Shown in pieces: positions 1-64,000 of a DNA stretch of 64,000 bases. Source of the stretch: Kappaphycus alvarezii (Eukaryota; Rhodophyta; Florideophyceae; Gigartinales; Solieriaceae); contig NADL03000465.1 of the NCBI GenBank assembly GCA_002205965.3, positions 718,838 through 782,837 on the forward strand, given 5' to 3'. The notes under the pieces are model-generated. The model was given only the letters and a program-made list of their open reading frames with translations, was not told where the DNA came from and made no database searches. The translations under genes were made by a program, and so were the position numbers. Each line of letters begins with the position of its first letter. The stretch's first letter is position 1.

Positions 1-1683
1 TACACCTTCCCGCCCGAAAGACTGAGACTTGAGAAAGAGCTGACATTTCGATCCTTCATTTTCCCTTCAACAGCGGCCTTCGTGGCCCAACCAATGTGCC
101 TTGAGGAGTTCATTATTGATCCGGTGGTCAAAACAAAATACAGCTCTCGCTTCGAATCCAAGGACTCATCGTATAAGGCACCAACATGCAAAAGGTGAAG
201 TAGTCCTTCGTGTGCTCGACTACACTTTTAACCTCGTATTAAACGCAGTGGTCACAACCTAATTCCCTAGATGCACCCCAGGAATCATTACAATCATCAC
301 AACCATCCACCCTCATCCATCCGGTCCAATCAGTCTACCCCCAAAGCAGTAAATCTTGCCCATTTGACGAACCTGCCCCCACATGGGAAGTTTCCGACCG
401 AGCTCAATGCTCCAAAGCGACCTCCGCTAATAAAAATAAAGCGTCATAGAGAGGAAGGAACTTCAAAAGAAATGGGCCTCTTCATGTGGACCTTCAGGGG
501 ATACACGCAGATGGGTCCAAATTGTTAAGGTATTGTGGGCTTACGTGCGTGATGACAACGAAAAATACTTACAAGAGGAGTATATGCAGTATCGCTGGTG
601 GGATCACTCCATGAAAGCCAACAAAATCACTTCTACCATCTACGGACATGTCGAAGATACCGCGCGAGCTATCATTCCAACCATTTATAGTCGCTTGACT
701 TCCAATCAAATTCAAGCACAGGACAGCGCAGCTATGGAACAATTCGTGGATCAAATCTCTCTCAATCCCTTTTGTGACCCTCTCATACAGAGTGCTGGCG
801 TTTTCGATATCAGAATATTCATAGCGGCTAATATGCTCTCCAAGCGGTGTACTAGGATTGATCAGCATAAACGCCTCCAAAAAGGGCAAATCATATCCAA
901 TTCATCTCGGCTGTCCCGTCTCCCAACTCCCACTCTGCTAGCTGAAATTGACTCTGAGATATAATGTCAAAACTTCACTTATGGAGGAAGAAAGTTAAGC
1001 CTCAAAAAGATGCTTCAAATACAAGTTCTTCTTTTCAGCATTGCTCGGGAAACTTCTCCAGACATATGTAAGAGTCATTTCACTCCAGTGGACAGAGATT
1101 AATCTAGGCAAAGCACGGATGGAAGGTCCTGTTTCCTCGACTATACGTTGCCTAAACCAAATAGTTCGAGGCACAATCACAGTAGGCCATAGATCATGAC
1201 CTCTGTTGGATCTGTCCTGAAAAGCAGAACGAACCGTTCCGGCATTACTCAGAGTGGGGCACGCACTGTAATTAGTCCCAGCACGAGTCATCTTTTCAAA
1301 GTCAGTGCTGCGAAGAGTCCAAATTCAAAGGAAGCGTCAGTCAGGAATATGCGTCAGTACCGAGTACAACACAAGAACGGCTTACAGAAATCGACTAATT
1401 TGCGGGCTGATGAATTGGAGAAATATGGTCTAAGTAATGATGGACCTCAAAAAACCCTCAAGGACAATGAAATTCAGCGACTTAACCTCGTTCAAATCAA
1501 AATGATAACATCAGGGATTTTATTGCCAAACCGAATGAAACTTCTCACTCCTACAGTGATGGCAGCTCTGACAGCGAAGCAGAAATACAGAGGAAATTTT
1601 CCAGGATGGCTTCATATCATGTAATACGCAATGCGGACAGATAATTCTTAAATATCACATTAGGTCATTCTTCGACAGTTAGA
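1..1683. other. Unrecognised left-edge sequence with two open stretches
   Basis: No family is recognised here. Two stretches on the plus strand stay open for about 140 codons: 533-964, which has no ATG start and carries a mixed polar sequence with a segment reading MEQFVDQISLNPFCDPLIQS, and 1196-1624, which begins with ATG and is rich in Ser, Lys, Asn and Thr. Neither shows membrane segments or a known motif. They lie just upstream, on the same strand, of a two-pore-channel remnant, so they could be decayed 5' parts of that gene or an unrelated relic. Chance open frames are also possible. Confidence 0.2.
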
Positions 1684-2965
1684 TTTCTCCCAAACGCATA
1701 TTGCCGCATGAAAATCATGGAAATATTAGATGCATCACGTGTTCGTGCCGTTATTGTCTTGTTTTTTATTCTAGTTGTTTCCTTTCTTCTTTTCAATGCC
1801 TTACTTGCTGTTTTATACAATGCATACATAGCTTGCATCAAGGATCTCGTCATCGAGAAGCTCCACAGTTTAGTCACGAAAGCTTGGGTAGGTACGTACG
1901 ATGTTCTCTCCGTCTCATCGGGACTTTGGAGCCCATCGGATCTAAGGCTGATGTTTCATGAGCTAAAGAAGAACAAGAAACAAAGCGACGTGGAAAAAAG
2001 CGAGTTCGGATGTTATTTCCCGCTCTGGATGAATATTATGATAAGAAAATTGGCCAAGAAGAATTCTTAGATGTTGTTCATGTTTTGCAGCATAATTTTA
2101 TCGTGGAGTTGGTGTAAATTTCACTGGTTGAACGTTTTTCCAAAGTTTTATAAGAGAGAGCCATGGCAGTCAATTTCTTCTTACCTTCGCTCTGAGGTTC
2201 TCTTGTACCACATGGGTACAGTTATATGGCTTTCGTGCTTTTAGGGAGCAGCACATCTGGGGAATCGTTTCGAATTATCTGTCAAATGGTTCCTCTTGCT
2301 TGAAGCGACATAGGTACTCTATCAGTACTCAGAGAATGATCCTCTCGCGGTTAGATACCTTATATTGCTCAGTTACGTACGACTGTTTGCGTTCTTGCGG
2401 ATATTCTACGGTTTAGAAGAATTTTGCAATTCTTTTCCATGCTGATACCTGCGTCAGCGCCACCGTTCTCATTCTTTTTCTTGTCTATATATTTTTCGCA
2501 GCCGCAGGGTAGAGTTGTTTAGATGGTTGATATATCCATCCAATACAGCACTGAATCCGGTAAACAATGGACTACTGATGCGTCCATTAGGAACGAAAAT
2601 AATCTGACGGCAGGATGGTAAACGTTGTTTTCGGCAGTGATTGGTGGATATCTAACAGATTTTGCGGAATAAATAGCGCCTGCTTTGATATATGGGGACT
2701 GGAAAAAGTCGTTTTTCGTTGCAAACGTCGCTGTGAACAGTCTTATTGTATCTAATTGTGTGTTGGCATTCGTGTTAGATGTAATTATTATGGAACGTGA
2801 GGGAGAGGATTAGATGGACTTGCAGAGTAGATACGGCTCGAATCCATTCCAGGGTTTGCAGTCCAAGAGCAGAGCAAATCAAGTGTCTGCCTTCCTGTTC
2901 CGTGAAAAAGTTCAGGAAATATGTAGTATCAGTCGTGCCTAACACAAGATGAGACTAATAAAAGG
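1684..2965 (+). pseudogene. Two-pore cation channel (TPC) pseudogene
   Basis: Decayed gene for a TPC-family endomembrane or vacuolar cation channel. Translating across frames gives, in the expected order: the end of repeat I with a hydrophobic S6 (FLLFNALLAVLYNAYIAC, about 1,780-1,835); a cytosolic linker; an EF-hand-like segment (DEYYDKKIGQEEFLDVV, about 2,026-2,080); an arginine-bearing S4-like helix of repeat II (YVRLFAFLRIFYGLEEF, about 2,370-2,420); a pore-side stretch; and the repeat II S6 (NSLIVSNCVLAFVLDVIIM, about 2,736-2,790). The pieces sit in several frames, and an in-frame TAA interrupts the pore region at 2,670-2,672, so this is a real pseudogene. Repeat I S1-S5 were not found upstream. 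The family assignment rests on the order of segments and the two S6 signatures. A single-repeat voltage-gated channel would not explain two S6 helices flanking an EF-hand. Confidence 0.72.
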
Positions 2966-3738
2966 TTCGAAGGGCGAGCGACCCAGTACGTGGAGCATAT
3001 GACGCTTCTCGACGTTCTGAGCTTTCATGGTCTTTCGTTGATGAAATTAAGAATTTTTTTGTGTGTTTTTATACCAAAAACATAAGACCCGTGATTACTG
3101 GATGTTGATTGCAAAATTTAACAGAACATCTCTCTGAAATAACTGGATTAAGCTATGTTGATGTGCTTTGTTGAAAGCAGCCGGAGTTGCCCCTTTTCAG
3201 ATATACGTCGAGAGAAGGATTTGGTCTTTAAATAGCACTGTTATTCTTGCCGATAATCAACGGTAGTCACTGCAATATTGATTCTATGCTGTTGCGCATG
3301 CCAATAAAAAATGTTAATGGAAAGAAACTGGGCTTATGGGCAATCTGCCTTTGCTTTCATAATGCTATTGAAAGGTGCAAAGGGAATTCTAAGTCCGTTA
3401 TCACTGCCACATGTTGACGCTATGTTATCTCCTCTCAGGCTCTCAGCTCAAGTTACAAATCCTGGGAGCACTCCTTTTTTAACATGGTTAAAGAAGCGTA
3501 CACGTCCATAGCAAGGTGTAAGGAAAAGAAATCATCGATTTGTCACTTCCGTAATCCACAACTCAATTTACAAGCCTCACACGTGGGAACGGCGGTGCGG
3601 GAATCCGAGGATAACCGATCCTACTGCAGACATAAAAGAGATTACGGGGCTTAACATAGCAAGCCTAGCGTACTAGCCAGCCCCTATCTTTTTCCAAAAC
3701 AACTTTTTTCTCCAACAAGCGTCTGCAATTGTGACGTA
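2966..3738. other. AT-rich spacer, nothing recognised
   Basis: Only short open frames occur, for example 66 codons from 3,311, and none resembles a known protein. This spacer separates the channel relic from the Tc1/mariner element. Confidence 0.5.
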
Positions 3739-3786
3739 CAGTCCCCGAAATCCAAAAAGTAACGCCCAGACCTTTTATACTGTTAC
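3739..3786 (+). repeat. Left terminal inverted repeat of the Tc1/mariner element
   Basis: These 48 bp run from CAGTCCCCGAA to TATACTGTTAC and are inverted at 5,267-5,314. The copies differ at only a few positions, for example in the stretch after CCCCGAA and at the T/G before AACGCCC/GGGCGTTG. TA lies directly outside. Confidence 0.9.
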
Positions 3787-4074
3787 TTTCTCTGGTTCAT
3801 GTCAGTGCGAGAGACAATTACCCCTAATCGCAAATCCCGTGGCGACTTCATTTAAGAAGTGAGCAAAAAATTGCTATAATTGATAGCTCACAATCCATAC
3901 AGAACTGCAAACGGGATTAATTTTGCCTTGAACCTCGGACGCCTACGGTGTAAACGAAACAAAGAGTTTGTGATAATGGGAAATTTCCCACAGTCCAAAT
4001 CAGAATAAATTGTCCCTCAAAGCTCTCCTCCACCCCCCTCCTACCCATTCTTGTCATCTCTGACATCCTGCACC

Positions 4075-5074
4075 ATGGCACCGACCGGCCACCTAACCGC
4101 ATATGAGAAGGGGAAACTATTGGCACCTCGATACGAGTGTTTGTCGTACCAGGACATTGTAGACACTGTCAATCGGAACAATAGTACTTTCTTCCGATTT
4201 GTTCAGCGTTTCACGAACAGTCCTGATCGTATCTCTCCCAAAAAACCAGAACCTGACCCCGTACCAGATGCGCTGCCTCAATCGTGATGAGAGTACCGGC
4301 AAGTACAGCGCCATGGAGCTAAAGAAGAACCTTGGTCTGCCGGTCGGAGTTAGGCGCATCCAGCAGATGCTTTCCGGAGTGGCGCATCTCAAGTACCGAA
4401 AGATGATCATGGTTCCAATGATCACTCCTTCGCAAAAGGAGAACGGCGTCAAGTGGGCCCACTGTTTCATCTCGAAGGGATACGATTTTCGGGTCAGAGT
4501 CGTGTTCTTTGACGAGTAGAAGTTCAATTTGGACGGCCCCGACGGGCTTCGTTACTATTGGCACGATCTAAGGAAGGAACCGCAGCGATGCTAGCGCCGG
4601 AATATGGGGGATGGGTCAGTCATGGTGTAGGGTGCAATTTCATTTTACGTTGTTTCCATATTGGTCTTCCTCAGGGAAGGCCAAGACATTAAGGAGTACG
4701 TAGAAAATCTGGGGACTGGTTTGCTCCCTTTCGCTGCGGAAGTCTTTGGAGAGCAGACCATATGGACGTTCCAGCCGGACAACGCTCCGATCAATACATC
4801 TCACTACACCCGTTCCTGGATGATTGAGAACAGTATTCGTACTCTACCGTGGCAGCCGTACCCCCAGACATAAAATCATATAAAATCTATAGGGCAGTAT
4901 GGCTCGCGAAGTCTGCAAACACAATGGCGTGTTTGATAATGTGGACACACTAAAGGAGACGGTAAGGGATGTTTGGGACTCCACCGACCCCACGATCTTT
5001 TCCGATTGTATTAAAGCTTCCCGAAAAGGATGCTGACTGTGATTGATAGCAAAGGGAAGGGCACTAAGTACTGA
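4075..5074 (+). pseudogene. Tc1/mariner transposase pseudogene
   Basis: Encodes a DDE/D cut-and-paste transposase that would bind the element's inverted repeats. ATG at 4,075 has a good context (CACCATGG), and the natural stop is at 5,072-5,074, giving about 330 codons, normal for the family. In order one sees the N-terminal helix-turn-helix region (starting MAPTGHLTAYEKGKLLAP), the first catalytic block (FFDE then KFNLDGPDGLRYYW, about 4,507-4,560), the GDGSVMV strand, the second catalytic block (FQPDNAPINTS, about 4,767-4,800), and the third block where a PDLNPIENLW-like sequence is expected, now frameshifted (4,851-4,925). In-frame stops lie directly after FFDE and elsewhere, and the frame changes several times. 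It cannot encode an active enzyme. Confidence 0.92.
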
Positions 5075-5266
5075 GATGATTACTGTTGCCGTCTTTTTTT
5101 ATTTTGTAGGCGTTTGCATTTCGTGGCAAAAATGTTTGGTTTTGTTGCTTTATAAACATAGTGCGCAAATAATTGAAGGAGATACATTTCTGACTTCAGG
5201 AACGGAAGCTGCAAAATGATATCCTTCTACAGTCATTTTTTCGTGCATTGACACACCACAGAGCAT

Positions 5267-5314
5267 GTAACAGTATAAAAGGTCTGGGCGTTGCTTTTTA
5301 AACTTCGGGGACTG
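5267..5314 (-). repeat. Right terminal inverted repeat of the Tc1/mariner element
   Basis: Inverted partner of 3,739-3,786. It reads GTAACAGTATAAAAGGTC at its inner end and TTCGGGGACTG at its outer end. The next bases are CA in place of the expected TA duplication. Confidence 0.9.
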
Positions 5315-6790
5315 CACAACATGCGAAACACGAGGGTGATGGTGCAGGTAATGACAAATGTGGACAGAAAAACTCAAAGGCATGAAGGGAGAAGAAGAAA
5401 CAGAATCGAGCATCTGCTCGAAGCAGCAATATGAAAAAAGAAGCATAAACTGAAGATTGCGTCGGAGCTGGCTTCTAACTATGAAACGATAAGCAAACTA
5501 TGGGACAGAAGATGAAGCTGCGCAAAGAGAATTTGGAGCTACGGAGCAAGGTAGAGAAACTGAAACTAATCTAGGTATGCAGAGATGGGTCCGAAGGTGC
5601 GATGATGACGTACGCCGTGTGCAGCTCGTCGGGCTGCGGATAGTGGCAGAAAGGTAGCTTTGGAATGGAAAATGCAGGGGACGGGCGTAGCCAAGACGGT
5701 TGAATACGGCAAATAAGGTGAATTAGCAGGGTTAATGGTTGAAAATGGGGTGTTATTTCAACGTAAGACTTTTGACTGGAGTAGTCACTCATCCGAGTTG
5801 AAAGCGGGAACATTCAAGCACGGCTGAGGTGTCTGTGTGTGTCGGAGGCGATTTTGATTGGCTCGGTAATGTATTGAGGAAAATTAAGTGCTGCAGACGA
5901 AAGGTTGAAAGTTGGCACTAATTTGCAGATTTGATGATGATACCAAGGCGTGGAAGTTGCGGGGTAACATAGGCCAAGCGATTGGTGCAATATGAATGGC
6001 TCCCCGAGGCAAGGTGAAATCGAGATTTTTACAGTCGAGAGACTGAGAGGTTGCAAAGGTAGTGGTGGCGAAATTCAAATAGAGAACGCTGGTTGAGTTT
6101 GAAGGCTTTGTTATGGTTTATCTCAGTGAGTGTGCAGGAATTTGAGATGAGATGAGATAGGGTGGCGCGACAGTTGGGATTTGAGATGAGGAGACTGGAA
6201 AGAGGGAAGTAAAGTGTGGCGGGAGGGTTTAAGAAGAGTTGAACAGTATTTGGGGTGAGAGGGAAACCCAAGTGGTGGTGTGCGTATTTTTCGCGAACAA
6301 TGGGGTGGAAATACTTGGAAGATGTTCCAAGATTGCAAAAAGTTGTGTAAGGATATGTAAGGAAAGTTTGAAAGGAACGGAGCCGCCCTGATAAAAGCTT
6401 TCCAGAGACTGGTGGTAGTTTGCGATCATGTGAGAATATGTGAAGGGTTTAGTGCGCATTGTTTGACGGGGTTGTTTGTTGCTGTTTTAGCTGTTTTCAG
6501 TATCTTTTGGTGACAATTACGGATTGGACAGCGGGTTTTCCGCAATTATTTACGCTTATGATTTTTGTTTTTGATGCATCCCCTTCGTTTGGGTCGTTTA
6601 CACCTGTAAGGAATGATTAATAATTCCATGAAAGACTGCAGAGGGGGCTCCCTATTGTGATAAGTTTGAATTATTGTAATAGAATGAGAATCGTTTTACT
6701 AAGTTCCCAGTTTGGGCCGTGCTATTGGGCGTAATTTATTCCACGCGCTACAAAGTCAACTTGTAAAATAGCCTGTACAATAATAGTAGT
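5315..6790. other. Spacer without a recognised gene
   Basis: Several overlapping minus-strand open frames of 60-80 codons occur between 5,571 and 6,459. They are Ser, Leu, Pro and His rich, shift frame constantly and match no family. I treat them as a by-product of the purine-rich plus strand. Confidence 0.4.
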
Positions 6791-7200
6791 TGACCTTCAT
6801 CCGGCTCTTCCCTCAGGAGATTGCCCGTCACGGCTGCAGAGCTCTCGCTGCAACGTTCTTTTCGAGGCCCACATCGAATGGATTGCCTCTCCACGCCCCC
6901 AGCACACGTGGGACGAACTGAGAAAGGTGTATAAGGATAGCTTTACAACTCGAAAACGGTTTGCGAAGTCCACCGTACCCTGCCGCGCCAAAATCCACCG
7001 TCATTTTGACGTCTTGCGAGGGGCTGTGGTCTTCACAGCCTTGAGGACTGGTCGTCAAGCTCGCTCGTCAGGAGTTCTCGCCGTTGTCGTCACTACCTCT
7101 ACCTGTAAGCCTATGTACTTACAGCGGGAGTTTTTAAAGTCTCCTGAATCCTATATTCAGGTGATGGAGTTTTCTTCCGGTCGCTTTCTCTCTTGAGTGG
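6791..7200 (+). other. GC-richer island with an unrecognised open frame
   Basis: This block is clearly richer in GC than its surroundings. A plus-strand frame is open over 6,927-7,196 and, without a clean start, slightly further upstream (it reads TWDELRKVYKDSFTTRKRF). The composition resembles a coding or transposon-derived fragment, but no family is recognised. It may be a piece of a mobile element inserted into older AT-rich DNA. Confidence 0.25.
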
Positions 7201-8199
7201 GCAATTGGTTCAGCCATTGCCCGGAGTCGTCCGTCTAGCAGAATCTGCGGTCTTGTGTAGTGTGGACTTGTCTACATACAATAAAGTGGAAGGCATTTCA
7301 TTAGTACTAGTAGGATTTCATCATTATTTTTAAAAGGCAGTTTCGACAAGAATTGAACAAAAGGGTGAATGTCAGATCATATCAGCGTTATTTACGCTGG
7401 CATTGGTACGTATCATTTTTGTATAGCCTCTTATAACATTTCCTGCAGGTATAGTATCATTCATAACGTGCATAAGACGTCATGACTGCTACTGTGCTGT
7501 ACATACGGTATCGTAGGCTTCAGTTCAAAGCGTGTTAAGGAGAATTTATCTTTTCTACGATTAATTGGTACATAAAGGGCTTTAAATCCCGAAATTTTGG
7601 CAGGGTTCTATTTCACGATATTATAAATCTCCAGTCTGTGTGGCATTTGGACTTCCACTCCACATCCATTAACGCACGGAAGTACAGCAATGACAACCTA
7701 GTCCTCTATAGAGCCTCCACATACATGCCATAGCCGGCCCCAATTTCGCCCACTTACATTCCTTACCTCCATGCATCCTCCAGTTGCATCCAGTAGCCTC
7801 TAATCAACTTCCGCAGCCCCTTCAGCCACACTTCTACAGTTTAGTAGGGAGGGGAAAGTCGAAATGCCCGATAGTCCTTCTTCACGTCCATTGAGAGAAA
7901 GTAGTCCTTCTGGTGAATGCGCGAGGCAACTTCTGGTAGGAACTGAATTCGTATACTTCCCTTCCTTCAATGAGTCGACTGGACGCTTAGGTTGACAATG
8001 TATCTTCGTTTGCGTCCTTCTGAAATCTCCTGCCAGATTGTGAAAGAAGAGATGATAGCGCCCGTCTTTCGATATCTCTCTGCATGGGCTCTTGACCTGG
8101 CTATAAATTCCTTCCCTGAATACAACTGCCAAATCTCCACGAGCCAATATCTGTCTTCCTGGCTCTGTGGAATTTTGGAAGGAAACTAACCCCCTGGCC
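7201..8199. other. Spacer, nothing recognised
   Basis: Short opposing open frames on both strands (7,800-8,190) show no motif. No RNA gene or repeat was noticed. Confidence 0.4.
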
Positions 8200-9010
8200 G
8201 AAAAGGGATGCTTGTTTGCTCATAAATGCCAAACTTGATAGCATGAAAAAAGTCTTCCGAGCAGCCAAGGCGACGTCGCCCTTAGATACGATTGTGAGTC
8301 TCTCGCGAAAAGGTTTATCCCATGCGCAGGGATTCTACTGGTCAGCTGCAGTACCTCTTCTTTGATTTCCAGCCTTCTTTCCTGCATTACTTGCTTTGAG
8401 GGTGGCTTTTGCCTTCATAAGTTGCGTTTACATATGACTTTCAAGTGTCTCCATCACTCCCAAGCTTGTCATCTGATGCCGGCATATCCTGCTGGCATTC
8501 GAGCCACGGAAGGAGCATCTTGGCAGTAACCGGGTCATTTGCTGCCATCTTGTAAAATTATCTGCGTTGGCTCACCTCGCGGAGAGCGCACATAGTTGAC
8601 AACAGCGTCCATGCGTCATACTTCTCAGCCTTCTCAAATTCGTCCTCCCTAAGAGCTTCATGACGTATTCGGGTTGCGGCTTCATGAAATGACGGTCAAT
8701 ACCCAGTTTTATTAACATAATTAGATTCGCATGTAGCTACCGGCCTCATACTTGACTGCCATTCGAGATACTGTCGGATCTGCCACTGCTTGTGCCCGAG
8801 GAATCTGCTGGAAATACGGGTACACTTGGACCAGGTTCATGTTCATAGCGGGACAACCCGAATTCCATTTCATAGCGCCAGCGCCGTGCGATCTCAGCGT
8901 ATGCTATTAGCCATTCAGGCTTGATTTCTGCAGTAGCTAACGACTTTCCTTTCAAAAAATCCTTGGACTTGAGGATTATCTCTGCAAAATCCTTGAGATT
9001 TTACTTGGAG
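8200..9010 (-). pseudogene. Decayed coding-like region, family unknown
   Basis: Read on the minus strand from about 9,000 to 8,200, several short stretches in changing frames have protein-like composition: SKDFLKGKSLATAEIKPEWL and a Pro/Ser-rich stretch near 8,750-8,955, a charged segment EALREDEFEKAEKYDAWTLL near 8,600-8,660, and a Lys/Ala-rich segment near 8,380-8,430. Stops and frame changes separate them. The mix of charged helices and a Ser/Pro-rich stretch would suit a retroelement gag-like protein or a host gene. I cannot name it, and the coding interpretation itself is uncertain. Confidence 0.25.
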
Positions 9011-12000
9011 TAGTCATTGCCGTTTGTGTGATAAGGCGGTATCGTTTAATCGTCTTCGTTGGACCTTATTGAAATTGCCTACCACCAATGGACTGCGGAC
9101 TCTCGCGAAGAGAGAGGCATGGATCGACTCCACATCGAGATCACGAGATCAGTGACCCTGTTAAATAATTGCAGTGGCGAAGTCTGCTGCCGTAAGCCCA
9201 ACCGGCTACAGCAAAACGAACGCAATCCTCATAAACGCCAGCGTCTACACAAGACTGAAACTAGTAGAAGTTCTCATATTCTTACTGTGAGTAAATAGAA
9301 AGTACCGTTTCTGTGCGATATATCTACTATGTGCCGCCTTCTAACACTTCTGCCCCACCGAGACCCACACAGAGAGAAGTAAGGACGGTCTCAAAGCATT
9401 AGTCCGTTGTCCTGCCCATGTATTCAGCACCGACCTTTCTCAATAAAAGAGTCCTTCCTTTATCTGTAACTAAACTAAATTCCCTACCCTACACGCCTCT
9501 GACTACTGGTCCCGGTCGCCCAGGCGTACAGTAGCGAGGGAATAATAGTCGTAGACACAAAAATATGGATTCGTACGTTTCTCTTAATGTCCGTCTATTT
9601 CCTTGCACCCCGCACTTTTTCATGCTCTTAAGTGGAATAATCAACTGAAGTCCCTCAACCTGGAATCCATGGATACTACTTTCCAAATTCAAGTCTCCCG
9701 TCAATGATATCATGAAGAATATCAGCAATTCTTCGTTCTGTGAGTAGCTTTCATTTCGATTCTATCAGCAGATGAGTCTAGAAAAAAACCTTTCGCCGCC
9801 AAGAGAGCGAACCAGATCCATCCCTGATGCTCTTAACACACGTCCCTACCAGGGTAACGTCAGTAAGTACCTCAAAGACCTACTTTTGTCGCCTGTCCAA
9901 TTTTTTACAGAAACAATGTTTGCATTGCTGATTGCTGATCCGTAAAATGTCCATGTTTGTTGATTTGGAGATATTCCAAAGATTTTTAGAGACTTCAACG
10001 ACTGATTTCATCTTAATTACCGCTGAAGACCATTCTAGGAATAACAAAATTTCTTTCTTATTCTTTCCTTGTATTTATATAATTCAGTCCAGACCATAAA
10101 AAGAATGCCTTAGACAAGCACAAAGTTACTAGGGGATCTCTGAATACTTTGTTGAATCCCGGAAGCTCCAGCTATGCGCCTAAGTGGACTTATATTTCGA
10201 ATAAGCAGTACAAACTGCCGACTATACAAAATGAGCCACATGGGAATATCGAAAGATTCACTAAAATTCAAGGCTCGATATATTCTTCAATGCAAATTGG
10301 AACAGATCCTCGCACCAGTCGTAATGACAAGATGGTTAGGTATTGCATTAAAAATGAGTCACTGATCATCCCACGAGTAATATAGAATACTCGAGGACCG
10401 ACTACTTTATTTAAATTCTAAACAGGTCCACTTTCAAGTTCTTCTCCGAGAACTGCCACAATAACATTAAGTACGCCGACATATCCATGGATATGGATAG
10501 TTCATACATATTTCACTGAAGCCAGCTAAAAGTCAGGTGGACACTAGGACCGATCCGTTTAAGTCATTTATGAATGAATGGAACATTTTGAAAGTCTTTA
10601 AATGCCTTGTCAAAATTGTTTCTCACATCAAAGAGCTCCTACCGCAATGCAATCCCCACTTTCGCAGAGACATTCAGAAGGTAGATTAACTCCGGAAGTC
10701 TGCAAGAGAGTTTCAGGACTGATCACGAATTAATTTTAATATAATAAAACAAGGGATGCTATTCATACTATTATTCTTACATAATTGCCTACTCACTAGC
10801 TCGAAGGGTGATATCCAAGCACTCTACGCTAACGAAAGTTACATTAAATCTCTGAACATTATGACTTGCCATGTTCCTAAAGCAGGGCATATTGTCCTCT
10901 ACAACCACCAGCATCGTTCATAGAACGGCAATCAAGGCAATGAAGGGGACTATTTATTCGAGATATCTCGTAAACGCAACGAGTGTCAGAAGTGCGTTGC
11001 CTGGTGCCTGCTTTCCTCCTGGTGCGATTGAGGCGAATTCTCGCAGCAGAAACAAGAACAGAAACTCCACTACACATAGTCTTGCCAATTTTTTTAAAGG
11101 AAGCGAATATTCTACCTTCAATTCAGGTAAATAATCTGACAGCGTTGCAAGGTCATCAGATGATAATGTAGACCTGGCAGAATTCGATTCACATTTCTTG
11201 AAAACTTAAAGGACTCCTGTGGAAGAATATTTTTTGCTCGACATAAATCCATTGAAACCGCCGAAGTCATATAACTGTAGCAGTCAGGAACTCCAACCAG
11301 TCCGCCTAGTATTTTTGTCTAGGCGCGGAGACTACAAGTAACACCTCATCTTCATAAAGAGATTTGTTTATATTCTGAAGATGAATGGTTGATGACAGTC
11401 TAATACGTTCCTATTATTGAGAATTAATTCTTCATAAGTTCCCAATATGGTTTCCTTGCAATACCAGAACACTGAAGTCAGTTTTCGGTCAGTTAAATTG
11501 TATGTTCAGTGCCCTCAGTTTACACATAACAAGTTTCCTGCCATCTCTATACCTATTATTATTCACCGAAATCACCTATCATCCCTTTCCCGCGCTAATA
11601 TTCCGCTATAAACACCGACTGGTATCCATACCATGGTTTTTGACTTACAAATCTTATATTTCGATAAAGCTGCACTGATTAGAATGTTTATGATTGAAAA
11701 TGAACCTTTCATACCTTGAACTGTTTCTAAAACACTGGAAAAATTTGTAGCCCACGTAAATACCAACCAAAGGATAGTATACTTGTATTATTGTAATATG
11801 CAAGTGTTCAAGTTGGCAAGTAATCATCTGTATGCTCTGTCGGGATTCTCTGCAAGTCATTGCTTCCCTCGCGCCCAGATTCCGAAACTGCGTAGCCAGA
11901 TTTTTATTCTTCTGCAACTAATTTGTTCTATCTAATCAACTCTCGCGACAGGATTAAGCAACATCAAAATAATAAGCGGCTTTGAAAGCCATCTCAGGAA

Positions 12001-13049
12001 GAATTCACAAATTTCGAAGTTTCCAGCATGTGCCGAGCTTTTACAATAGGCAAAAAGAATTTATGTCCAAAAGCGCTCTTACTATCTGATATCTTGTACA
12101 TACGCGGAGATCCAAAGCAATAATTAATTGCTGGGCATCCATATATACTAAGCTCCCTGCTAAAGTACTTTCAGACCAAGGCTCAAAGCTTTGTGACAAA
12201 TTTTCCAATCTACCTCGACATTCCGATGTTGCGGTCGAGAAAAATGGCTTCCAATAAGACTGTAGCCGTTGAATAGGGGAATGATATAACTAACTGCTAT
12301 ACCTCACCTTCAGAAAAATTACGGCGTATCAACAGAAAAATAATAAGGACCTAGCTCGAGCATACTCTGTGAAGACGATAAACGACTCCCTGGACCCAAA
12401 AGACCAGTACTTTCTGCTCTCATGTTCAGAAATTTCATTTAACTTTCTGCAGCCCCTTAAACTCTTTCAATGTTTTCAACATTAGTTTGACGAAGTAAAA
12501 TCGCAGAGACCGCTTGAAAGGAGATGCGGGTCGAGATGAAAAAACTGAAACTGCGTCAGGTACTTCATTACGCCGTCCCTCCATCTAGTGGAAAGTATAA
12601 TCAGCCCGAGGATAGAGTTAATGTATTGGAAGAGAGGTGTTCTGTATCCGCATTGAAGAATGTTTGGGACCTTTCGAATTCTCTTGCGTTAACTTCTACA
12701 GTAAGTTAGTCTTCATGGGCGGCTGACCTTTTAATATGGCTCAATTTTAGACGTAAATGATACCGGAAATACTCTCCTCTATGTTACTAGGAGAACTAGG
12801 AAGTGTATTTGACCAATTTAAATCAACTGGTGATGAATCAATATTGGAGACAGAAGTTTTGCACGAGAGTGATTACGTAGAGAATTTTTTAAGTTAATGT
12901 AAGTTGAGTGGCCTACAAAAATTTAAAAGACAAACTTCCCGTAGCTAAAATTGATTCAGTTAGACAACTATATTAGTTTCTATCTATTACAGGATCAAAA
13001 AAATAATAAATTAACGAAATTATTATATTATTTCTGCTGTATCTTCTCA
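9011..13049. other. AT-rich, gene-free stretch
   Basis: Only scattered open frames below 90 codons occur (for example 9,059-9,298, 10,149-10,385, 10,871-11,134 and 11,654-11,917), with no motifs, no sustained frame and no clear repeats. It looks like old non-coding or fully decayed sequence. Confidence 0.5.
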
Positions 13050-13950
13050 GTTGACGATATTACGCTTTTTACTGGATGTACCGAATTGCTTATTGTAATA
13101 CAACGAACCGCGAACCCGATATGAGGGAAGACAGAGGAACCCCAACCGGGGAAGAGCGGGTGGTGGACCTAGACGTCAGGTTTCTCCTTTCTCTTTCAGG
13201 ATCTCGTGGGTCCAGTAGCTCAAACTCTGACGGAAGAGTAACCCTATCAGAGTAAGTTGTGGTGGTATAGTCTTGGGGGCTGAGTCCTGGAGCATGTGTG
13301 CTCAATCACTAGAGAATCAGGAGTACAGGTTGTAAGTCAACACTAATACAGTGTTCTCGTGCGCTACTTGAGCCTTCACACGGCGATTCGCAAACCTACC
13401 TTGTGGTAATAATTGATTTCGTTTGAATTCAGACGTCTTGAAACCGAATAGCTTCCTAAACTTGAGTAAATCGGTAGCACCGATGACCTTTTAAAGTATC
13501 CGCGACACTCGCCTTCTACTAGGCCGATCGCAACCGATCCTAGCGGTAACTACCCAAAAATGTGCCTTTCGCACGACCTCCGCGTCGTCCACGACGAACG
13601 CCTACCTACTGAGTGATCGCAACCCGCTCAACAAGGTACCACCAATAAAGGTAGCGGTGTACCGTATCTATCATCGAAGTAGCAGTAAACCCAATACAAG
13701 GGAGGGCGGATAGAAAGGGGAGAACCAAGCTCAGTGGCGAACGCAAGAGAAAGGCGAGTGAGCGCGCAACTTAGCAATGCGCGGATTTCAACCAGACCGG
13801 CAATTCGGGAGTTAATTCTTGGCAAACTTTACAAGTCTGCTACAGTCTTGGCTTAGCTACGGGTAATATACGACCCCAGTCTTCCCCGCCGGGGTCTACC
13901 GGATCCCGATGGAGGATCCAATCCTGAGCGAATCTAGTTGGACTAAGTCT
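13050..13950. other. GC-richer island, possible old element insertion
   Basis: About 900 bp of distinctly higher GC inside AT-rich flanks. The longest open frames (minus strand 13,090-13,305 and 13,628-13,825) are 65-71 codons and unrecognised. A solo long terminal repeat or a decayed element would explain the composition, but I could not define matching ends or a target duplication. Confidence 0.25.
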
Positions 13951-16900
13951 AATCTACTTTGGGCATTGCGACCCTTTCCATGAATAGATTCTAAAAATAG
14001 CGGCTGTAAAACCGAGTAAGACTTACAGATCGTACACTCTACACTATACTGTACACTATGTTTCACCCAAGCACTCGGGTACTACTGCACCTTCCCAGCG
14101 ATGCATGCCGCAATTTTCACTTTCCTATCCTGAAATACGTTGCACCACACGTATTTAGTTCTTATTGGGCATTATGCTGTGTTAATTTGTCACATATTTC
14201 AATGGAATTAAAATTATCCGTATATAACCGCTTTTTTTCAGGTATTATCCTGCTACGATGACGTTTGGATAGCATATATTCATTTTTCTCACTTCTTGTA
14301 TGTTTCCGGTAAACATTTCGCTTGACAGAAATTCCTTTATATTTTTGTATCTATTATGGTTTTCAGGTCCATATAAAATAAGCCAGCTCCTCATAAGTAT
14401 TTATGTTGTATTAGTCTGAAAATTTCGGAGCATACACAGCTTTATAGCTTGAGGATATCAAAACATATCTTTCCGAAAGTCAGATGTGATTACTTTATTT
14501 CCAATAAGTACAAAACATGGCACTGTTTACTTGTATTCATGGTTAAATCGCGATCAATATTCCCATTTTCCCCTCCCCTTACTTTACTCTGATTACTTCA
14601 GTCAATATTCTATCAATATTTGCTCTAAACTGAGATGTGTCAGTAATGGAAAGGTAGTGGATGCATTTAATTTAAGAAATTATGTTAAAGTGAATCTTTC
14701 AAGGACATCAGCTCCATAAATTTTAGAAGAATATCATTTTCGTCGTTTTTGACCCCTGGTCTCCAAATATTTGATGCAAATACGAATTTTTATGTTCCTA
14801 TATCAGGGTCACATGGGCATTTAGAACCCCCGTTTACTGACTATTATTGCTACTTGCTCTACATTAAATAATGTAACCCCTGAAGTTTACTCGTTATAGT
14901 AGGTCACTAAAACAATATTAGCACGTCATCATTTGACATATATATTCTATATCGAAGATCTCTTCATCCTCCAGATTCGCTATAAGACTTGAATAGGTGA
15001 CTGAAAGAGTTAAATGCTCTATTTTATATTTTTGGGTGCGTCATTTCAGTTAATTGATTCACCTTATCCTTTAACTATTATTCGCGAAATATTTGTTTTC
15101 TAAACTTTTTAAAGTTTTAAAGTTTACTAACTCTTTCGGGTATTATTCTCTTTTTCATAGTTTACTGGCTATTTGGGTAATAATTCTTTTTAAAAGTTTA
15201 GTAAACTTTGGTACCAGCTGTGCTCACTCGTTAAAAGATCGGCTAATTTCTGCGAGGTACGATTTAAAAGCTTATATGTCATAACATTGCAGTCGGAAAT
15301 TTTCAGGTGATAATTCTATTGATATCCATGAGAAGGTGAGTCATTCTCTTTCCAGCGCAGTCTGTAACCTTTCAATCATTGTTTAAAATTACTCAAGCTC
15401 AGTTCAGTAGTTAATTTGTGCCCTTTGACCGGGCAAAGTACCATAAACATAAGATAGTTGGGATTAACAAAACTATCCACGTTTTTTTACCTTTGCTAAT
15501 CTCACACTCAAGAATGAGGGCCAATCATAACTTTCTAGGAACTGGACAGATTGAAGGCGTTCATTCGATTTCGTGATTGCGCAATTGGAGGACAAATTAC
15601 TTTTGGAGAACTCTAAATATCGAAGGCTGAAGGAGAATATCTTAATAAGATAGATTTTCAAAGGGATCAAATCTCTTCCATTTTCACAATTTTCCGATAG
15701 AAGTGTCTAGAGTGTACAGGAATACTGCCCTCATATGAGGACACAGTTTTGGGCTAATTTTTTTAAGTAAGGGAAAAAAGATTCTTGTTTTTTTTTGCAA
15801 ACTTATAGTTTCAACAGTAGTGAAGCCCGATAAAAACAAATGTTTCGGTAATTTTAGCGGTAGTCAGTGTACGAAGTACTTTATTCCACTTGAAAAACTT
15901 TGATTTTAGTGCCAATTTGCGACATTTTATCTTGTAGTTTAATTTTTTAGCCAAAATGGTGTAGATTTGAAGCCGATGAGCACCTCTTTACTGTAATTCT
16001 ATGTTTTTAGAGTATATTTTCTAGTAAATATTTACGCATCCCCATAAACATTTTAGTTGCTGTACATTTTTGTATGATAAACTGGTGTTTCCTCAAATGA
16101 CGTCATCGCTAATACGGATAGGCACTAGTCAAAATATTTTTTTTTCATTCATCCGAACCGACGTCCTGATCTCCATCCCACAGGTATGGAGGAAGGTACC
16201 GAATTGGAATCTATCACAGAAAACAAAACATATGAAATGTTTAGTTAGGAAAACTTGTATTAGACCTCCAAACTTTCAAGATTGCAATTTTGAACAAATT
16301 CTTGGTCCATCAAGGCGGACAATTTTATCAATTTCTGTAACGCTGTGAACCTGGGGTCCATTAAATTACAAGCTCACAGCTTTCATTGCTTTTTTATTGA
16401 TCAAATGGGAGACTGATGATACCTACTACTCCTATAAAAAATACTAAGTGTTTTTGATGCCTATAATCCTTCAAAAAACACAAATAAATATTCTACAGGA
16501 TTATTTAGATGTACAACTTGATTCTAATCTTTTAGTATTTTCATCTGTATTGCAGCAAATTGTTCAACAATTTCTTCACTAATGGGCCACCTATGCCAAT
16601 TTGAAAGGCTTCTCTCAGCTGTTAAGGAAGTTTAAGCCAAGTAAACGACTTCATCTTAGTCCCACTAAACTGTTGTGTGTCAATCGTCCCAAATGCTCAC
16701 GTGACCATAGAGAAAGTTCATCGCAGCTAAGCTTTTCTCGGAAAGTTCGAATTTTTGTCAAATTTTTCTCATGGTCAATTTTAGCTTTACTCTTGAGCAG
16801 TCTCATTTATTCAATATACCCGAAGGAAGTTTCCATGGCACTCAAAGCAATAGAATCAAAAAGTTTATATGATTTTGAGCGTTTTGTTCCCATAATATGA

Positions 16901-16997
16901 CTATTAATGGGCTAAATATAATATCATACGAATTCATGGGCCCCTGCACCACAATTCAGAGGCCCTTGGTCCAAATATGAAAGTACTGACGGATGTC
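13951..16997. other. Very AT-rich spacer
   Basis: No gene is recognised. Near 15,095-15,210 short A/T-rich direct and inverted copies occur (for example AAAGTTTACTAAC and AAAGTTTAGTAAAC). These give local hairpin potential but no element structure. Confidence 0.45.
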
Positions 16998-17155
16998 CTA
17001 GTAATATACTATAATTTAACTGTCTCTTACTAGATTTGAGATAAGAAATTCTAATCTCTGTATATAATTCGGCTCACTAGTATTATACTTTAATTTAACT
17101 TTCTTTTACTAAATTGAAGAGTAGAAATTCTACCTTCTATATATATTTATTGTTC
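16998..17155 (+). repeat. Diverged 79-bp tandem duplication
   Basis: Two adjacent copies (16,998-17,076 and 17,077-17,155) start CTAGTAATATACTATAATTT and CTAGTATTATACTTTAATTT and remain alignable over their length. Each contains a near-palindrome centred on AGAAATTCT, GAGATAAGAAATTCTAATCTC-like in copy 1 and GAAGAGTAGAAATTCTACC-like in copy 2. Confidence 0.75.
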
Positions 17156-20049
17156 AACCTACGGAGCTGACCACATACATTTCCATCCCTCTTTAAGTTT
17201 CGACCCCATGTCCCAATCGTTGCTACCAAACTTCGTATTGAATGCAGGGGTCTCGTGTACTGAATTTATCTTTCATCAGAGGCTATTTCCTCTTTACCAC
17301 ATCAACTTTCCTTGGTCCTTACCTCCTACTCGTTTCCCACCGTGTTGCACTCTTCTATGTTCAATTTCGCATGCATGAAAACAAATCCCTTCTTATTAGG
17401 TATTAGTTTCTACATCTAATACCTATTCGCAAGGAGACATGCGTATTTTTCTTCCTTATTCTATCTAAGACCCACTTTTTTGGCTCTTCGTATGCTTATA
17501 TTCTACTATACTTTTTATGTTTCCTAGATTCATTTGTGGAATTATTCTCGAGATTATTGAATCATTCATCGCTCAGCGTCTATTAAAATTAGAGTACCCT
17601 TCAGCTTCTCGATAAAGAACTCATCATAAGTAATACAGTGATACAGTAGACTATTTCACATCTTAGAAGAAACGTAAATATATTTTCTCGTAGTTCCAAA
17701 CACAAGTCAACCCCGAGGTGAGTCACTCGAATTTTAATTACCGAGAACGGCGAAATCAGACCTTAATTATATTGGCATACGTGCATGTTTCTGACATCAA
17801 AACTTGGGTAAGAAGCTTCCTTTCGTGTTCAGATACTGCTTCTACCTAACCAAACGGTGTATTCTTCGTGTTCCAGCATTTATATATGCTCGATGTTTCA
17901 GAAGTGGTTATTCTGTGTGGATTGCGATCCTTACGAAGTCTGCAAACACTTTATTTACTTCTCTGCTTCCTGTCCAATTTTTTACAGGTAATTCAGTATT
18001 TGGTACGACTAGATATGTCGATACTTTACGACTCGAGCACCGAAATCGCAAAAAGAATCCATTGTCTTTAAAAACGATTATCGGTCAAGAAAAATGCTTT
18101 TACTATATTTTTCACACATATGAGACAACATTACTCAGCTGCGATGCATCAAATCTCATTTGTGGCATCATGTTGGTCCGAACCATCGCTGATCACGCTA
18201 AAAGATATCAAATAACAAATATCTAGTGTTTCCTTGGGTTTGTTTCGAGGCTCGCCGCATCGCCTGACATGCCTCTATTCAAAAGACCACTAATCTTCTA
18301 CTTCACTTACTGAGCAGTACATTTAATATACTTTAAGTTTCTATCCCGATAAATACGTAGATTGCCGATAATTTTGGAGATTTTTTTGATTTTCGGCATC
18401 TGTGTCAGAACATCTTTATCTGTTATGTCCTTTCGGAACTTCTGAATTTCCTAAGTCTTCTGTTTCAACTCCGAACAATCTCTGATATTAAGCTCAACGG
18501 GCGTTTTTTCAAATCATATGACGACTAGACAGCGAAAACAGCGTGGGCTCCTTAATGGCTTTGGCTATTTCATGGGGAACATTTTCCATTAAGAACATTT
18601 TTCCATTCGCTCTCCACTTGGATATTATATAATTAAAGCATAGCTTTACATGCATCCTTTCCGCAACTGCTGGACTTCTAATTTCAAACTTACTTGCTTC
18701 GTTTACCGTAGGGCTTCCATTGCAAACTCCACTAGTTGCAATCTACCCTTTAAAGCTAGAAAACATGGCGAGATATGGGTGCAGCGCATGGTGCCAAACG
18801 TATAAAAGTTTTGCGCTTGTATGGAACCTTGTTGGCAATGGGAAATATAGGTTTTTAATGATATAAAGCTCTTCGATAAGCAGCGGCAAGATGGAGATAT
18901 GGATTTAAAACAGACCACGGAAAGTTGATCCGCAAGGTCTTCCTTTAATCCTTCTGAAAGTAAAAACTCACAATTCTCCTTTTCCTTCCTTCGTCTCCTC
19001 CTTTTCTTCATGCTCCATATATATAGAGTTATATCTGCTTGCAGGTCCTGGGCAGGCAAAATATGTCGTTTTGTCAAACAGAACCCTACTGAACACTAGC
19101 CAATGTGAATAAGTGCAATAAAAAGCAAGGAATCAACCTTGCGATCTGTGGCCCGGGGAAAGTTTTCCAGATTTTATTATATCTCCCAACAATATCTCGG
19201 CGCTCCCGTATTCTGCCTCCATATTCAACAGCTTGCCCGTTTTTTCATTCATATTTGTGTGTGTAATCTTCAGTTTGAGGACCTAAGGTCCCTGGTCGGC
19301 TTGACTATTTGTCTCCGGTTGCAAACTATAAGGTGCATTGCAACATCTGCTGTGTATCTTCCAATTTGCATTACCCTCCATAGGGACCTTCAAATCCCAC
19401 TTTCTGAGGCCAGAGGAGTTTATTCAGAATTCTCTCCATGCTTGTGATCATCTTGCCAAATTCAATGATCAATTAAGCTAGGTCGGGTTGCAAATGCTTA
19501 AGTATTTACCTCGGTCAACGTTTCACACTGACTGCTCTGTGTGGTGCAAGGCGGTACGCAGGTGTTCGTCGCCGCCGATCGCCCAGTGAAGGAAATAATG
19601 GAAGCTATTCGGGAATGATATGGTTTACTTTTTTTGGATGTTACTATTCACTAGTCGACGTGCTCCAAAGCCAGGCTACTACCACATGTCGCAGCACAGT
19701 AAGCAGTCTATCTGCTGTATGTGCACATGGCTTAAACCTGGCTAACAATTTTTGCACTTACAGAGTGCAATGTTCACTACATGAACAGGATGTGCAGGTG
19801 GCAGTGTGGCATGGGTGGTCACACAAGATATTCTTGCATAGATCGTGGCCCTCCGTGGCTCGCATTACTGAATGTGGAGCGCAGAGCGTCCTAACACTGG
19901 ATAATTTGTGGATATTTGTATGATATGGCTTCCCAGCCACAAGCCTATCGAATCGCTGATTTTCGTAGCAATAAGCTATTTCGCTGAAGCAGCGCAAGTT
20001 GTACTAATAGAACTAGGAGCCAGTCAGTTGCTTCAATTTTAAATGGTAC
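17156..20049. other. AT-rich spacer with one longer open frame
   Basis: The longest open frame is 17,804-18,226 (plus, 140 codons). It contains LLSCDASNLICGIMLV, which faintly resembles the first aspartate region of a retroelement RNase H. Nothing upstream or downstream extends the resemblance, so no call is made. A minus-strand frame of 124 codons (18,703-19,077) contains a Lys/Arg run and is also unrecognised. Confidence 0.3.
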
Positions 20050-20640
20050 CGTCGGAGGCTCCGAACTCCTCTCGTTTTGGAAGTGAGAAGCACGATTGGG
20101 TGACCCCCTGTTTCCCGGCGAAGCTGACGCGCGTGCGTTTGCGAACAGACTCAGGCTAAGCGTCCTCTTTCACTCCGGCGCGTCCAGCGTCCCCCCACTC
20201 TACCACCATCCTCTACCGAAATCCAGGCTCCTTCAGCTGCGCAAACCTACTGCGTACAGGAGACCCCCGATTGCAGGAAATTTTACAAGGCTCACCCCTT
20301 GGGCGCCACTTCGGTCGCGCTTGAATTGTAGCATACGACCTTCACCCTTCTCCCCTTTCTTCGTCCTCCATGTTGTTGTTTGTTGTGTTGTTGTTGGTTC
20401 CCCTTTTTTTGTTGGTCGTTTCCAATCTACTTTCTGGTCTTCCGGAGCAAGACTCTGATCGCCCTACATCCTCTGGTCTACCGGCCGGACCCGAACCCGG
20501 ATTGCACTACACTCTGTCTGTCTTATCTGCCCCTTGGTCCATGTTTCTTCTAAAAACGAAGAAACACCACAGTGGGCCCCTTTAATCAGCGCAGGCAGAC
20601 TGCGGAAACCCACACTGAGATCGCAATTTACCATTTACCC
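20050..20640. other. GC-richer island, unrecognised
   Basis: A second GC-rich block in AT-rich flanks. A plus-strand frame at 20,096-20,458 (120 codons) has mixed composition and ends in a valine-rich run that comes from a TTG-rich stretch near 20,370-20,420. No family is recognised. Confidence 0.25.
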
Positions 20641-21264
20641 TCGTCTGCTCTGATCAACGTCTTGGTTGGTGCTAGTTTTGTTACGTAGCATGGTTAATCC
20701 ATTACACAGTGCGCACTCAACTCTCATATTCAGGAGAGTCCACGAAACAATTACTGTGAAGATCGATTTGAAGCAAGGAGAGTCATATTTATTGTTTCCT
20801 GAATCTATTCTTAGTCTGACGATGTATTTCGTGCTTATGATTTGCTATGAAATTAGACTTGAAGAAAAGTTAAAACCAACTTCCCGCACAGTAAAGTGCC
20901 TGTGAGCATTCATCTCTAACCTTGCTCGTATCAATTTTAAGTGTTCTTTTTCACGACTTAGTATCATTCATGAAAATGATTCCTGGTGACAGCTCACGGT
21001 CAGGTGGCACCCGTTTACAATAAACATCGCAATTTCAAGATATTGAGTTGCTGACAGCGTGGTTGAGCAGGGTTGTAGGTATGGATGCTAGCAAACTTGC
21101 TTCAATGCTAATCCCAGTATTGTTTATCCTAGATGATAGTAAGACTGACAATAGTTGGGACTTTACTAATGTGAGCTCGGTGCCAGCTCTCATCGGCTAT
21201 ACGGGAATCTCCTGCCAGCGGAAAAATTCAACTGAACCTTCCAAGTATTTTGGCATGGTTTATA
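20641..21264. other. Spacer, nothing recognised
   Basis: Plus-strand frames of 79-86 codons (20,666-20,905 and 21,048-21,308) have no motifs or homology that I recognise. Confidence 0.4.
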
Positions 21265-21759
21265 TCAACGACAGGCAAGCTCCACATAGCATGATAAAAT
21301 CTGCGTAAGAGCTCTATTGTAAAAATTGAATGATATGAGTAGATCCAAAATAGATAATTCCAAATAAATGAATAATAAATTACCTGAATAGGATTGAGAA
21401 TAATAATAAAAAGGAAACCAATATTTATTGATCGACGGGGATAGTCCGTACATAGTCTTAGACTGTAACAGTCTCAGACTATGTATACCGCTGATTATTC
21501 TGATCAGCGGTATAAATAGTCTTAGGCTGTTACAATATTCAGAATAAAAGGCTACAAAGATTATTCCACCCGTATAATAATAATTGTAGACCAAATTCAT
21601 GCTCAATAATAATTGTAGAATAATTATCCAGGTGGGCATTAATCCCAGTAATAATTTGCTAGTAATATAATTCCAGTAATTATAACTGCAGAATATAAAA
21701 AACAACTGACATAAAAATTGCTTCGCATGTAATACAGTATAAAAATGGGCCAGTGACAA
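21265..21759 (-). other. 164-codon A+T-rich open frame spanning a hairpin
   Basis: An uninterrupted minus-strand frame in very A+T-rich sequence. Its translation is rich in Phe, Tyr, Leu, Ile, Asn and Ser with hydrophobic runs, as seen in organellar intergenic DNA or by chance in AT-rich DNA. No known protein is recognised and the first codon is not ATG at the upstream limit. It contains the multi-arm hairpin at 21,451-21,533 and two copies of AATAATAATTGTAGA (near 21,576 and 21,606). A fragment of mitochondrial DNA inserted in the nucleus is possible but unproven. Confidence 0.2.
21451..21533. repeat. Multi-arm inverted repeat (strong hairpin)
   Basis: The arms 21,465-21,495 and 21,503-21,533 are inverted copies of 31 nt with three mismatches and a 7-nt loop (TATTCTG). 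The inner 12 bp (TATACCGCTGAT / ATCAGCGGTATA) are perfect. A third copy of the outer arm lies just upstream (21,451-21,469, CATAGTCTTAGACTGTAAC). It pairs equally well with 21,465-21,483, so two mutually exclusive foldbacks can form. No terminal direct repeats or flanking duplication were identified. Confidence 0.85.
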
Positions 21760-23370
21760 TAGATAAAATTATTTTCGATGATTCAAAATAAATAAAATGT
21801 GGTGACTTCTGATTAAAATTGTGGAACAATTGCGGAACAATTTTTTATCACTGTATTGGACTTAAGGTGAGGAGGGTGGCACCCCGATCCGTTCTCTGCA
21901 ATCAAGGAGATGGCACGATCGGTCTGCAGTCGAACCCTGGACTATTGTTAGAGGGTGAGGGCCATTCTTCTTCAACGGCACGCCGAGTTATTGGTTACCT
22001 CTAACGCCGCCTTCTTGCTTACTGGGCTGTCAGCTACTTTTGGGGGGTAGAAGTGCTCCGTTATTCGTACAATAGATCCAGAATCATGGTTTGAAAGCAA
22101 TTCCACAGGACTCCCAACCTTGGCACTACTCGCAACAAGCTAACCCCACTTAATCTTGCAGCTGTCCTGCTCTGCAGGTGACATTCTCTAGAGTGAAACC
22201 CCTTCTTGTCAGAGTAGGTGCTCAACCATCTAGGTGAGCAGAAGGATCATAGACTAACTCATAACTTCGTTTTAAAGCTTCCCATGAAAACTTTGCCAAC
22301 TAGTGGGGCCTCTAACAAAGTACACGTTCTTGCCGAATCATCTGCTGCAAATCTGCCTACGGCGATTGAAAAATTTGTCGCTGTATCTGAACACCGTCAT
22401 TCACACCCGGGAGTTACTAGCATACCTTTGAAACCGTGCTCCCTCCATAGCACTTCTGTTCCACTCCTTTGGGCTGCCTCGGCTCCCCATACGAAACACA
22501 AGACGCATTGCAACCTGAAAACAATGTACCTAGGCTTCCCCCGTGATATTTAAGTGACATGCACGAAGACAACAGGTTTATTCCTTCCTGCAGCTTTACC
22601 TCCAAATTAACACAGTGAAGCAATGAACGCGAGATGTACCCCCGTCAGCATTTGTACCATTTTAGAATGTTCCATTTATTGTACCACCTCAGCGTGTTTA
22701 ACCATCGGCAGTCATGGGATTCAATGAACGTTTCGAGTCAAATTCGACTCTAACCTTAGACATGTGCTTCAGCATCTGACGATTGTTCGAAAACGAATGT
22801 CCCGTCATATCTCTCTTCCGTAACAGCGGCCACCTCTTTTTCCTCTTCCCCGAAGACTTCTCTTTTTTGAATTTGCTTCTTTCGTGACTTTTTGAGCTTT
22901 CAAAAGTGTTATATTGACAGCCGGTGGTCACTGGTTACCTTCAAGGGAATGGCTGACGCTTTCATATTTGGGGGTGTCTATCAGTCGCAAGTTTCTACAC
23001 ACCGTGATAATCCCTTGACTTGCTTGAACAGGCGTTTAGCTAGTGCCTCTACAGAGGTGAAGAGGGTTGACACTATCAACTGTGGGTGTTACGTTATATT
23101 GATATTCTCTTCTCTCCGTTCTTCAAGCTTTGCAGGGACCCCTGAGATGTGCCCGGAGAGACCTTAGGGAATGATATGTTTGCCGAATGCGTGATACTCT
23201 GCCACCTAGGTCATATTCCACAAGTTCCCACTAATGTGTGTTGTGCAGGGCCTCTGACAGCCATTGCGGTATTCTGTAATAGCACTCTCTACAAGCCAAT
23301 GATCATTCCAGCTGAAGTATCTATTTTTCTTTGCTTTTCAAGGCATCGAAAAGTTTGTTAAGACCCTGCA
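21760..23370. other. Spacer containing one short dispersed-repeat copy
   Basis: The plus-strand frame 22,218-22,553 (111 codons) is unrecognised. The segment 22,091-22,151 resembles 34,315-34,375 and is listed separately. Confidence 0.35.
22091..22151 (+). repeat. Dispersed short repeat, copy A
   Basis: About 60 bp align without gaps to 34,315-34,375. Shared pieces include AGGACTC, ACTCG and AACCCCA in the same order and spacing. The similarity is moderate and fades on both sides. Confidence 0.35.
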
Positions 23371-23790
23371 ATGCAACCCTGCGTGTTTTTGTTACGAGGG
23401 ACGCTTTTCTCCCTGCTCCCAGGCTGCTTGCTGGAAAAGCTCAGAAATTACATGCTTATCCCGCTGATTTCTTCGCCTTCGCCAGTCGACTTGGTCACCC
23501 AAATGGTCAAATTGACATTCTCCTATGTCAACGCAGCCCACGCGGAGAAGAAGGGGAAATACCGTGAGTTTCTTGCTCAATTGCCAGGGAAAGCATGCTA
23601 GTTCTTGTCCCTATCCCAACGCTCGGAGGTTGGCATCCGGCGGCGGCGTTCGCCGTCGTCAAGGAGCACGTGAGAACTGTCGCCATTCGCGTAATGGAAC
23701 GGGTTTCGAAGGTGCATGGTGTTCCTTTACAGCGACACTCCGCATCAGCAATGACCTCCAATGCGGCTTTCTTGTTTGCTGGCCTCCCCT
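23371..23790 (+). pseudogene. LINE-type retrotransposon 3'-end remnant (plus strand)
   Basis: Two frames joined by one frame change give the C-terminal part of a non-LTR retrotransposon polyprotein: NAAHAEKKGKYREFLAQLPG followed by VPIPTLGGWHPAAAFAVVKE and a final Arg/Ser/Ala-rich segment ending near LFAGLPS. In these proteins a basic helix is followed by F/LVP, then a GGWHP-type turn and a terminal helix; the same order is seen here. It aligns with the end of the open frame on the opposite strand at 24,138-24,917 (FVSLAFDSL, then YQKLSYAMWSTCAA versus QRHSASAMTSNAAF). The 5' part is lost. Confidence 0.55.
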
Positions 23791-24137
23791 CTACTTTGCA
23801 AGAAAGTAGAGTGCCACCTGCGCCTTGTGCAATAATCCACGTTCATACACGCTACTGTATCAGTTGACTGGATATCAGCTAGCACATCTGTCACAGGAAA
23901 TAAACCCCTCTTGTTCCCTCTTCCAACAAGATATGCGATCAACTTTGAAAACCTGGCTTATTTCCTGCAAGCGAAACTGCCATCGACTTGCGTTAACTCT
24001 CTGCGGCTGGCAAACGACTCCTGCCATAATTTCTCCAATCATCGACGAAGGAATTACAGTTTGGTTACGTACAGTGTACTGATTACTTGTTTACTCATTA
24101 ATTTTCTTCAATACTTGAAGAGGGCCACTAAAGCAGA

Positions 24138-24917
24138 CTAGCTTTGGAGTGGGAGGCAAACTTCTGCATGTGGCGGGGTACGACCAATCGCTGAAGCTGC
24201 ACACGTGGACCACATGGCATAGCTGAGCTTTTGATAAAGCCGAGAGGATACCTTCGCCTTAGAGCTTCCCATACGGGCCGCGATGGCGGCCGCATACTCG
24301 TCGACCACCTTGGATGTGGTCTCCGATGGGCATGCCAGGGAATCAAAGGCTAGCGAGACAAACTGCCAGCCGAGAAGCGGGCGTCCCGGTGAAGCATGGC
24401 CAGGAATGGCGGCGATATTGGTCGCAAAGTCCCTCAGTTTCCGTCGTTCTGCCGCATTGGCGGCGGCGCGCGCTTCCCGGGCTCCCTTGGATAGGAAGCA
24501 CTGTTGGAAAGGTGAGGAGACTGTGATGTCATACGCACCCGGGAGAGAGGGCGTAGGGTTTTCCGGAGAAGTAGTCGGGTGGACGAGTATGTCAGCAGGT
24601 CGGGCGTCCAGTCCGGGAAGTAAATACGGGACTTCATAGTGGACGCCAGCTCCAGCGGCTTTGAACTGGTCTTTGCCGAGCACTTTTGCCACAGCTTCGT
24701 GGCGGTTCTTCCAAGCGAGACCTTTGTTACACAGGTCAGCGGCATAGTCGCCGAGGTGGTCCATGGGCGCCTTGCATTCTGCGCAAAGGAGTGGGACCGT
24801 TTCGTCGAAGACGGGGACTCCTAAATGGCGCCGCAGCATCACTGACCACACATCATCGTATATGTGGGTGACCATAGACGGGTGGGCAGTGAAGAATGCC
24901 GCAGCAGTTTTATGCAA
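24138..24917 (-). CDS. Retrotransposon-derived CCHC + endonuclease-like C-terminal protein
   Basis: A 259-codon open frame with ATG start, much richer in GC than its surroundings. It matches the C-terminal region that follows reverse transcriptase in some LINE-type polyproteins. Visible in order: a DDVWSVMLRRHLGVP helix; a probable zinc knuckle with C45, C48, H54 and C63; an RHEAVAKVL helix; then an acidic core with E95, RPADI (106-110) and YDITV (129-133), the arrangement of a restriction-like nuclease fold; and a basic alanine-rich helix ending in FVSLAFDSL and YQKLSYAMW. No reverse transcriptase is found upstream. It may be a 5'-truncated element insertion still open by youth, or a retained gene. 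Its 3' end faces the plus-strand copy at 23,371-23,790, about 350 bp away. Family level confident; function inferred. Confidence 0.7.
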   Translation of the reverse strand: MHKTAAAFFTAHPSMVTHIYDDVWSVMLRRHLGVPVFDETVPLLCAECKAPMDHLGDYAADLCNKGLAWKNRHEAVAKVLGKDQFKAAGAGVHYEVPYLLPGLDARPADILVHPTTSPENPTPSLPGAYDITVSSPFQQCFLSKGAREARAAANAAERRKLRDFATNIAAIPGHASPGRPLLGWQFVSLAFDSLACPSETTSKVVDEYAAAIAARMGSSKAKVSSRLYQKLSYAMWSTCAASAIGRTPPHAEVCLPLQS

Positions 24918-27427
24918 AAAAGCGTTTGGTTACATCTTATTTCACCTATTTCTATTGATGCTGGAAATGCCTTTGTATGAGGCCTCAACTGTGCTGATAT
25001 TACGTAAGCCGGATGCAAGCAGAAGGTGAAGGCACGTAGTGCTTTGTTGTGGCGTTCTTGATTCACGTATCACTTGTAGCATAAGCCTCATTTGGAATAC
25101 TGCATGTAGTGCGGGAACATATATCTGGTGTGAAGGGGAGTATCAGGTAGTACGATTTCAAGTAAGACATAACCATTACGAATCGTCAGGTGTGCTTTGT
25201 AGATTACAGACAACATCGCAGACTATAGACAGTCAGGAGCGTCGCAACCGAAGAGATATGTTTGGTCAAGAACGATTGAAATACAGTAAATATCTCTAGT
25301 TCAAACTGTGTCTGTGCGGTACACTAACTGGTCCGACTATTCGGCTAAGAGCTAACCTAATGTGCCTTGGACACTTCCAGAACATACAGTGTTACGTACC
25401 TGGTGGAGATTCGTACATCATCACGAGAAGTTTGTGCTGCGAGAAAATCCTGCGCGTGATGTTGTACAGCATTTTAACACTAGATACAGCGAAAAAAACC
25501 TCGTTGCATTTGAAATGTGAAGTTATGATGAGGTCAATACGAGGAATCTTTGCCCAGTCGCCGGACGGGCACGGGAGACAAGCACTCGTGGGTTGAATCT
25601 GAGTCTGCCTTTTGGAGAGAACAGCACATATAGGAATGACGCTGATGGACGGAGAAAAGCGCGTTGAAAGAACCGTGAAACCAAGGCTTTTCGGGTTTGA
25701 AATCTGTGTCGTGAAAGAAGCTGATTTGGGCCTCTTCTCTTACGTCACCGTGGTCGGGGTCAGACTGGTACATGACCACCAACAACCAGGGTGTGTGATC
25801 GGGGGATATTTCGATCTCTTGCGTCCGTTTTGCACGCCCAATCGTCTGCTTTTCGAACGAGGGAGGTCAACTGAGTTGCGCATGTTAGGCTCAATTGGAT
25901 TGCCGTTACTGACGGCAGTTTCTCCGTATCTAGAGCGAATATCTCTTCTCAGATATTGATTGGCAAACATGACGCATTACGCAGGAGTAACTTTGGCGCG
26001 GTAGTGTGATTGATTGAAAAAGATTGGCGCAGGCGTCGTTGACGTGGATATTTTTTGCCGGGCGTAGCAGGGGGTTGGAATTTTATTCGCGACTTTGTGC
26101 ATTACAGTAAGCCTGGATTTAACGTAGCTAAGTCGCTGCTGACGGTATTCTATATCTTTAGTTGAAAAAAAAGGTCGAGTTGTCGTCAAGAACATTCGTT
26201 GTGTGTAACACATTACAAGATCCCCCACCCTTTTATTTTTAGATTGTTGAATCTCGAGATTGCTGAGTAGCTTCTGGCAGCACTGTACATAATATTGTAG
26301 TCTAAATGGTGCGAGAATTGTAGCTTTTCATTCATGGCTCAAAATTGCAAAGGCATCAACAACAAGGCATTTCCTTAAACCGTACTTTTCAAAAATTAAA
26401 CAACCAAATCATCCCCTTTCCTGAAAACTCTTATATGTTGAGAAAAATATCCAATTAAATTATAATTAGAAATAAACGGTAAATACTGTATGCACTGAGC
26501 TGCTGCAGATATTCCAAAACTGCTAACGGAAAGTCGAGGTTCACCTTCGTATCCTGCAATGGCTGGAAAGACTGGTCAGCAGAGGCCCAAAACAGCAAAA
26601 CAAAAATGCTGAGAATCAGTTTTGAACGATTCGTGATTGGCACATGACATTGCGGCAAAAATAACGCACCCTGCAGTTTGCACAAGGTGCAAGAGATACT
26701 TGAACAACCGCGCTTGGATCTTTACAAGATGCGCCGTTATTCCGGCGGCAATTGCACGTCACGAATCTAGGGATGGATTGAACGAGCAGGACGATATCGG
26801 ACAAACAAGCATTTTCTATGAAAATAAGCGTGGGGCGGTGAGCGGAAGAAAATCCTGGTTGAATCTTTCTCACATGCTTTTACTCCTTACAAAAGCTGCA
26901 AAATTGCATGCATCTTATGGGACTGTAATGTTCGCAGCAATGGAAAGGAACAACGGTAAGCATTTGAAACTGAAAGAAACCAGTGTCGCAAGCACCTATC
27001 CACAGGAGAGTATTATTCAGCAAAGCTAATCTCTGTGCAATGGATTGCAGGATACATCAACGCAATTAACCGAAAGATTCAGTGCGAACTTGTAGGCATG
27101 GTGCGTTGCGGTGGCAGATGCGCAAACAACACTTGACGTCATGGCAGTTTCTCTGAATTTCTTGTTTGTCGGGTGAAGGATTACATCGTTTGCACGGCTT
27201 ACATCATGTATTCGTTTGTGTCTGCCTGATGCCGCATCTAACTAGCGGAGCTGTCTATTTCTGGACGAGGCAATAAAAGCGCAGTGTGGATGATTCAAAA
27301 CGCGATTCGGATGGTTCCCAAGCACGGATTTTATGATATCGGCAACTTGACTAGCTGACAATCTCTATCCTCGCTCCATCGATGCAGGGAGCTTTCGCTG
27401 ACGTGTCCGCACTAGTGAATGATTTGT
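24918..27427. other. Transitional spacer, no gene recognised
   Basis: Open frames up to 130 codons occur (25,612-25,959 and 26,637-27,029 plus; 25,534-25,970 minus) but none matches a family. The minus-strand frame near 25,534-25,785 contains REEAQISFFHDTDFKPEKPW, which reads like real protein but is unsupported by neighbours. The AT-rich landscape gives way to GC-richer sequence near the right end. Confidence 0.35.
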
Positions 27428-27688
27428 TTACGGTGTAGATGTTTTCTGAGACAGATTCGGGTAAGGTGCTTTTGCAGCTCTTCGTGATGTTTTGCACGAG
27501 TTTGATACATGGACAGGAGTAGGATCAGATCTGCGATTCTTGGAAAACAGGTTGGGCAGGTCTAGGCCGGGCAACAAAGCTGGACTAGGAGCGTAAGTTG
27601 GTTCATTGCTCGGTAGTGTCAAGAGAGTTGAGTGGGCTTGCGACTTGGTGTGCAACGTGGACAGTTTGTCCCAACCGTATCTTGCCAT
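27428..27688 (-). CDS. Possible small protein or first exon, unrecognised
   Basis: The frame has a true ATG and runs 86 codons to TAA. The product would be a basic, Ser/Thr/Pro-rich protein beginning MARYGWDKLSTLHTK, with no motif I recognise. The argument for a gene is position: a GTACA palindrome cluster, the repeat that precedes most right-half genes, ends only about 20 bp before the ATG. A coding first exon or a chance frame are both possible. Confidence 0.3.
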   Translation of the reverse strand: MARYGWDKLSTLHTKSQAHSTLLTLPSNEPTYAPSPALLPGLDLPNLFSKNRRSDPTPVHVSNSCKTSRRAAKAPYPNLSQKTSTP

Positions 27689-27705
27689 AACATTTATTGA
27701 TCATA

Positions 27706-27741
27706 CTATACTGTACGGTGCTCCTGTACAGTACAGTACCC
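27706..27741. repeat. GTACA/TGTAC palindrome cluster
   Basis: Contains TATACTGTACGGTG and CTGTACAGTACAGTACC. This is the left-most dense cluster of the motif in the window and lies immediately 5' of the small minus-strand frame at 27,428-27,688. Confidence 0.8.
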
Positions 27742-29031
27742 TACCCTCAGTTGGGTACTTTCGAGATGTCCAGCAATGTGCCTAGCTACAACTAGGCTAG
27801 GGTAAACTCATTCAAGTTGAAGCTGTCCCGCCTTTGTACGACTTTGTCAAAGTGCCTACTCACGCCAAGCACCCGAGCTTGGCCAAGTTTCCCTCCATGT
27901 CCACTTAACAATGCGGGACTCTTAAACAAAGTTCCTCCTCTACATACACCACCGACCGTATCTACCCACTCATATCCCGTACAAGCTTGGTAAAACCCAC
28001 AGCCGCCCATAAAGTCCAAACATTAGATGCCATGGCAATACCTGCTTTTAATATGCTACCGACATCGACCACCTGCTTGTACACCATCTCTGCTATGAAC
28101 AAACCCAAAATGCTCAAAACTCAAGCATTAGATCTCCCACACCTCTTCATTCCCCCTGCCGCGAGTATCACCGTACCCGTAGTGTACACAACGCAAGGAT
28201 GTTGACATGGCATGCCAATTCGTGACCAATGAAATCCCTCGTTCATTGTTCCCACTCATCTACGCGTTCCTCCCGCCCTACTTGTGCATACCCCTCCTAC
28301 ACGCTCGCCCTTCCTTCAACCACCCAACCAATCCACCACGAATTCCTGTACCCCGTCTCAGGGCAAGCCCCCATTTTCCACGTCAATAGCCAAAACCACG
28401 TTGCCTATTTCACCTCTTACACCTCCTGTTTTCTACGTTACCCAAACTTTGCTAACCACTGGTAACACAAATCTACTTTACAATAAGTGCCGCCGCTCAA
28501 ACTAGACCCCTCACCATCTACGAGGACCTACACCTTCCGCACACCTATCTTTGGCCGTACAACTATTCCATTACTTGGTAGAATCGTCTATTCCTCAGGA
28601 GGATCATGTTCCATCGTCCTACTTTCACTGACGCCTGCAAAACAGTCAGCGCTCCCGCCTCCTGTTGCCCTACATCTTTCGCTTTCGCTTTCGCTTTCGC
28701 TTATTTCTTACTCTTACAACGCACAACGCTTCCAGTCAACAAACTTCCATCTTTTACGTCAGCACCAATCTCCCGGAAGAGGCAAATGATTCCTACAGTC
28801 CCAATCTCATCACTTTCCCCATACATAAGTGTCAACGAGGCAAAGAGGTAGCAATCTTCGTCACCATGTCCATCCGCAATAATTCCTCACAGCAAAACGC
28901 CGTCGCGCACACAGTATTGTCATACCATAGCAACCACTAGAGTTCTGCATCACTCGCAACTCACCATTTGCCCACGGCTCGAATCCTTGTTGCAAAGCCC
29001 CTCGCAACAAGACCCCTACATCTAAGTTGCA
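27742..29031. other. Ambiguous coding-like stretch with a CTTTCG microsatellite
   Basis: Pyrimidine-rich plus strand with several overlapping open frames (28,207-28,940) and no recognised family; the frames compete, so no gene is called. At about 28,676-28,703 the hexamer CTTTCG is repeated four times, giving an alternating Phe-Arg or Leu-Ser run in translation. Confidence 0.4.
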
Positions 29032-29633
29032 CTAACCCTCTGCATGCGACTTGATGCTTTTTGATGGAAACACAAACTGCTTAAAAATCATCGATGCTGG
29101 TGTTTCCTCGTACACCTGTCCGGGTGCCAACATCTGATTCTTCAATCCTCCTCGATCATCCTGACCCTCCTCCGACCCGTCCGACGAATCTGTGCTGGCG
29201 ACACATCGCGATGTTGGTTTAACCACTTTAAAGTTCTTACCCAAGTCAACTCTCATCTTGTCCTCCTTTTCCTCCAACGACTCACTGGTTGTCGAGGCCA
29301 AGTGACCCACGTCCCCAACATTGCCATTCTTATTCTCCTTTTCCTCCTCCGTTTCAGTTAGATTCGCTTTCCTTTTGGCATTACGCAAAGCGTCGTACCA
29401 TTCCAGACATTCTCGAGACGTATCGGCATACAAAGCTAGTCTGTTGCTGTAGAGTTCGATGACGATCTTGCACCGCTTGGCATTGCACGAGATAATTGCA
29501 TCCTTAAGGTTCACCGCCAGCTCGGAATAGAACCCGCATCTTGATGGTTGCTGAGCACAGCACCCTGCAACCGCATGTAACGCTTCACGCGACTGCCCAT
29601 CCGCTTTCCTTTCTTACCCAAATATCCCTCCAT
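29032..29633 (-). CDS. PH-domain protein
   Basis: About 200 residues starting at the ATG of MEGYLGKKGKRMGSRVKRYM, which is the first two strands of a pleckstrin homology domain. After one frame break the domain continues with VNLKDAIISCNAKRCKIVIE and LALYADTSRECLEWYDALR, whose tryptophan near the end is the hallmark of the C-terminal PH helix. The remainder is acidic, Lys/Glu/Ser-rich and probably disordered. PH domains bind phosphoinositides or proteins at membranes; the ligand cannot be read here. The break near 29,515-29,520 is repaired by one extra G in GCGGTG. The open sequence before the ATG is hydrophobic but has no in-frame ATG. A TATAATAT element lies on the minus strand at 29,741-29,748, about 110 bp upstream. 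Confidence 0.72.
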
Positions 29634-30151
29634 ATTGTCCCAAGCAACGCAGACAAGTAAAAGTAGAAACAAAGCGGCCGCTATTGCAGTTTGGATACGT
29701 TTTGTAATTTGCACACGATGAGTTCATGCAAGGCAGGAGAATATTATAGGTGCACGAAGGAAAAGTGAAGATCATGAAGAGATCGCCTGCGCGTGATTGC
29801 AGAGTAAAGCAGGGCTTGGCCACTTGCCCCAAAGCGGGACAGGGCATGCATAAACCGCACGGGACTGCATAAGTTTTATCCCGCCCAGGAGGTGATTGCG
29901 TGTGAATATGCCCAGTTGGCTATGCCAACCTAGCTGCAACTGGAATTAACGCGTCCAAAAAAAAAGCAAAAAAAAGCCATTCGAGTAACACACCTACCAC
30001 GTAATCACCAAAACAGCAGCCGCCCGATACCGCCTCATTCCACAAAACTCGTATACTTTTAAATCATCGCCTCCAGTTTGCAAACCAAATCACAGTACCA
30101 TTCCGACGCATCCTGCCATTGGACAAGACGCCAATTGGCGGCTACAACCAA
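29634..30151. other. Intergenic region between the PH and BPL_N genes
   Basis: Contains the likely PH-gene promoter at its left end (minus-strand TATAATAT at 29,741-29,748) and the 3' side of the BPL_N gene at its right. An A-rich run lies near 29,958-29,980. No GTACA cluster is seen here. Confidence 0.5.
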
Positions 30152-30954
30152 CTAGCGCTCATCACTATAACCGCTTGGGCGGCAAGCCACCTTTCTCTCT
30201 ACCATCAAAGCCGCCTGAGCGAAAAGGCGAAGGACTCGCACGCGACCCCCTTCCATTGCCTCCTCATTCCAATTGTGTACAGCTGGCAACTCCGGGTGTA
30301 ACCCACTAAGCGTCACCCAGCCCTCCCCAACCCTTCTCCGCACCACTGCCGCGGGTCTCCCATTCTCAATCCCATGTCTTTTCAATACAGCCTCCACATA
30401 CCTTGCCAACACATTCACACCCCCTCAGCCTCCTCTGCCACATCCCACCCCGCCCCGCCATTACTGTAAACCTCACTTTCAAACTTGATTCCCTCCCATT
30501 CAAACCTCACGCGCTCCAATCCCGCCCCCTTTTCACTCGCGTATTCAAACCCCTTCCGCACCGCCCCTACCGCATCATACGGCACAAATGCCAACGGTCG
30601 ATCACCCACAACCCTTAATTCATGATCCTCCTTTTCAAACACGCAACGTCGACTCGCGAAATACGCCCCTGCACATATACCCAAGTAACTACCACCCCTG
30701 ATCACAAACTCGCGAATAGCCTCTACACCCTCCCCACCAAGACGATCCAAGTACGGCAAATCTGCACCACCGGGCATTAGAAGCGCGCTCAAATATGGCG
30801 GATGTTTGTGTAGTGATGTTATGAGATTGGATGCAATTACGGTGTGAATGTGAGTGGCGGGGAAATGAAGAGTGTGAAGGAGGGCGTCCCGCCAGGCAGC
30901 GATGGAGGAAGGAGAGGCGCCGGCGTCGGTGTAGAGGAACACATGGCGTTGCAT
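30152..30954 (-). CDS. BPL_N / class I glutamine-amidotransferase-like protein
   Basis: About 267 residues from ATG at 30,954. The fold resembles the N-terminal domain of yeast-type biotin protein ligase, a GATase-like module often found as a stand-alone protein. Key signs are LLMPGGADLPYLDRLGG (residues 58-74), the nucleophile elbow YLGICAGAYFAS with Cys94, and a later VYSNGG ... VLARY ... VVRRRVGEGWVTLSGLHPEL, which is how BPL_N domains end. No biotin-ligase catalytic domain follows, so biotin transfer is not implied; a role in ligase regulation or a small-molecule hydrolase/transferase activity is possible. One frame break at the G5 run near 30,418-30,425 is repaired by a sixth G. GTAC palindromes lie 165-250 bp upstream. 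Confidence 0.84.
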
Positions 30955-31118
30955 TGTGCAATATGGGCACAGGGTGGATGGACGATGGCTGGTTACATTG
31001 GGCTGGGACGAGTTTTAACGTGTATAGAGTCGCGGAAGGAAGGTGAAAGGAGGCGGCTATGTCTGGTTGAGGCGGAATGGGCCTTGTCGTCTTTGAGCGC
31101 GGACAAGACCGTCGGCGA

Positions 31119-31203
31119 GTACTGTACATATTGCTGTACTGCGCTGTACTATTGCCGTACAGTAGAGTGTACTGTACTGCAAGATAATGTACTGTACAGG
31201 ACC
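31119..31203. repeat. GTACA/TGTAC palindrome cluster upstream of BPL_N
   Basis: Five or more motif copies, including GTACTGTACA, GCTGTACTGCGCTGTACT, GTACTGTACTGC and GTACTGTACAGG, in 85 bp just upstream of the BPL_N start. Confidence 0.8.
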
Positions 31204-34200
31204 GGTACAATTCACCACTCTCCCCCTACTGTACTTTGCTGTAAGAGTTACTGTAAGATGATAACTGTCGGTGAGGGCTTACAGTTTATGTGCACAGTGA
31301 AACTGTAGGAAAAAGCTTCTGATTAGAGAGAAGAATGGTGAAACCATCGTGCCGCGACAGCAGTTCAACCTAGTTTCATCCAGCTCGGGGCGGATGCCAT
31401 GATCAGTTGGCGTCCTCATCAACCATTTTTGCAGTCGGCGAAAACGGCAGATCACTTCAATTCCCTCTGCTCACGTGACGCTCACTAACCTCATTGCAAC
31501 TCCTCCTGCTTTTAAGTATATTGGTGGAACCATTGGATCTGATCTTTTCATTTCACTTGACATATATCATGCATCTTTTTCAAGCCCAAAACCACTTACC
31601 ACTTTCCCGCAGCCCGTTGCTTGCGTGATGGTTTCCAAACGTCTTTGTAGGCATCTGGTACTGTCCAGCATGCGCATTTCTGGGGTAACAGTTTACGTGT
31701 CATGTAAATACAATTCACACTTGCGCAATCCAGGCCCTCAGAATACTGCAATCGCAATCTCGAGGGTGGTTTGCTTCGTGACAGCTTTTATTTTTCAACT
31801 TTTGAAATTTCTGTCGCGTTATTCGAGCTGAATTGCTCTGAAAGCTTCGATGACGAAAGATTTTCCCAGAGTAGTACATTGTCATTGCAAAACAAGGTTG
31901 CTAGCGTGGGCCAAGCAATTGATTTATTTTCCGATGTGCGATTCAAAAAAAAGTTTCATGATTTTATTGGCTCCCGTGGTACAATAATTTTCATGTGGTA
32001 ATATCAATATTATCGCTGTACTGTTATACTTGTTTCGTCGGGTCGGATCAATTCATGTAAGCGTCACAGCAATACGACAGAACTAAACACATGCATCACG
32101 TCTTGTCGCTCAAATACCGATCGACAGTTGCATAAACGGCATGCTCCTTTTGGCTCTGCTCAGTTCCTGGTGTCCAAGTTGTACTCCCTCATTACACTTT
32201 TTTTGGAAAACCATCCCGTTCTAGACCGCAATACAGGAGTTGTGTACCCAAAACTCGCCAACTAACACTCCTCCCCATCGTATTGGTGCTTCTAAAACAT
32301 GGCTTGTTTGCGAACCCTCTCATAATCCATTGAACAGTTGACGTTAGTGTCACTGCTACGTTGCGTATGCAGGGACACTCTCTTGTGTGCCACGTTACAT
32401 TTTGTCACCCTCAGAAAGGACCTGGCGCTTTGATCCTCAGGTCAATCTACTGGCTAGCCATCTGGTAAAAGCTCTTCGATACCTAGACTTCCAACCGCGG
32501 GAATGTCGCCATTGCACCAGAGCCGATAATTGTGCGACAGAACGCACCGGAGACACGCTTTTTTTTGGTGTCACTTGTACCCATTACACCTACTATGCAA
32601 ATAAGTGGTCTCACTTTTCAAACTATAAAAAACCACAAGCTGCCTCCTTCAGAAAATAGATAACCGCAATCAACGGAAACAATTTCTGCTCTCAGTCCAG
32701 ATAATTATAATAGATAATTGGCTAGTTTCACGGACGCCCAGCGAAAATGTTCAAACCTGTTCTTATTTCTTTTAAGAGGTCTGAGAGTGGCCCTGCCAAG
32801 TCAAGCAAATATTGCCAACTTTACACATGGAACACTTGTAATCTTCACTACGACATCACACGCGGGCAGGTCGGTTGCGACACTAGACTGGAAAGCGCCA
32901 CTCATCCCTTTTTGGATGGGCAGTCTAGCTCCCTCTACGATACAAAGGGTCGGGCCGGTCTGCCAATCTATCGCTTCTGATACAAAATATCTCCGCATGC
33001 TGATATTCAAAACTGCACGCAATATTGATATCAATTTCGTACACAAAACTAAAGGCTACCGATAATTATTGCCACTGGAAGGAGGAAAAGGAGATGGGCC
33101 AAATATAATTTATCAGGCTTATTACTTCCAGTGGGCTAGCCAGAGAGCAATGTCTTTTCTCATGCGTCGGAGCAATAATTATCTGTTTCTAGCCCTCCAG
33201 TTCAATGCGGAATCGATGCATGCAATTTCCTGTACAGTACTTTTGTATACCATTGCAACAACGGTTCAAGAGGGCTACAAAATAATCCTGTCATAGGATT
33301 TATTTCTTGAATGAAACACCGGGCCATGAAACGACAAGTTCTGTGTGGTAATTTGCTTACATAATGCTGAATAACCACATGGGCAATCACAGTACATGTT
33401 CTAAACTTATTGCGCAAAAACCCTTTGAGAGATCAAAAGAGCCGCATTTGAATCCCTTGAAATCTTGGTGAATGCTATTTATTGGCGCTTTTATTCAGAA
33501 AGCGTTGAATGATAGCTTGAGTAATTATTTGCCATTGTATTGATTAGTGCTACTGGAAAATTTAGGAGACCCTCCGAGTTACGTTAATTGCCTATCATTT
33601 AATCTTTGCGTCTAAACCAGACAGAGATGGGTAACGCACTGAGAAGCTTCTGGTCATGTTGAAAGGAAATCGATTTCTACATGTTAAAGTCTCTTTGGAT
33701 TCAGGAACATCTAAATAAATCGTGATGTACTCAAAATGAGTACGAATCGATGAAAAATAAATGTCCCGGTACGAATCTATTCATATTAGTATTTGCAATT
33801 GCCTTTGATTGTTAAAATACTTTTCGAATAGCTCCAGAGTTACTATCGTTGGACTCTTTATTGAAAAGATACCAACATTTTGCAGTAGATAGGATCTGAA
33901 ATTAATACCCTTCTTCCTCAGGAAAGTATAAGTTTGTACAAACAGTTCCTGCTTTGCCATTGTCAGAATTCTGAAAGTTGTGCTATCCGTAACCTACAGC
34001 TTTCATGAGAATTACAATTTCCTGGAGATAACAACACAGACATTTCGATTTGAAGTATTTGACGCAAGATGCAGTGGGTGTTGTAGTAGAAGTGCATTGA
34101 AAGGGTGGAGATTATCCTAACTGTCCATGAAGTCCCAGCTATGGGAAAGTCTATAATTTCGTGGGCCAAGTACTAAAATGTGTTGCATCTCATCGTTCTG

Positions 34201-36663
34201 GAATGCATCGCTGAGCTGGGAGGGTACGAAACTGGAGTAAATGATGCAGAACGGGCTGCTTTCTTTTGAAGTTTTAGCACCAAACTTCTAGGCTGGAGCG
34301 AACAGCAACTTTACATGAATGCAAGTTCATAGGACTCTTTACCTTTGCACCACTCGTAGTAAACCAACCCCATTAAACCATCCCATTAACCCCAATTTTA
34401 CAGATTGGGGCACCAAATTTGATTTACCTCATGCAGGTTACATGTACCAAGACTTGTTACTTCTTTAGAAGGTTAGAAGCAGAAAACCCTAAAGTGCAAA
34501 CGAAAATCAATTTGCGGAGCGATGAGCCAAATTTGATTTATTTCACGCAGACTTTCTTCTTAGCTACGTTTACGAGAGGCTACGGAAAAACATTTTCCTG
34601 GCTTACTCAAGACGCCGTCAAGAGAAGATGTGGCATTCACCGTCCGGTTTTTCAAACAACCAGATTAAGTATAAGTAAGTATAGATAGAGGATCCCTTGA
34701 AAAGCTTCATCAGTACCGTAGGTGTTATGACAATTATTATTTGATCTTCTGAAAGGAATTGAGGGAAACATAACGTATGGCAAGTTACTTAAACATGAAA
34801 ATCGATTGCGGAGGAATCGCGCGGGTTACTCATTTGTGGATAGAGTGATCCACCAGCCCTCCTTTAACAAATTCATAAGGCCTCCGAAAGCATGTGCAGG
34901 AGCGTCACTCGAAGGTTATGAAGTGTGACATACAGCACTTCACAGGCAAAAGTCCGACATCAATGGTTGCGGTAGTTGATTCGAATCAGATTTTACTCTT
35001 TACTCAATGTCCCATGTCCTTATCTTCAAAGAGCGCCAGATGCATACCCCACATGAAATTGACTTGGGAGCAACCTTTCGAACACTTTCAGTCCGCGGCT
35101 GTGGTTGCCGCCCCAGCGGGTAAATTGTTGTATTGTACAGTGTTTTGGAGCTTTACAATTTGTAAGATGGCTTTGGCTCACCCTTTTGTTACTTATTTGT
35201 CGCAGTGACCTAATGTTCAATGTTGTACTCGATATCTGTTGCAATCTCTGCTCACCTCGTTAGTAGTGTAAGCAAAAGTGGTCAAAGGACATCGTTCTCT
35301 CCCCCACTATTTTCCTTGTTACGCTGCGTATCTGTACCATGGCGTGAGATGTGTGTGAAGAAGCGGAAGGGACACCTACGAACCATGGTCCGATTCTGAC
35401 GGCAACCGAAGATGACAGTTATCTACGCGCTTCTCATGCAAGATATGCCACAAACATGCGGGTTCGACCACAGTTCATGCTTTGCACCGCGGCCGTACAT
35501 CCGGAGGCTCACCGTTGTCACCCTGCCGTCTTCATGTCGTCACTCAACATGGTCGCCTGCTTGCCACTGGCTTGTGTCGCAATCAGCGCCTGGCGACTTT
35601 CAAGTCCATCGTCCCTCATAGTTTGACTCTGACGTTTACCCGAAACTGCAACGACCCGCGTACGCTGCTACATGGATAGTTGTTACAAACGTCTCTGAAG
35701 TGGCGCAGAGGCATAGAACAAGACGCTCCATCCGCAATAATCTGCTTTTTGTTAATTCATCTTCATGTTGAAATATTGGACCCGATGGACCTGAGCAGCG
35801 GCGTTGCCAAACACAAGCGAAACAGATTATGACCATGCCGTAGTATATTAACCCCACGTTTTGTGGCTTACACTTTAGAAGAATATGATATTTATGTCTT
35901 CAATACCAAAGGCCGGGATGAAAGTCGACAACCGTAGCTCATACTTTAGTTCACGTACGCATCTCAACCAGGTTTGTTCATCAAAATATTAGGGTCTAAA
36001 TACTCTTCCTCAGCATTGCAAATATTATTGACACATTTTTCATAGTACTGAGAGGAAGATGGGCCAAACTGCATTTGCATCAGAAATATCCAATCGTTTT
36101 ACTCAGGGGGAACGGAGCATACCAATAGGTTACGCGTTTGTGGGGCAGAAAGTTGTACTTGACGGGCATGTGGTAGAAGGGCTTTGACAGGCTGCGTTTG
36201 CTGCGCTTTACTTTTTGTGCACAAAAAGCAGGATGTTACACGAGGTTTTTGCAGAAAGCAGCTTTGAATGTGCTATATTGGAATGATAAATGCGAAAGAG
36301 ATGGGAGCTTGTTGAATTATGTCGCAGAGGAAGAGGGTTGGGATACCTTTTCGCAATGAGCCATCACTTTCTTGCCCCTTCCTGCGCAGGACAGCGTTTC
36401 GGGAAAGTCATACCAATTATTTGTTATCAGTGGCTGCGAATAAATGATCTTGTGAAGGTTGCGTTTTTGTGAGAGGTCTGGCCGCTCATTGATAGCACCC
36501 TATACGGATATTCTTCATGCAGTTCCGCGATGGTGATATTGACTCGGCGGTCCTTCAAGTAGGAACTTGATCATACTTGGAGCTTGAACGTCTCGACCGG
36601 CGGCTAGTTGACAGCCGTTTTGATTACTCGAGTTGTTGCATCAGCAGTATCAGTAATTTTAGC
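31204..36663. other. 5.5-kb stretch without a recognised gene
   Basis: Open frames reach 119 codons (31,475-31,831) and 116 codons (32,718-33,065) but carry no motif. Minor structures: CTGTACAGTAC at 33,230-33,240; inverted CCACTGGAAG/CTTCCAGTGG near 33,070 and 33,126; a 25-bp imperfect direct repeat beginning CCAAATTTGATTTA near 34,410 and 34,528; and a dispersed-repeat copy at 34,315-34,375. Sequence is intermediate in GC. Confidence 0.4.
34315..34375 (+). repeat. Dispersed short repeat, copy B
   Basis: Moderately similar, ungapped partner of 22,091-22,151, on the same strand. Confidence 0.35.
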
Positions 36664-38708
36664 TTAGTCCACGCTTTGCTGTGACTTGCATCGCACACAG
36701 TCAGTGGCTTTAAGCAGTAAGACAGTGTATACAGTAGCTCGTACAGCGTGTTGCAGTGAAAGGGTTTGACGAGTCGTTTTACCGAACTTTTGTTTTAGTG
36801 GTCGTATGACGGGGAGACTGCAGGGGCACCCTTGTTTTTGCTCCCGAAAAAGCGTACCATAAGGTGCGCATAATTTCAGAATGAAAGTGAGTTTCTGATG
36901 GGCCAGTATAGTTGCACCTGTTTGACGTAAGGGGGATGCGACACACAAAGTCTTGTATGTTTCTCCCTACGCACATGACTCGACGGAATTTTGACTGATA
37001 TTGAAATTTCATTCCGCTGAGACGAGAGACCCATAAACAGAGCTGCTGGAAATGTTGGTATGATGGGATTACGTTTTGTGAAGGTTGATTGGATTGAAAG
37101 GATGCAGGGAACGAGAGAAATGGTTGGTGAATATCAGGGGATGACTTTTTCGGCCTTGGTCCTCTGGTACACATGAATGGCAGATCGGCTGTTAGCGTTG
37201 AGAGCAAACTCTTTGCGAGATCGTGGTTGTTGATCAGTAGCGGTTGTCGTGTTAGGCTTTTGTCGGAAAAAGGAATGCATGGATCGGAGAAAGGATCAGA
37301 TTGATGGACATGACCCAATCCGATTTGCGTAAGATTTTGCGCTTCTGACAGATACTTGCACAAGCCAAGCAGTGGCTGATATCACGGCTAGGGAGCGGGA
37401 AATATCTAAAGGAGGCGAAAATATCCCCCGTAGATTCATTGTTTATAGGGAGCGACGAGTGGAAATCATGCGTTGGCAGGCCTGAGCGATGGATAAAAGC
37501 CGCAGTTGTGCTGTACAAAAGTGTGTATTTTCCACTCCCTTCGGACGAGAGTTATGATAGGGGTGACAACCAGACTCTCTACCATAAGTGGGTGTTGGCA
37601 CCCCTGAAAAAGGCTGCTATTGGCTAGTGACGAGGACCATTTTATTTGGCTGCAAAGCAACGACACAGATATCAATGACACGTTGCTGTAATGAGAGAAA
37701 CATTGGCTCGAGGCCGGGGATCATCAAACGATGCGGTGGAGCGGAGCGGAGTACCTTGTTCATGTTCCGCCACGGCACCTGGTGATACAGTACAACACGA
37801 GGGTCAGGTAGTCAGGTATCCGTGGGAGGGAATCCGTTGGTGGGTGTTAGGCCAAAAGCCACTCTGCATCGCCTGTGTGGAATTGAATCCTGTGCAAAAG
37901 ACGCGGCTCTGCATCAGCGACCAACTGCTGTAGGTAGTGTTTTGGAAAGCCGTGATGGGACAAGCCCCCGGTTGAAAGGCTAGCTGTCGCATACAGCTTT
38001 CCGATGAAGGGCAGGTAGCCAGAAAAGCGATCGGGTGATCAAGAAAGCGGTGGTCGCTGTTGGTTGTGTTGTGATTTCCAGGGCGCCTCGGTCTCAGGTA
38101 TACAGGCATTTCTGCGATTGGGCGCGGACCCAATGCTGACACAAAGCCAAGGCAATAGTTTGTTCTGATTGGGTACTTCAAGGCATGCATTACAGTAAGA
38201 ATGTTTCCATGAAGGGTTGATTGGTACTTGGTACCTGGGGCACACCTTTGTTAGCATCAACTGGGCGTCCTCATTGGTCCACGTTTCATTGTGGCAATCG
38301 GTAGGAAGGAAGGTGTCCTTTGCTAGATACAAAGTCTCTAAAACTTTTTTTCATGATTACTTTCCGTGGAGCAGTGGTTGTCTCGGAGCGTGACAAGTAG
38401 ACACTTTTAGATGTGGCTTTCATGAATCAATCAAACAAGCGTTGACACTGTGGTGCCAAGACTCTTCTAGGTGTGTCGAGGGCAGCGCGGCGGGAGGAAA
38501 GCAAAATAGAGTAGACATGGGAAGCGTGGAAAGGTTGGCGATGCCTGCAGCAAGGTGAAGAATGGGAAGGGGCAAGGGTGCGAGGACCGAGGAAAGACGG
38601 GCAAAGTGGAAGTATTGAATGGACATTGAGCGCAAGCAGTGTTGCGAGGCCAGAAAGGGATTCCACAGAATGGTAAAAATAGGCCAGGACTATGATATGT
38701 TTTCTCAC
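36664..38708 (-). other. Unrecognised minus-strand reading-frame chain, possible gene
   Basis: Read on the minus strand from 38,708 to 36,664, long frames follow one another with overlaps (38,420-38,708; 38,039-38,332; 37,804-38,190; 37,252-37,518; 36,779-37,363, the last 194 codons). This is the same look as the frameshifted true genes further right. The central part reads DAQLMLTKVCPRYQVPINPS then HSYCNAC and YCLGFVSALGPRPIAEMP, with several Cys, Asn and Tyr; no family is recognised. A GTACA cluster lies about 315 bp beyond the 5' end, as for named genes. In-frame stops that are not homopolymer-related also occur between 37,520 and 37,800, so it may contain introns or be decayed. Confidence 0.3.
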
Positions 38709-39021
38709 AGAAAGGTAAGTGAGGTTATGACATGGAATGGGGACCCATCGGGTGTCTTTAGTGTTATGTGTTCCCCTTGATTCAAACCACAGCGATCACA
38801 TTAGCGGGCCAAACTTGTGGATCTGATGCAACCTCTCGAGACATTCTATAAAAATTAATGTATATGCAAGGCAAAAGGCAATCTCTAGTAGAGAGCATAG
38901 TGCCCAAAGCCAACTTTCTTTGCACCAATAACAAAGGACACGTGTCTTGCACAAGTTTCGGGGGCGTTTACCGTGTATTGACATGGACTTGGCGCGCCGA
39001 AAGTGTTGCTTGTCGGGTTCG

Positions 39022-39086
39022 GTACAGTGTAGCAGTGTTTTGTGGAGTGCAATCCTCCACTGCACTGTACTGTATTGTACAGTATT
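39022..39086. repeat. GTACA/TGTAC palindrome cluster
   Basis: Contains GGTACAGTGTAG, CACTGTACTGTATTGTACAG. It lies upstream of the unrecognised minus-strand chain ending at 38,708. Confidence 0.75.
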
Positions 39087-40150
39087 CTAGTGGCTGCCTT
39101 GATTCCGACAGAATCACTCAGTGCCTCAACAGTCAGTTTATCGAAAGACCAGCCGTTATTCCTTCATATCTCGTGCATGTTGTGTATGAATAGTCAATAG
39201 AGGATCTAATCGTTTAGAAAACTTTGCAGCTCTAAAATTCCTCCGAGGAAAAGATAAAGCTAGAGGTTGAGGCGAGTGAAAAAAGAGGAGCCAAGTTGGA
39301 GGCAGGAGGCTTGAAGAGAAAACAGCAGAGTGACGAATGAATTGGAAAGCAAACGTTGCAATGAATTACGGTATTGCAGATGGATCCTTATTTGTATAAT
39401 ACATTTCCCCTGTTGGAAGAGCACATGTGATGTCAGATTTATTGCTCCACTCGTCATGTAGTGGCATTTTTTTTCGTGTGTCGCGCACACAGGAGGAAAA
39501 AGAAAGAGAATAGCAGGGAATGGCATAGTCAACAAGCAAATCAACAAAAGTAGAGTGACATATGTATATTGGGGATTTTCTGACGGAAACCTTTTTGTTT
39601 TCGTATGTAAACTTACAAGACGATTGAGCTGGACCATTTAGCAAGGCCAGCATTCCCAAGCCTTATTCATAGTGAATAATTAGAAAGGGATGGTCAGATC
39701 ATCCATCATACGCAGTTGATGTCTCATTGCAGTGATATGTGAATATGGTGCTATTTTTATATGAAAAACAATATATTAAGCTAGTCAACAAATGGGGGTA
39801 GTACCCTCTCCGGGCCGTTCATACTTTTTTTGACCTGATAAATAGATTAAACGGTGAGAATGGAATATGATTGATTGCGGGGGCAGGAGTAGGAGTGGAT
39901 GAAATTATGGCGTTTAAAGTTTACCGTCAGGGTCGCACCGACACTATCCTATCCTATCATACTCTGGTACAAAGTAAGCCTTGTCAGAAAAATATTTTGA
40001 CAACCACATAAAGTTACCCATACCAACGCTTGTAGGAGAAAAAAAAAAGACTGAATTAAAAGGCAAGGTCCCCGAGGGGTAGCCTAATCAATACTCTTCA
40101 CATCTTGTGTACACTACAAAACTAAACTGAACTGAACTGAGCTGAACTCT

Positions 40151-40214
40151 ACTGTACTGTACTTTACTGTACAATACACACAACATCTTTGTACAGTACA
40201 GTACAGTACAGTAT
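40151..40214. repeat. GTACA/TGTAC palindrome cluster upstream of the GATA gene
   Basis: Two blocks, CTGTACTGTACTTTACTGTA and, about 25 bp later, a run of four GTACA units. It ends about 395 bp before the GATA ATG. Confidence 0.85.
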
Positions 40215-40466
40215 CTAGTCTAGGCTAGTCTAGGCGATAGCGAGTAGAATCAACATTTCAAATATCTCCATCGGATATGAATATCTGCAATACTTTCATA
40301 TGGCTTGATTCGTTGTACGCAACGTCATTGTATGACAAGGTGTAGCACAACCTATCCAAGTTGCACCAAAAATTTCCTGACAACCTACTTCTCTCAATGC
40401 ACATTCACCAAGCCATAATGCATACGTGCGCTCTGTATGGCAATCATCACCCACATCCACTCTGCC

Positions 40467-40473
40467 TATAAAG
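40467..40473 (+). promoter_or_regulatory. TATA box of the GATA-factor gene
   Basis: GCCTATAAAGAG lies about 140 bp before the ATG at 40,609 and just before the GCAACCT repeats. The position suits a core promoter with a leader of about 110 nt. Confidence 0.5.
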
Positions 40474-40608
40474 AGCAACCTGCAACCTGCAACCTGCAAC
40501 CTCCAATCCTTCCCCTCCCATCCTCCTCCCTCCATCCCTCACCCTCCCCTCCGCATTCCTCCCCTGCGCGTTTACGCTCCCGTTTTCCCCTTGACCCATT
40601 CACCCGCG

Positions 40609-41341
40609 ATGCAAGCGCACCACAACCACTCGGTCGAAGGCCCCATCCCCTCTGCAATCACTCACCGTGCATGTCAAGCATGCGGCACCACAGTCACCTC
40701 CCAATGGAGGTACGGCCACTCTGGTACGTCTTCCTCCCTTCACCCCATCCACCCCACCCCTCACGCCCCGTCGCATAGCACCCTCAATTTCTAACATCCC
40801 CCACCTCTTCCTGCACACCCCACTTTCCAACCACCTAGGAAAAGTCCTACTCTGCAACGCCTGCGGCATTCGTTGGAAGAGAAAGAACCAGACAGCCGGA
40901 CGCAAAAGGCTCAAGCCAGGCCCGAAGCGCGTGCGTCACACAACCAGTCTCACCACACGTGTATCCTCCTACGCCTTGCAGCCCAATCTAGGCACCATGC
41001 TACACAACTCGAGCAGGAATTCCGTCATTCACAGGAATCTATCTTCCTCTTCCTCAGTCACTGATTACCGCCCCGACGCTTCCTCGCGCAGTGCACCGTG
41101 GCACACGGAAACCAAAAAGAGTAACACCGGGTATGCAGGTTGTTCAAAGATGGACATTCGTCTGCTGTGTGCGAGGCAAGATAGTGCACGCCGTAACTTT
41201 GATGATGACACGCATGGAAAAGCTGCCAAGCGTGGTTACAAGTCGCCTATTTCTATTACCAGCCTTTTGAATGTGGCGGATGAGGGTGGTGTGGGCACTG
41301 AGTGTTCGTCGAGCTCGGTGAGCATGACCCGCAGGATGTAA
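40609..41341 (+). CDS. GATA-type zinc-finger transcription factor
   Basis: Two exons, 40,609-40,723 and 40,839-41,341, joined in frame to give 205 residues. The single finger is C-X2-C-X18-C-X2-C: CQACGTTVTSQWRYGHSG, then across the splice KVLLCNACGIRWKRKN, with the expected W-R and N-A-C-G core and a basic tail for DNA contact. The 18-residue loop is the plant-type and fungal IVb spacing rather than the 17 of animal factors. The remainder is Ser/Thr/Arg-rich and without domains. It presumably binds GATA sites in promoters; targets cannot be read. No frame break is present. The intron interrupts the finger loop after its glycine codon. Confidence 0.92.
40724..40838 (+). other. Spliceosomal intron in the GATA gene
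   Basis: A 115-nt phase-1 intron, donor GTACGT and acceptor ACCACCTAG, rich in C and T. Removing it fuses the two halves of the zinc finger exactly. Confidence 0.9.
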
Positions 41342-42359
41342 CTTGCTAACTCGCACCTTGGGCTGAGTAACTTTTTCCCTTTTGATAGCAAATGACATAT
41401 TGATTTGACTGCCGTAGTAAAGGTGTCTAACATGTTAACATGCATGAAATGCTGGCAGCCCTGGGCGCGTTTGCATGGTCGGTAGATGAGTATGCGGACA
41501 AGATTAGTGCGAATAGGAACAACATGTGGTGCAAACACGCTGTGCACGAGTTGTCGATGAATGGGCCGACCTGTACATGTTGATGTCGCCAACCGGAGAA
41601 AAGGAGGACGAATCTTCCACCGCTAATTTTAAGATTTTTGAAAATGCAATACGTTGTAAAGCATCAGTGTGTACTCATGGTCTCGCTGGTACTTTTGTTT
41701 CCAACGCTCCACATTTCAATTTTTTTGAAGCTGTCAGCTGCGATTTCTGCTGAGTAGCGGATGAACATATTGTTCATGTTCCCTGTGCTTTTTCGAAAAC
41801 GCCATGAGATGAAGCCGAGACGGCGATGGTGGTGGTTTTGATGCATTTTCTGACTTGCGGTTTTGTTTAGAGACAGCGCTTTCTGGACAGGCTCCCAGGA
41901 TAGTTTATTTGTGAATCTACATGTCGAGGCCAGGACGTCACATCGGGGAATGGTCTGCTAGGCCTTTATGCTACTCTTGGCATCTTTTTTTTTGACCTAG
42001 ACGTTTACGTCACTAAAAACAGCGCACCCTGATGCCACTGATGTTCTAATTTAGCCAACTGAACAAAACTAGAATATTAGCTTGACTTATCTAATCAGTG
42101 GGGCTTTTGGAGCTTTGGCAGGTAATCATTTGCCGCTGTTAAATCAAAAAAAAAGATCAGTGTTGCAGCAATGAGCAATGGCCACCATGTATTTTGTGTC
42201 ATACTATTTTGGTTCGGCGGCTACTGTAAATCCGGTTGCCTTATTTCTGTACCCTGTCACAAACTCGTCAAAATAAAAATGAATATTTGTAGTGTCCTCA
42301 TGCCCCCCCCCCCCGAAGTCTACGAATAAAAGGTCTCTCTGTCCCTTTATAAACTATAG

Positions 42360-42541
42360 TATGTACAGTACGGTACAAACCACTACTGTATAATGAAGGA
42401 CTGTACAGTTCAGTGTATGGAAAAGGAAAAAACTCTTAAAATTTCCAACAGGTGAGCTGCAAACTGCAGTACAGTCCCGTATGACAGCATTAATTATTAT
42501 GAACTTTTGCTCATGCAGTATTAAACCATTTAGTACAGTAT
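42360..42541. repeat. Spread GTACA/TGTAC palindrome cluster
   Basis: Includes ATGTACAGTACGGTACAAAC, ACTGTACAGTTCAGTG and TAGTACAGTA over about 180 bp. The nearest known gene downstream on the plus strand is WDR83, more than 1 kb away. Confidence 0.65.
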
Positions 42542-42943
42542 TTTGATGGTGCACAGCAGAGAAGCACAGGATATTTCCTAGATAAAATCAATCCTGGCCC
42601 CTGCTTATTAATGCCTTGCATTGCACATTGCTGTTGGCATTGATACCCTCTTAGTATTCAGGGCCAAGAGGGGACTGCACAACTGGACAACTGGACAGCT
42701 TTGACAAGCTCAGTGGCCAGAAGGAGAGGAGACCGCGGTTGTGCGCTGTAAGCCGACTATCATTTTGAGAGCAAGTACATCCATTTATGAATCTGTAAGG
42801 TAATGAGCGGTGAACAAGGGGACCCCTTGCTGTAATGACCAATTATGATACTTTCCTGACGAGTATCCTGCGTAGGATATGGGGGAGGGGAAGACACTTT
42901 AATTTGCCAAAACAAGGGATACGTAAAACATCAGAGTTGTATC

Positions 42944-42960
42944 ATGTACGGTACTGTACG
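42944..42960. repeat. GTAC palindrome pair
   Basis: ATGTACGGTACTGTACGC, an isolated copy upstream of WDR83. Confidence 0.6.
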
Positions 42961-43124
42961 CTGATCTTGACTTTTAAGATCATCTCATCTTGAAAGATTA
43001 AGATCAGATACATTCAAATGTTGATTTTTCCAGCCATTCACAATCTACATGCTGTGCATATATCATAACAGAACCGTAATAGGCAGCCAGAATCGAGCGA
43101 CTACAGCACAGTGCTCTACTGTAT

Positions 43125-43149
43125 GTACTGTACAATATTGTACAGTACC
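43125..43149. repeat. GTACA/TGTAC palindrome cluster upstream of WDR83
   Basis: TGTACTGTACAATATTGTACAGTACC-type dyad, centred on AATATT, about 425 bp before the WDR83 ATG. Confidence 0.8.
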
Positions 43150-43570
43150 TTTCATGATACGTGCGATTTGTAACATTGCACTACAGCACTGTGGCTCTAT
43201 TCATTACAAAAAATGCTTTGATTCCACTCCATACCGTATTTTATTGCAAAGCAAGCACTATTGGCCTGTCCATGCACAACTTCCGTGGAGCATTTCAACA
43301 AGAATCACCGCCTTGCCTTCCTCTCCAATCGCATGTAAAAATAATGAAAATGCCCACAAAACTACCGTGACCCCACCTCTCCCCTACTCCTCATCACCGC
43401 GTTAAACACTCCCCCTTGTCACCGTGCCACACTCCACAAAATCTACTCCCCTGTCTCCCCATCGGCAATTCCAACCCGCCCCTTGCGCAAACAGCCCGAC
43501 AATCCCCATCCACAACAAACTCTCCGCACCATACAACCTCACCATCCCAACCAACCACTTTCCGCCTTGC

Positions 43571-44464
43571 ATGTCACGCCCCGCCCTCCACCGTCTCCAA
43601 ATCTTGCCCCAACAACCCCCGCTCTACTCTGCCACCTTTACCCCGTCCTCAAACCATCTCGCCCTTGCCGGCGCCGACTCTAAAATCACCCTCTGGAACC
43701 CGTACGTTCCCCTTCTTCTCACCACACTGTCAGCCCATTCTCACCAAATCCTCTCTACTCACTTCAATCAAAACGCAGATCGCCTCGTCTCTGCAGGTCT
43801 TGACCATCCCCTTTTTCTCTGGGATCTTCATACATCCACCCTTCTTCGAAAGCTCCGTGCCCACAATCACACCGTCAACCACGTCCACTTCACATCCAAC
43901 CCGTCCTCCCTCATACTCTCCGCCTCATATGATGCAACCGTAAAAGTTTGGGATCCGCGTCACCGAAACCCTCTCGTGCAATCCCTGCCTGCATTTCAAG
44001 ACTCGGTCACATCTGTCTTATCATGCGATACCCAAATCATTGCTGCCAGTGTCGATCACACCCTTCGTATATTCGATATCCGCGCCGCTAATGTCGCAAC
44101 AGATACATTCAACGCCCCTGTCTCAGCTCTTGCCCTGAGTCAAGATCGTCAATGTCTTCTTGTCGCCTGTCTAGACAAATCTTTGTACATGCTGGAGAGA
44201 CGAACCGGACAAATCCTCTGCAAGTATTCTGGCCATCGCAACACTAACTACTCTATTGATTGCGCTTTTTTGGCAGATGATTCCGCTGTTCTGTCTGGTT
44301 CAGAGGATGGAAACTTGTATCTGTGGCAGCTTGATGGTTCCAACCAGCCCGCAACTACTGCCGCCATGGGCTCTGTAGTTGCCGCCATAGCTTCACATGC
44401 CACCACAAACATTATCGCTGCAGCGACCCACCAGGGTCAAGTCTCTTTGTGGGATGTCAAATGA
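43571..44464 (+). CDS. WDR83: WD40 protein WDR83/MORG1-like
   Basis: An uninterrupted frame of 297 residues, close to the usual 300-315. Beta-propeller blades follow one another: LALAGADSKITLWNP, then ADRLVSAGLDHPLFLWDLHT, LILSASYDATVKVWDPRH, IAASVDHTLRIFDIR, LLVACLDKSLYMLERRTGQI, AVLSGSEDGNLYLWQLDG and a last QVSLWDVK. The sixth blade with GHRNTNYSIDCAFL is characteristic of MORG1/WDR83 (GHKNQEYKLDC in animals). WDR83 is a scaffold reported in MAP-kinase signalling and in spliceosome preparations; which applies here is inference. The frame is open 49 codons further upstream, but alignment with the family starts at MSRPALHRLQIL, so that ATG is preferred. It converges with NAA15. Confidence 0.88.
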   Translation: MSRPALHRLQILPQQPPLYSATFTPSSNHLALAGADSKITLWNPYVPLLLTTLSAHSHQILSTHFNQNADRLVSAGLDHPLFLWDLHTSTLLRKLRAHNHTVNHVHFTSNPSSLILSASYDATVKVWDPRHRNPLVQSLPAFQDSVTSVLSCDTQIIAASVDHTLRIFDIRAANVATDTFNAPVSALALSQDRQCLLVACLDKSLYMLERRTGQILCKYSGHRNTNYSIDCAFLADDSAVLSGSEDGNLYLWQLDGSNQPATTAAMGSVVAAIASHATTNIIAAATHQGQVSLWDVK

Positions 44465-44934
44465 TTCTCACTCATTGGGGAACTACCAACCTATTCATGC
44501 CACAGATCCGCTTGCATCATCCAACTAGTGTTTGGCAAATCAAGCCACGTCGTGGCATCACAAAGATGAAAGGAGGGGCGATCTACAATCTTAACCCACA
44601 GAGATCGGGGAACTGTCTTTCAGATTTTCGGCAACCAAGTAAGCCTCGTTTTCATCTACTGAAGTTAGTATACGAGGTACAAAGCACCAGCGCGCGCGAC
44701 CTCCCGAAGCATCGTTATAACCTCTACTCAAAAACTCTCGTAGCACCCCCCACCATCCCCTGCAATTTGGTGTGTTCTTCCAGGAAACCCGACAGCTGCA
44801 GATCCTACCCCAATCTTTTACCCTTGCCGCGTTGTGCAGACTGGCTCCTCTATCCCCAATCCCTATGTTTGAAAGTACTTCCCAAGCAACCAAGCGCTGC
44901 TTGCTGTGCCCGTCAGGCATTCGTGGAAATGATT
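44465..44934. other. Convergent 3' intergenic spacer (WDR83 / NAA15)
   Basis: 470 bp between two stop codons. Open frames on both strands are unrecognised. It should hold both polyadenylation regions; no AATAAA is evident. Confidence 0.5.
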
Positions 44935-47839
44935 TCAAAAGCAACTCGCTCTGGGATACTTTGCCCGACTGCTTTCGACGACTGACGAAATCAACTCCGC
45001 TTTCAACCCATCGGTTTTTAGCTCGGCAACTAAACTGCGCAAAAAAGTCACAGGTAGTACATTGCTCCCCGTTCCTTCACAGTGACTCTGCGCAATAGCG
45101 TCACACATTTGTTTGCAAGCCTCTTCTACTGTCCCAGCACCAGCCACTCGTGTCCTTGCCATCCACAACTTACATCTCGCAGCACCAACACGTCGCTCGG
45201 CAAACTCTGCATTTTTCTGCTCATAACTCTCAATGTACTCGCTTACAGTCTTCCCTCCCAGTACTTGCCCCTCTTCATCATACACTCGTTTCTCAACACC
45301 CGACAGACCTTCCTTCCATTTTTTGTCATCCAACTTGGTTGCCAGCATCACTGAAAGTAAAAGCGCATCCGGATGCTCTTTATCGATGCGCTGCGCCCGT
45401 CTAACTGCACGCAACGCCTGCAAATGTTTCTCTTTCTTGATCGCGAGCTTAAACGCCAAAACTTGAGTCTGCATGTGTCCGGCTAGAAACAATTGCATGT
45501 CTCTCATCAACTTTGTTGCTTCGCTAAGAATGGGATCATTGCCCTTCTCTTGCTTGAATAACTCTCGCAGCCGATCAACCCCTGTCGGGTCCATCTCCAT
45601 CCAGCCACTGCTTGCCTTCGGCTTGTTTTCACTGGACCCGGAACCGCCCCCCCTACCCGACCCCTCAGTTGACCCTGAACTTTTCTTGTCCCCGCCGTTC
45701 GCTGCCGGTTTCCCAGAGCCTTTCGTCGGTTTACCCGATCCGTGCTGCCCTTGCCGCTTTCTGTGAAGCTGCTTTTTCCGTTTCGACACTGCCTTTTTCC
45801 GTTCTGCATCCGTCATATCTGCAAAACCAGCAATGTCGGAATGCTCCCCCGAAATTAGTATGCGTTCTCTCTCAGACAACTCGCTAAGCCTCAACAGGCA
45901 TTCTACCATCCCACACGCGGCCCTGGCATAGTATGGGTGGCTTCGAATATGGTCCTCAAAGCGGAGCAGACTTACATATGCACGTAGCGTCACCTTGCGC
46001 AGGCAGTACGAATGAAAGTCAAACTGATCTTCAACTATGTCTGCAAAGTGGCGGTCTACTGCAGTAAATTTCTTCAGCGCCTGCGACAGCTGCCCACAAC
46101 GTAGGTGAGACTCTGCGGCCCCCAACTCAAACCACATACATTGCATATCGTACAATGCCTGAACGCCTCCTGAATCCGCGTCTCTGGTAAACAAGCCTAC
46201 CCAATTCTCAGCTTGTGTTACCATGTCGGCCCTCAACGCGTACTTGGAGCACTTTGTGTTTAGATAACGGTCCGCCAGATCCATGTTGCGTGCTTCGTCG
46301 GCTACCTCCACCGCTCCCTTTAGATCTCCGCAATGCTTCAATATGCGGGCTTTGACGAGGTAACATTCAATGGCTGCCGGGGTATGCGCAATGGCTTTGT
46401 CAATTGTTTCAAGGGCAGTTTCCCTCAGTCCCATGCGATCGTAATGTTGGGCCAAATAGTGCAAAACCCACAGCAGGGTACATGACGGCTCAGCCTCTGG
46501 ATCTCCTATGCCTCCCATTCCAAGGATTTCCCCCACCTTCACGTCAACGTTCGGAATTTCAGTGCCCACCGGCAGTCTGCCCCTCGCCGGATCCTGCAAA
46601 CATTCCAGATACTCTTCAAACAGCTTGCCAACCGCAACTGCCTTACTGACATTGTCATACAATGGTTTGAGGTCCGAAAAAAGGGACGGGACGCCCCTCC
46701 TCAAAAACTTCCTGACATATGCGTCGACTCGCGGTACAAACTGCTCATGCTCGCTGTTTGACAACAAATCCAAAGCCAATCTCGCAGCCGTGCGACTATA
46801 AGGATACCTGACGGTCAAATCATCACAGACGGCAATAGCCATTGCTCTCTCATCCTCTGATTCAATGACAGGGACCTGGCCCAACACCCGCCGCTCCAAA
46901 TTGGCAACCTTTCTCCTTCCGTAATCCTCTGATTTTACAGAGGCGACTGGCAAGGCAGGGACTCGAATGGACTCGAAATCGGCATCGCCATTCGCCTGAG
47001 AGTGGTGCTGCTTCCTCAGCCGTTGAACGGCACAGAGATGCAGGCCCTTTTGATAAATTCTATTGTCCGGATTGATATTCAAGAGGGCGCGCCACTGATC
47101 TGCCGAGGCGTCGTATCTGTCTAAGGCAAGCAGAATGCGTGCTCTGGTTTCAGCGACTGCGAGTCGATCGACAAGACGGTGATTAACGTTGTCCAAATGG
47201 GCGAGTGCACGCTGATAGTCGCCGCTTTCCTCAAGAATCATGTTTTTGTAAAGAAGCAGCTCGGAGACTTCGTAACGATCCTCTGGCTCATTTGACTGTT
47301 TCAAGGTATCCTGATAGGTATCCAAGACACTAACGCAGTGTTATAATTGCCAAGGAGATGAAACGAGAGTGCAAAGCCGATCCAGTTGTTGCGTTGATTA
47401 GGGCGAACGGTAAGCAAAGTTCTCCTAGTCTCCTCCAAGCCATCATAATCACGGATCTGAATCTGCAAGAGGGCCAAATCGCGTAAAATTTGCTGATTAT
47501 CTTTATCGTAACGAAGGGCCTGCAAATAAGCACGTGCGGCATCACGATACTCACGGTCGGATCGGTACAGCAAGCCGTAGACGTGCCAGCAAATGTGAGA
47601 ACGAAGATCGAGACGAAGGCCGCGACGGACGAGCTCGGTAGCCTCTGCCTTTTTGTCGAGTGCGTTGAGAGTGAGACCCTTCATGGCGAGGGTCTCGCCA
47701 TGATCTGGAAAGCGCTTGAGAATAGTGTCTGCGGCTTTGAGGGCCTTTTGAGTTGCTTTGTCTCGTAGAAACGAACGACGGATTTGAAGAGGTTCTGCTC
47801 CTTGGGGGGCAGGACGGTGGAAGGGGGAGTGGGAGACAT
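44935..47839 (-). CDS. NAA15: NatA N-terminal acetyltransferase auxiliary subunit NAA15
   Basis: About 968 residues from ATG at 47,839 ([20 protein letters not shown]). NAA15 is the ribosome-docking, TPR-type scaffold of the NatA complex that acetylates Ser, Ala, Thr, Gly and Cys N-termini. Family features in order: [10 protein letters not shown], then [70 protein letters not shown]; many further TPR helices; a highly basic segment with [15 protein letters not shown] around residue 680, followed by an unusual Gly/Ser/Lys linker; then [20 protein letters not shown] and the C-terminal helices. Two frame breaks, at an A4 run near 47,744 and near 47,315, each need one extra base; the remaining 796 codons are open. 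The catalytic partner NAA10 is not in the window. Confidence 0.94.
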
Positions 47840-48552
47840 GATGTAAATGAAATGTGTCTCGTTTGCAAAGGTGGAGGGCGGATGGGACGAAGAGGGAGGA
47901 AAGGGTAGGTTGCAGAGGGCGGAAGAATGTGAGCAGGGGTGGATGAGTGTTGGGTCGGGTTGTCGGCGTGTTGAGACGAGGAGGGCGCGGGGTGGAAGGA
48001 GGTGTTAGGGGATGAGATTGATGTTGTGAAAAACGAAGGCGCAGGAATTAGTGTTGGACGGGGATGGGGAACATGGATGGATTGGGTGGGAGAGTTGGTG
48101 ATGACAAATTTGTTGTGTATCGGGGAGGGGGCGGTGGAGTCGAGTGGCGAGATGGAGGGAGGTATTTGTCGGCAAGTGGGATTTGCGGATGGGCAAAAGC
48201 AGAGCGGTAATCGGTGGGAGTCGGTCGACGACCGCAGTGTTTTCGCAGCGGGCGTTGTCGACAGCAGTTGCTCGGGGCAAAGTGGAGGAAGTAGTCATTG
48301 CCGGGGCAGGTTTTTCTTGTTTAACAGATTTGATTGGATTTTACAAATTTATCAAATTTTTTGCTTAATTTCGAGGACTGTTTTGTTTTGACTCCCTTTC
48401 GTTTTGTATTTTGAGTTTTTTTCTTTATTTTTCGGAGGTTTGGGTTTTCTAGTGTTGCCATCGGGCGGAATGGAGGGTTCCATTGTGCATTATGGACATT
48501 TGGGACGCTGCAGCGAAAGGAAAGGCGTCAAAGCTTCACACCGACGGCGACC

Positions 48553-49148
48553 TACTGTACTGTACATACTATACTGTACATCCCATGTGACAATTTACGC
48601 TGCCTAAAGTACCCTGGTACAAGAAGAGTAATCAACTGGAATTTGTAACCGCGGATGTCAAGGTTTACTGTATCTTCCGTACTGCATTACAGTTGCCGTA
48701 CCACTGCAACTTACAGAAGCGTGTTTCTGCACAGTAGAACCCTGCCACAGCATTTGTGCTCCAGAGAGTAGGTCAGTATCTGGAAGGAAGAAACTTGATC
48801 TAATTTTGTTACAGTACAGTACTGTACAGTAACTGGATCTAATGTGGTGCCAGTCCCGCATTTCAGGAAACATGAGCCGATTTCATAGCCCAAGATACTG
48901 CACCGTACAGGACTGTACAGTTTTGCAGCTTTTGAAGGAATACCCTGGAGGGGTACGGTACAGGGCATGAATCGCACATTTCTACTGTAGTGAGTAGACA
49001 ACACTTGAACACAGCATGCACAGGGGCGTTGCGTTCCTGGGACTGTACCGGTACCAACGAGGGTAGACGGGTGCCTGCACAGTGTGGCCTGTGCTGGTGT
49101 GGACTCCACACTGTGGTGCAGTACCGTGGAGTACAGTACTGTACAGCA
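48553..49148. repeat. GTACA/TGTAC palindrome clusters upstream of NAA15
   Basis: Separate clusters at 48,553-48,580 (CTACTGTACTGTACATAC), 48,810-48,832 (TACAGTACAGTACTGTACAG), 48,903-48,921 (CCGTACAGGACTGTACAG) and 49,120-49,148 (GTACCGTGGAGTACAGTACT). Confidence 0.8.
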
Positions 49149-50122
49149 CCGTTGAACCGCAAAGCAAGTAGCAAGTAACAGGATGAAACGGGGAGGTTTT
49201 GCCAAGAATAAAACACATACCGTTGAAAAATGTCCGATGACTAGCGCACACAGGGTATTGCGCCCGGACAGGTAGAAAATCGGCCATGGATCGCATGTGC
49301 ATTGAAATTGGAATGGGTATTCTACGCCTCACACACGCCAGTTTCGCACAGATGACATCAAGATGACGGTGGACGCACGTTTGTTTGAATGGGGTTTGTT
49401 ACGGATCAGAGGGACAAGTGGAAAGTGGGGTGATACGGGAGTGAGGTGGATCTGGCGTTGTTTGTGAGGACAGTCATGGTTTCAAGTGTGCTGTGGGGCT
49501 ATTGTGGCGTATTGTAAATGTAGATTATGTCGGGTGTGTAAATGGCGGTACATGTTGGTGTTGTCTGGTAGAGCGGAGGATATGTATTGGGTGTAACGCA
49601 GGCGGACGGATACGTCTGGATGAGATAGAATCTGTGTGGAGCGAGACAGGGGTAGCGGTGATTGGTTGTACGGGCGAGTGGGCGTATTATGGCACGAGGG
49701 GTGATTGGGGAAAACGGTCATGTTTGTGTGAAAGAGATATTGGTCGTTGCGAGGATACAGGTTGTGTGGGACCGAGGTGAAAGTTGGGCGTGTGAGGGAA
49801 TGGGATAAGTGAAATTGGTCAGAGGAGACGGCTGGATGATGCGATTGGCGGTGGAATGTTTGAGTCGGAATTGCTTTTCAAAACGACGGTCATGTGTGCA
49901 AGCGAGCGAGGGCAGGCAGTAGGAAACGTAGAAAGCTGTAAGGTGTGCGAGGCATTGCGGTGACAAGTGTATAGCTGAGAGGGCAGTATGGAATGTGAAG
50001 CATCTGTACCGGCCAGGTTCCAGGCGGGTCGAATGACGGAAACGGGCGATGCAGGGATGTTGCAGGGGTGGGCTGAGTCGTAAAGGCACTGTAGATGAGC
50101 TGGCGGTGTTTGACATGCGGGT

Positions 50123-50272
50123 GGTACAGTACAGTACTGTACAGTACAGTACAGGTTGATGTGGAGGCGGAGGCGGACTGTCCTTTTATTGTTACTGTTT
50201 GTGTGAATGTACCGCATGTACCGGATGGTTCGGTACAGTACCGAGTATTCTGTACTGCACGGACAGTACAGG
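50123..50272. repeat. GTACA/TGTAC palindrome clusters
   Basis: A dense block at 50,123-50,155 that inverts at its centre (GGTACAGTACAGTACTGTAC), and a looser one at 50,230-50,272 with GGTACAGTACC and CTGTACTGC. Confidence 0.8.
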
Positions 50273-50570
50273 TAGAGTATGATGGCGGGTAACGGATTTT
50301 TCAATTGGACAGGCTGTGTACGAGCGGTGAGCATTGGTTGAGCAATGCTCTCCATTCCGAATTGGAGCGTACAGTAGGCATGGATCGACACCACGTTGGT
50401 TGGTCTAGTATCTACAGTTGTTTATTACAGTAGGAAAGAGTCCTCCCCGGATTCGAGGCGCCACATTTTTTCTATTTTTTTGAAACAAACAAAACAAGCA
50501 CTGGTCATTCCGCCACCAAAAAAAAACTATTATGCAGCCAAAGTACCAACGTCTTCTTTTCGCTATGTTA

Positions 50571-50637
50571 CGGTACAGTACAGTCCTGCAAAGTCGTGTA
50601 CAGTACAGTACAGTACAGTACAGTACAGTACCGTACA
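50571..50637. repeat. Longest GTACA tandem run, upstream of Rheb
   Basis: After CGGTACAGTACAGTCCTGC, about seven consecutive GTACA units run from 50,597 and finish with GTACCGTAC at 50,635. It ends about 175 bp before the Rheb ATG. Confidence 0.9.
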
Positions 50638-50812
50638 CGAAAACACACTAGACCCGTCCGCACCCTCCGCTGACCCAGACCACACCCCTCCCCTTTCCTT
50701 TCCCCTTCAGCCTTGTCCACCATCAATACCAATACCAACCAATCCGTCCATTCATCCCGCACCGTTCACCTCCCCTCCCGTCCCCTTTCATTACCCCAAC
50801 CTACCAAACCAA

Positions 50813-51533
50813 ATGCCATCCTCCTCGGCTCCACCCCCTTCTCCCCATCTTCGGAACTTCACATCCACACCATCGACACTGATGACGACGAACCTCCCTT
50901 CCTCGTCACCAAACGTATCGCAATTCTCGGCGCACGCGGTGTCGGAAAATCAGCCCTATCCATCCGTTGCGCACACAACAAATTCGAATCAGACTACCGT
51001 CTCACCTTTCAAGATATGTACACCTGGAAACCAGTCGTCAATGGTGTCCACTACGACGTCTCCATCGACGACACTGACGGTCAGGACGAAAACTCCGAAT
51101 TCGGAATGCGTTATACACCGGTATCGACGGCTACGTCCTCGTCTTTTCAGTTCGTGACCCCTCCTCGTTTCAAGTCATCAAGGCAATTAATGAAAAGCTC
51201 CTCGACACTCTTATGGTTCTTGATCGAAAGGGTGTACGCGAGGTCCCGCGAGTTTTGGTCGGCAATCAAGTCGACATTGTTGACGAACGTCAAGTCCGTA
51301 CACAACTTGCCAATGCCTATGCAAAGGACCAGGGCATCCCCTATTTGGAGACATCGGCTTATACCGCACAGAATGCACAGGCTATTTTCGAAAAGGTCCT
51401 CGAGATTATACAGCAGAATCTTTACGACTCACACATGGATCTTCCTATCGCCCCGGTCCCTGTCCCTACCGACAAGCAACTACCCCCAGTCCAACCCCAG
51501 TCTCCGCCCTCCACCTCGTGTCTCGTGCAATAG
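50813..51533 (+). CDS. RHEB: Rheb-family small GTPase
   Basis: About 240 residues. G1 is GARGVGKSAL, with Arg at the Ras Gly12 position as in Rheb. The effector region keeps TFQDMYTWKPVVNG (Rheb: TIENTFTKLITVNG). G3 reads DTDGQDENSEF where DTAGQDEYS is usual. After a frame break come GIDGYVLVFSVRDPSSFQVI, G4 NQVD and G5 ETSA. The C-terminus is CLVQ, a CaaX prenylation box, so it should sit on endomembranes. Rheb activates TORC1 when GTP-bound. Frame breaks near 50,840 (C5) and 51,118 each need one base. With the first repaired, the ATG at 50,813 opens a 34-residue acidic/Pro-Ser leader that usual Rhebs lack. Convergent with SKI8. Assignment to Rheb rather than Ras rests on the G1 Arg and switch I. 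Confidence 0.88.
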
Positions 51534-51965
51534 CACGCCCTGCTTCTCCACCTGCCACCTACTCATTCACCCTGTACTTCTACATCCCTTGTACAACCTA
51601 TCCCAAATTCCACCATTGCACCATGTAAACTAGTCCCATTCCCTTTCATCCTTCTCTTTGCGCTCGTCGCATCCGGCCCCTCGTCCCGAATCTCCTCTGC
51701 AATCTGTTATCCTCCCCATTCCTCCATCCCATCCGCTGCGCCCAACTCATCCCGCCAATCTGCAATCCCGTCCCTTTGCCATCTATCCGTAAACATTCCT
51801 GCACTTTACTCATTTCCTACCCTCCTCATGCACTCTTCCACTGTAAATTTTCAAACAACCACCTCTACATTCAATCCATTCAACACAAAAACCATGCACC
51901 ACATTCTTCATCATCAACATCACAACAACAGCTGCATCCATCGAGACAGACGCCTCCCTCCATCC
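51534..51965. other. Convergent 3' spacer (Rheb / SKI8)
   Basis: 432 bp of C-rich sequence between two stops; no gene or repeat recognised. Confidence 0.5.
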
Positions 51966-52977
51966 TCAAACCACCGCATCCGCATTACGGCAATCCAACA
52001 CCCCAATGCACCCATCATCCGACACCGACACTACATACTCCCCCCACACGCATATCCAACCCCCCAAACCGACTCCCCATGCCCCTTAAACTTCTCCACC
52101 ACCTCCCCACTCCCCCGATCCCAAACCATCACACACCTGTCACTCCCGCCACTAACCAAATACCTCCCATCCCTTGACCCATCCACCGCAAACACCATCC
52201 CCTCATGCCCTCTCCAACACCCGTCACATGCCCACTCCGCACATCATAAACCTGCACCAATCCATCATCCCCTCCACTCACCACCCGTCCCACCTCCCCT
52301 CCAAAAACCTCACACTCCTCACCGCCCCACCATGCCGCCCCATCTTCCCCCAACCACCCGCCCCGTCTCAACATCCAACACCTTCACACCTCCATCATGC
52401 AACCCCGCCACAATCTCCCCACCCCCCTCACTCAATCCCACACTCATCACCATCGCATGCTCCCGTCTCGACCCCCACCACCACCGTCCCCAGTACTATA
52501 CGTCTCATCCACAACCCCATGCACAGTATCCACCACCTTTAAACTTCCATTCACCCCACCTGTCACGGCACGTTCCCCACCCTTACAAATCGCAACCCCC
52601 CACATCTCAGCAACATTCAACTGCTGTATCGTCTTACTCTCCCCTCCGCATTTTCCAAATTCCACACACGCATACTACCATCCAAACTCACCGACACCCC
52701 GCAACACCCCTCCTGCGCCACCGCAACACTCACAACCGCCAAACTATGCCCCGCAAACTCCCGTACACCCACCAAAGGGCCCCCTTCCCCATCCACACCA
52801 TCCCCTCTCCGTCCACACCCCTCTCACTCTGAATAGACCACGTCCTGAGCTTTCCATCGCATCCTCCGGTAATAAAATCGCCCACTGACTTTCGGTTCGA
52901 CGGCCCGCTGGTCGATACACTCCATACCCCACCCTTATGTCCCGAGTTTGTATGCCCACTTTGCGGAAACGTTCCAT
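51966..52977 (-). CDS. SKI8/WDR61-like WD40 protein, heavily frameshifted
   Basis: Reading across frames on the minus strand gives a seven-blade propeller of about 335 residues, near the 305 of WDR61. Blades seen: HKGGVWSVSTSG ... FITGGCDGKLRTWSI; GHSLAVVSVAVAQEG ... SLDGSMRVWNLE; TIQQLNVAEMWGVAICKGGE ... GVNGSLKVVDT; AMVMSVGLSEGGGEIVAGLHDG ... VLDVETG; GGAVRSVRFLEG then VVSGGDDGLVQVYDVRSG; YLVSGGSDRCVMVWDRGSGE then FKGHGESVWGVGYACGG; and VVSVSDDGCIGVLDC at the end. The IWSV-type first blade, GVVSV second blade and ending VSVSDDG..VLDC follow WDR61/SKI8, which serves the Ski RNA-decay complex and, in many eukaryotes, PAF1. At least five frame breaks occur. The ATG at 52,977 (MERFRKVGIQT) needs one break to join. 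Divergent from TEN1. Confidence 0.7.
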
Positions 52978-53340
52978 CGCGCCAGTTCAGGCGTGGATGG
53001 TGCGGCCGGCGGCGAATGGATTGCCCAAGCGCTGCGGATTCACCGGCGGATGCCTCTTTCGCCCCTGTGGTGGCGTTGAGCGTGCGAATTGCACGCGGAC
53101 GGATCAAACGAAGATCGGAAATTTTGGATTTGTCTTTACATTACTGCGCACTTGCCACTGTACTGTATTGTACTGTACAGTACAGTAGTATTAATCCATC
53201 GGGTTTCTTCCGCATGTATCCTTTGCCACGTTGCACAGAACAACATTAGCCTGATTCGGGCGGCACATTTTTCTTTCCGCTCCTCACCTTGCGCACCGAC
53301 TCGTGCCGAGAATCGTGCCCCGAATCATCGCGAGGTAGAA
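52978..53340. promoter_or_regulatory. Shared divergent promoter of SKI8 and TEN1
   Basis: 363 bp separate the two start codons on opposite strands. A GTACA palindrome cluster lies near the middle (53,157-53,188). No TATA box is seen on either side. Confidence 0.55.
53157..53188. repeat. GTACA/TGTAC palindrome in the SKI8/TEN1 promoter
   Basis: TGTACTGTATTGTACTGTAC followed by AGTACAGTAG. The dyad GTACTGTACAGTAC is perfect. Confidence 0.85.
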
Positions 53341-53890
53341 ATGGCCGCCGTTAAGGACATGCCGCATGTCAACAGCGCGCTCATAATCCAACTCTCCGAG
53401 CTTGACACCTGGGAACCCGACGAAATCACGGAAACTCCGTCCGTGTTTTAGGCAGGTAAGCGATACCAATCCCCGCAAGACCACTCCGACCCGCACGTGC
53501 GTATAATCGTTGTCTCACCTCGACTGTTCATGCCCGGTGCCAAGAGTGAAAACTATCAACGCCGCGGTCAACACCGTCAACATCGAGTACCATTCGCGGC
53601 AACTCAAGGTGAACACAGAGCTGCTTACTACTGTTTGTACGTTTCAGTATGGTATGCTCGTGCAATTCATCGGCGAGCTCCAGAAACAGGGCGACGAGGT
53701 TTGTTGAGTGTTTCCGTTTTTCGTTTCGAGGGTGGTTGTTGTAAAGTCCTGGCTTTTCCGCTGACGTGATGTATTCTTGAACTAGTTTGTTCTGCGCGCT
53801 CGACTATCGCGGGATATGACGGGTTGGAGACCGACCTTTACGACCGCTGCGTTAGAATCAGAAGAAATTTTGAGAAAAGAGTCTGCCTGA
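53341..53890 (+). CDS. TEN1: CST complex subunit TEN1
   Basis: Three exons, 53,341-53,455, 53,545-53,698 and 53,786-53,890, with GT-AG junctions. With one extra C near 53,441-53,446 (reading TPSRVLGR) they encode 124 residues, the size of animal TEN1 (123). The product is a single small OB fold: a first strand after a polar N-terminus, SRVLGRVKTINAAVNTVNIE, HSRQLKVNTELL, FQYGMLVQFIGELQKQGDE (animal VGSLYIVLGELQHQQD), then FVLRARLSRDMTGW and a C-terminal helix ending SEEILRKESA. TEN1 joins STN1 and CTC1 on single-stranded telomeric DNA and aids lagging-strand fill-in at chromosome ends. The call rests on length, order and the GELQ-centred strand; another small OB-fold protein is the main alternative. 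Confidence 0.78.
53456..53544 (+). other. TEN1 intron 1
   Basis: 89 nt, donor GTAAGC, acceptor GTGCCAAG. Its splice joins GGC AG to A GTG AAA and restores the Arg-Val pair of the OB fold. Confidence 0.7.
53699..53785 (+). other. TEN1 intron 2
   Basis: 87 nt, donor GTTTGT, acceptor TTGAACTAG, with CTGACGTGAT upstream as a possible branch site. The splice is phase 0, after the codon for Glu in QGDE. Confidence 0.7.
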
Positions 53891-54346
53891 TGTTGAAAAA
53901 GATCAAATGAAGCAAACGTTACATCACAGTAGCATTTTATTCTGAAATATACAGCGGCTCTATGAGCATCACGAGTAACCCGGACAGAGGACAGGCGCAC
54001 TGGCTATTCCTGGATTGAAACCCCAGTGAGTAGTTTTCCGTGTCCCCATTACTGGTGTCCAGCGTACCGTATCATTGCGGTTACAGCGACAGCCAGGACC
54101 TCCGTTTAATCCTGAGACCGGACATCTAGGTTAGGACATCTCTACCTTGTTCGCCGTTTGAACTTAGGCTAGGTAGGAGGGGAGGATTGCCGTCTCGCAA
54201 CTCTAAAGTAGCCTCATTTACGGCCACGTGCAACGTTATCACTTGATCTATTGCTTCCGAGGGGTACCCTGAATAAAACCAACTCTCATAGCAAACGAGC
54301 TTTATCTATAGTGTCACCGCTGTGGCAGTGTTAGCAAAAGTATCAG
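53891..54346. other. Convergent 3' spacer (TEN1 / formin)
   Basis: 456 bp; no gene, repeat or motif recognised. Confidence 0.5.
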
Positions 54347-57300
54347 TTAGCTGGCAGACGAGTGACACATTCTAAATTTAAGACTCACCCACCGGCTTCG
54401 GAGCAACATGCTCTTCTCTGTCACCGTTTGGGGGCTCGCTACGTTAGAAGAGTCTTGCTTCTTCTCTTCCGATTTCCTTTTCCGTTTTTCCTCTTCCTCG
54501 GCCCGTGCCTTTTCCATTCTTTCTTTACGAGCCTTGGCTTTCTCGCGGTCCTTGTTCTCCTGTATACTTTTCTCAAACATTTTAAGAAAATCGTTCAGGG
54601 TGCTGAACACTTCTTCAATTTTTGCAGACTTTGGATCTTCACCGACAAGTGTTGCCATTTCTGAAAACGCGCGAAGCATTTCCTCATGAAGCTTCTGAAG
54701 CTCTGTCGCAGCATCCTCTGCCTTTGAGAAAATTTTTCTGGCGACTGCAAAGGGACTCTCTAATGCTTTCGGTTTGTCCTCTCCGCCCGATTCCTGGCTA
54801 GAGACTGCATCACCAGAGCTCAACTCGTCGGGCACCTTCACTTGCCCGGAATTTGCTGGAGTCGGGCCCATTGAATCAGAAGTACTCGAGTTCCGCCTCG
54901 CAGTCTTTGGCGGAGGAGGTGTGCTAGGTAGCGAGCCATTTCCATCTCCAACTTTCAGCTCCTCTTCAGTAATCATCTTGGTAATTTCCTGACCCATCAT
55001 ACTAACAGCCCTAACAAATGTCTTTAGCTCTTGGCGATATCTTGCTTTGAAAGTTTCTTCGCGTCTTGAACATGTGGCATATCCTTGGACAAAAACAGGG
55101 CGTCATTCTTCTGTGATTCCAACATCTGCGTGACAAAGTGCAGCAGAGTCATCCCTCGTTCTCGCGCTTTAGTCTCCGCGAGCTTTTTCAGACCCTCAAG
55201 TCGGAATCCCTTGGCAGAGCCCTTTGTCGTTCCTTGATTCAACACATTCCCAACCGTTAAGATGGTAGCAAGGACCTTCTCAAAACGTTTGGATGAAGTA
55301 ACCTCCCTACACGCATGAATAACATTTGTAAGGGCAACCCTAATCTCTCCTTCAGCTTCATCCGCTGTTCGCATTGTTACCATCGTCTTGATTTTACCTC
55401 CCCAGCGAGGAACTCTAGATACGTATACTGCCAATGCTTCTGCGTGGTTGAGCTTTTCGATTTCCTCCTCTGGAGCCGCGTATGCTTTTGCCATCTCTAT
55501 CTCTTCGGGCTTAAACTGAGCTGCATAAAGCGCCAGGACATTGTCTTTTGAAAGTTTCTCACAGAGCGGATCAAGCGTCCTAACTGCATGTGCAATCTCT
55601 TGGGAGGTAGCTTAATCTTCCGTAGCATATCAAGGTGTTCATGGTGCGTTTTGAATCGAGAATACCGGCCGCCTTAGGCCCATCTTCGGGCTTGAGTACT
55701 AGGTCCCTCCACTGCTGCTTTCGGAGGTGGTCGATTGCTGAAAAGGTCAATTAGTGCCTTCTCGCTCTCTTCTCAAGAGTAAGTATTTCTTGAAACTCGG
55801 GCTTCGCGTACAGAGTCTTTTGTATTCTCACATTTGATATCAAATTCCAGTTGAAACGCTTTGTATCAAGACGTTTCGGCGAGGGTGATGGAGTACTCGA
55901 AGGTTGCACTCCAGGGCCCGGAGGAGGGGCACTTGAGGGACTTGGCTGGTTTTTGCAGGTCCATTTACAGCCGGGGACAGTCCCGGTTTCGTTTGCGGCT
56001 TAAGTTTCCCTATGGGTGGTGGTGGTGGAGGTTTCCGAGGTCCCCCCGGAGGCGGAGGAGGCGGGGTGGGGGTGCACCTGTTGCATTTTTCGGGCCACCC
56101 AAAGGCGGCGAGGGTTTCGGGAGAGTCCCCGCTGGCTTGCGTACCCCTGGGGGTGGCGGAGGGGGAGGAGGTGGTTTCGGTCCACCGGAGGGCGCAGGCT
56201 TCACAGCAAATGCAGGCGGGGGTGGCGGAGGAGGCGGCCCTCCAGAGGTTGACCCGGAACCTTGGGAGGGGCAGGCGCAATTGGCGGTAGTCCACTGCCA
56301 CTGGATCTTTGTGGTGGGGGGAGGCGGTGGAGGAGGGGGACCAACCTTTCCGCCAGATCCAGGAATTTTTAGAGGCGGTGGGGGAGGAGGCGGAGGTCCG
56401 CCTCCGATAGATCCACGTGCCTTTGGTGGGGGGGTGGCGGGGGCGGAGGTCCGCGGGAGCAGTTCCAGGAGGCTTCGGTGGCACGGGCGGAGGAACTGGT
56501 GGGGCAGGTGCAGACCTTGAGCCTCAGGGAGACTAGCAAGATGGTTGGAGTTCCCGACGGGGGCTGCGGTGGAGGTTGGAGGGCCGCCTGGCTTCGATGG
56601 ATCGCCTTGACTGCGCATGACTCTGACTTTGTCGACAACTTCCTGCTGCGAGACGAATTTGCGGCTGGCTCCATCCTCACCTGATTCCTTCGATTCCGCG
56701 ACTAACGCCTGTAGTGCATCGGTGAACTGCTCAAGAAGCTGAGATTCGGACATCGAATTCTGCAAATTGTCAAAGACATCGTTTATACGAAAACGGTCCG
56801 TTTTCCCAGTCTTCTTCACTCCCTTTAAAAGCACTTGCATAGCTTCTTGCAGGACTTCAACGTCCTTTCTCTCCGAGAGGAATTGCCATGTTCCTCCGGA
56901 CGGGCACGGAATCTCGGGACAACTCTGCAGCTTGCGACAGCTTTTCCGCAGGTCATTGTCGTCTAATTCTTCCTCGTCGTCCTCGCCGATGTACTGCGCA
57001 ATGTCGGAAAACCCGTCATCCTCTGACGAGATGTCTGTAGCAGTAGTGTTTGACATCGAGCCTCTCCTTGCCAAAAAGGTCTTGTCAATAACCTGCCTTG
57101 CAGTCTTTTGACGCTTAATCTGTCCGTAGTTTCCTCATTCGCAACCTCCTCCCAGGCCTGCCTAAACACCTGCACAAACCCCAAGGGCATCATCCTCGAC
57201 ATCCACTCCCAAAACCTCTTCAAGCAGCTTTGCTTTCCGCTTATCATCAGACCCCTCAAGAATTCGTTGACGCTTCGCATTCATGTCTCCTCCTGCTGTC

Positions 57301-58535
57301 GCCGCTCCTCATTCTTTCGTCGAATTTCTTGCACAAAGTCGACATCCACTGGGGCAGGAATCGCCTTTAGAGTAGGTGGGGTGCCTTTGGAGCCTGATGA
57401 ACAAGCTCCTCGACAAGGTCAGCCAGATCCGCCGCTCGCGCAATCAAGTCTGCATTTTCCGGTCCGACCATTTTGGCATATTCTACAAGAGCCTCGTCGG
57501 AGAAATCATCGGGTTGAAATCCGTCTGGTGGGAGTAGATCCTCGAAAAACAGTCTACACCAAAATCGCAGTCGACGGTAATCTTCTCATTGACACCTGGT
57601 GCCATCTCAATATCCTTCCAGAGTACACGGTGATAGGGGGATTGCAGGAAGCCGGTGTGACGGGCAATAGTAAACAGTGGTTTGGTTGCGTCGCTATTGG
57701 TAACCAGTGCTCAAACGAAATGAGCAAGTCGCCCGCGATGACCTCATCAAGAACAAAGCTTGCGCAACCTGTACCGATCATAGCGTCATTATTTTCTTGG
57801 ACTATAGTGGCACATTGTTCGCCCTCATTCCTGCCTGCCTGGTAGATACGAATGACAGGGTTCCAGGGTTGATCGTCAATGACGACCTTACCTTGGACTA
57901 GAATCTTTGCCATTTGCAGAGGTCTGACGTTTGGCAGGCGGGATTGATGCGAAGCATAGAGAAAAATCGGAGATATTGGTACAGGTTGGATACATAAATG
58001 TCCTTGATCTGACGTTCAGAACACATATTTGTTTCGACGACGAGTTTCTTAAAGTGCTCAAGGGCGCTTATGGCATTCTCAAAATGGCGGACAAATGTAA
58101 GGTAGGCGCTAGCAAAAAGGGCGATGGCAGTGAGTGGGCGATATTCCTCACAAATCTCGTTCCTGGCGACAATGAGGACAATGTGCTGGGTGCCCGACTG
58201 CATGCCCTTTTGAAGAAAATCGGTGGCTTCGGCGCAGACCTCAAAGATGGAAGAGAGTGGTGGAACGAGATAATACGGGCCGAGATGAACGGTGAGGTGA
58301 TGAGAAGGTCGGGGAGAATATCGTTCATCCAGGGCTCTTCACCGCGGGCACCGACATCGACGACGTGAACAAAACGTGTCTCGCCATATTTTCGAAAGGC
58401 CTTTTGCAACATGTCGAGCATGTCAGAGGCGAACGTTTGCGGTTCGTAAAGGGCGACAAAGACGCCATCGGTAAGTTCCTGGACTTTTCGACCGGTCTTG
58501 GGCTTTTTGTTATAAAATGTGAAGAGGCCTTTCAT
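54347..58535 (-). CDS. Formin with PTEN-C2-like N-terminus (class II-like)
   Basis: About 1,390 residues, frameshifted in many places. Start ATG at 58,535 gives MKGLFTFYNKKPKTGRKVQE, which parallels the opening of plant class II formins. Domains: a PTEN phosphatase-like fold (58,535-57,960) whose HCX5R loop is replaced by LIVARNEICEEYRPLTAI, so catalysis is not expected; a C2 domain (57,913-57,550; GKVVIDDQPWNPVIRIYQAG ... FVLDEVIAGDLLISF) likely to bind phosphoinositide membranes; an acidic linker; an FH1 region with several runs of 7-9 prolines (about 56,460-56,000) for profilin-actin; an FH2 domain (about 55,870-54,600; KRFNWNLI, LATILTVGNVLNQGTTKGSA, KGFRLEGLKKLAETKARERG, FFxTLNxFLKMFE-like end); and a charged tail. 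It would nucleate and elongate actin filaments at membranes. A GTACA cluster lies upstream. Confidence 0.9.
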
Positions 58536-59742
58536 GGTGAGTTAGGAATGTGGGTGGGGAGGGGAAGCAGGATACAGGGTGCGGAGTAAAATTGGGGATA
58601 ACAAAGGGTGATATAGTGTTGTAGAAAAAGGAGGTAGGGGTCACAATGAGAAATGGGCCGTGGGATTGCCACTGACGAGAGTGGAGAGGCCAGCATGAAG
58701 CTGGGATTGGGTTGGAGAGGAAGGGCAACGCGGGTGAGACGTGTTGGTAGATTGGGAGGGTAGGGACGAGGGACGACGGTTGCAAGGGAGGGCGGAAGGT
58801 GGATGGATTCAAAGAATGGAATGAGTTTTTGGGGATGGGGCAAGTGTGTGCAGGTGGGATGGATGGAGGGAGAAGGGTTTGTTGGAGATGAGAAATGGCA
58901 AATGGCAAATGAAAAATGAAAGCGAAGAAATGAGGCAAAACTGCACGAAAAGCTGCATGGGTTTTGCCTTTACACACGTGTTGAAAATACTGTAAAGGCG
59001 TTTGAAAAGCCATGCCAACTGCGGTTAATTGCTGGCACCAGCACCATCGGTTGGATTCATCAGGATTCAGATGGCATTCAGATACCATTCAGAATTTCAG
59101 ATTCAACAGAACATCCACTTTTCCACTTGCCAACTTTTTCCCATTGACTATCGGATGCTGTTGACATCAACCGAATGCAGAGCCCATTCCACTCGGGCCC
59201 CAAATTCACCGCCTGTCACTGTAATGCCAAACCCTGCCATCACAACATGATTGGCCGCATGACCATGTTTGCAACTGTACGCAGTACAGTACAGTACAAT
59301 ATTGGATTGGATTGGTCACGCAACTTTGTGCATCGGTACTGTACTGTACAGTATCGCGCGTACAAGTTAGTATTTGTACTGTACAGTAGCACCTACCGCC
59401 TCGCAAGTCTCAAGTTGCAACACTGCCCGCAATCACCTCGACAGCAGTCGGGGACAGGCTGTTGCCGTCGATTACGTCACCCACGTACCCCCCTAAACCG
59501 CCCGCTGCCCAAGCCAGCCAGCCAGCCATCAACCGCCACATCTGCACCGACACCAACCCCGACGTGTTGCGCCAACCCGCCGCCCCATCCAAGCCCTACT
59601 CCCAATCCCCACTCACCACACGGCTCATCCGTGGTACGCCATGCATGCACCCGCAACACCTCGTCCCGTCATGTTTCTATTGCCACTCTCCTCCACCCCA
59701 TCTCAACACACTCAGTAAACAGTCTCAAAATAGCTTTACGCT
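58536..59742. other. Intergenic region upstream of formin
   Basis: Holds a GTACA cluster (59,277-59,388); open frames on both strands (for example 58,510-59,088 minus and 59,175-59,753 plus) are unrecognised. Its right end is the 3' side of the hydroxypyruvate reductase gene. Confidence 0.5.
59277..59388. repeat. GTACA/TGTAC palindrome clusters upstream of formin
   Basis: Three blocks: GCAGTACAGTACAGTACAAT, GGTACTGTACTGTACAGTAT and TTGTACTGTACAGTAG, about 740-850 bp from the formin start. Confidence 0.85.
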
Positions 59743-60736
59743 TTACGCCTTGACCTCACTGGGCAATTCTACACCATTGTAAGCCGCCAACAAGTTCCTC
59801 GCCGCAGCGTCGCCATGGCCGTACGCGTCCCATCCGACGCGCTCCCAATATGCGGCAAGATAAAACATTTGGACACTGAATCAACTCACTATCCGTCGGC
59901 AGTGGTTCCGGCGTGGTAACATCCAACCCGGCCGCAAAAATCTCCCCCTCCCTCAACGCCACCACAAGGTCATCCTGATTCACCAACTCCCCCCTCGCCG
60001 CATTAATAAACACCGCCGTCTTTTTCATCATCCCAAAAGTCCTCTTATCAAACTTGCCCACCGTCTCGTCATTCAACGGACAGAGCGGGATCACAATATC
60101 CGCCGTCCTTAGCAATTCGTCCTCATCCACATACTTTGCGTCCAACGGTGCAGCCACTTGCGCGCGCTCTGTTCTCCCAGAATATAAAATGGTACAATTA
60201 AACGCTCTCAAGCGACGCCACCGCCGCACCAATCCTCCCCAACCCGATAATCCCCACTACCGCACCATGCACATCCGGGCCACACATGCCGTGCGGGGTC
60301 CACGTACCCCACGTCCCATCCACCACACTCGCCGTCGCCTCCTTGAACCTCCGACACGCAGCCAGTACAAGCCCTAGTGTAGTATCGGCTGTAGTCTCTG
60401 TCAATACATCCGGTGTATTCCCCACGACAATTCCCCTCCGTTTACACTCGGCAACATCAATATGATTATACCCCACACTCATGGTCGACACGACCTTGAG
60501 TCGCGGTCCAGCCGCTTCTAACACGTCGGCGGTTATCTTATCCGTCAACACACAGTATAGCGCATCGTGCCTAATTTGATTCGGGAAAGTAGCTCATTGG
60601 GTGGAATGGGGTCATCCGAATCCCAGACATCCAGTTGCAGCTTTGGAGACGCGTCGCGTAGCATGTCCATAGCAGGCTTTGCGACACGACGTGTTACAAG
60701 CACTCGCCATGGCGAGTCTGCGGGTGGGGCTACCAT
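59743..60736 (-). CDS. GRHPR: Glyoxylate/hydroxypyruvate reductase, GRHPR type
   Basis: About 332 residues from ATG at 60,736 (MVAPPADSPWRVLVTRRVAK) to TAA at 59,743; human GRHPR has 328. A D-2-hydroxyacid dehydrogenase that reduces glyoxylate and hydroxypyruvate with NAD(P)H. Landmarks follow human GRHPR closely: WDSDDPIPPNEL, LKVVSTMSVGYNHIDVAE, VVGNTPDVLTETTADTTLGL, the dinucleotide fold VGIIGLGRIGAAVA, LYSGRTER, FINAARGELVNQDDLVVAL, AAGLDVTTPEPLPTDSEL, the catalytic-His loop LPHIGSASDGTRTAM and a C-terminal RNLLAAYNGVELPSEVKA. Four frame breaks: one base each near 60,555, 59,860 and 59,803, and a two-base CG near 60,210. Presumably peroxisomal or cytosolic in photorespiratory glyoxylate use; no targeting signal is obvious. 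Divergent from the aminotransferase gene. Confidence 0.93.
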
Positions 60737-62185
60737 GGTACAGAGGGAATGGTATGTGGTTGGAGGTGCAGTGGTGGCGATTGCGGGATGGGAGACAGAG
60801 ATGGTGGAGAAATGTGGGTGTTTAAACAGGGTGTGTAACGGACAGATGTGAACGGATGTGGGTAAGTTCTCGCGCGAATAAAGGCAAGGGTGAGGCGGAG
60901 GGGGATGTAGAGGAAACGAGGGTGACATTAAGATGCAGAGGGATGGGCGAGATGCATGCGATGAGGGGCAGGTGGTGACCTCACAGTGTGGTGAGTGGCT
61001 GAGATCAGTCCGGCGGGAGGGGCACACGCGCTGTTGATTGTAGGCTTATTTTTTATGTTTCATAAAATATGGTGACCATAGTGTAGTGGAAGGCGTTGTT
61101 AACCCTTGCAGAAAAGGTTTTAATCTTTGCTTGTTGCGGCGTGGTGGTGGAAGGTTCCGTTGTCCTTGTCCCTGTGCGCTGAGTGGTGTAGTGATGATAT
61201 TGTGCAGCGATGTCATGTCGTCGAATTCGATTACAGATGAGATGGCGCCATTGGGACTGATCGAATGATTTCAGAGGGTGCTGGCGGCTGTGCGCAGTCT
61301 CACGAGTGATGGAAAATGCGAGGTTTTGGCGATTGTGACGCGCCATAGTTTACGATTTAGCCCGCTCGCTAGGTAGCTAGAGCTAGCTGCTCCACACACA
61401 AATGTCAAGCACCACATTTTCGTCGTCGCAACGGATAGTCGACCTCCTGTCGAGTGGAGAATGGAATGGCCCAATGTTTTGCAGTATAAATGTAACGTTG
61501 TATACCATTGGCCAAAATGCAACTCAATCTGTTGCATTTGCGCCGCTGTTTCCTCCACAGAACGTTCCCTGCGAATATCTTTGAGGCAAACCGTACCACT
61601 TGTCGTATTTCCATTGGATAGAATTCAAACCCCGTGTGTGGTGTAAAGCCTATTGGCGGCGTTTCGTAAAATATCGCTGTCCGTCGGAAAGCGCCACTGG
61701 GGTTTGTCGTACCATTGCCAATGAAAATATCCGAATCAATGGTATTGTGGTGGGTGGCGGAATGGCGTTTTCATCGTTTTGCCAGTGCAGGAGCGCGTCT
61801 ACTCGAGTCTTGTGCCAAATTGCTCAACTTTCATTGCACCATCTTCACAGATCATCATCTACCGCTCAATTCGGAACGAAATCTCCACAGTCGCTCAAAG
61901 TTTCCGTCGATTCTGCTTGAACCACCGCACTTTGGCCGATAAGCGCCCCGCCCTTTTCACTTCTACAGCAAGCCTAACACTCCAAGTCAACTTTGATTCC
62001 CCATCTTGCAACATTCTCATATATATAAACAGAGCATTCGCATCTCAGTGCCACATCAACCTCGGTAACCATCATCTGCCTCATCATTTTATCTACGCTA
62101 ACTAGACTCACAGCATCCACCACACCACCACCACTCCTAACCAACCCCCGTCCATCTCAACCCACTACAACACCACTGCACAACC
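60737..62185. promoter_or_regulatory. Divergent intergenic region (GRHPR / aminotransferase)
   Basis: 1,449 bp with no recognised gene. Frames at 61,053-61,614 (minus) and 61,600-62,105 (plus) are unrecognised. No GTACA cluster is seen. The aminotransferase TATA box lies near the right end. Confidence 0.45.
62020..62029 (+). promoter_or_regulatory. TATA box of the aminotransferase gene
   Basis: CATATATATAAACAGAGC, about 155 bp before the ATG, followed by a C/A-rich leader without upstream ATG. The spacing matches the TATA box of the GATA gene. Confidence 0.6.
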
Positions 62186-63426
62186 ATGGGCTCAGTCGCC
62201 AACTATCGTGAACCCCTCGCCGACCGTCTCTCCCGCCTCGGCACTGAGACAGCCTACGCCGTAGCACTCGAGGCCGGCAAGATCAAAGCCTCCGGCAACA
62301 AGGTCTACCCCTTTCACATCGGTGACCTAAACTTTCCCACTCCCCAGGTCGTCAAGGATGCCTGCAAAAAGGCCATCGACGATGGTTTCACTGGATATTG
62401 CGCCGCCGCAGGCATTCCGTCCTGCGTCAAGCCCTCGCAAACCACTACAACCAAGTCTTTGGCTGAATTACTCCATCGAGAACGTCTCTGTCCAAAGCGG
62501 AGGCAAGCCGGGCATTGGCAAGTTTCTCATGTGCGTCTGTAACGAAGGCGATGAAGTACTGTTCCCGTCTCCTGGTTACCCGATTTATGAATCATGGCAA
62601 AGTTTTTGAATACAAAGGCCGTGCCTTACTTGTACAAGGAAACCAGCCAGGGCACATTCGCTTTGGACGTCGATGAGCTGCGTGCAAAGGTCACCCCGAG
62701 GACAAAGGCCATCTTTGTCAACAACTTTCAAAACCCTATGGGCGTCGCCCACACACGCGAGGAACTCCAGGCCATTGCTGACCTTTGCATCGAAAAGGAT
62801 CTCTACTGCTTCTCCGACGACCCGTATTACCAAATCGTCTTTTCCGACTTTGACAAGCAGGACTTTGTCCACATGCTTCGCTCCCGGGTATGTCCAACCG
62901 TACCGTATGCGGCTACACCTTTTCAAAGAGCTTTGCCATGACTGGCTGGCGTCTTGGCGGTGTCCTTGGGCCCAAGTGGCTTATTGACCAAGTCACCAAG
63001 ATAAACACCAATGACGAGGCATGCACTACCCACTTTGTCCAAGTCGCAGGCGTTACCGCACTCACCCATCCCGACGCAAAGCAGTTCACTGTCGATATGG
63101 TCGCCGAGTTGGAGCAGCGCCGCGATGTCCTGGCCAACGAGCTCAACTCCGTTCCCGGTTTTCACGCCATCAAACCAAAGGCCACCTTTTACATGATGGC
63201 CAATGTCACCAAGGCTATGCGGGCCATGGGGATTGCTGATATTGAGACGTTTCGGAGTCGAGTGCTTGCCGAGACTGGCGTATCATTTTGTACACGCGCT
63301 CATTTCGGCACCCCGACACCGGGCGAGACGAATATGTATGTGAGGTTTGCATTCTCCGGTGTCACCGTGGAGCAGATCCAGGCCGTCGGCGATGTGCTCC
63401 GACCATACATGCAGCAGTTTGTGTAG
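62186..63426 (+). CDS. Class I PLP aminotransferase, aspartate-aminotransferase-like
   Basis: About 414 residues with a strong start context (CAACCATGG). A fold-type I enzyme transferring an amino group between an amino acid and a 2-oxoacid. Landmarks: FHIGDLNFPTPQVVKDACKK, GYCAAAGIPVLRQAL, the cofactor-loop SVQSGGKPGIGKFLM, NNFQNPMG (the NPTG-type substrate loop), YCFSDDPYYQIVF with the pyridine-contact Asp, the Schiff-base lysine in YTFSKSFAMTGWRLGG (about residue 246), and the carboxylate-binding Arg in MYVRFAFSG. Substrate could be aspartate, alanine or a related amino acid; these are not separable by eye. No targeting peptide is evident. Four frame breaks (near 62,413, 62,462, 62,608 and 62,889) each need one base, three of them in G runs. 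Confidence 0.92.
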
Positions 63427-64000
63427 AAGTCAGGACCAGGTTGTAATAGTCTTTGAAAAAATGAGTACGGGGTTCTTCAAGCCGGGTGACGCATGACAGT
63501 CGCAGTCATGTAATCCGTGCCGCTCCATTTGACCCACCCTTGCCTATACCGCCATTGTAAACAAGAAACAGCCTTCGGCACAACACCCCTCACACCTCTA
63601 CCCCTCCTTTCACCTGTGCCATCCTCCCCACCCCAGCCCCTTACGTCGACCTTTGCACCACGCGCCCCCCTCCAACCCCCACAACCCTCGCAGGCAACAC
63701 ACACACAACCGACTGCCTCAGTACCGTCCCCTGCGCCCCCTCCCCTGCCTCTTGCAATGCATCACAACACAACACATGCCACACCCTCGGCGCAGGCGGC
63801 GTATCTGGCGGACGCTTCCGCGGAACAATGGGCCATTCGGCAACGTCCGGCGAAGGGGGCGGCGTCCGCGCGCGGAGCGAGCCGGCGGAAGTGGCCGAGG
63901 TTCAGGGACGGGGGCGGGGGCCGGAGACATTATTTGTTCGAGCTGTTTGTGTCTTCGTGTGGGGTTGCACTTTGTGGGAAATGTAGGCGGAGTGCTTGGC
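63427..64000. other. GC-rich right end, coding strand unclear
   Basis: From about 63,580 both strands have long open frames because of high GC: a plus-strand frame stays open to 63,988 and minus-strand frames at 63,718-63,930 (start MSPAPAPVPEP) and 63,477-63,704 are open too. None gives a recognisable domain. A gene starting on the minus strand near 63,930 is possible; nothing more can be said. Confidence 0.3.

Follow-up and report, generated by a model that had tools for sequence, protein, structure and literature searches.

The Tc1/mariner transposon Sleeping Beauty leaves the excision footprint TAC(A/T)GTA, as given in two research papers (PMC3432063, PMC4378557), and a third paper describes nicking of the transposon three bases inside its end, 3-base overhangs and footprints produced by end joining (PMC7827188). 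One review gives the Sleeping Beauty footprint as TAG(T/A)CTA (PMC2874221), contrary to the two research papers. Here we analyzed clusters of the word TACWGTA (W, A or T) in the window, by which we mean the whole stretch of 64,000 nucleotides of Kappaphycus alvarezii DNA under study. The word is identical to the Sleeping Beauty footprint in its seven bases, its A/T ambiguity, its flanking TAs and the net 5-bp change. Unlike the footprint described in those two papers, which deal with transposition in tumours or cells (PMC3432063, PMC4378557), it has a genome-wide surplus of ~188,000 copies, is stacked in tandem, is in excess upstream of genes, and has at most a candidate maker family. In the open-access literature we found no report of such TACWGTA arrays or of stacked footprints; the type of scar is already known, and its scale and stacking look new.

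From the sequence we infer both the excision and the family responsible: the clusters are most probably scars left by Tc1/mariner transposons with CAG ends. A transposon would land on a TA and duplicate it, and on departure the cut would fall three bases within the transposon ends, leaving the flanks with complementary overhangs and a central A-A mismatch. Joining and repair would then yield TACAGTA or TACTGTA, a net gain of 5 bp. Because each scar adds TA targets, a favoured spot that is visited again and again would accumulate a row of scars in 5-bp register, with either A or T permitted at W. If the clusters are indeed scars, the genome would be a readable record of transposon excision, with ~188,000 surplus copies of TACWGTA set against at least 101 transposase matches. 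Rows of scars may record where jumping elements arrive and depart; past jumps would become countable per site, gene and haplotype, and landing places, departure frequency and 5-bp changes in promoter spacing would become measurable. The case also carries a warning: a motif can be strong, palindromic and biased to upstream DNA and still be the trace of a mutation, not the site of a regulator.

The enriched core and its frequency

The clusters had initially been described as a GTAC palindrome confined to the region right of 27.7 kb, marking the gene-rich half of the window and nearly absent from the left 27 kb. For GTACWGTAC this distribution holds, as all 39 copies counted across the whole window lie on the right (the leftmost at 27,726) and 0 on the left, compared to a mean of 0.27 and a maximum of 3 copies per window in 100 order-1 resamplings of the window. 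The shorter word does not follow it: TACWGTA occurs 10 times on the left and 69 times on the right, and because it is common across the whole genome it is no mark of the gene-rich half. The genome-wide count that the first-pass annotation had proposed bears out the abundance of GTACWGTAC, with 68,583 copies versus 2,817 of a reversed control word; for TACWGTA the numbers are 236,177 versus 48,188 for the control, which gives the surplus of ~188,000 copies.

The enriched core is TACWGTA and not the GTAC palindrome. Outside the arrays TGTACA is at expectation (59 observed versus 57.0 expected) whereas ACTGTA is doubled (84 versus 42.3), and the centre of the motif is the W flanked by TAC and GTA. 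Plant SBP-box sites share a GTAC core. Unlike those sites, GTAC by itself shows no enrichment outside the arrays, and we rejected the SBP-like reading of the core on the TGTACA count.

We then compared the 32 complementary TA-NNN-TA classes in a sample of 208,027 bases, made up of the window and L006-L025, of which L006-L008 had been selected by the motif itself. The class CAG/CTG was found 176 times versus 33.8 expected (z 24.5), CCG/CGG showed a weaker excess (41 versus 14.6, z 6.9), and the best z among the remaining classes was 3.3; an excess of such size was confined to the 3-base spacing between the TAs. In this sample 99 of the 176 TACWGTA sites were alone, with no second copy within 12 bases. 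For neighbouring units genome-wide, the W pairs were AA (6,479), TT (6,591), AT (4,169) and TA (3,893), such that adjacent W bases were identical in 62% of cases and different in 38%, where independence would give 50%. The perfect palindrome GTACTGTACAGTAC occurs twice in the window, at 50,134 and 53,170.

Transposons with CAG and CACTG ends

The window contains a decayed Tc1/mariner element (Table 1) whose left end reads TA followed by CAGTCCCC and whose right-end CAGTCCCC lies beside TG, not TA. Together with related copies it establishes that elements in which CAG follows the TA are present; members of this TA-CAGTCCCC family at other loci have 76-88% identity, and by its sequence the family looks old. 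Of eight further CAGTCCCC-family ends, four keep the TA beside CAG and the rest have an altered TA or terminus, and in 0 of the eight did TACWGTA occur in the ~30 flanking bases. The apparent age of the family and these ends weigh against the scar reading. Three marks expected of a footprint are found, namely the TA-CWG-TA form, a 5-bp difference at TA (see below), and elements with TA-CAG ends. A candidate MITE with TACAG ends was rejected: across L001-L031 and the window, only a single weak inverted pair was seen outside the arrays (L031, 15/20 bases), in a test that is blind to the window's own element owing to its altered right TA.

The genome also contains at least 101 Tc3-type HTH matches, a number obtained from the 150 of 429 candidates that were scored. 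Nematode Tc1 leaves a longer footprint. The L034 element resembles nematode Tc3 and Tc1 in the N-terminus of its transposase, which matches Tc3 (1u78_A, E 9.5e-24), in its inverted ends and in its TA target duplication; unlike the proposed makers of the scars, it ends in CACTG and not in CAG. In the extant CACTG-ended Tc1/mariner family, three of five copies, which were not randomly drawn, lie inside TACWGTA sites. Moreover, of the 40 left ends that were scored, 27 have a match extending at least 5 bases beyond the TA into array sequence, although this count includes the query's own locus and is subject to selection bias, given that the query held such bases. The CACTG family therefore appears to prefer scars, but since CACTG ends should not yield CWG, we regard it as a user of the sites and not as their proven maker. 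A bolder proposal, to which we give somewhat less than even chances, is that the arrays are self-reinforcing landing pads: the palindromic, GTAC-rich scar would attract the next insertion, promoters would grow stepwise by 5 bp, and the arrays would be a written count of transposon visits per gene.

Clusters and neighbouring genes

Table 1. Transposon, anchor genes and TACWGTA clusters of the window.
Feature	Position	Strand	Remarks
Decayed Tc1/mariner element	3739..5314	+	~210-bp inverted ends; transposase homology 4253-5071
Cluster, 3 sites	27709..27738	.	
BPL_N domain gene	30418..30945	-	Anchor
Cluster, 6 sites	31120..31255	.	5' of minus-strand BPL_N gene
Pair of sites	39068..39084	.
Arrays, 7 sites	40150..40213	.	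5' of plus-strand GATA gene; unit number unlike second copy
GATA zinc-finger gene	40595..41338	+	Anchor; match under Pfam cut-off
Two sites	42364..42390	.	42364, exact 5-bp difference vs second copy
Four sites	42952..43147	.	5' of plus-strand WD40 gene; 43141, exact 5-bp difference
WD40 gene	43406..44461	+	Anchor; named WDR83 in the first-pass annotation
NAA15 (NatA auxiliary subunit) gene	44938..48047	-	Anchor
Arrays and single site	48553..48831	.	5' of minus-strand NAA15; 48666 and 48819, exact 5-bp differences
Pair of sites	49132..49143	.	NAA15-Rheb interval; one A/T swap vs second copy
Five overlapping units	50125..50151	.	W = AATAA
Lone TACAGTA	50370..50376	.	Exact 5-bp difference at TA without adjoining copy
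Array	50574..50630	.	5' of plus-strand Rheb-like gene; run from 50598, W = AAAAAAC
Ras-family gene	50813..51630	+	Anchor; named Rheb in the first-pass annotation; start picked by eye
Array	53161..53187	.	5' of TEN1 gene (name from the first-pass annotation)
Formin (FH2) gene	54350..59088	-	Anchor; Pfam covers 54350-55611; 5' end 59088 assumed
Arrays	59285..59388	.	5' of minus-strand formin gene; at 59336 the copies differ by two units (10 bp)

Counts and positions agree with the earlier description of clusters preceding the BPL_N, GATA, WD40, NAA15, Rheb-like and formin genes, and the aminotransferase gene, described as lacking one, has 0 TACWGTA sites within 800 bp upstream. The name given to the 'PH' gene lacks significant backing from Pfam (PH_8, E 0.042). 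Within 800 bp upstream, at least one TACWGTA was present in 11 of 16 anchored genes and at least three in 9 of 16. The view of the clusters as promoter marks is therefore retained as an upstream bias but not as a general rule, 5 of the 16 genes being without a site. This bias was strong (57 versus 6 sites) in the 16 genes, which were picked by hand with cluster positions in view and from which two transposon genes (DDE_3, rve) were excluded; the window's own genes contribute 47 of the 57 upstream sites, and eight genes of the adjoining 100 kb gave only a modest 10 versus 6. Unselected ORFs of at least 150 aa in 164 kb had 88 versus 40 sites, an approximately twofold bias (23 versus 17 of 67 ORFs), and the 43 unselected ORFs outside the window's own genes had a modest 34 versus 19. 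The weakness of the bias beyond the window's own genes counts against the scar reading.

Within Pfam-supported coding sequence TACWGTA was rare, with 2 sites in 18,977 bases (1.05 per 10 kb) versus 9.05 per 10 kb elsewhere (199,000 bases). If the clusters are excision scars, their greater frequency upstream of genes may reflect both elements landing in open promoter DNA and the break in reading frame that a 5-bp gain would cause in an exon, the latter being backed by the rarity in coding sequence.

Differences between two copies and rival explanations

We aligned ~14 kb of the window to a diverged second copy of the region. Seven of the 13 five-base indels were exact TA-versus-TACWGTA differences, for which the two copies do not give polarity; four of these seven were at a lone TA with no adjoining unit. 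Of 5-base deletions placed at random, ~1.1% would look like an exact difference (binomial tail 3e-11). The six other five-base indels had no exact footprint, which counts against the scar reading. There was one further 10-bp difference of two units, and array lengths differed between the copies. Among the long indels listed, inspected by eye over the ~14 kb aligned, there was no filled element opposite a scar.

Cluster places were mostly common to both copies, and 36 of 41 sites had a TACWGTA in the other copy no more than 15 bases away. This matching placement would suit an unknown dimeric transcription factor that binds TACWGTA or GTACWGTAC and whose clusters are kept at promoters, as would the upstream bias in both the chosen genes (57 versus 6) and the 67 unselected ORFs (88 versus 40); an odd palindrome with a free A/T centre is also what a dimer would read. 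We nonetheless consider such a factor unlikely. Column by column, only 14 of 41 noncoding sites were intact versus 1,548 of 2,764 seven-base segments in their vicinity (p 0.0065, Fisher test), a comparison that hinges on the alignment of repeats; when A/T swaps were allowed, TACWGTA was no different from other TANNNTA words (17/41 versus 17/35, p 0.64). The argument from low conservation is itself weakened by the 36 of 41 sites with a nearby counterpart, yet a binding site leaves unpredicted both the exact 5-bp differences at lone TAs and the restriction of the triplet to CNG. A search for the SBP domain (PF03110), run without a positive control, gave 0 matches. Of the GTAC-binding factor suggested in the first-pass annotation, the upstream bias survives, while the unenriched GTAC, the centre at W and the exact TA-versus-TACWGTA indels speak against it. 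Given that positions are mostly common to both copies, the clusters may have taken up a promoter role.

A promoter-biased pentanucleotide microsatellite that changes length through slippage would share with these arrays the 5-bp unit and steps and the copy-to-copy variation in length, and it would also account for neighbouring W bases being alike in 62% of pairs. In such a microsatellite, units would be homogeneous and would change only beside existing units, whereas here the base W in the unit is free and differs in 38% of neighbours, 99 of the 176 sampled sites stand alone, four of the seven exact differences involve a TA that has no unit beside it, and strong enrichment is limited to CNG between TAs. 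We therefore regard this explanation as very improbable for the clusters as a whole. The W agreement makes it likely that some units were copied by slippage in addition to scar formation, which leaves the microsatellite idea at most a secondary role. Lastly, a cruciform or hairpin under selection to stay perfectly palindromic, for example one acting in replication or chromatin, would fit the perfectly palindromic GTACTGTACAGTAC, but we rejected it as scarcely credible on the 14-base counts: genome-wide, the imperfect forms with AA (6,479) or TT (6,591) outnumber the perfect palindromes (3,893 and 4,169).

Abundance and core of the repeated word

Palindromic GTACA/TGTAC clusters had been described to the right of 27.7 kb in the first-pass annotation, and they are present: the window holds 39 copies of GTACWGTAC (W, A or T), the first at 27,726, against an expected mean of 0.27 and a maximum of 3 in 100 resamplings. 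Across the 336-Mb genome the word occurs 68,583 times and its reversed control 2,817 times; it is therefore not peculiar to one half of the window, a stretch that closes a contig of 782,837 bases on the right. Among seven 5-kb stretches at fixed places on other contigs, L024 carried 8 copies and the remaining six none. Positions 1-27,700 of the window are mostly AT-richer, hold a Tc1/mariner remnant and contain only 10 copies of the shorter word TACWGTA; the few ORFs scanned there gave no significant Pfam hit.

The enriched core is TACWGTA: the genome has 236,177 copies of it, whereas the reversed control has 48,188. We examined it in 208,027 bases, comprising the window and 20 other stretches of the genome (L006-L025, of which L006-L008 were chosen by motif). 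TACTGTA ranks first and TACAGTA third among all 7-base words of this sample, and the excess of TAC followed by GTA appears only at a one-base gap and, beyond it, in steps of 5 bp. In sequence outside the arrays, TGTACA occurs about as often as expected (59 vs 57.0), whereas ACTGTA is doubled (84 vs 42.3). When the 32 complementary TA-NNN-TA classes were compared, CAG/CTG stood out (176 vs 33.8 expected, z 24.5), followed by CCG/CGG (41 vs 14.6, z 6.9), with the next class at z 3.3. In both enriched triplets the outer bases pair and the middle base is mismatched when two 3-base overhangs meet. For CAG, the A-A mismatch would account for the free W, as follows from the overhang sequence. The accompanying enrichment of TACCGTA/TACGGTA perhaps represents scars of CCG- or CGG-ended elements, or decayed TACWGTA.

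The same word as that enriched here, TAC(A/T)GTA, is given as the excision footprint of Sleeping Beauty in two papers (PMC3432063, PMC4378557), and a review describes a nick three bases inside the element that creates 3-base overhangs, the footprint arising by end joining (PMC7827188). Another review disagrees, printing TAG(T/A)CTA (PMC2874221); TAGACTA/TAGTCTA is not enriched in our 208,027-base sample (15 vs 11.1 expected). For a zebrafish relative, the number of bases left behind is 0 to 3 (PMC7913693).

Differences between two copies of the region

A diverged copy of part of the region, 85% identical over most of the query, lies on contig C669 and is probably the other haplotype. Three stretches were aligned to it (39,303-51,376, 52,875-53,678 and 58,473-59,867), giving 13,302 identical, 567 different and 938 gapped columns. 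Arrays occupy matching places in both copies, with 5-bp units and A/T swaps as the differences between them. Seven of the 13 five-base indels have exactly TA in one copy and TACWGTA in the other, and 6 do not fit exactly; four of the seven (40,078, 48,449, 48,666 and 50,369) involve a lone TA with no neighbouring copy, and one 10-bp indel corresponds to two units. Separately, the Rheb-like exon at 50,922-51,300 differs from its second copy, in L030, by small indels, such as two bases near 51,014, so either there is a frame shift in one copy or the assembly contains errors there.

The longest alignment contains 41 noncoding TACWGTA sites, of which 14 were intact column by column, compared to 1,548 of 2,764 nearby 7-base stretches (p 0.0065), and with A/T swaps allowed there was no difference from other TANNNTA words (17/41 vs 17/35, p 0.64), although repeat alignment is uncertain and neighbouring sites are not independent in these counts. 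The other copy nevertheless had a TACWGTA within 15 bases for 36 of the 41 sites, and within 5 bases for 27. Single copies thus turn over while clusters stay, which fits recurrent hits at favoured spots. The positional stability of the clusters would also be compatible with a site that is kept; the transcription-factor site proposed earlier is the less likely reading.

Within GTACWGTACWGTAC runs genome-wide, the W combinations AA, TT, AT and TA number 6,479, 6,591, 4,169 and 3,893, and neighbouring W bases agree 62% of the time. Independent scars should give 50% and a pure slippage repeat far more uniform runs; we read the value as scars plus some unit copying, which retains only that part of the suggested promoter-biased microsatellite. 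Perfect palindromes are not favoured in these counts, which speaks against a cruciform, such as a replication or chromatin element.

Position relative to genes

Clusters had also been placed before genes. Our set of 16 genes from 164 kb of contiguous sequence (15 Pfam-supported, with Ist1 and GATA weak, and TEN1 taken from the first-pass annotation) was not chosen blind, has approximate starts and omits two transposon genes; within 800 bp it showed 57 TACWGTA upstream and 6 downstream, with 11.5 expected by density (53 vs 6 excluding TEN1). Eleven genes had at least one upstream and five had none. The window's own eight genes gave 47 vs 0 and the eight of the adjoining 100 kb 10 vs 6. As an unselected check, we took all non-overlapping ORFs of at least 150 aa, which are often not genes: 67 ORFs had 88 sites upstream and 40 downstream (ORFs with any, 23 vs 17), the 43 in the adjoining 100 kb had 34 and 19 (12 vs 11), and 34 sites fell inside these ORFs. 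The window thus shows a strong upstream bias and its neighbourhood a modest one.

Pfam-supported coding sequence contains 2 TACWGTA in 18,977 bases (1.05 per 10 kb), compared to 9.05 per 10 kb elsewhere. The upstream bias could reflect landing in open promoter DNA combined with the removal from exons of scars that break the frame. Excision scarring is the most likely reading: this one known mechanism would account for the precise word, its free A/T position, the spacing in 5-bp steps, the lone-TA differences and the rarity in coding sequence. Scars of this kind are already known; searches of open-access literature gave no report of scars in such numbers or stacked.

Tc1/mariner elements of the genome

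PF01498, the HTH of Tc3-type transposases, matches at at least 101 places, many with open frames (150 of 429 candidates scored).

Transposon-related features in the window and in comparison stretches of the same genome
Feature	Sequence	Coordinates	Description
Decayed element	Window	3,739-5,314	Inverted ends of about 210 bp beginning TA, then CAGTCCCC; right end adjoins TG
Tc1-like element	L012	5968-7160	Starts TACAGTGCACGAAACAAAATTAAGGACA
ORF in retroelement-like part	L012	4459-5304	No Pfam hit
Retroelement integrase (Integrase_H2C2, rve)	L014	5495-6592	TACWGTA sites about 0.8-1.1 kb downstream

The left end of the window element has 23 matches. Two are the element itself and its counterpart on C669; the other 21 include its own right end. 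Of these 21, 17 start at TA or one base before and 4 at or just inside CAG. Eight further ends were read, with TA followed by CAG in four and an altered TA or terminus in four; no TACWGTA occurred among the roughly 30 bases visible beside any of them. A second family, represented in L034, has a transposase N-terminus similar to that of Tc3 (E 9.5e-24) and ends of TA followed by CACTG, which should not leave CWG. TACWGTA sites surround three of the five copies that were read, but not the other two. The set is non-random: L034 was fetched for its flanking arrays, and three of the four others because the match stopped at the end. The genome thus carries elements with suitable ends, which are at most candidate scar makers, and a different family that makes use of the arrays.

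By eye, the Tc1-like element of L012 runs after its transposase into retroelement-like sequence, as if truncated or nested. 5.8S rRNA gave 24 matches of differing score over many contigs, and the ribosomal DNA in L026 looked unusual.
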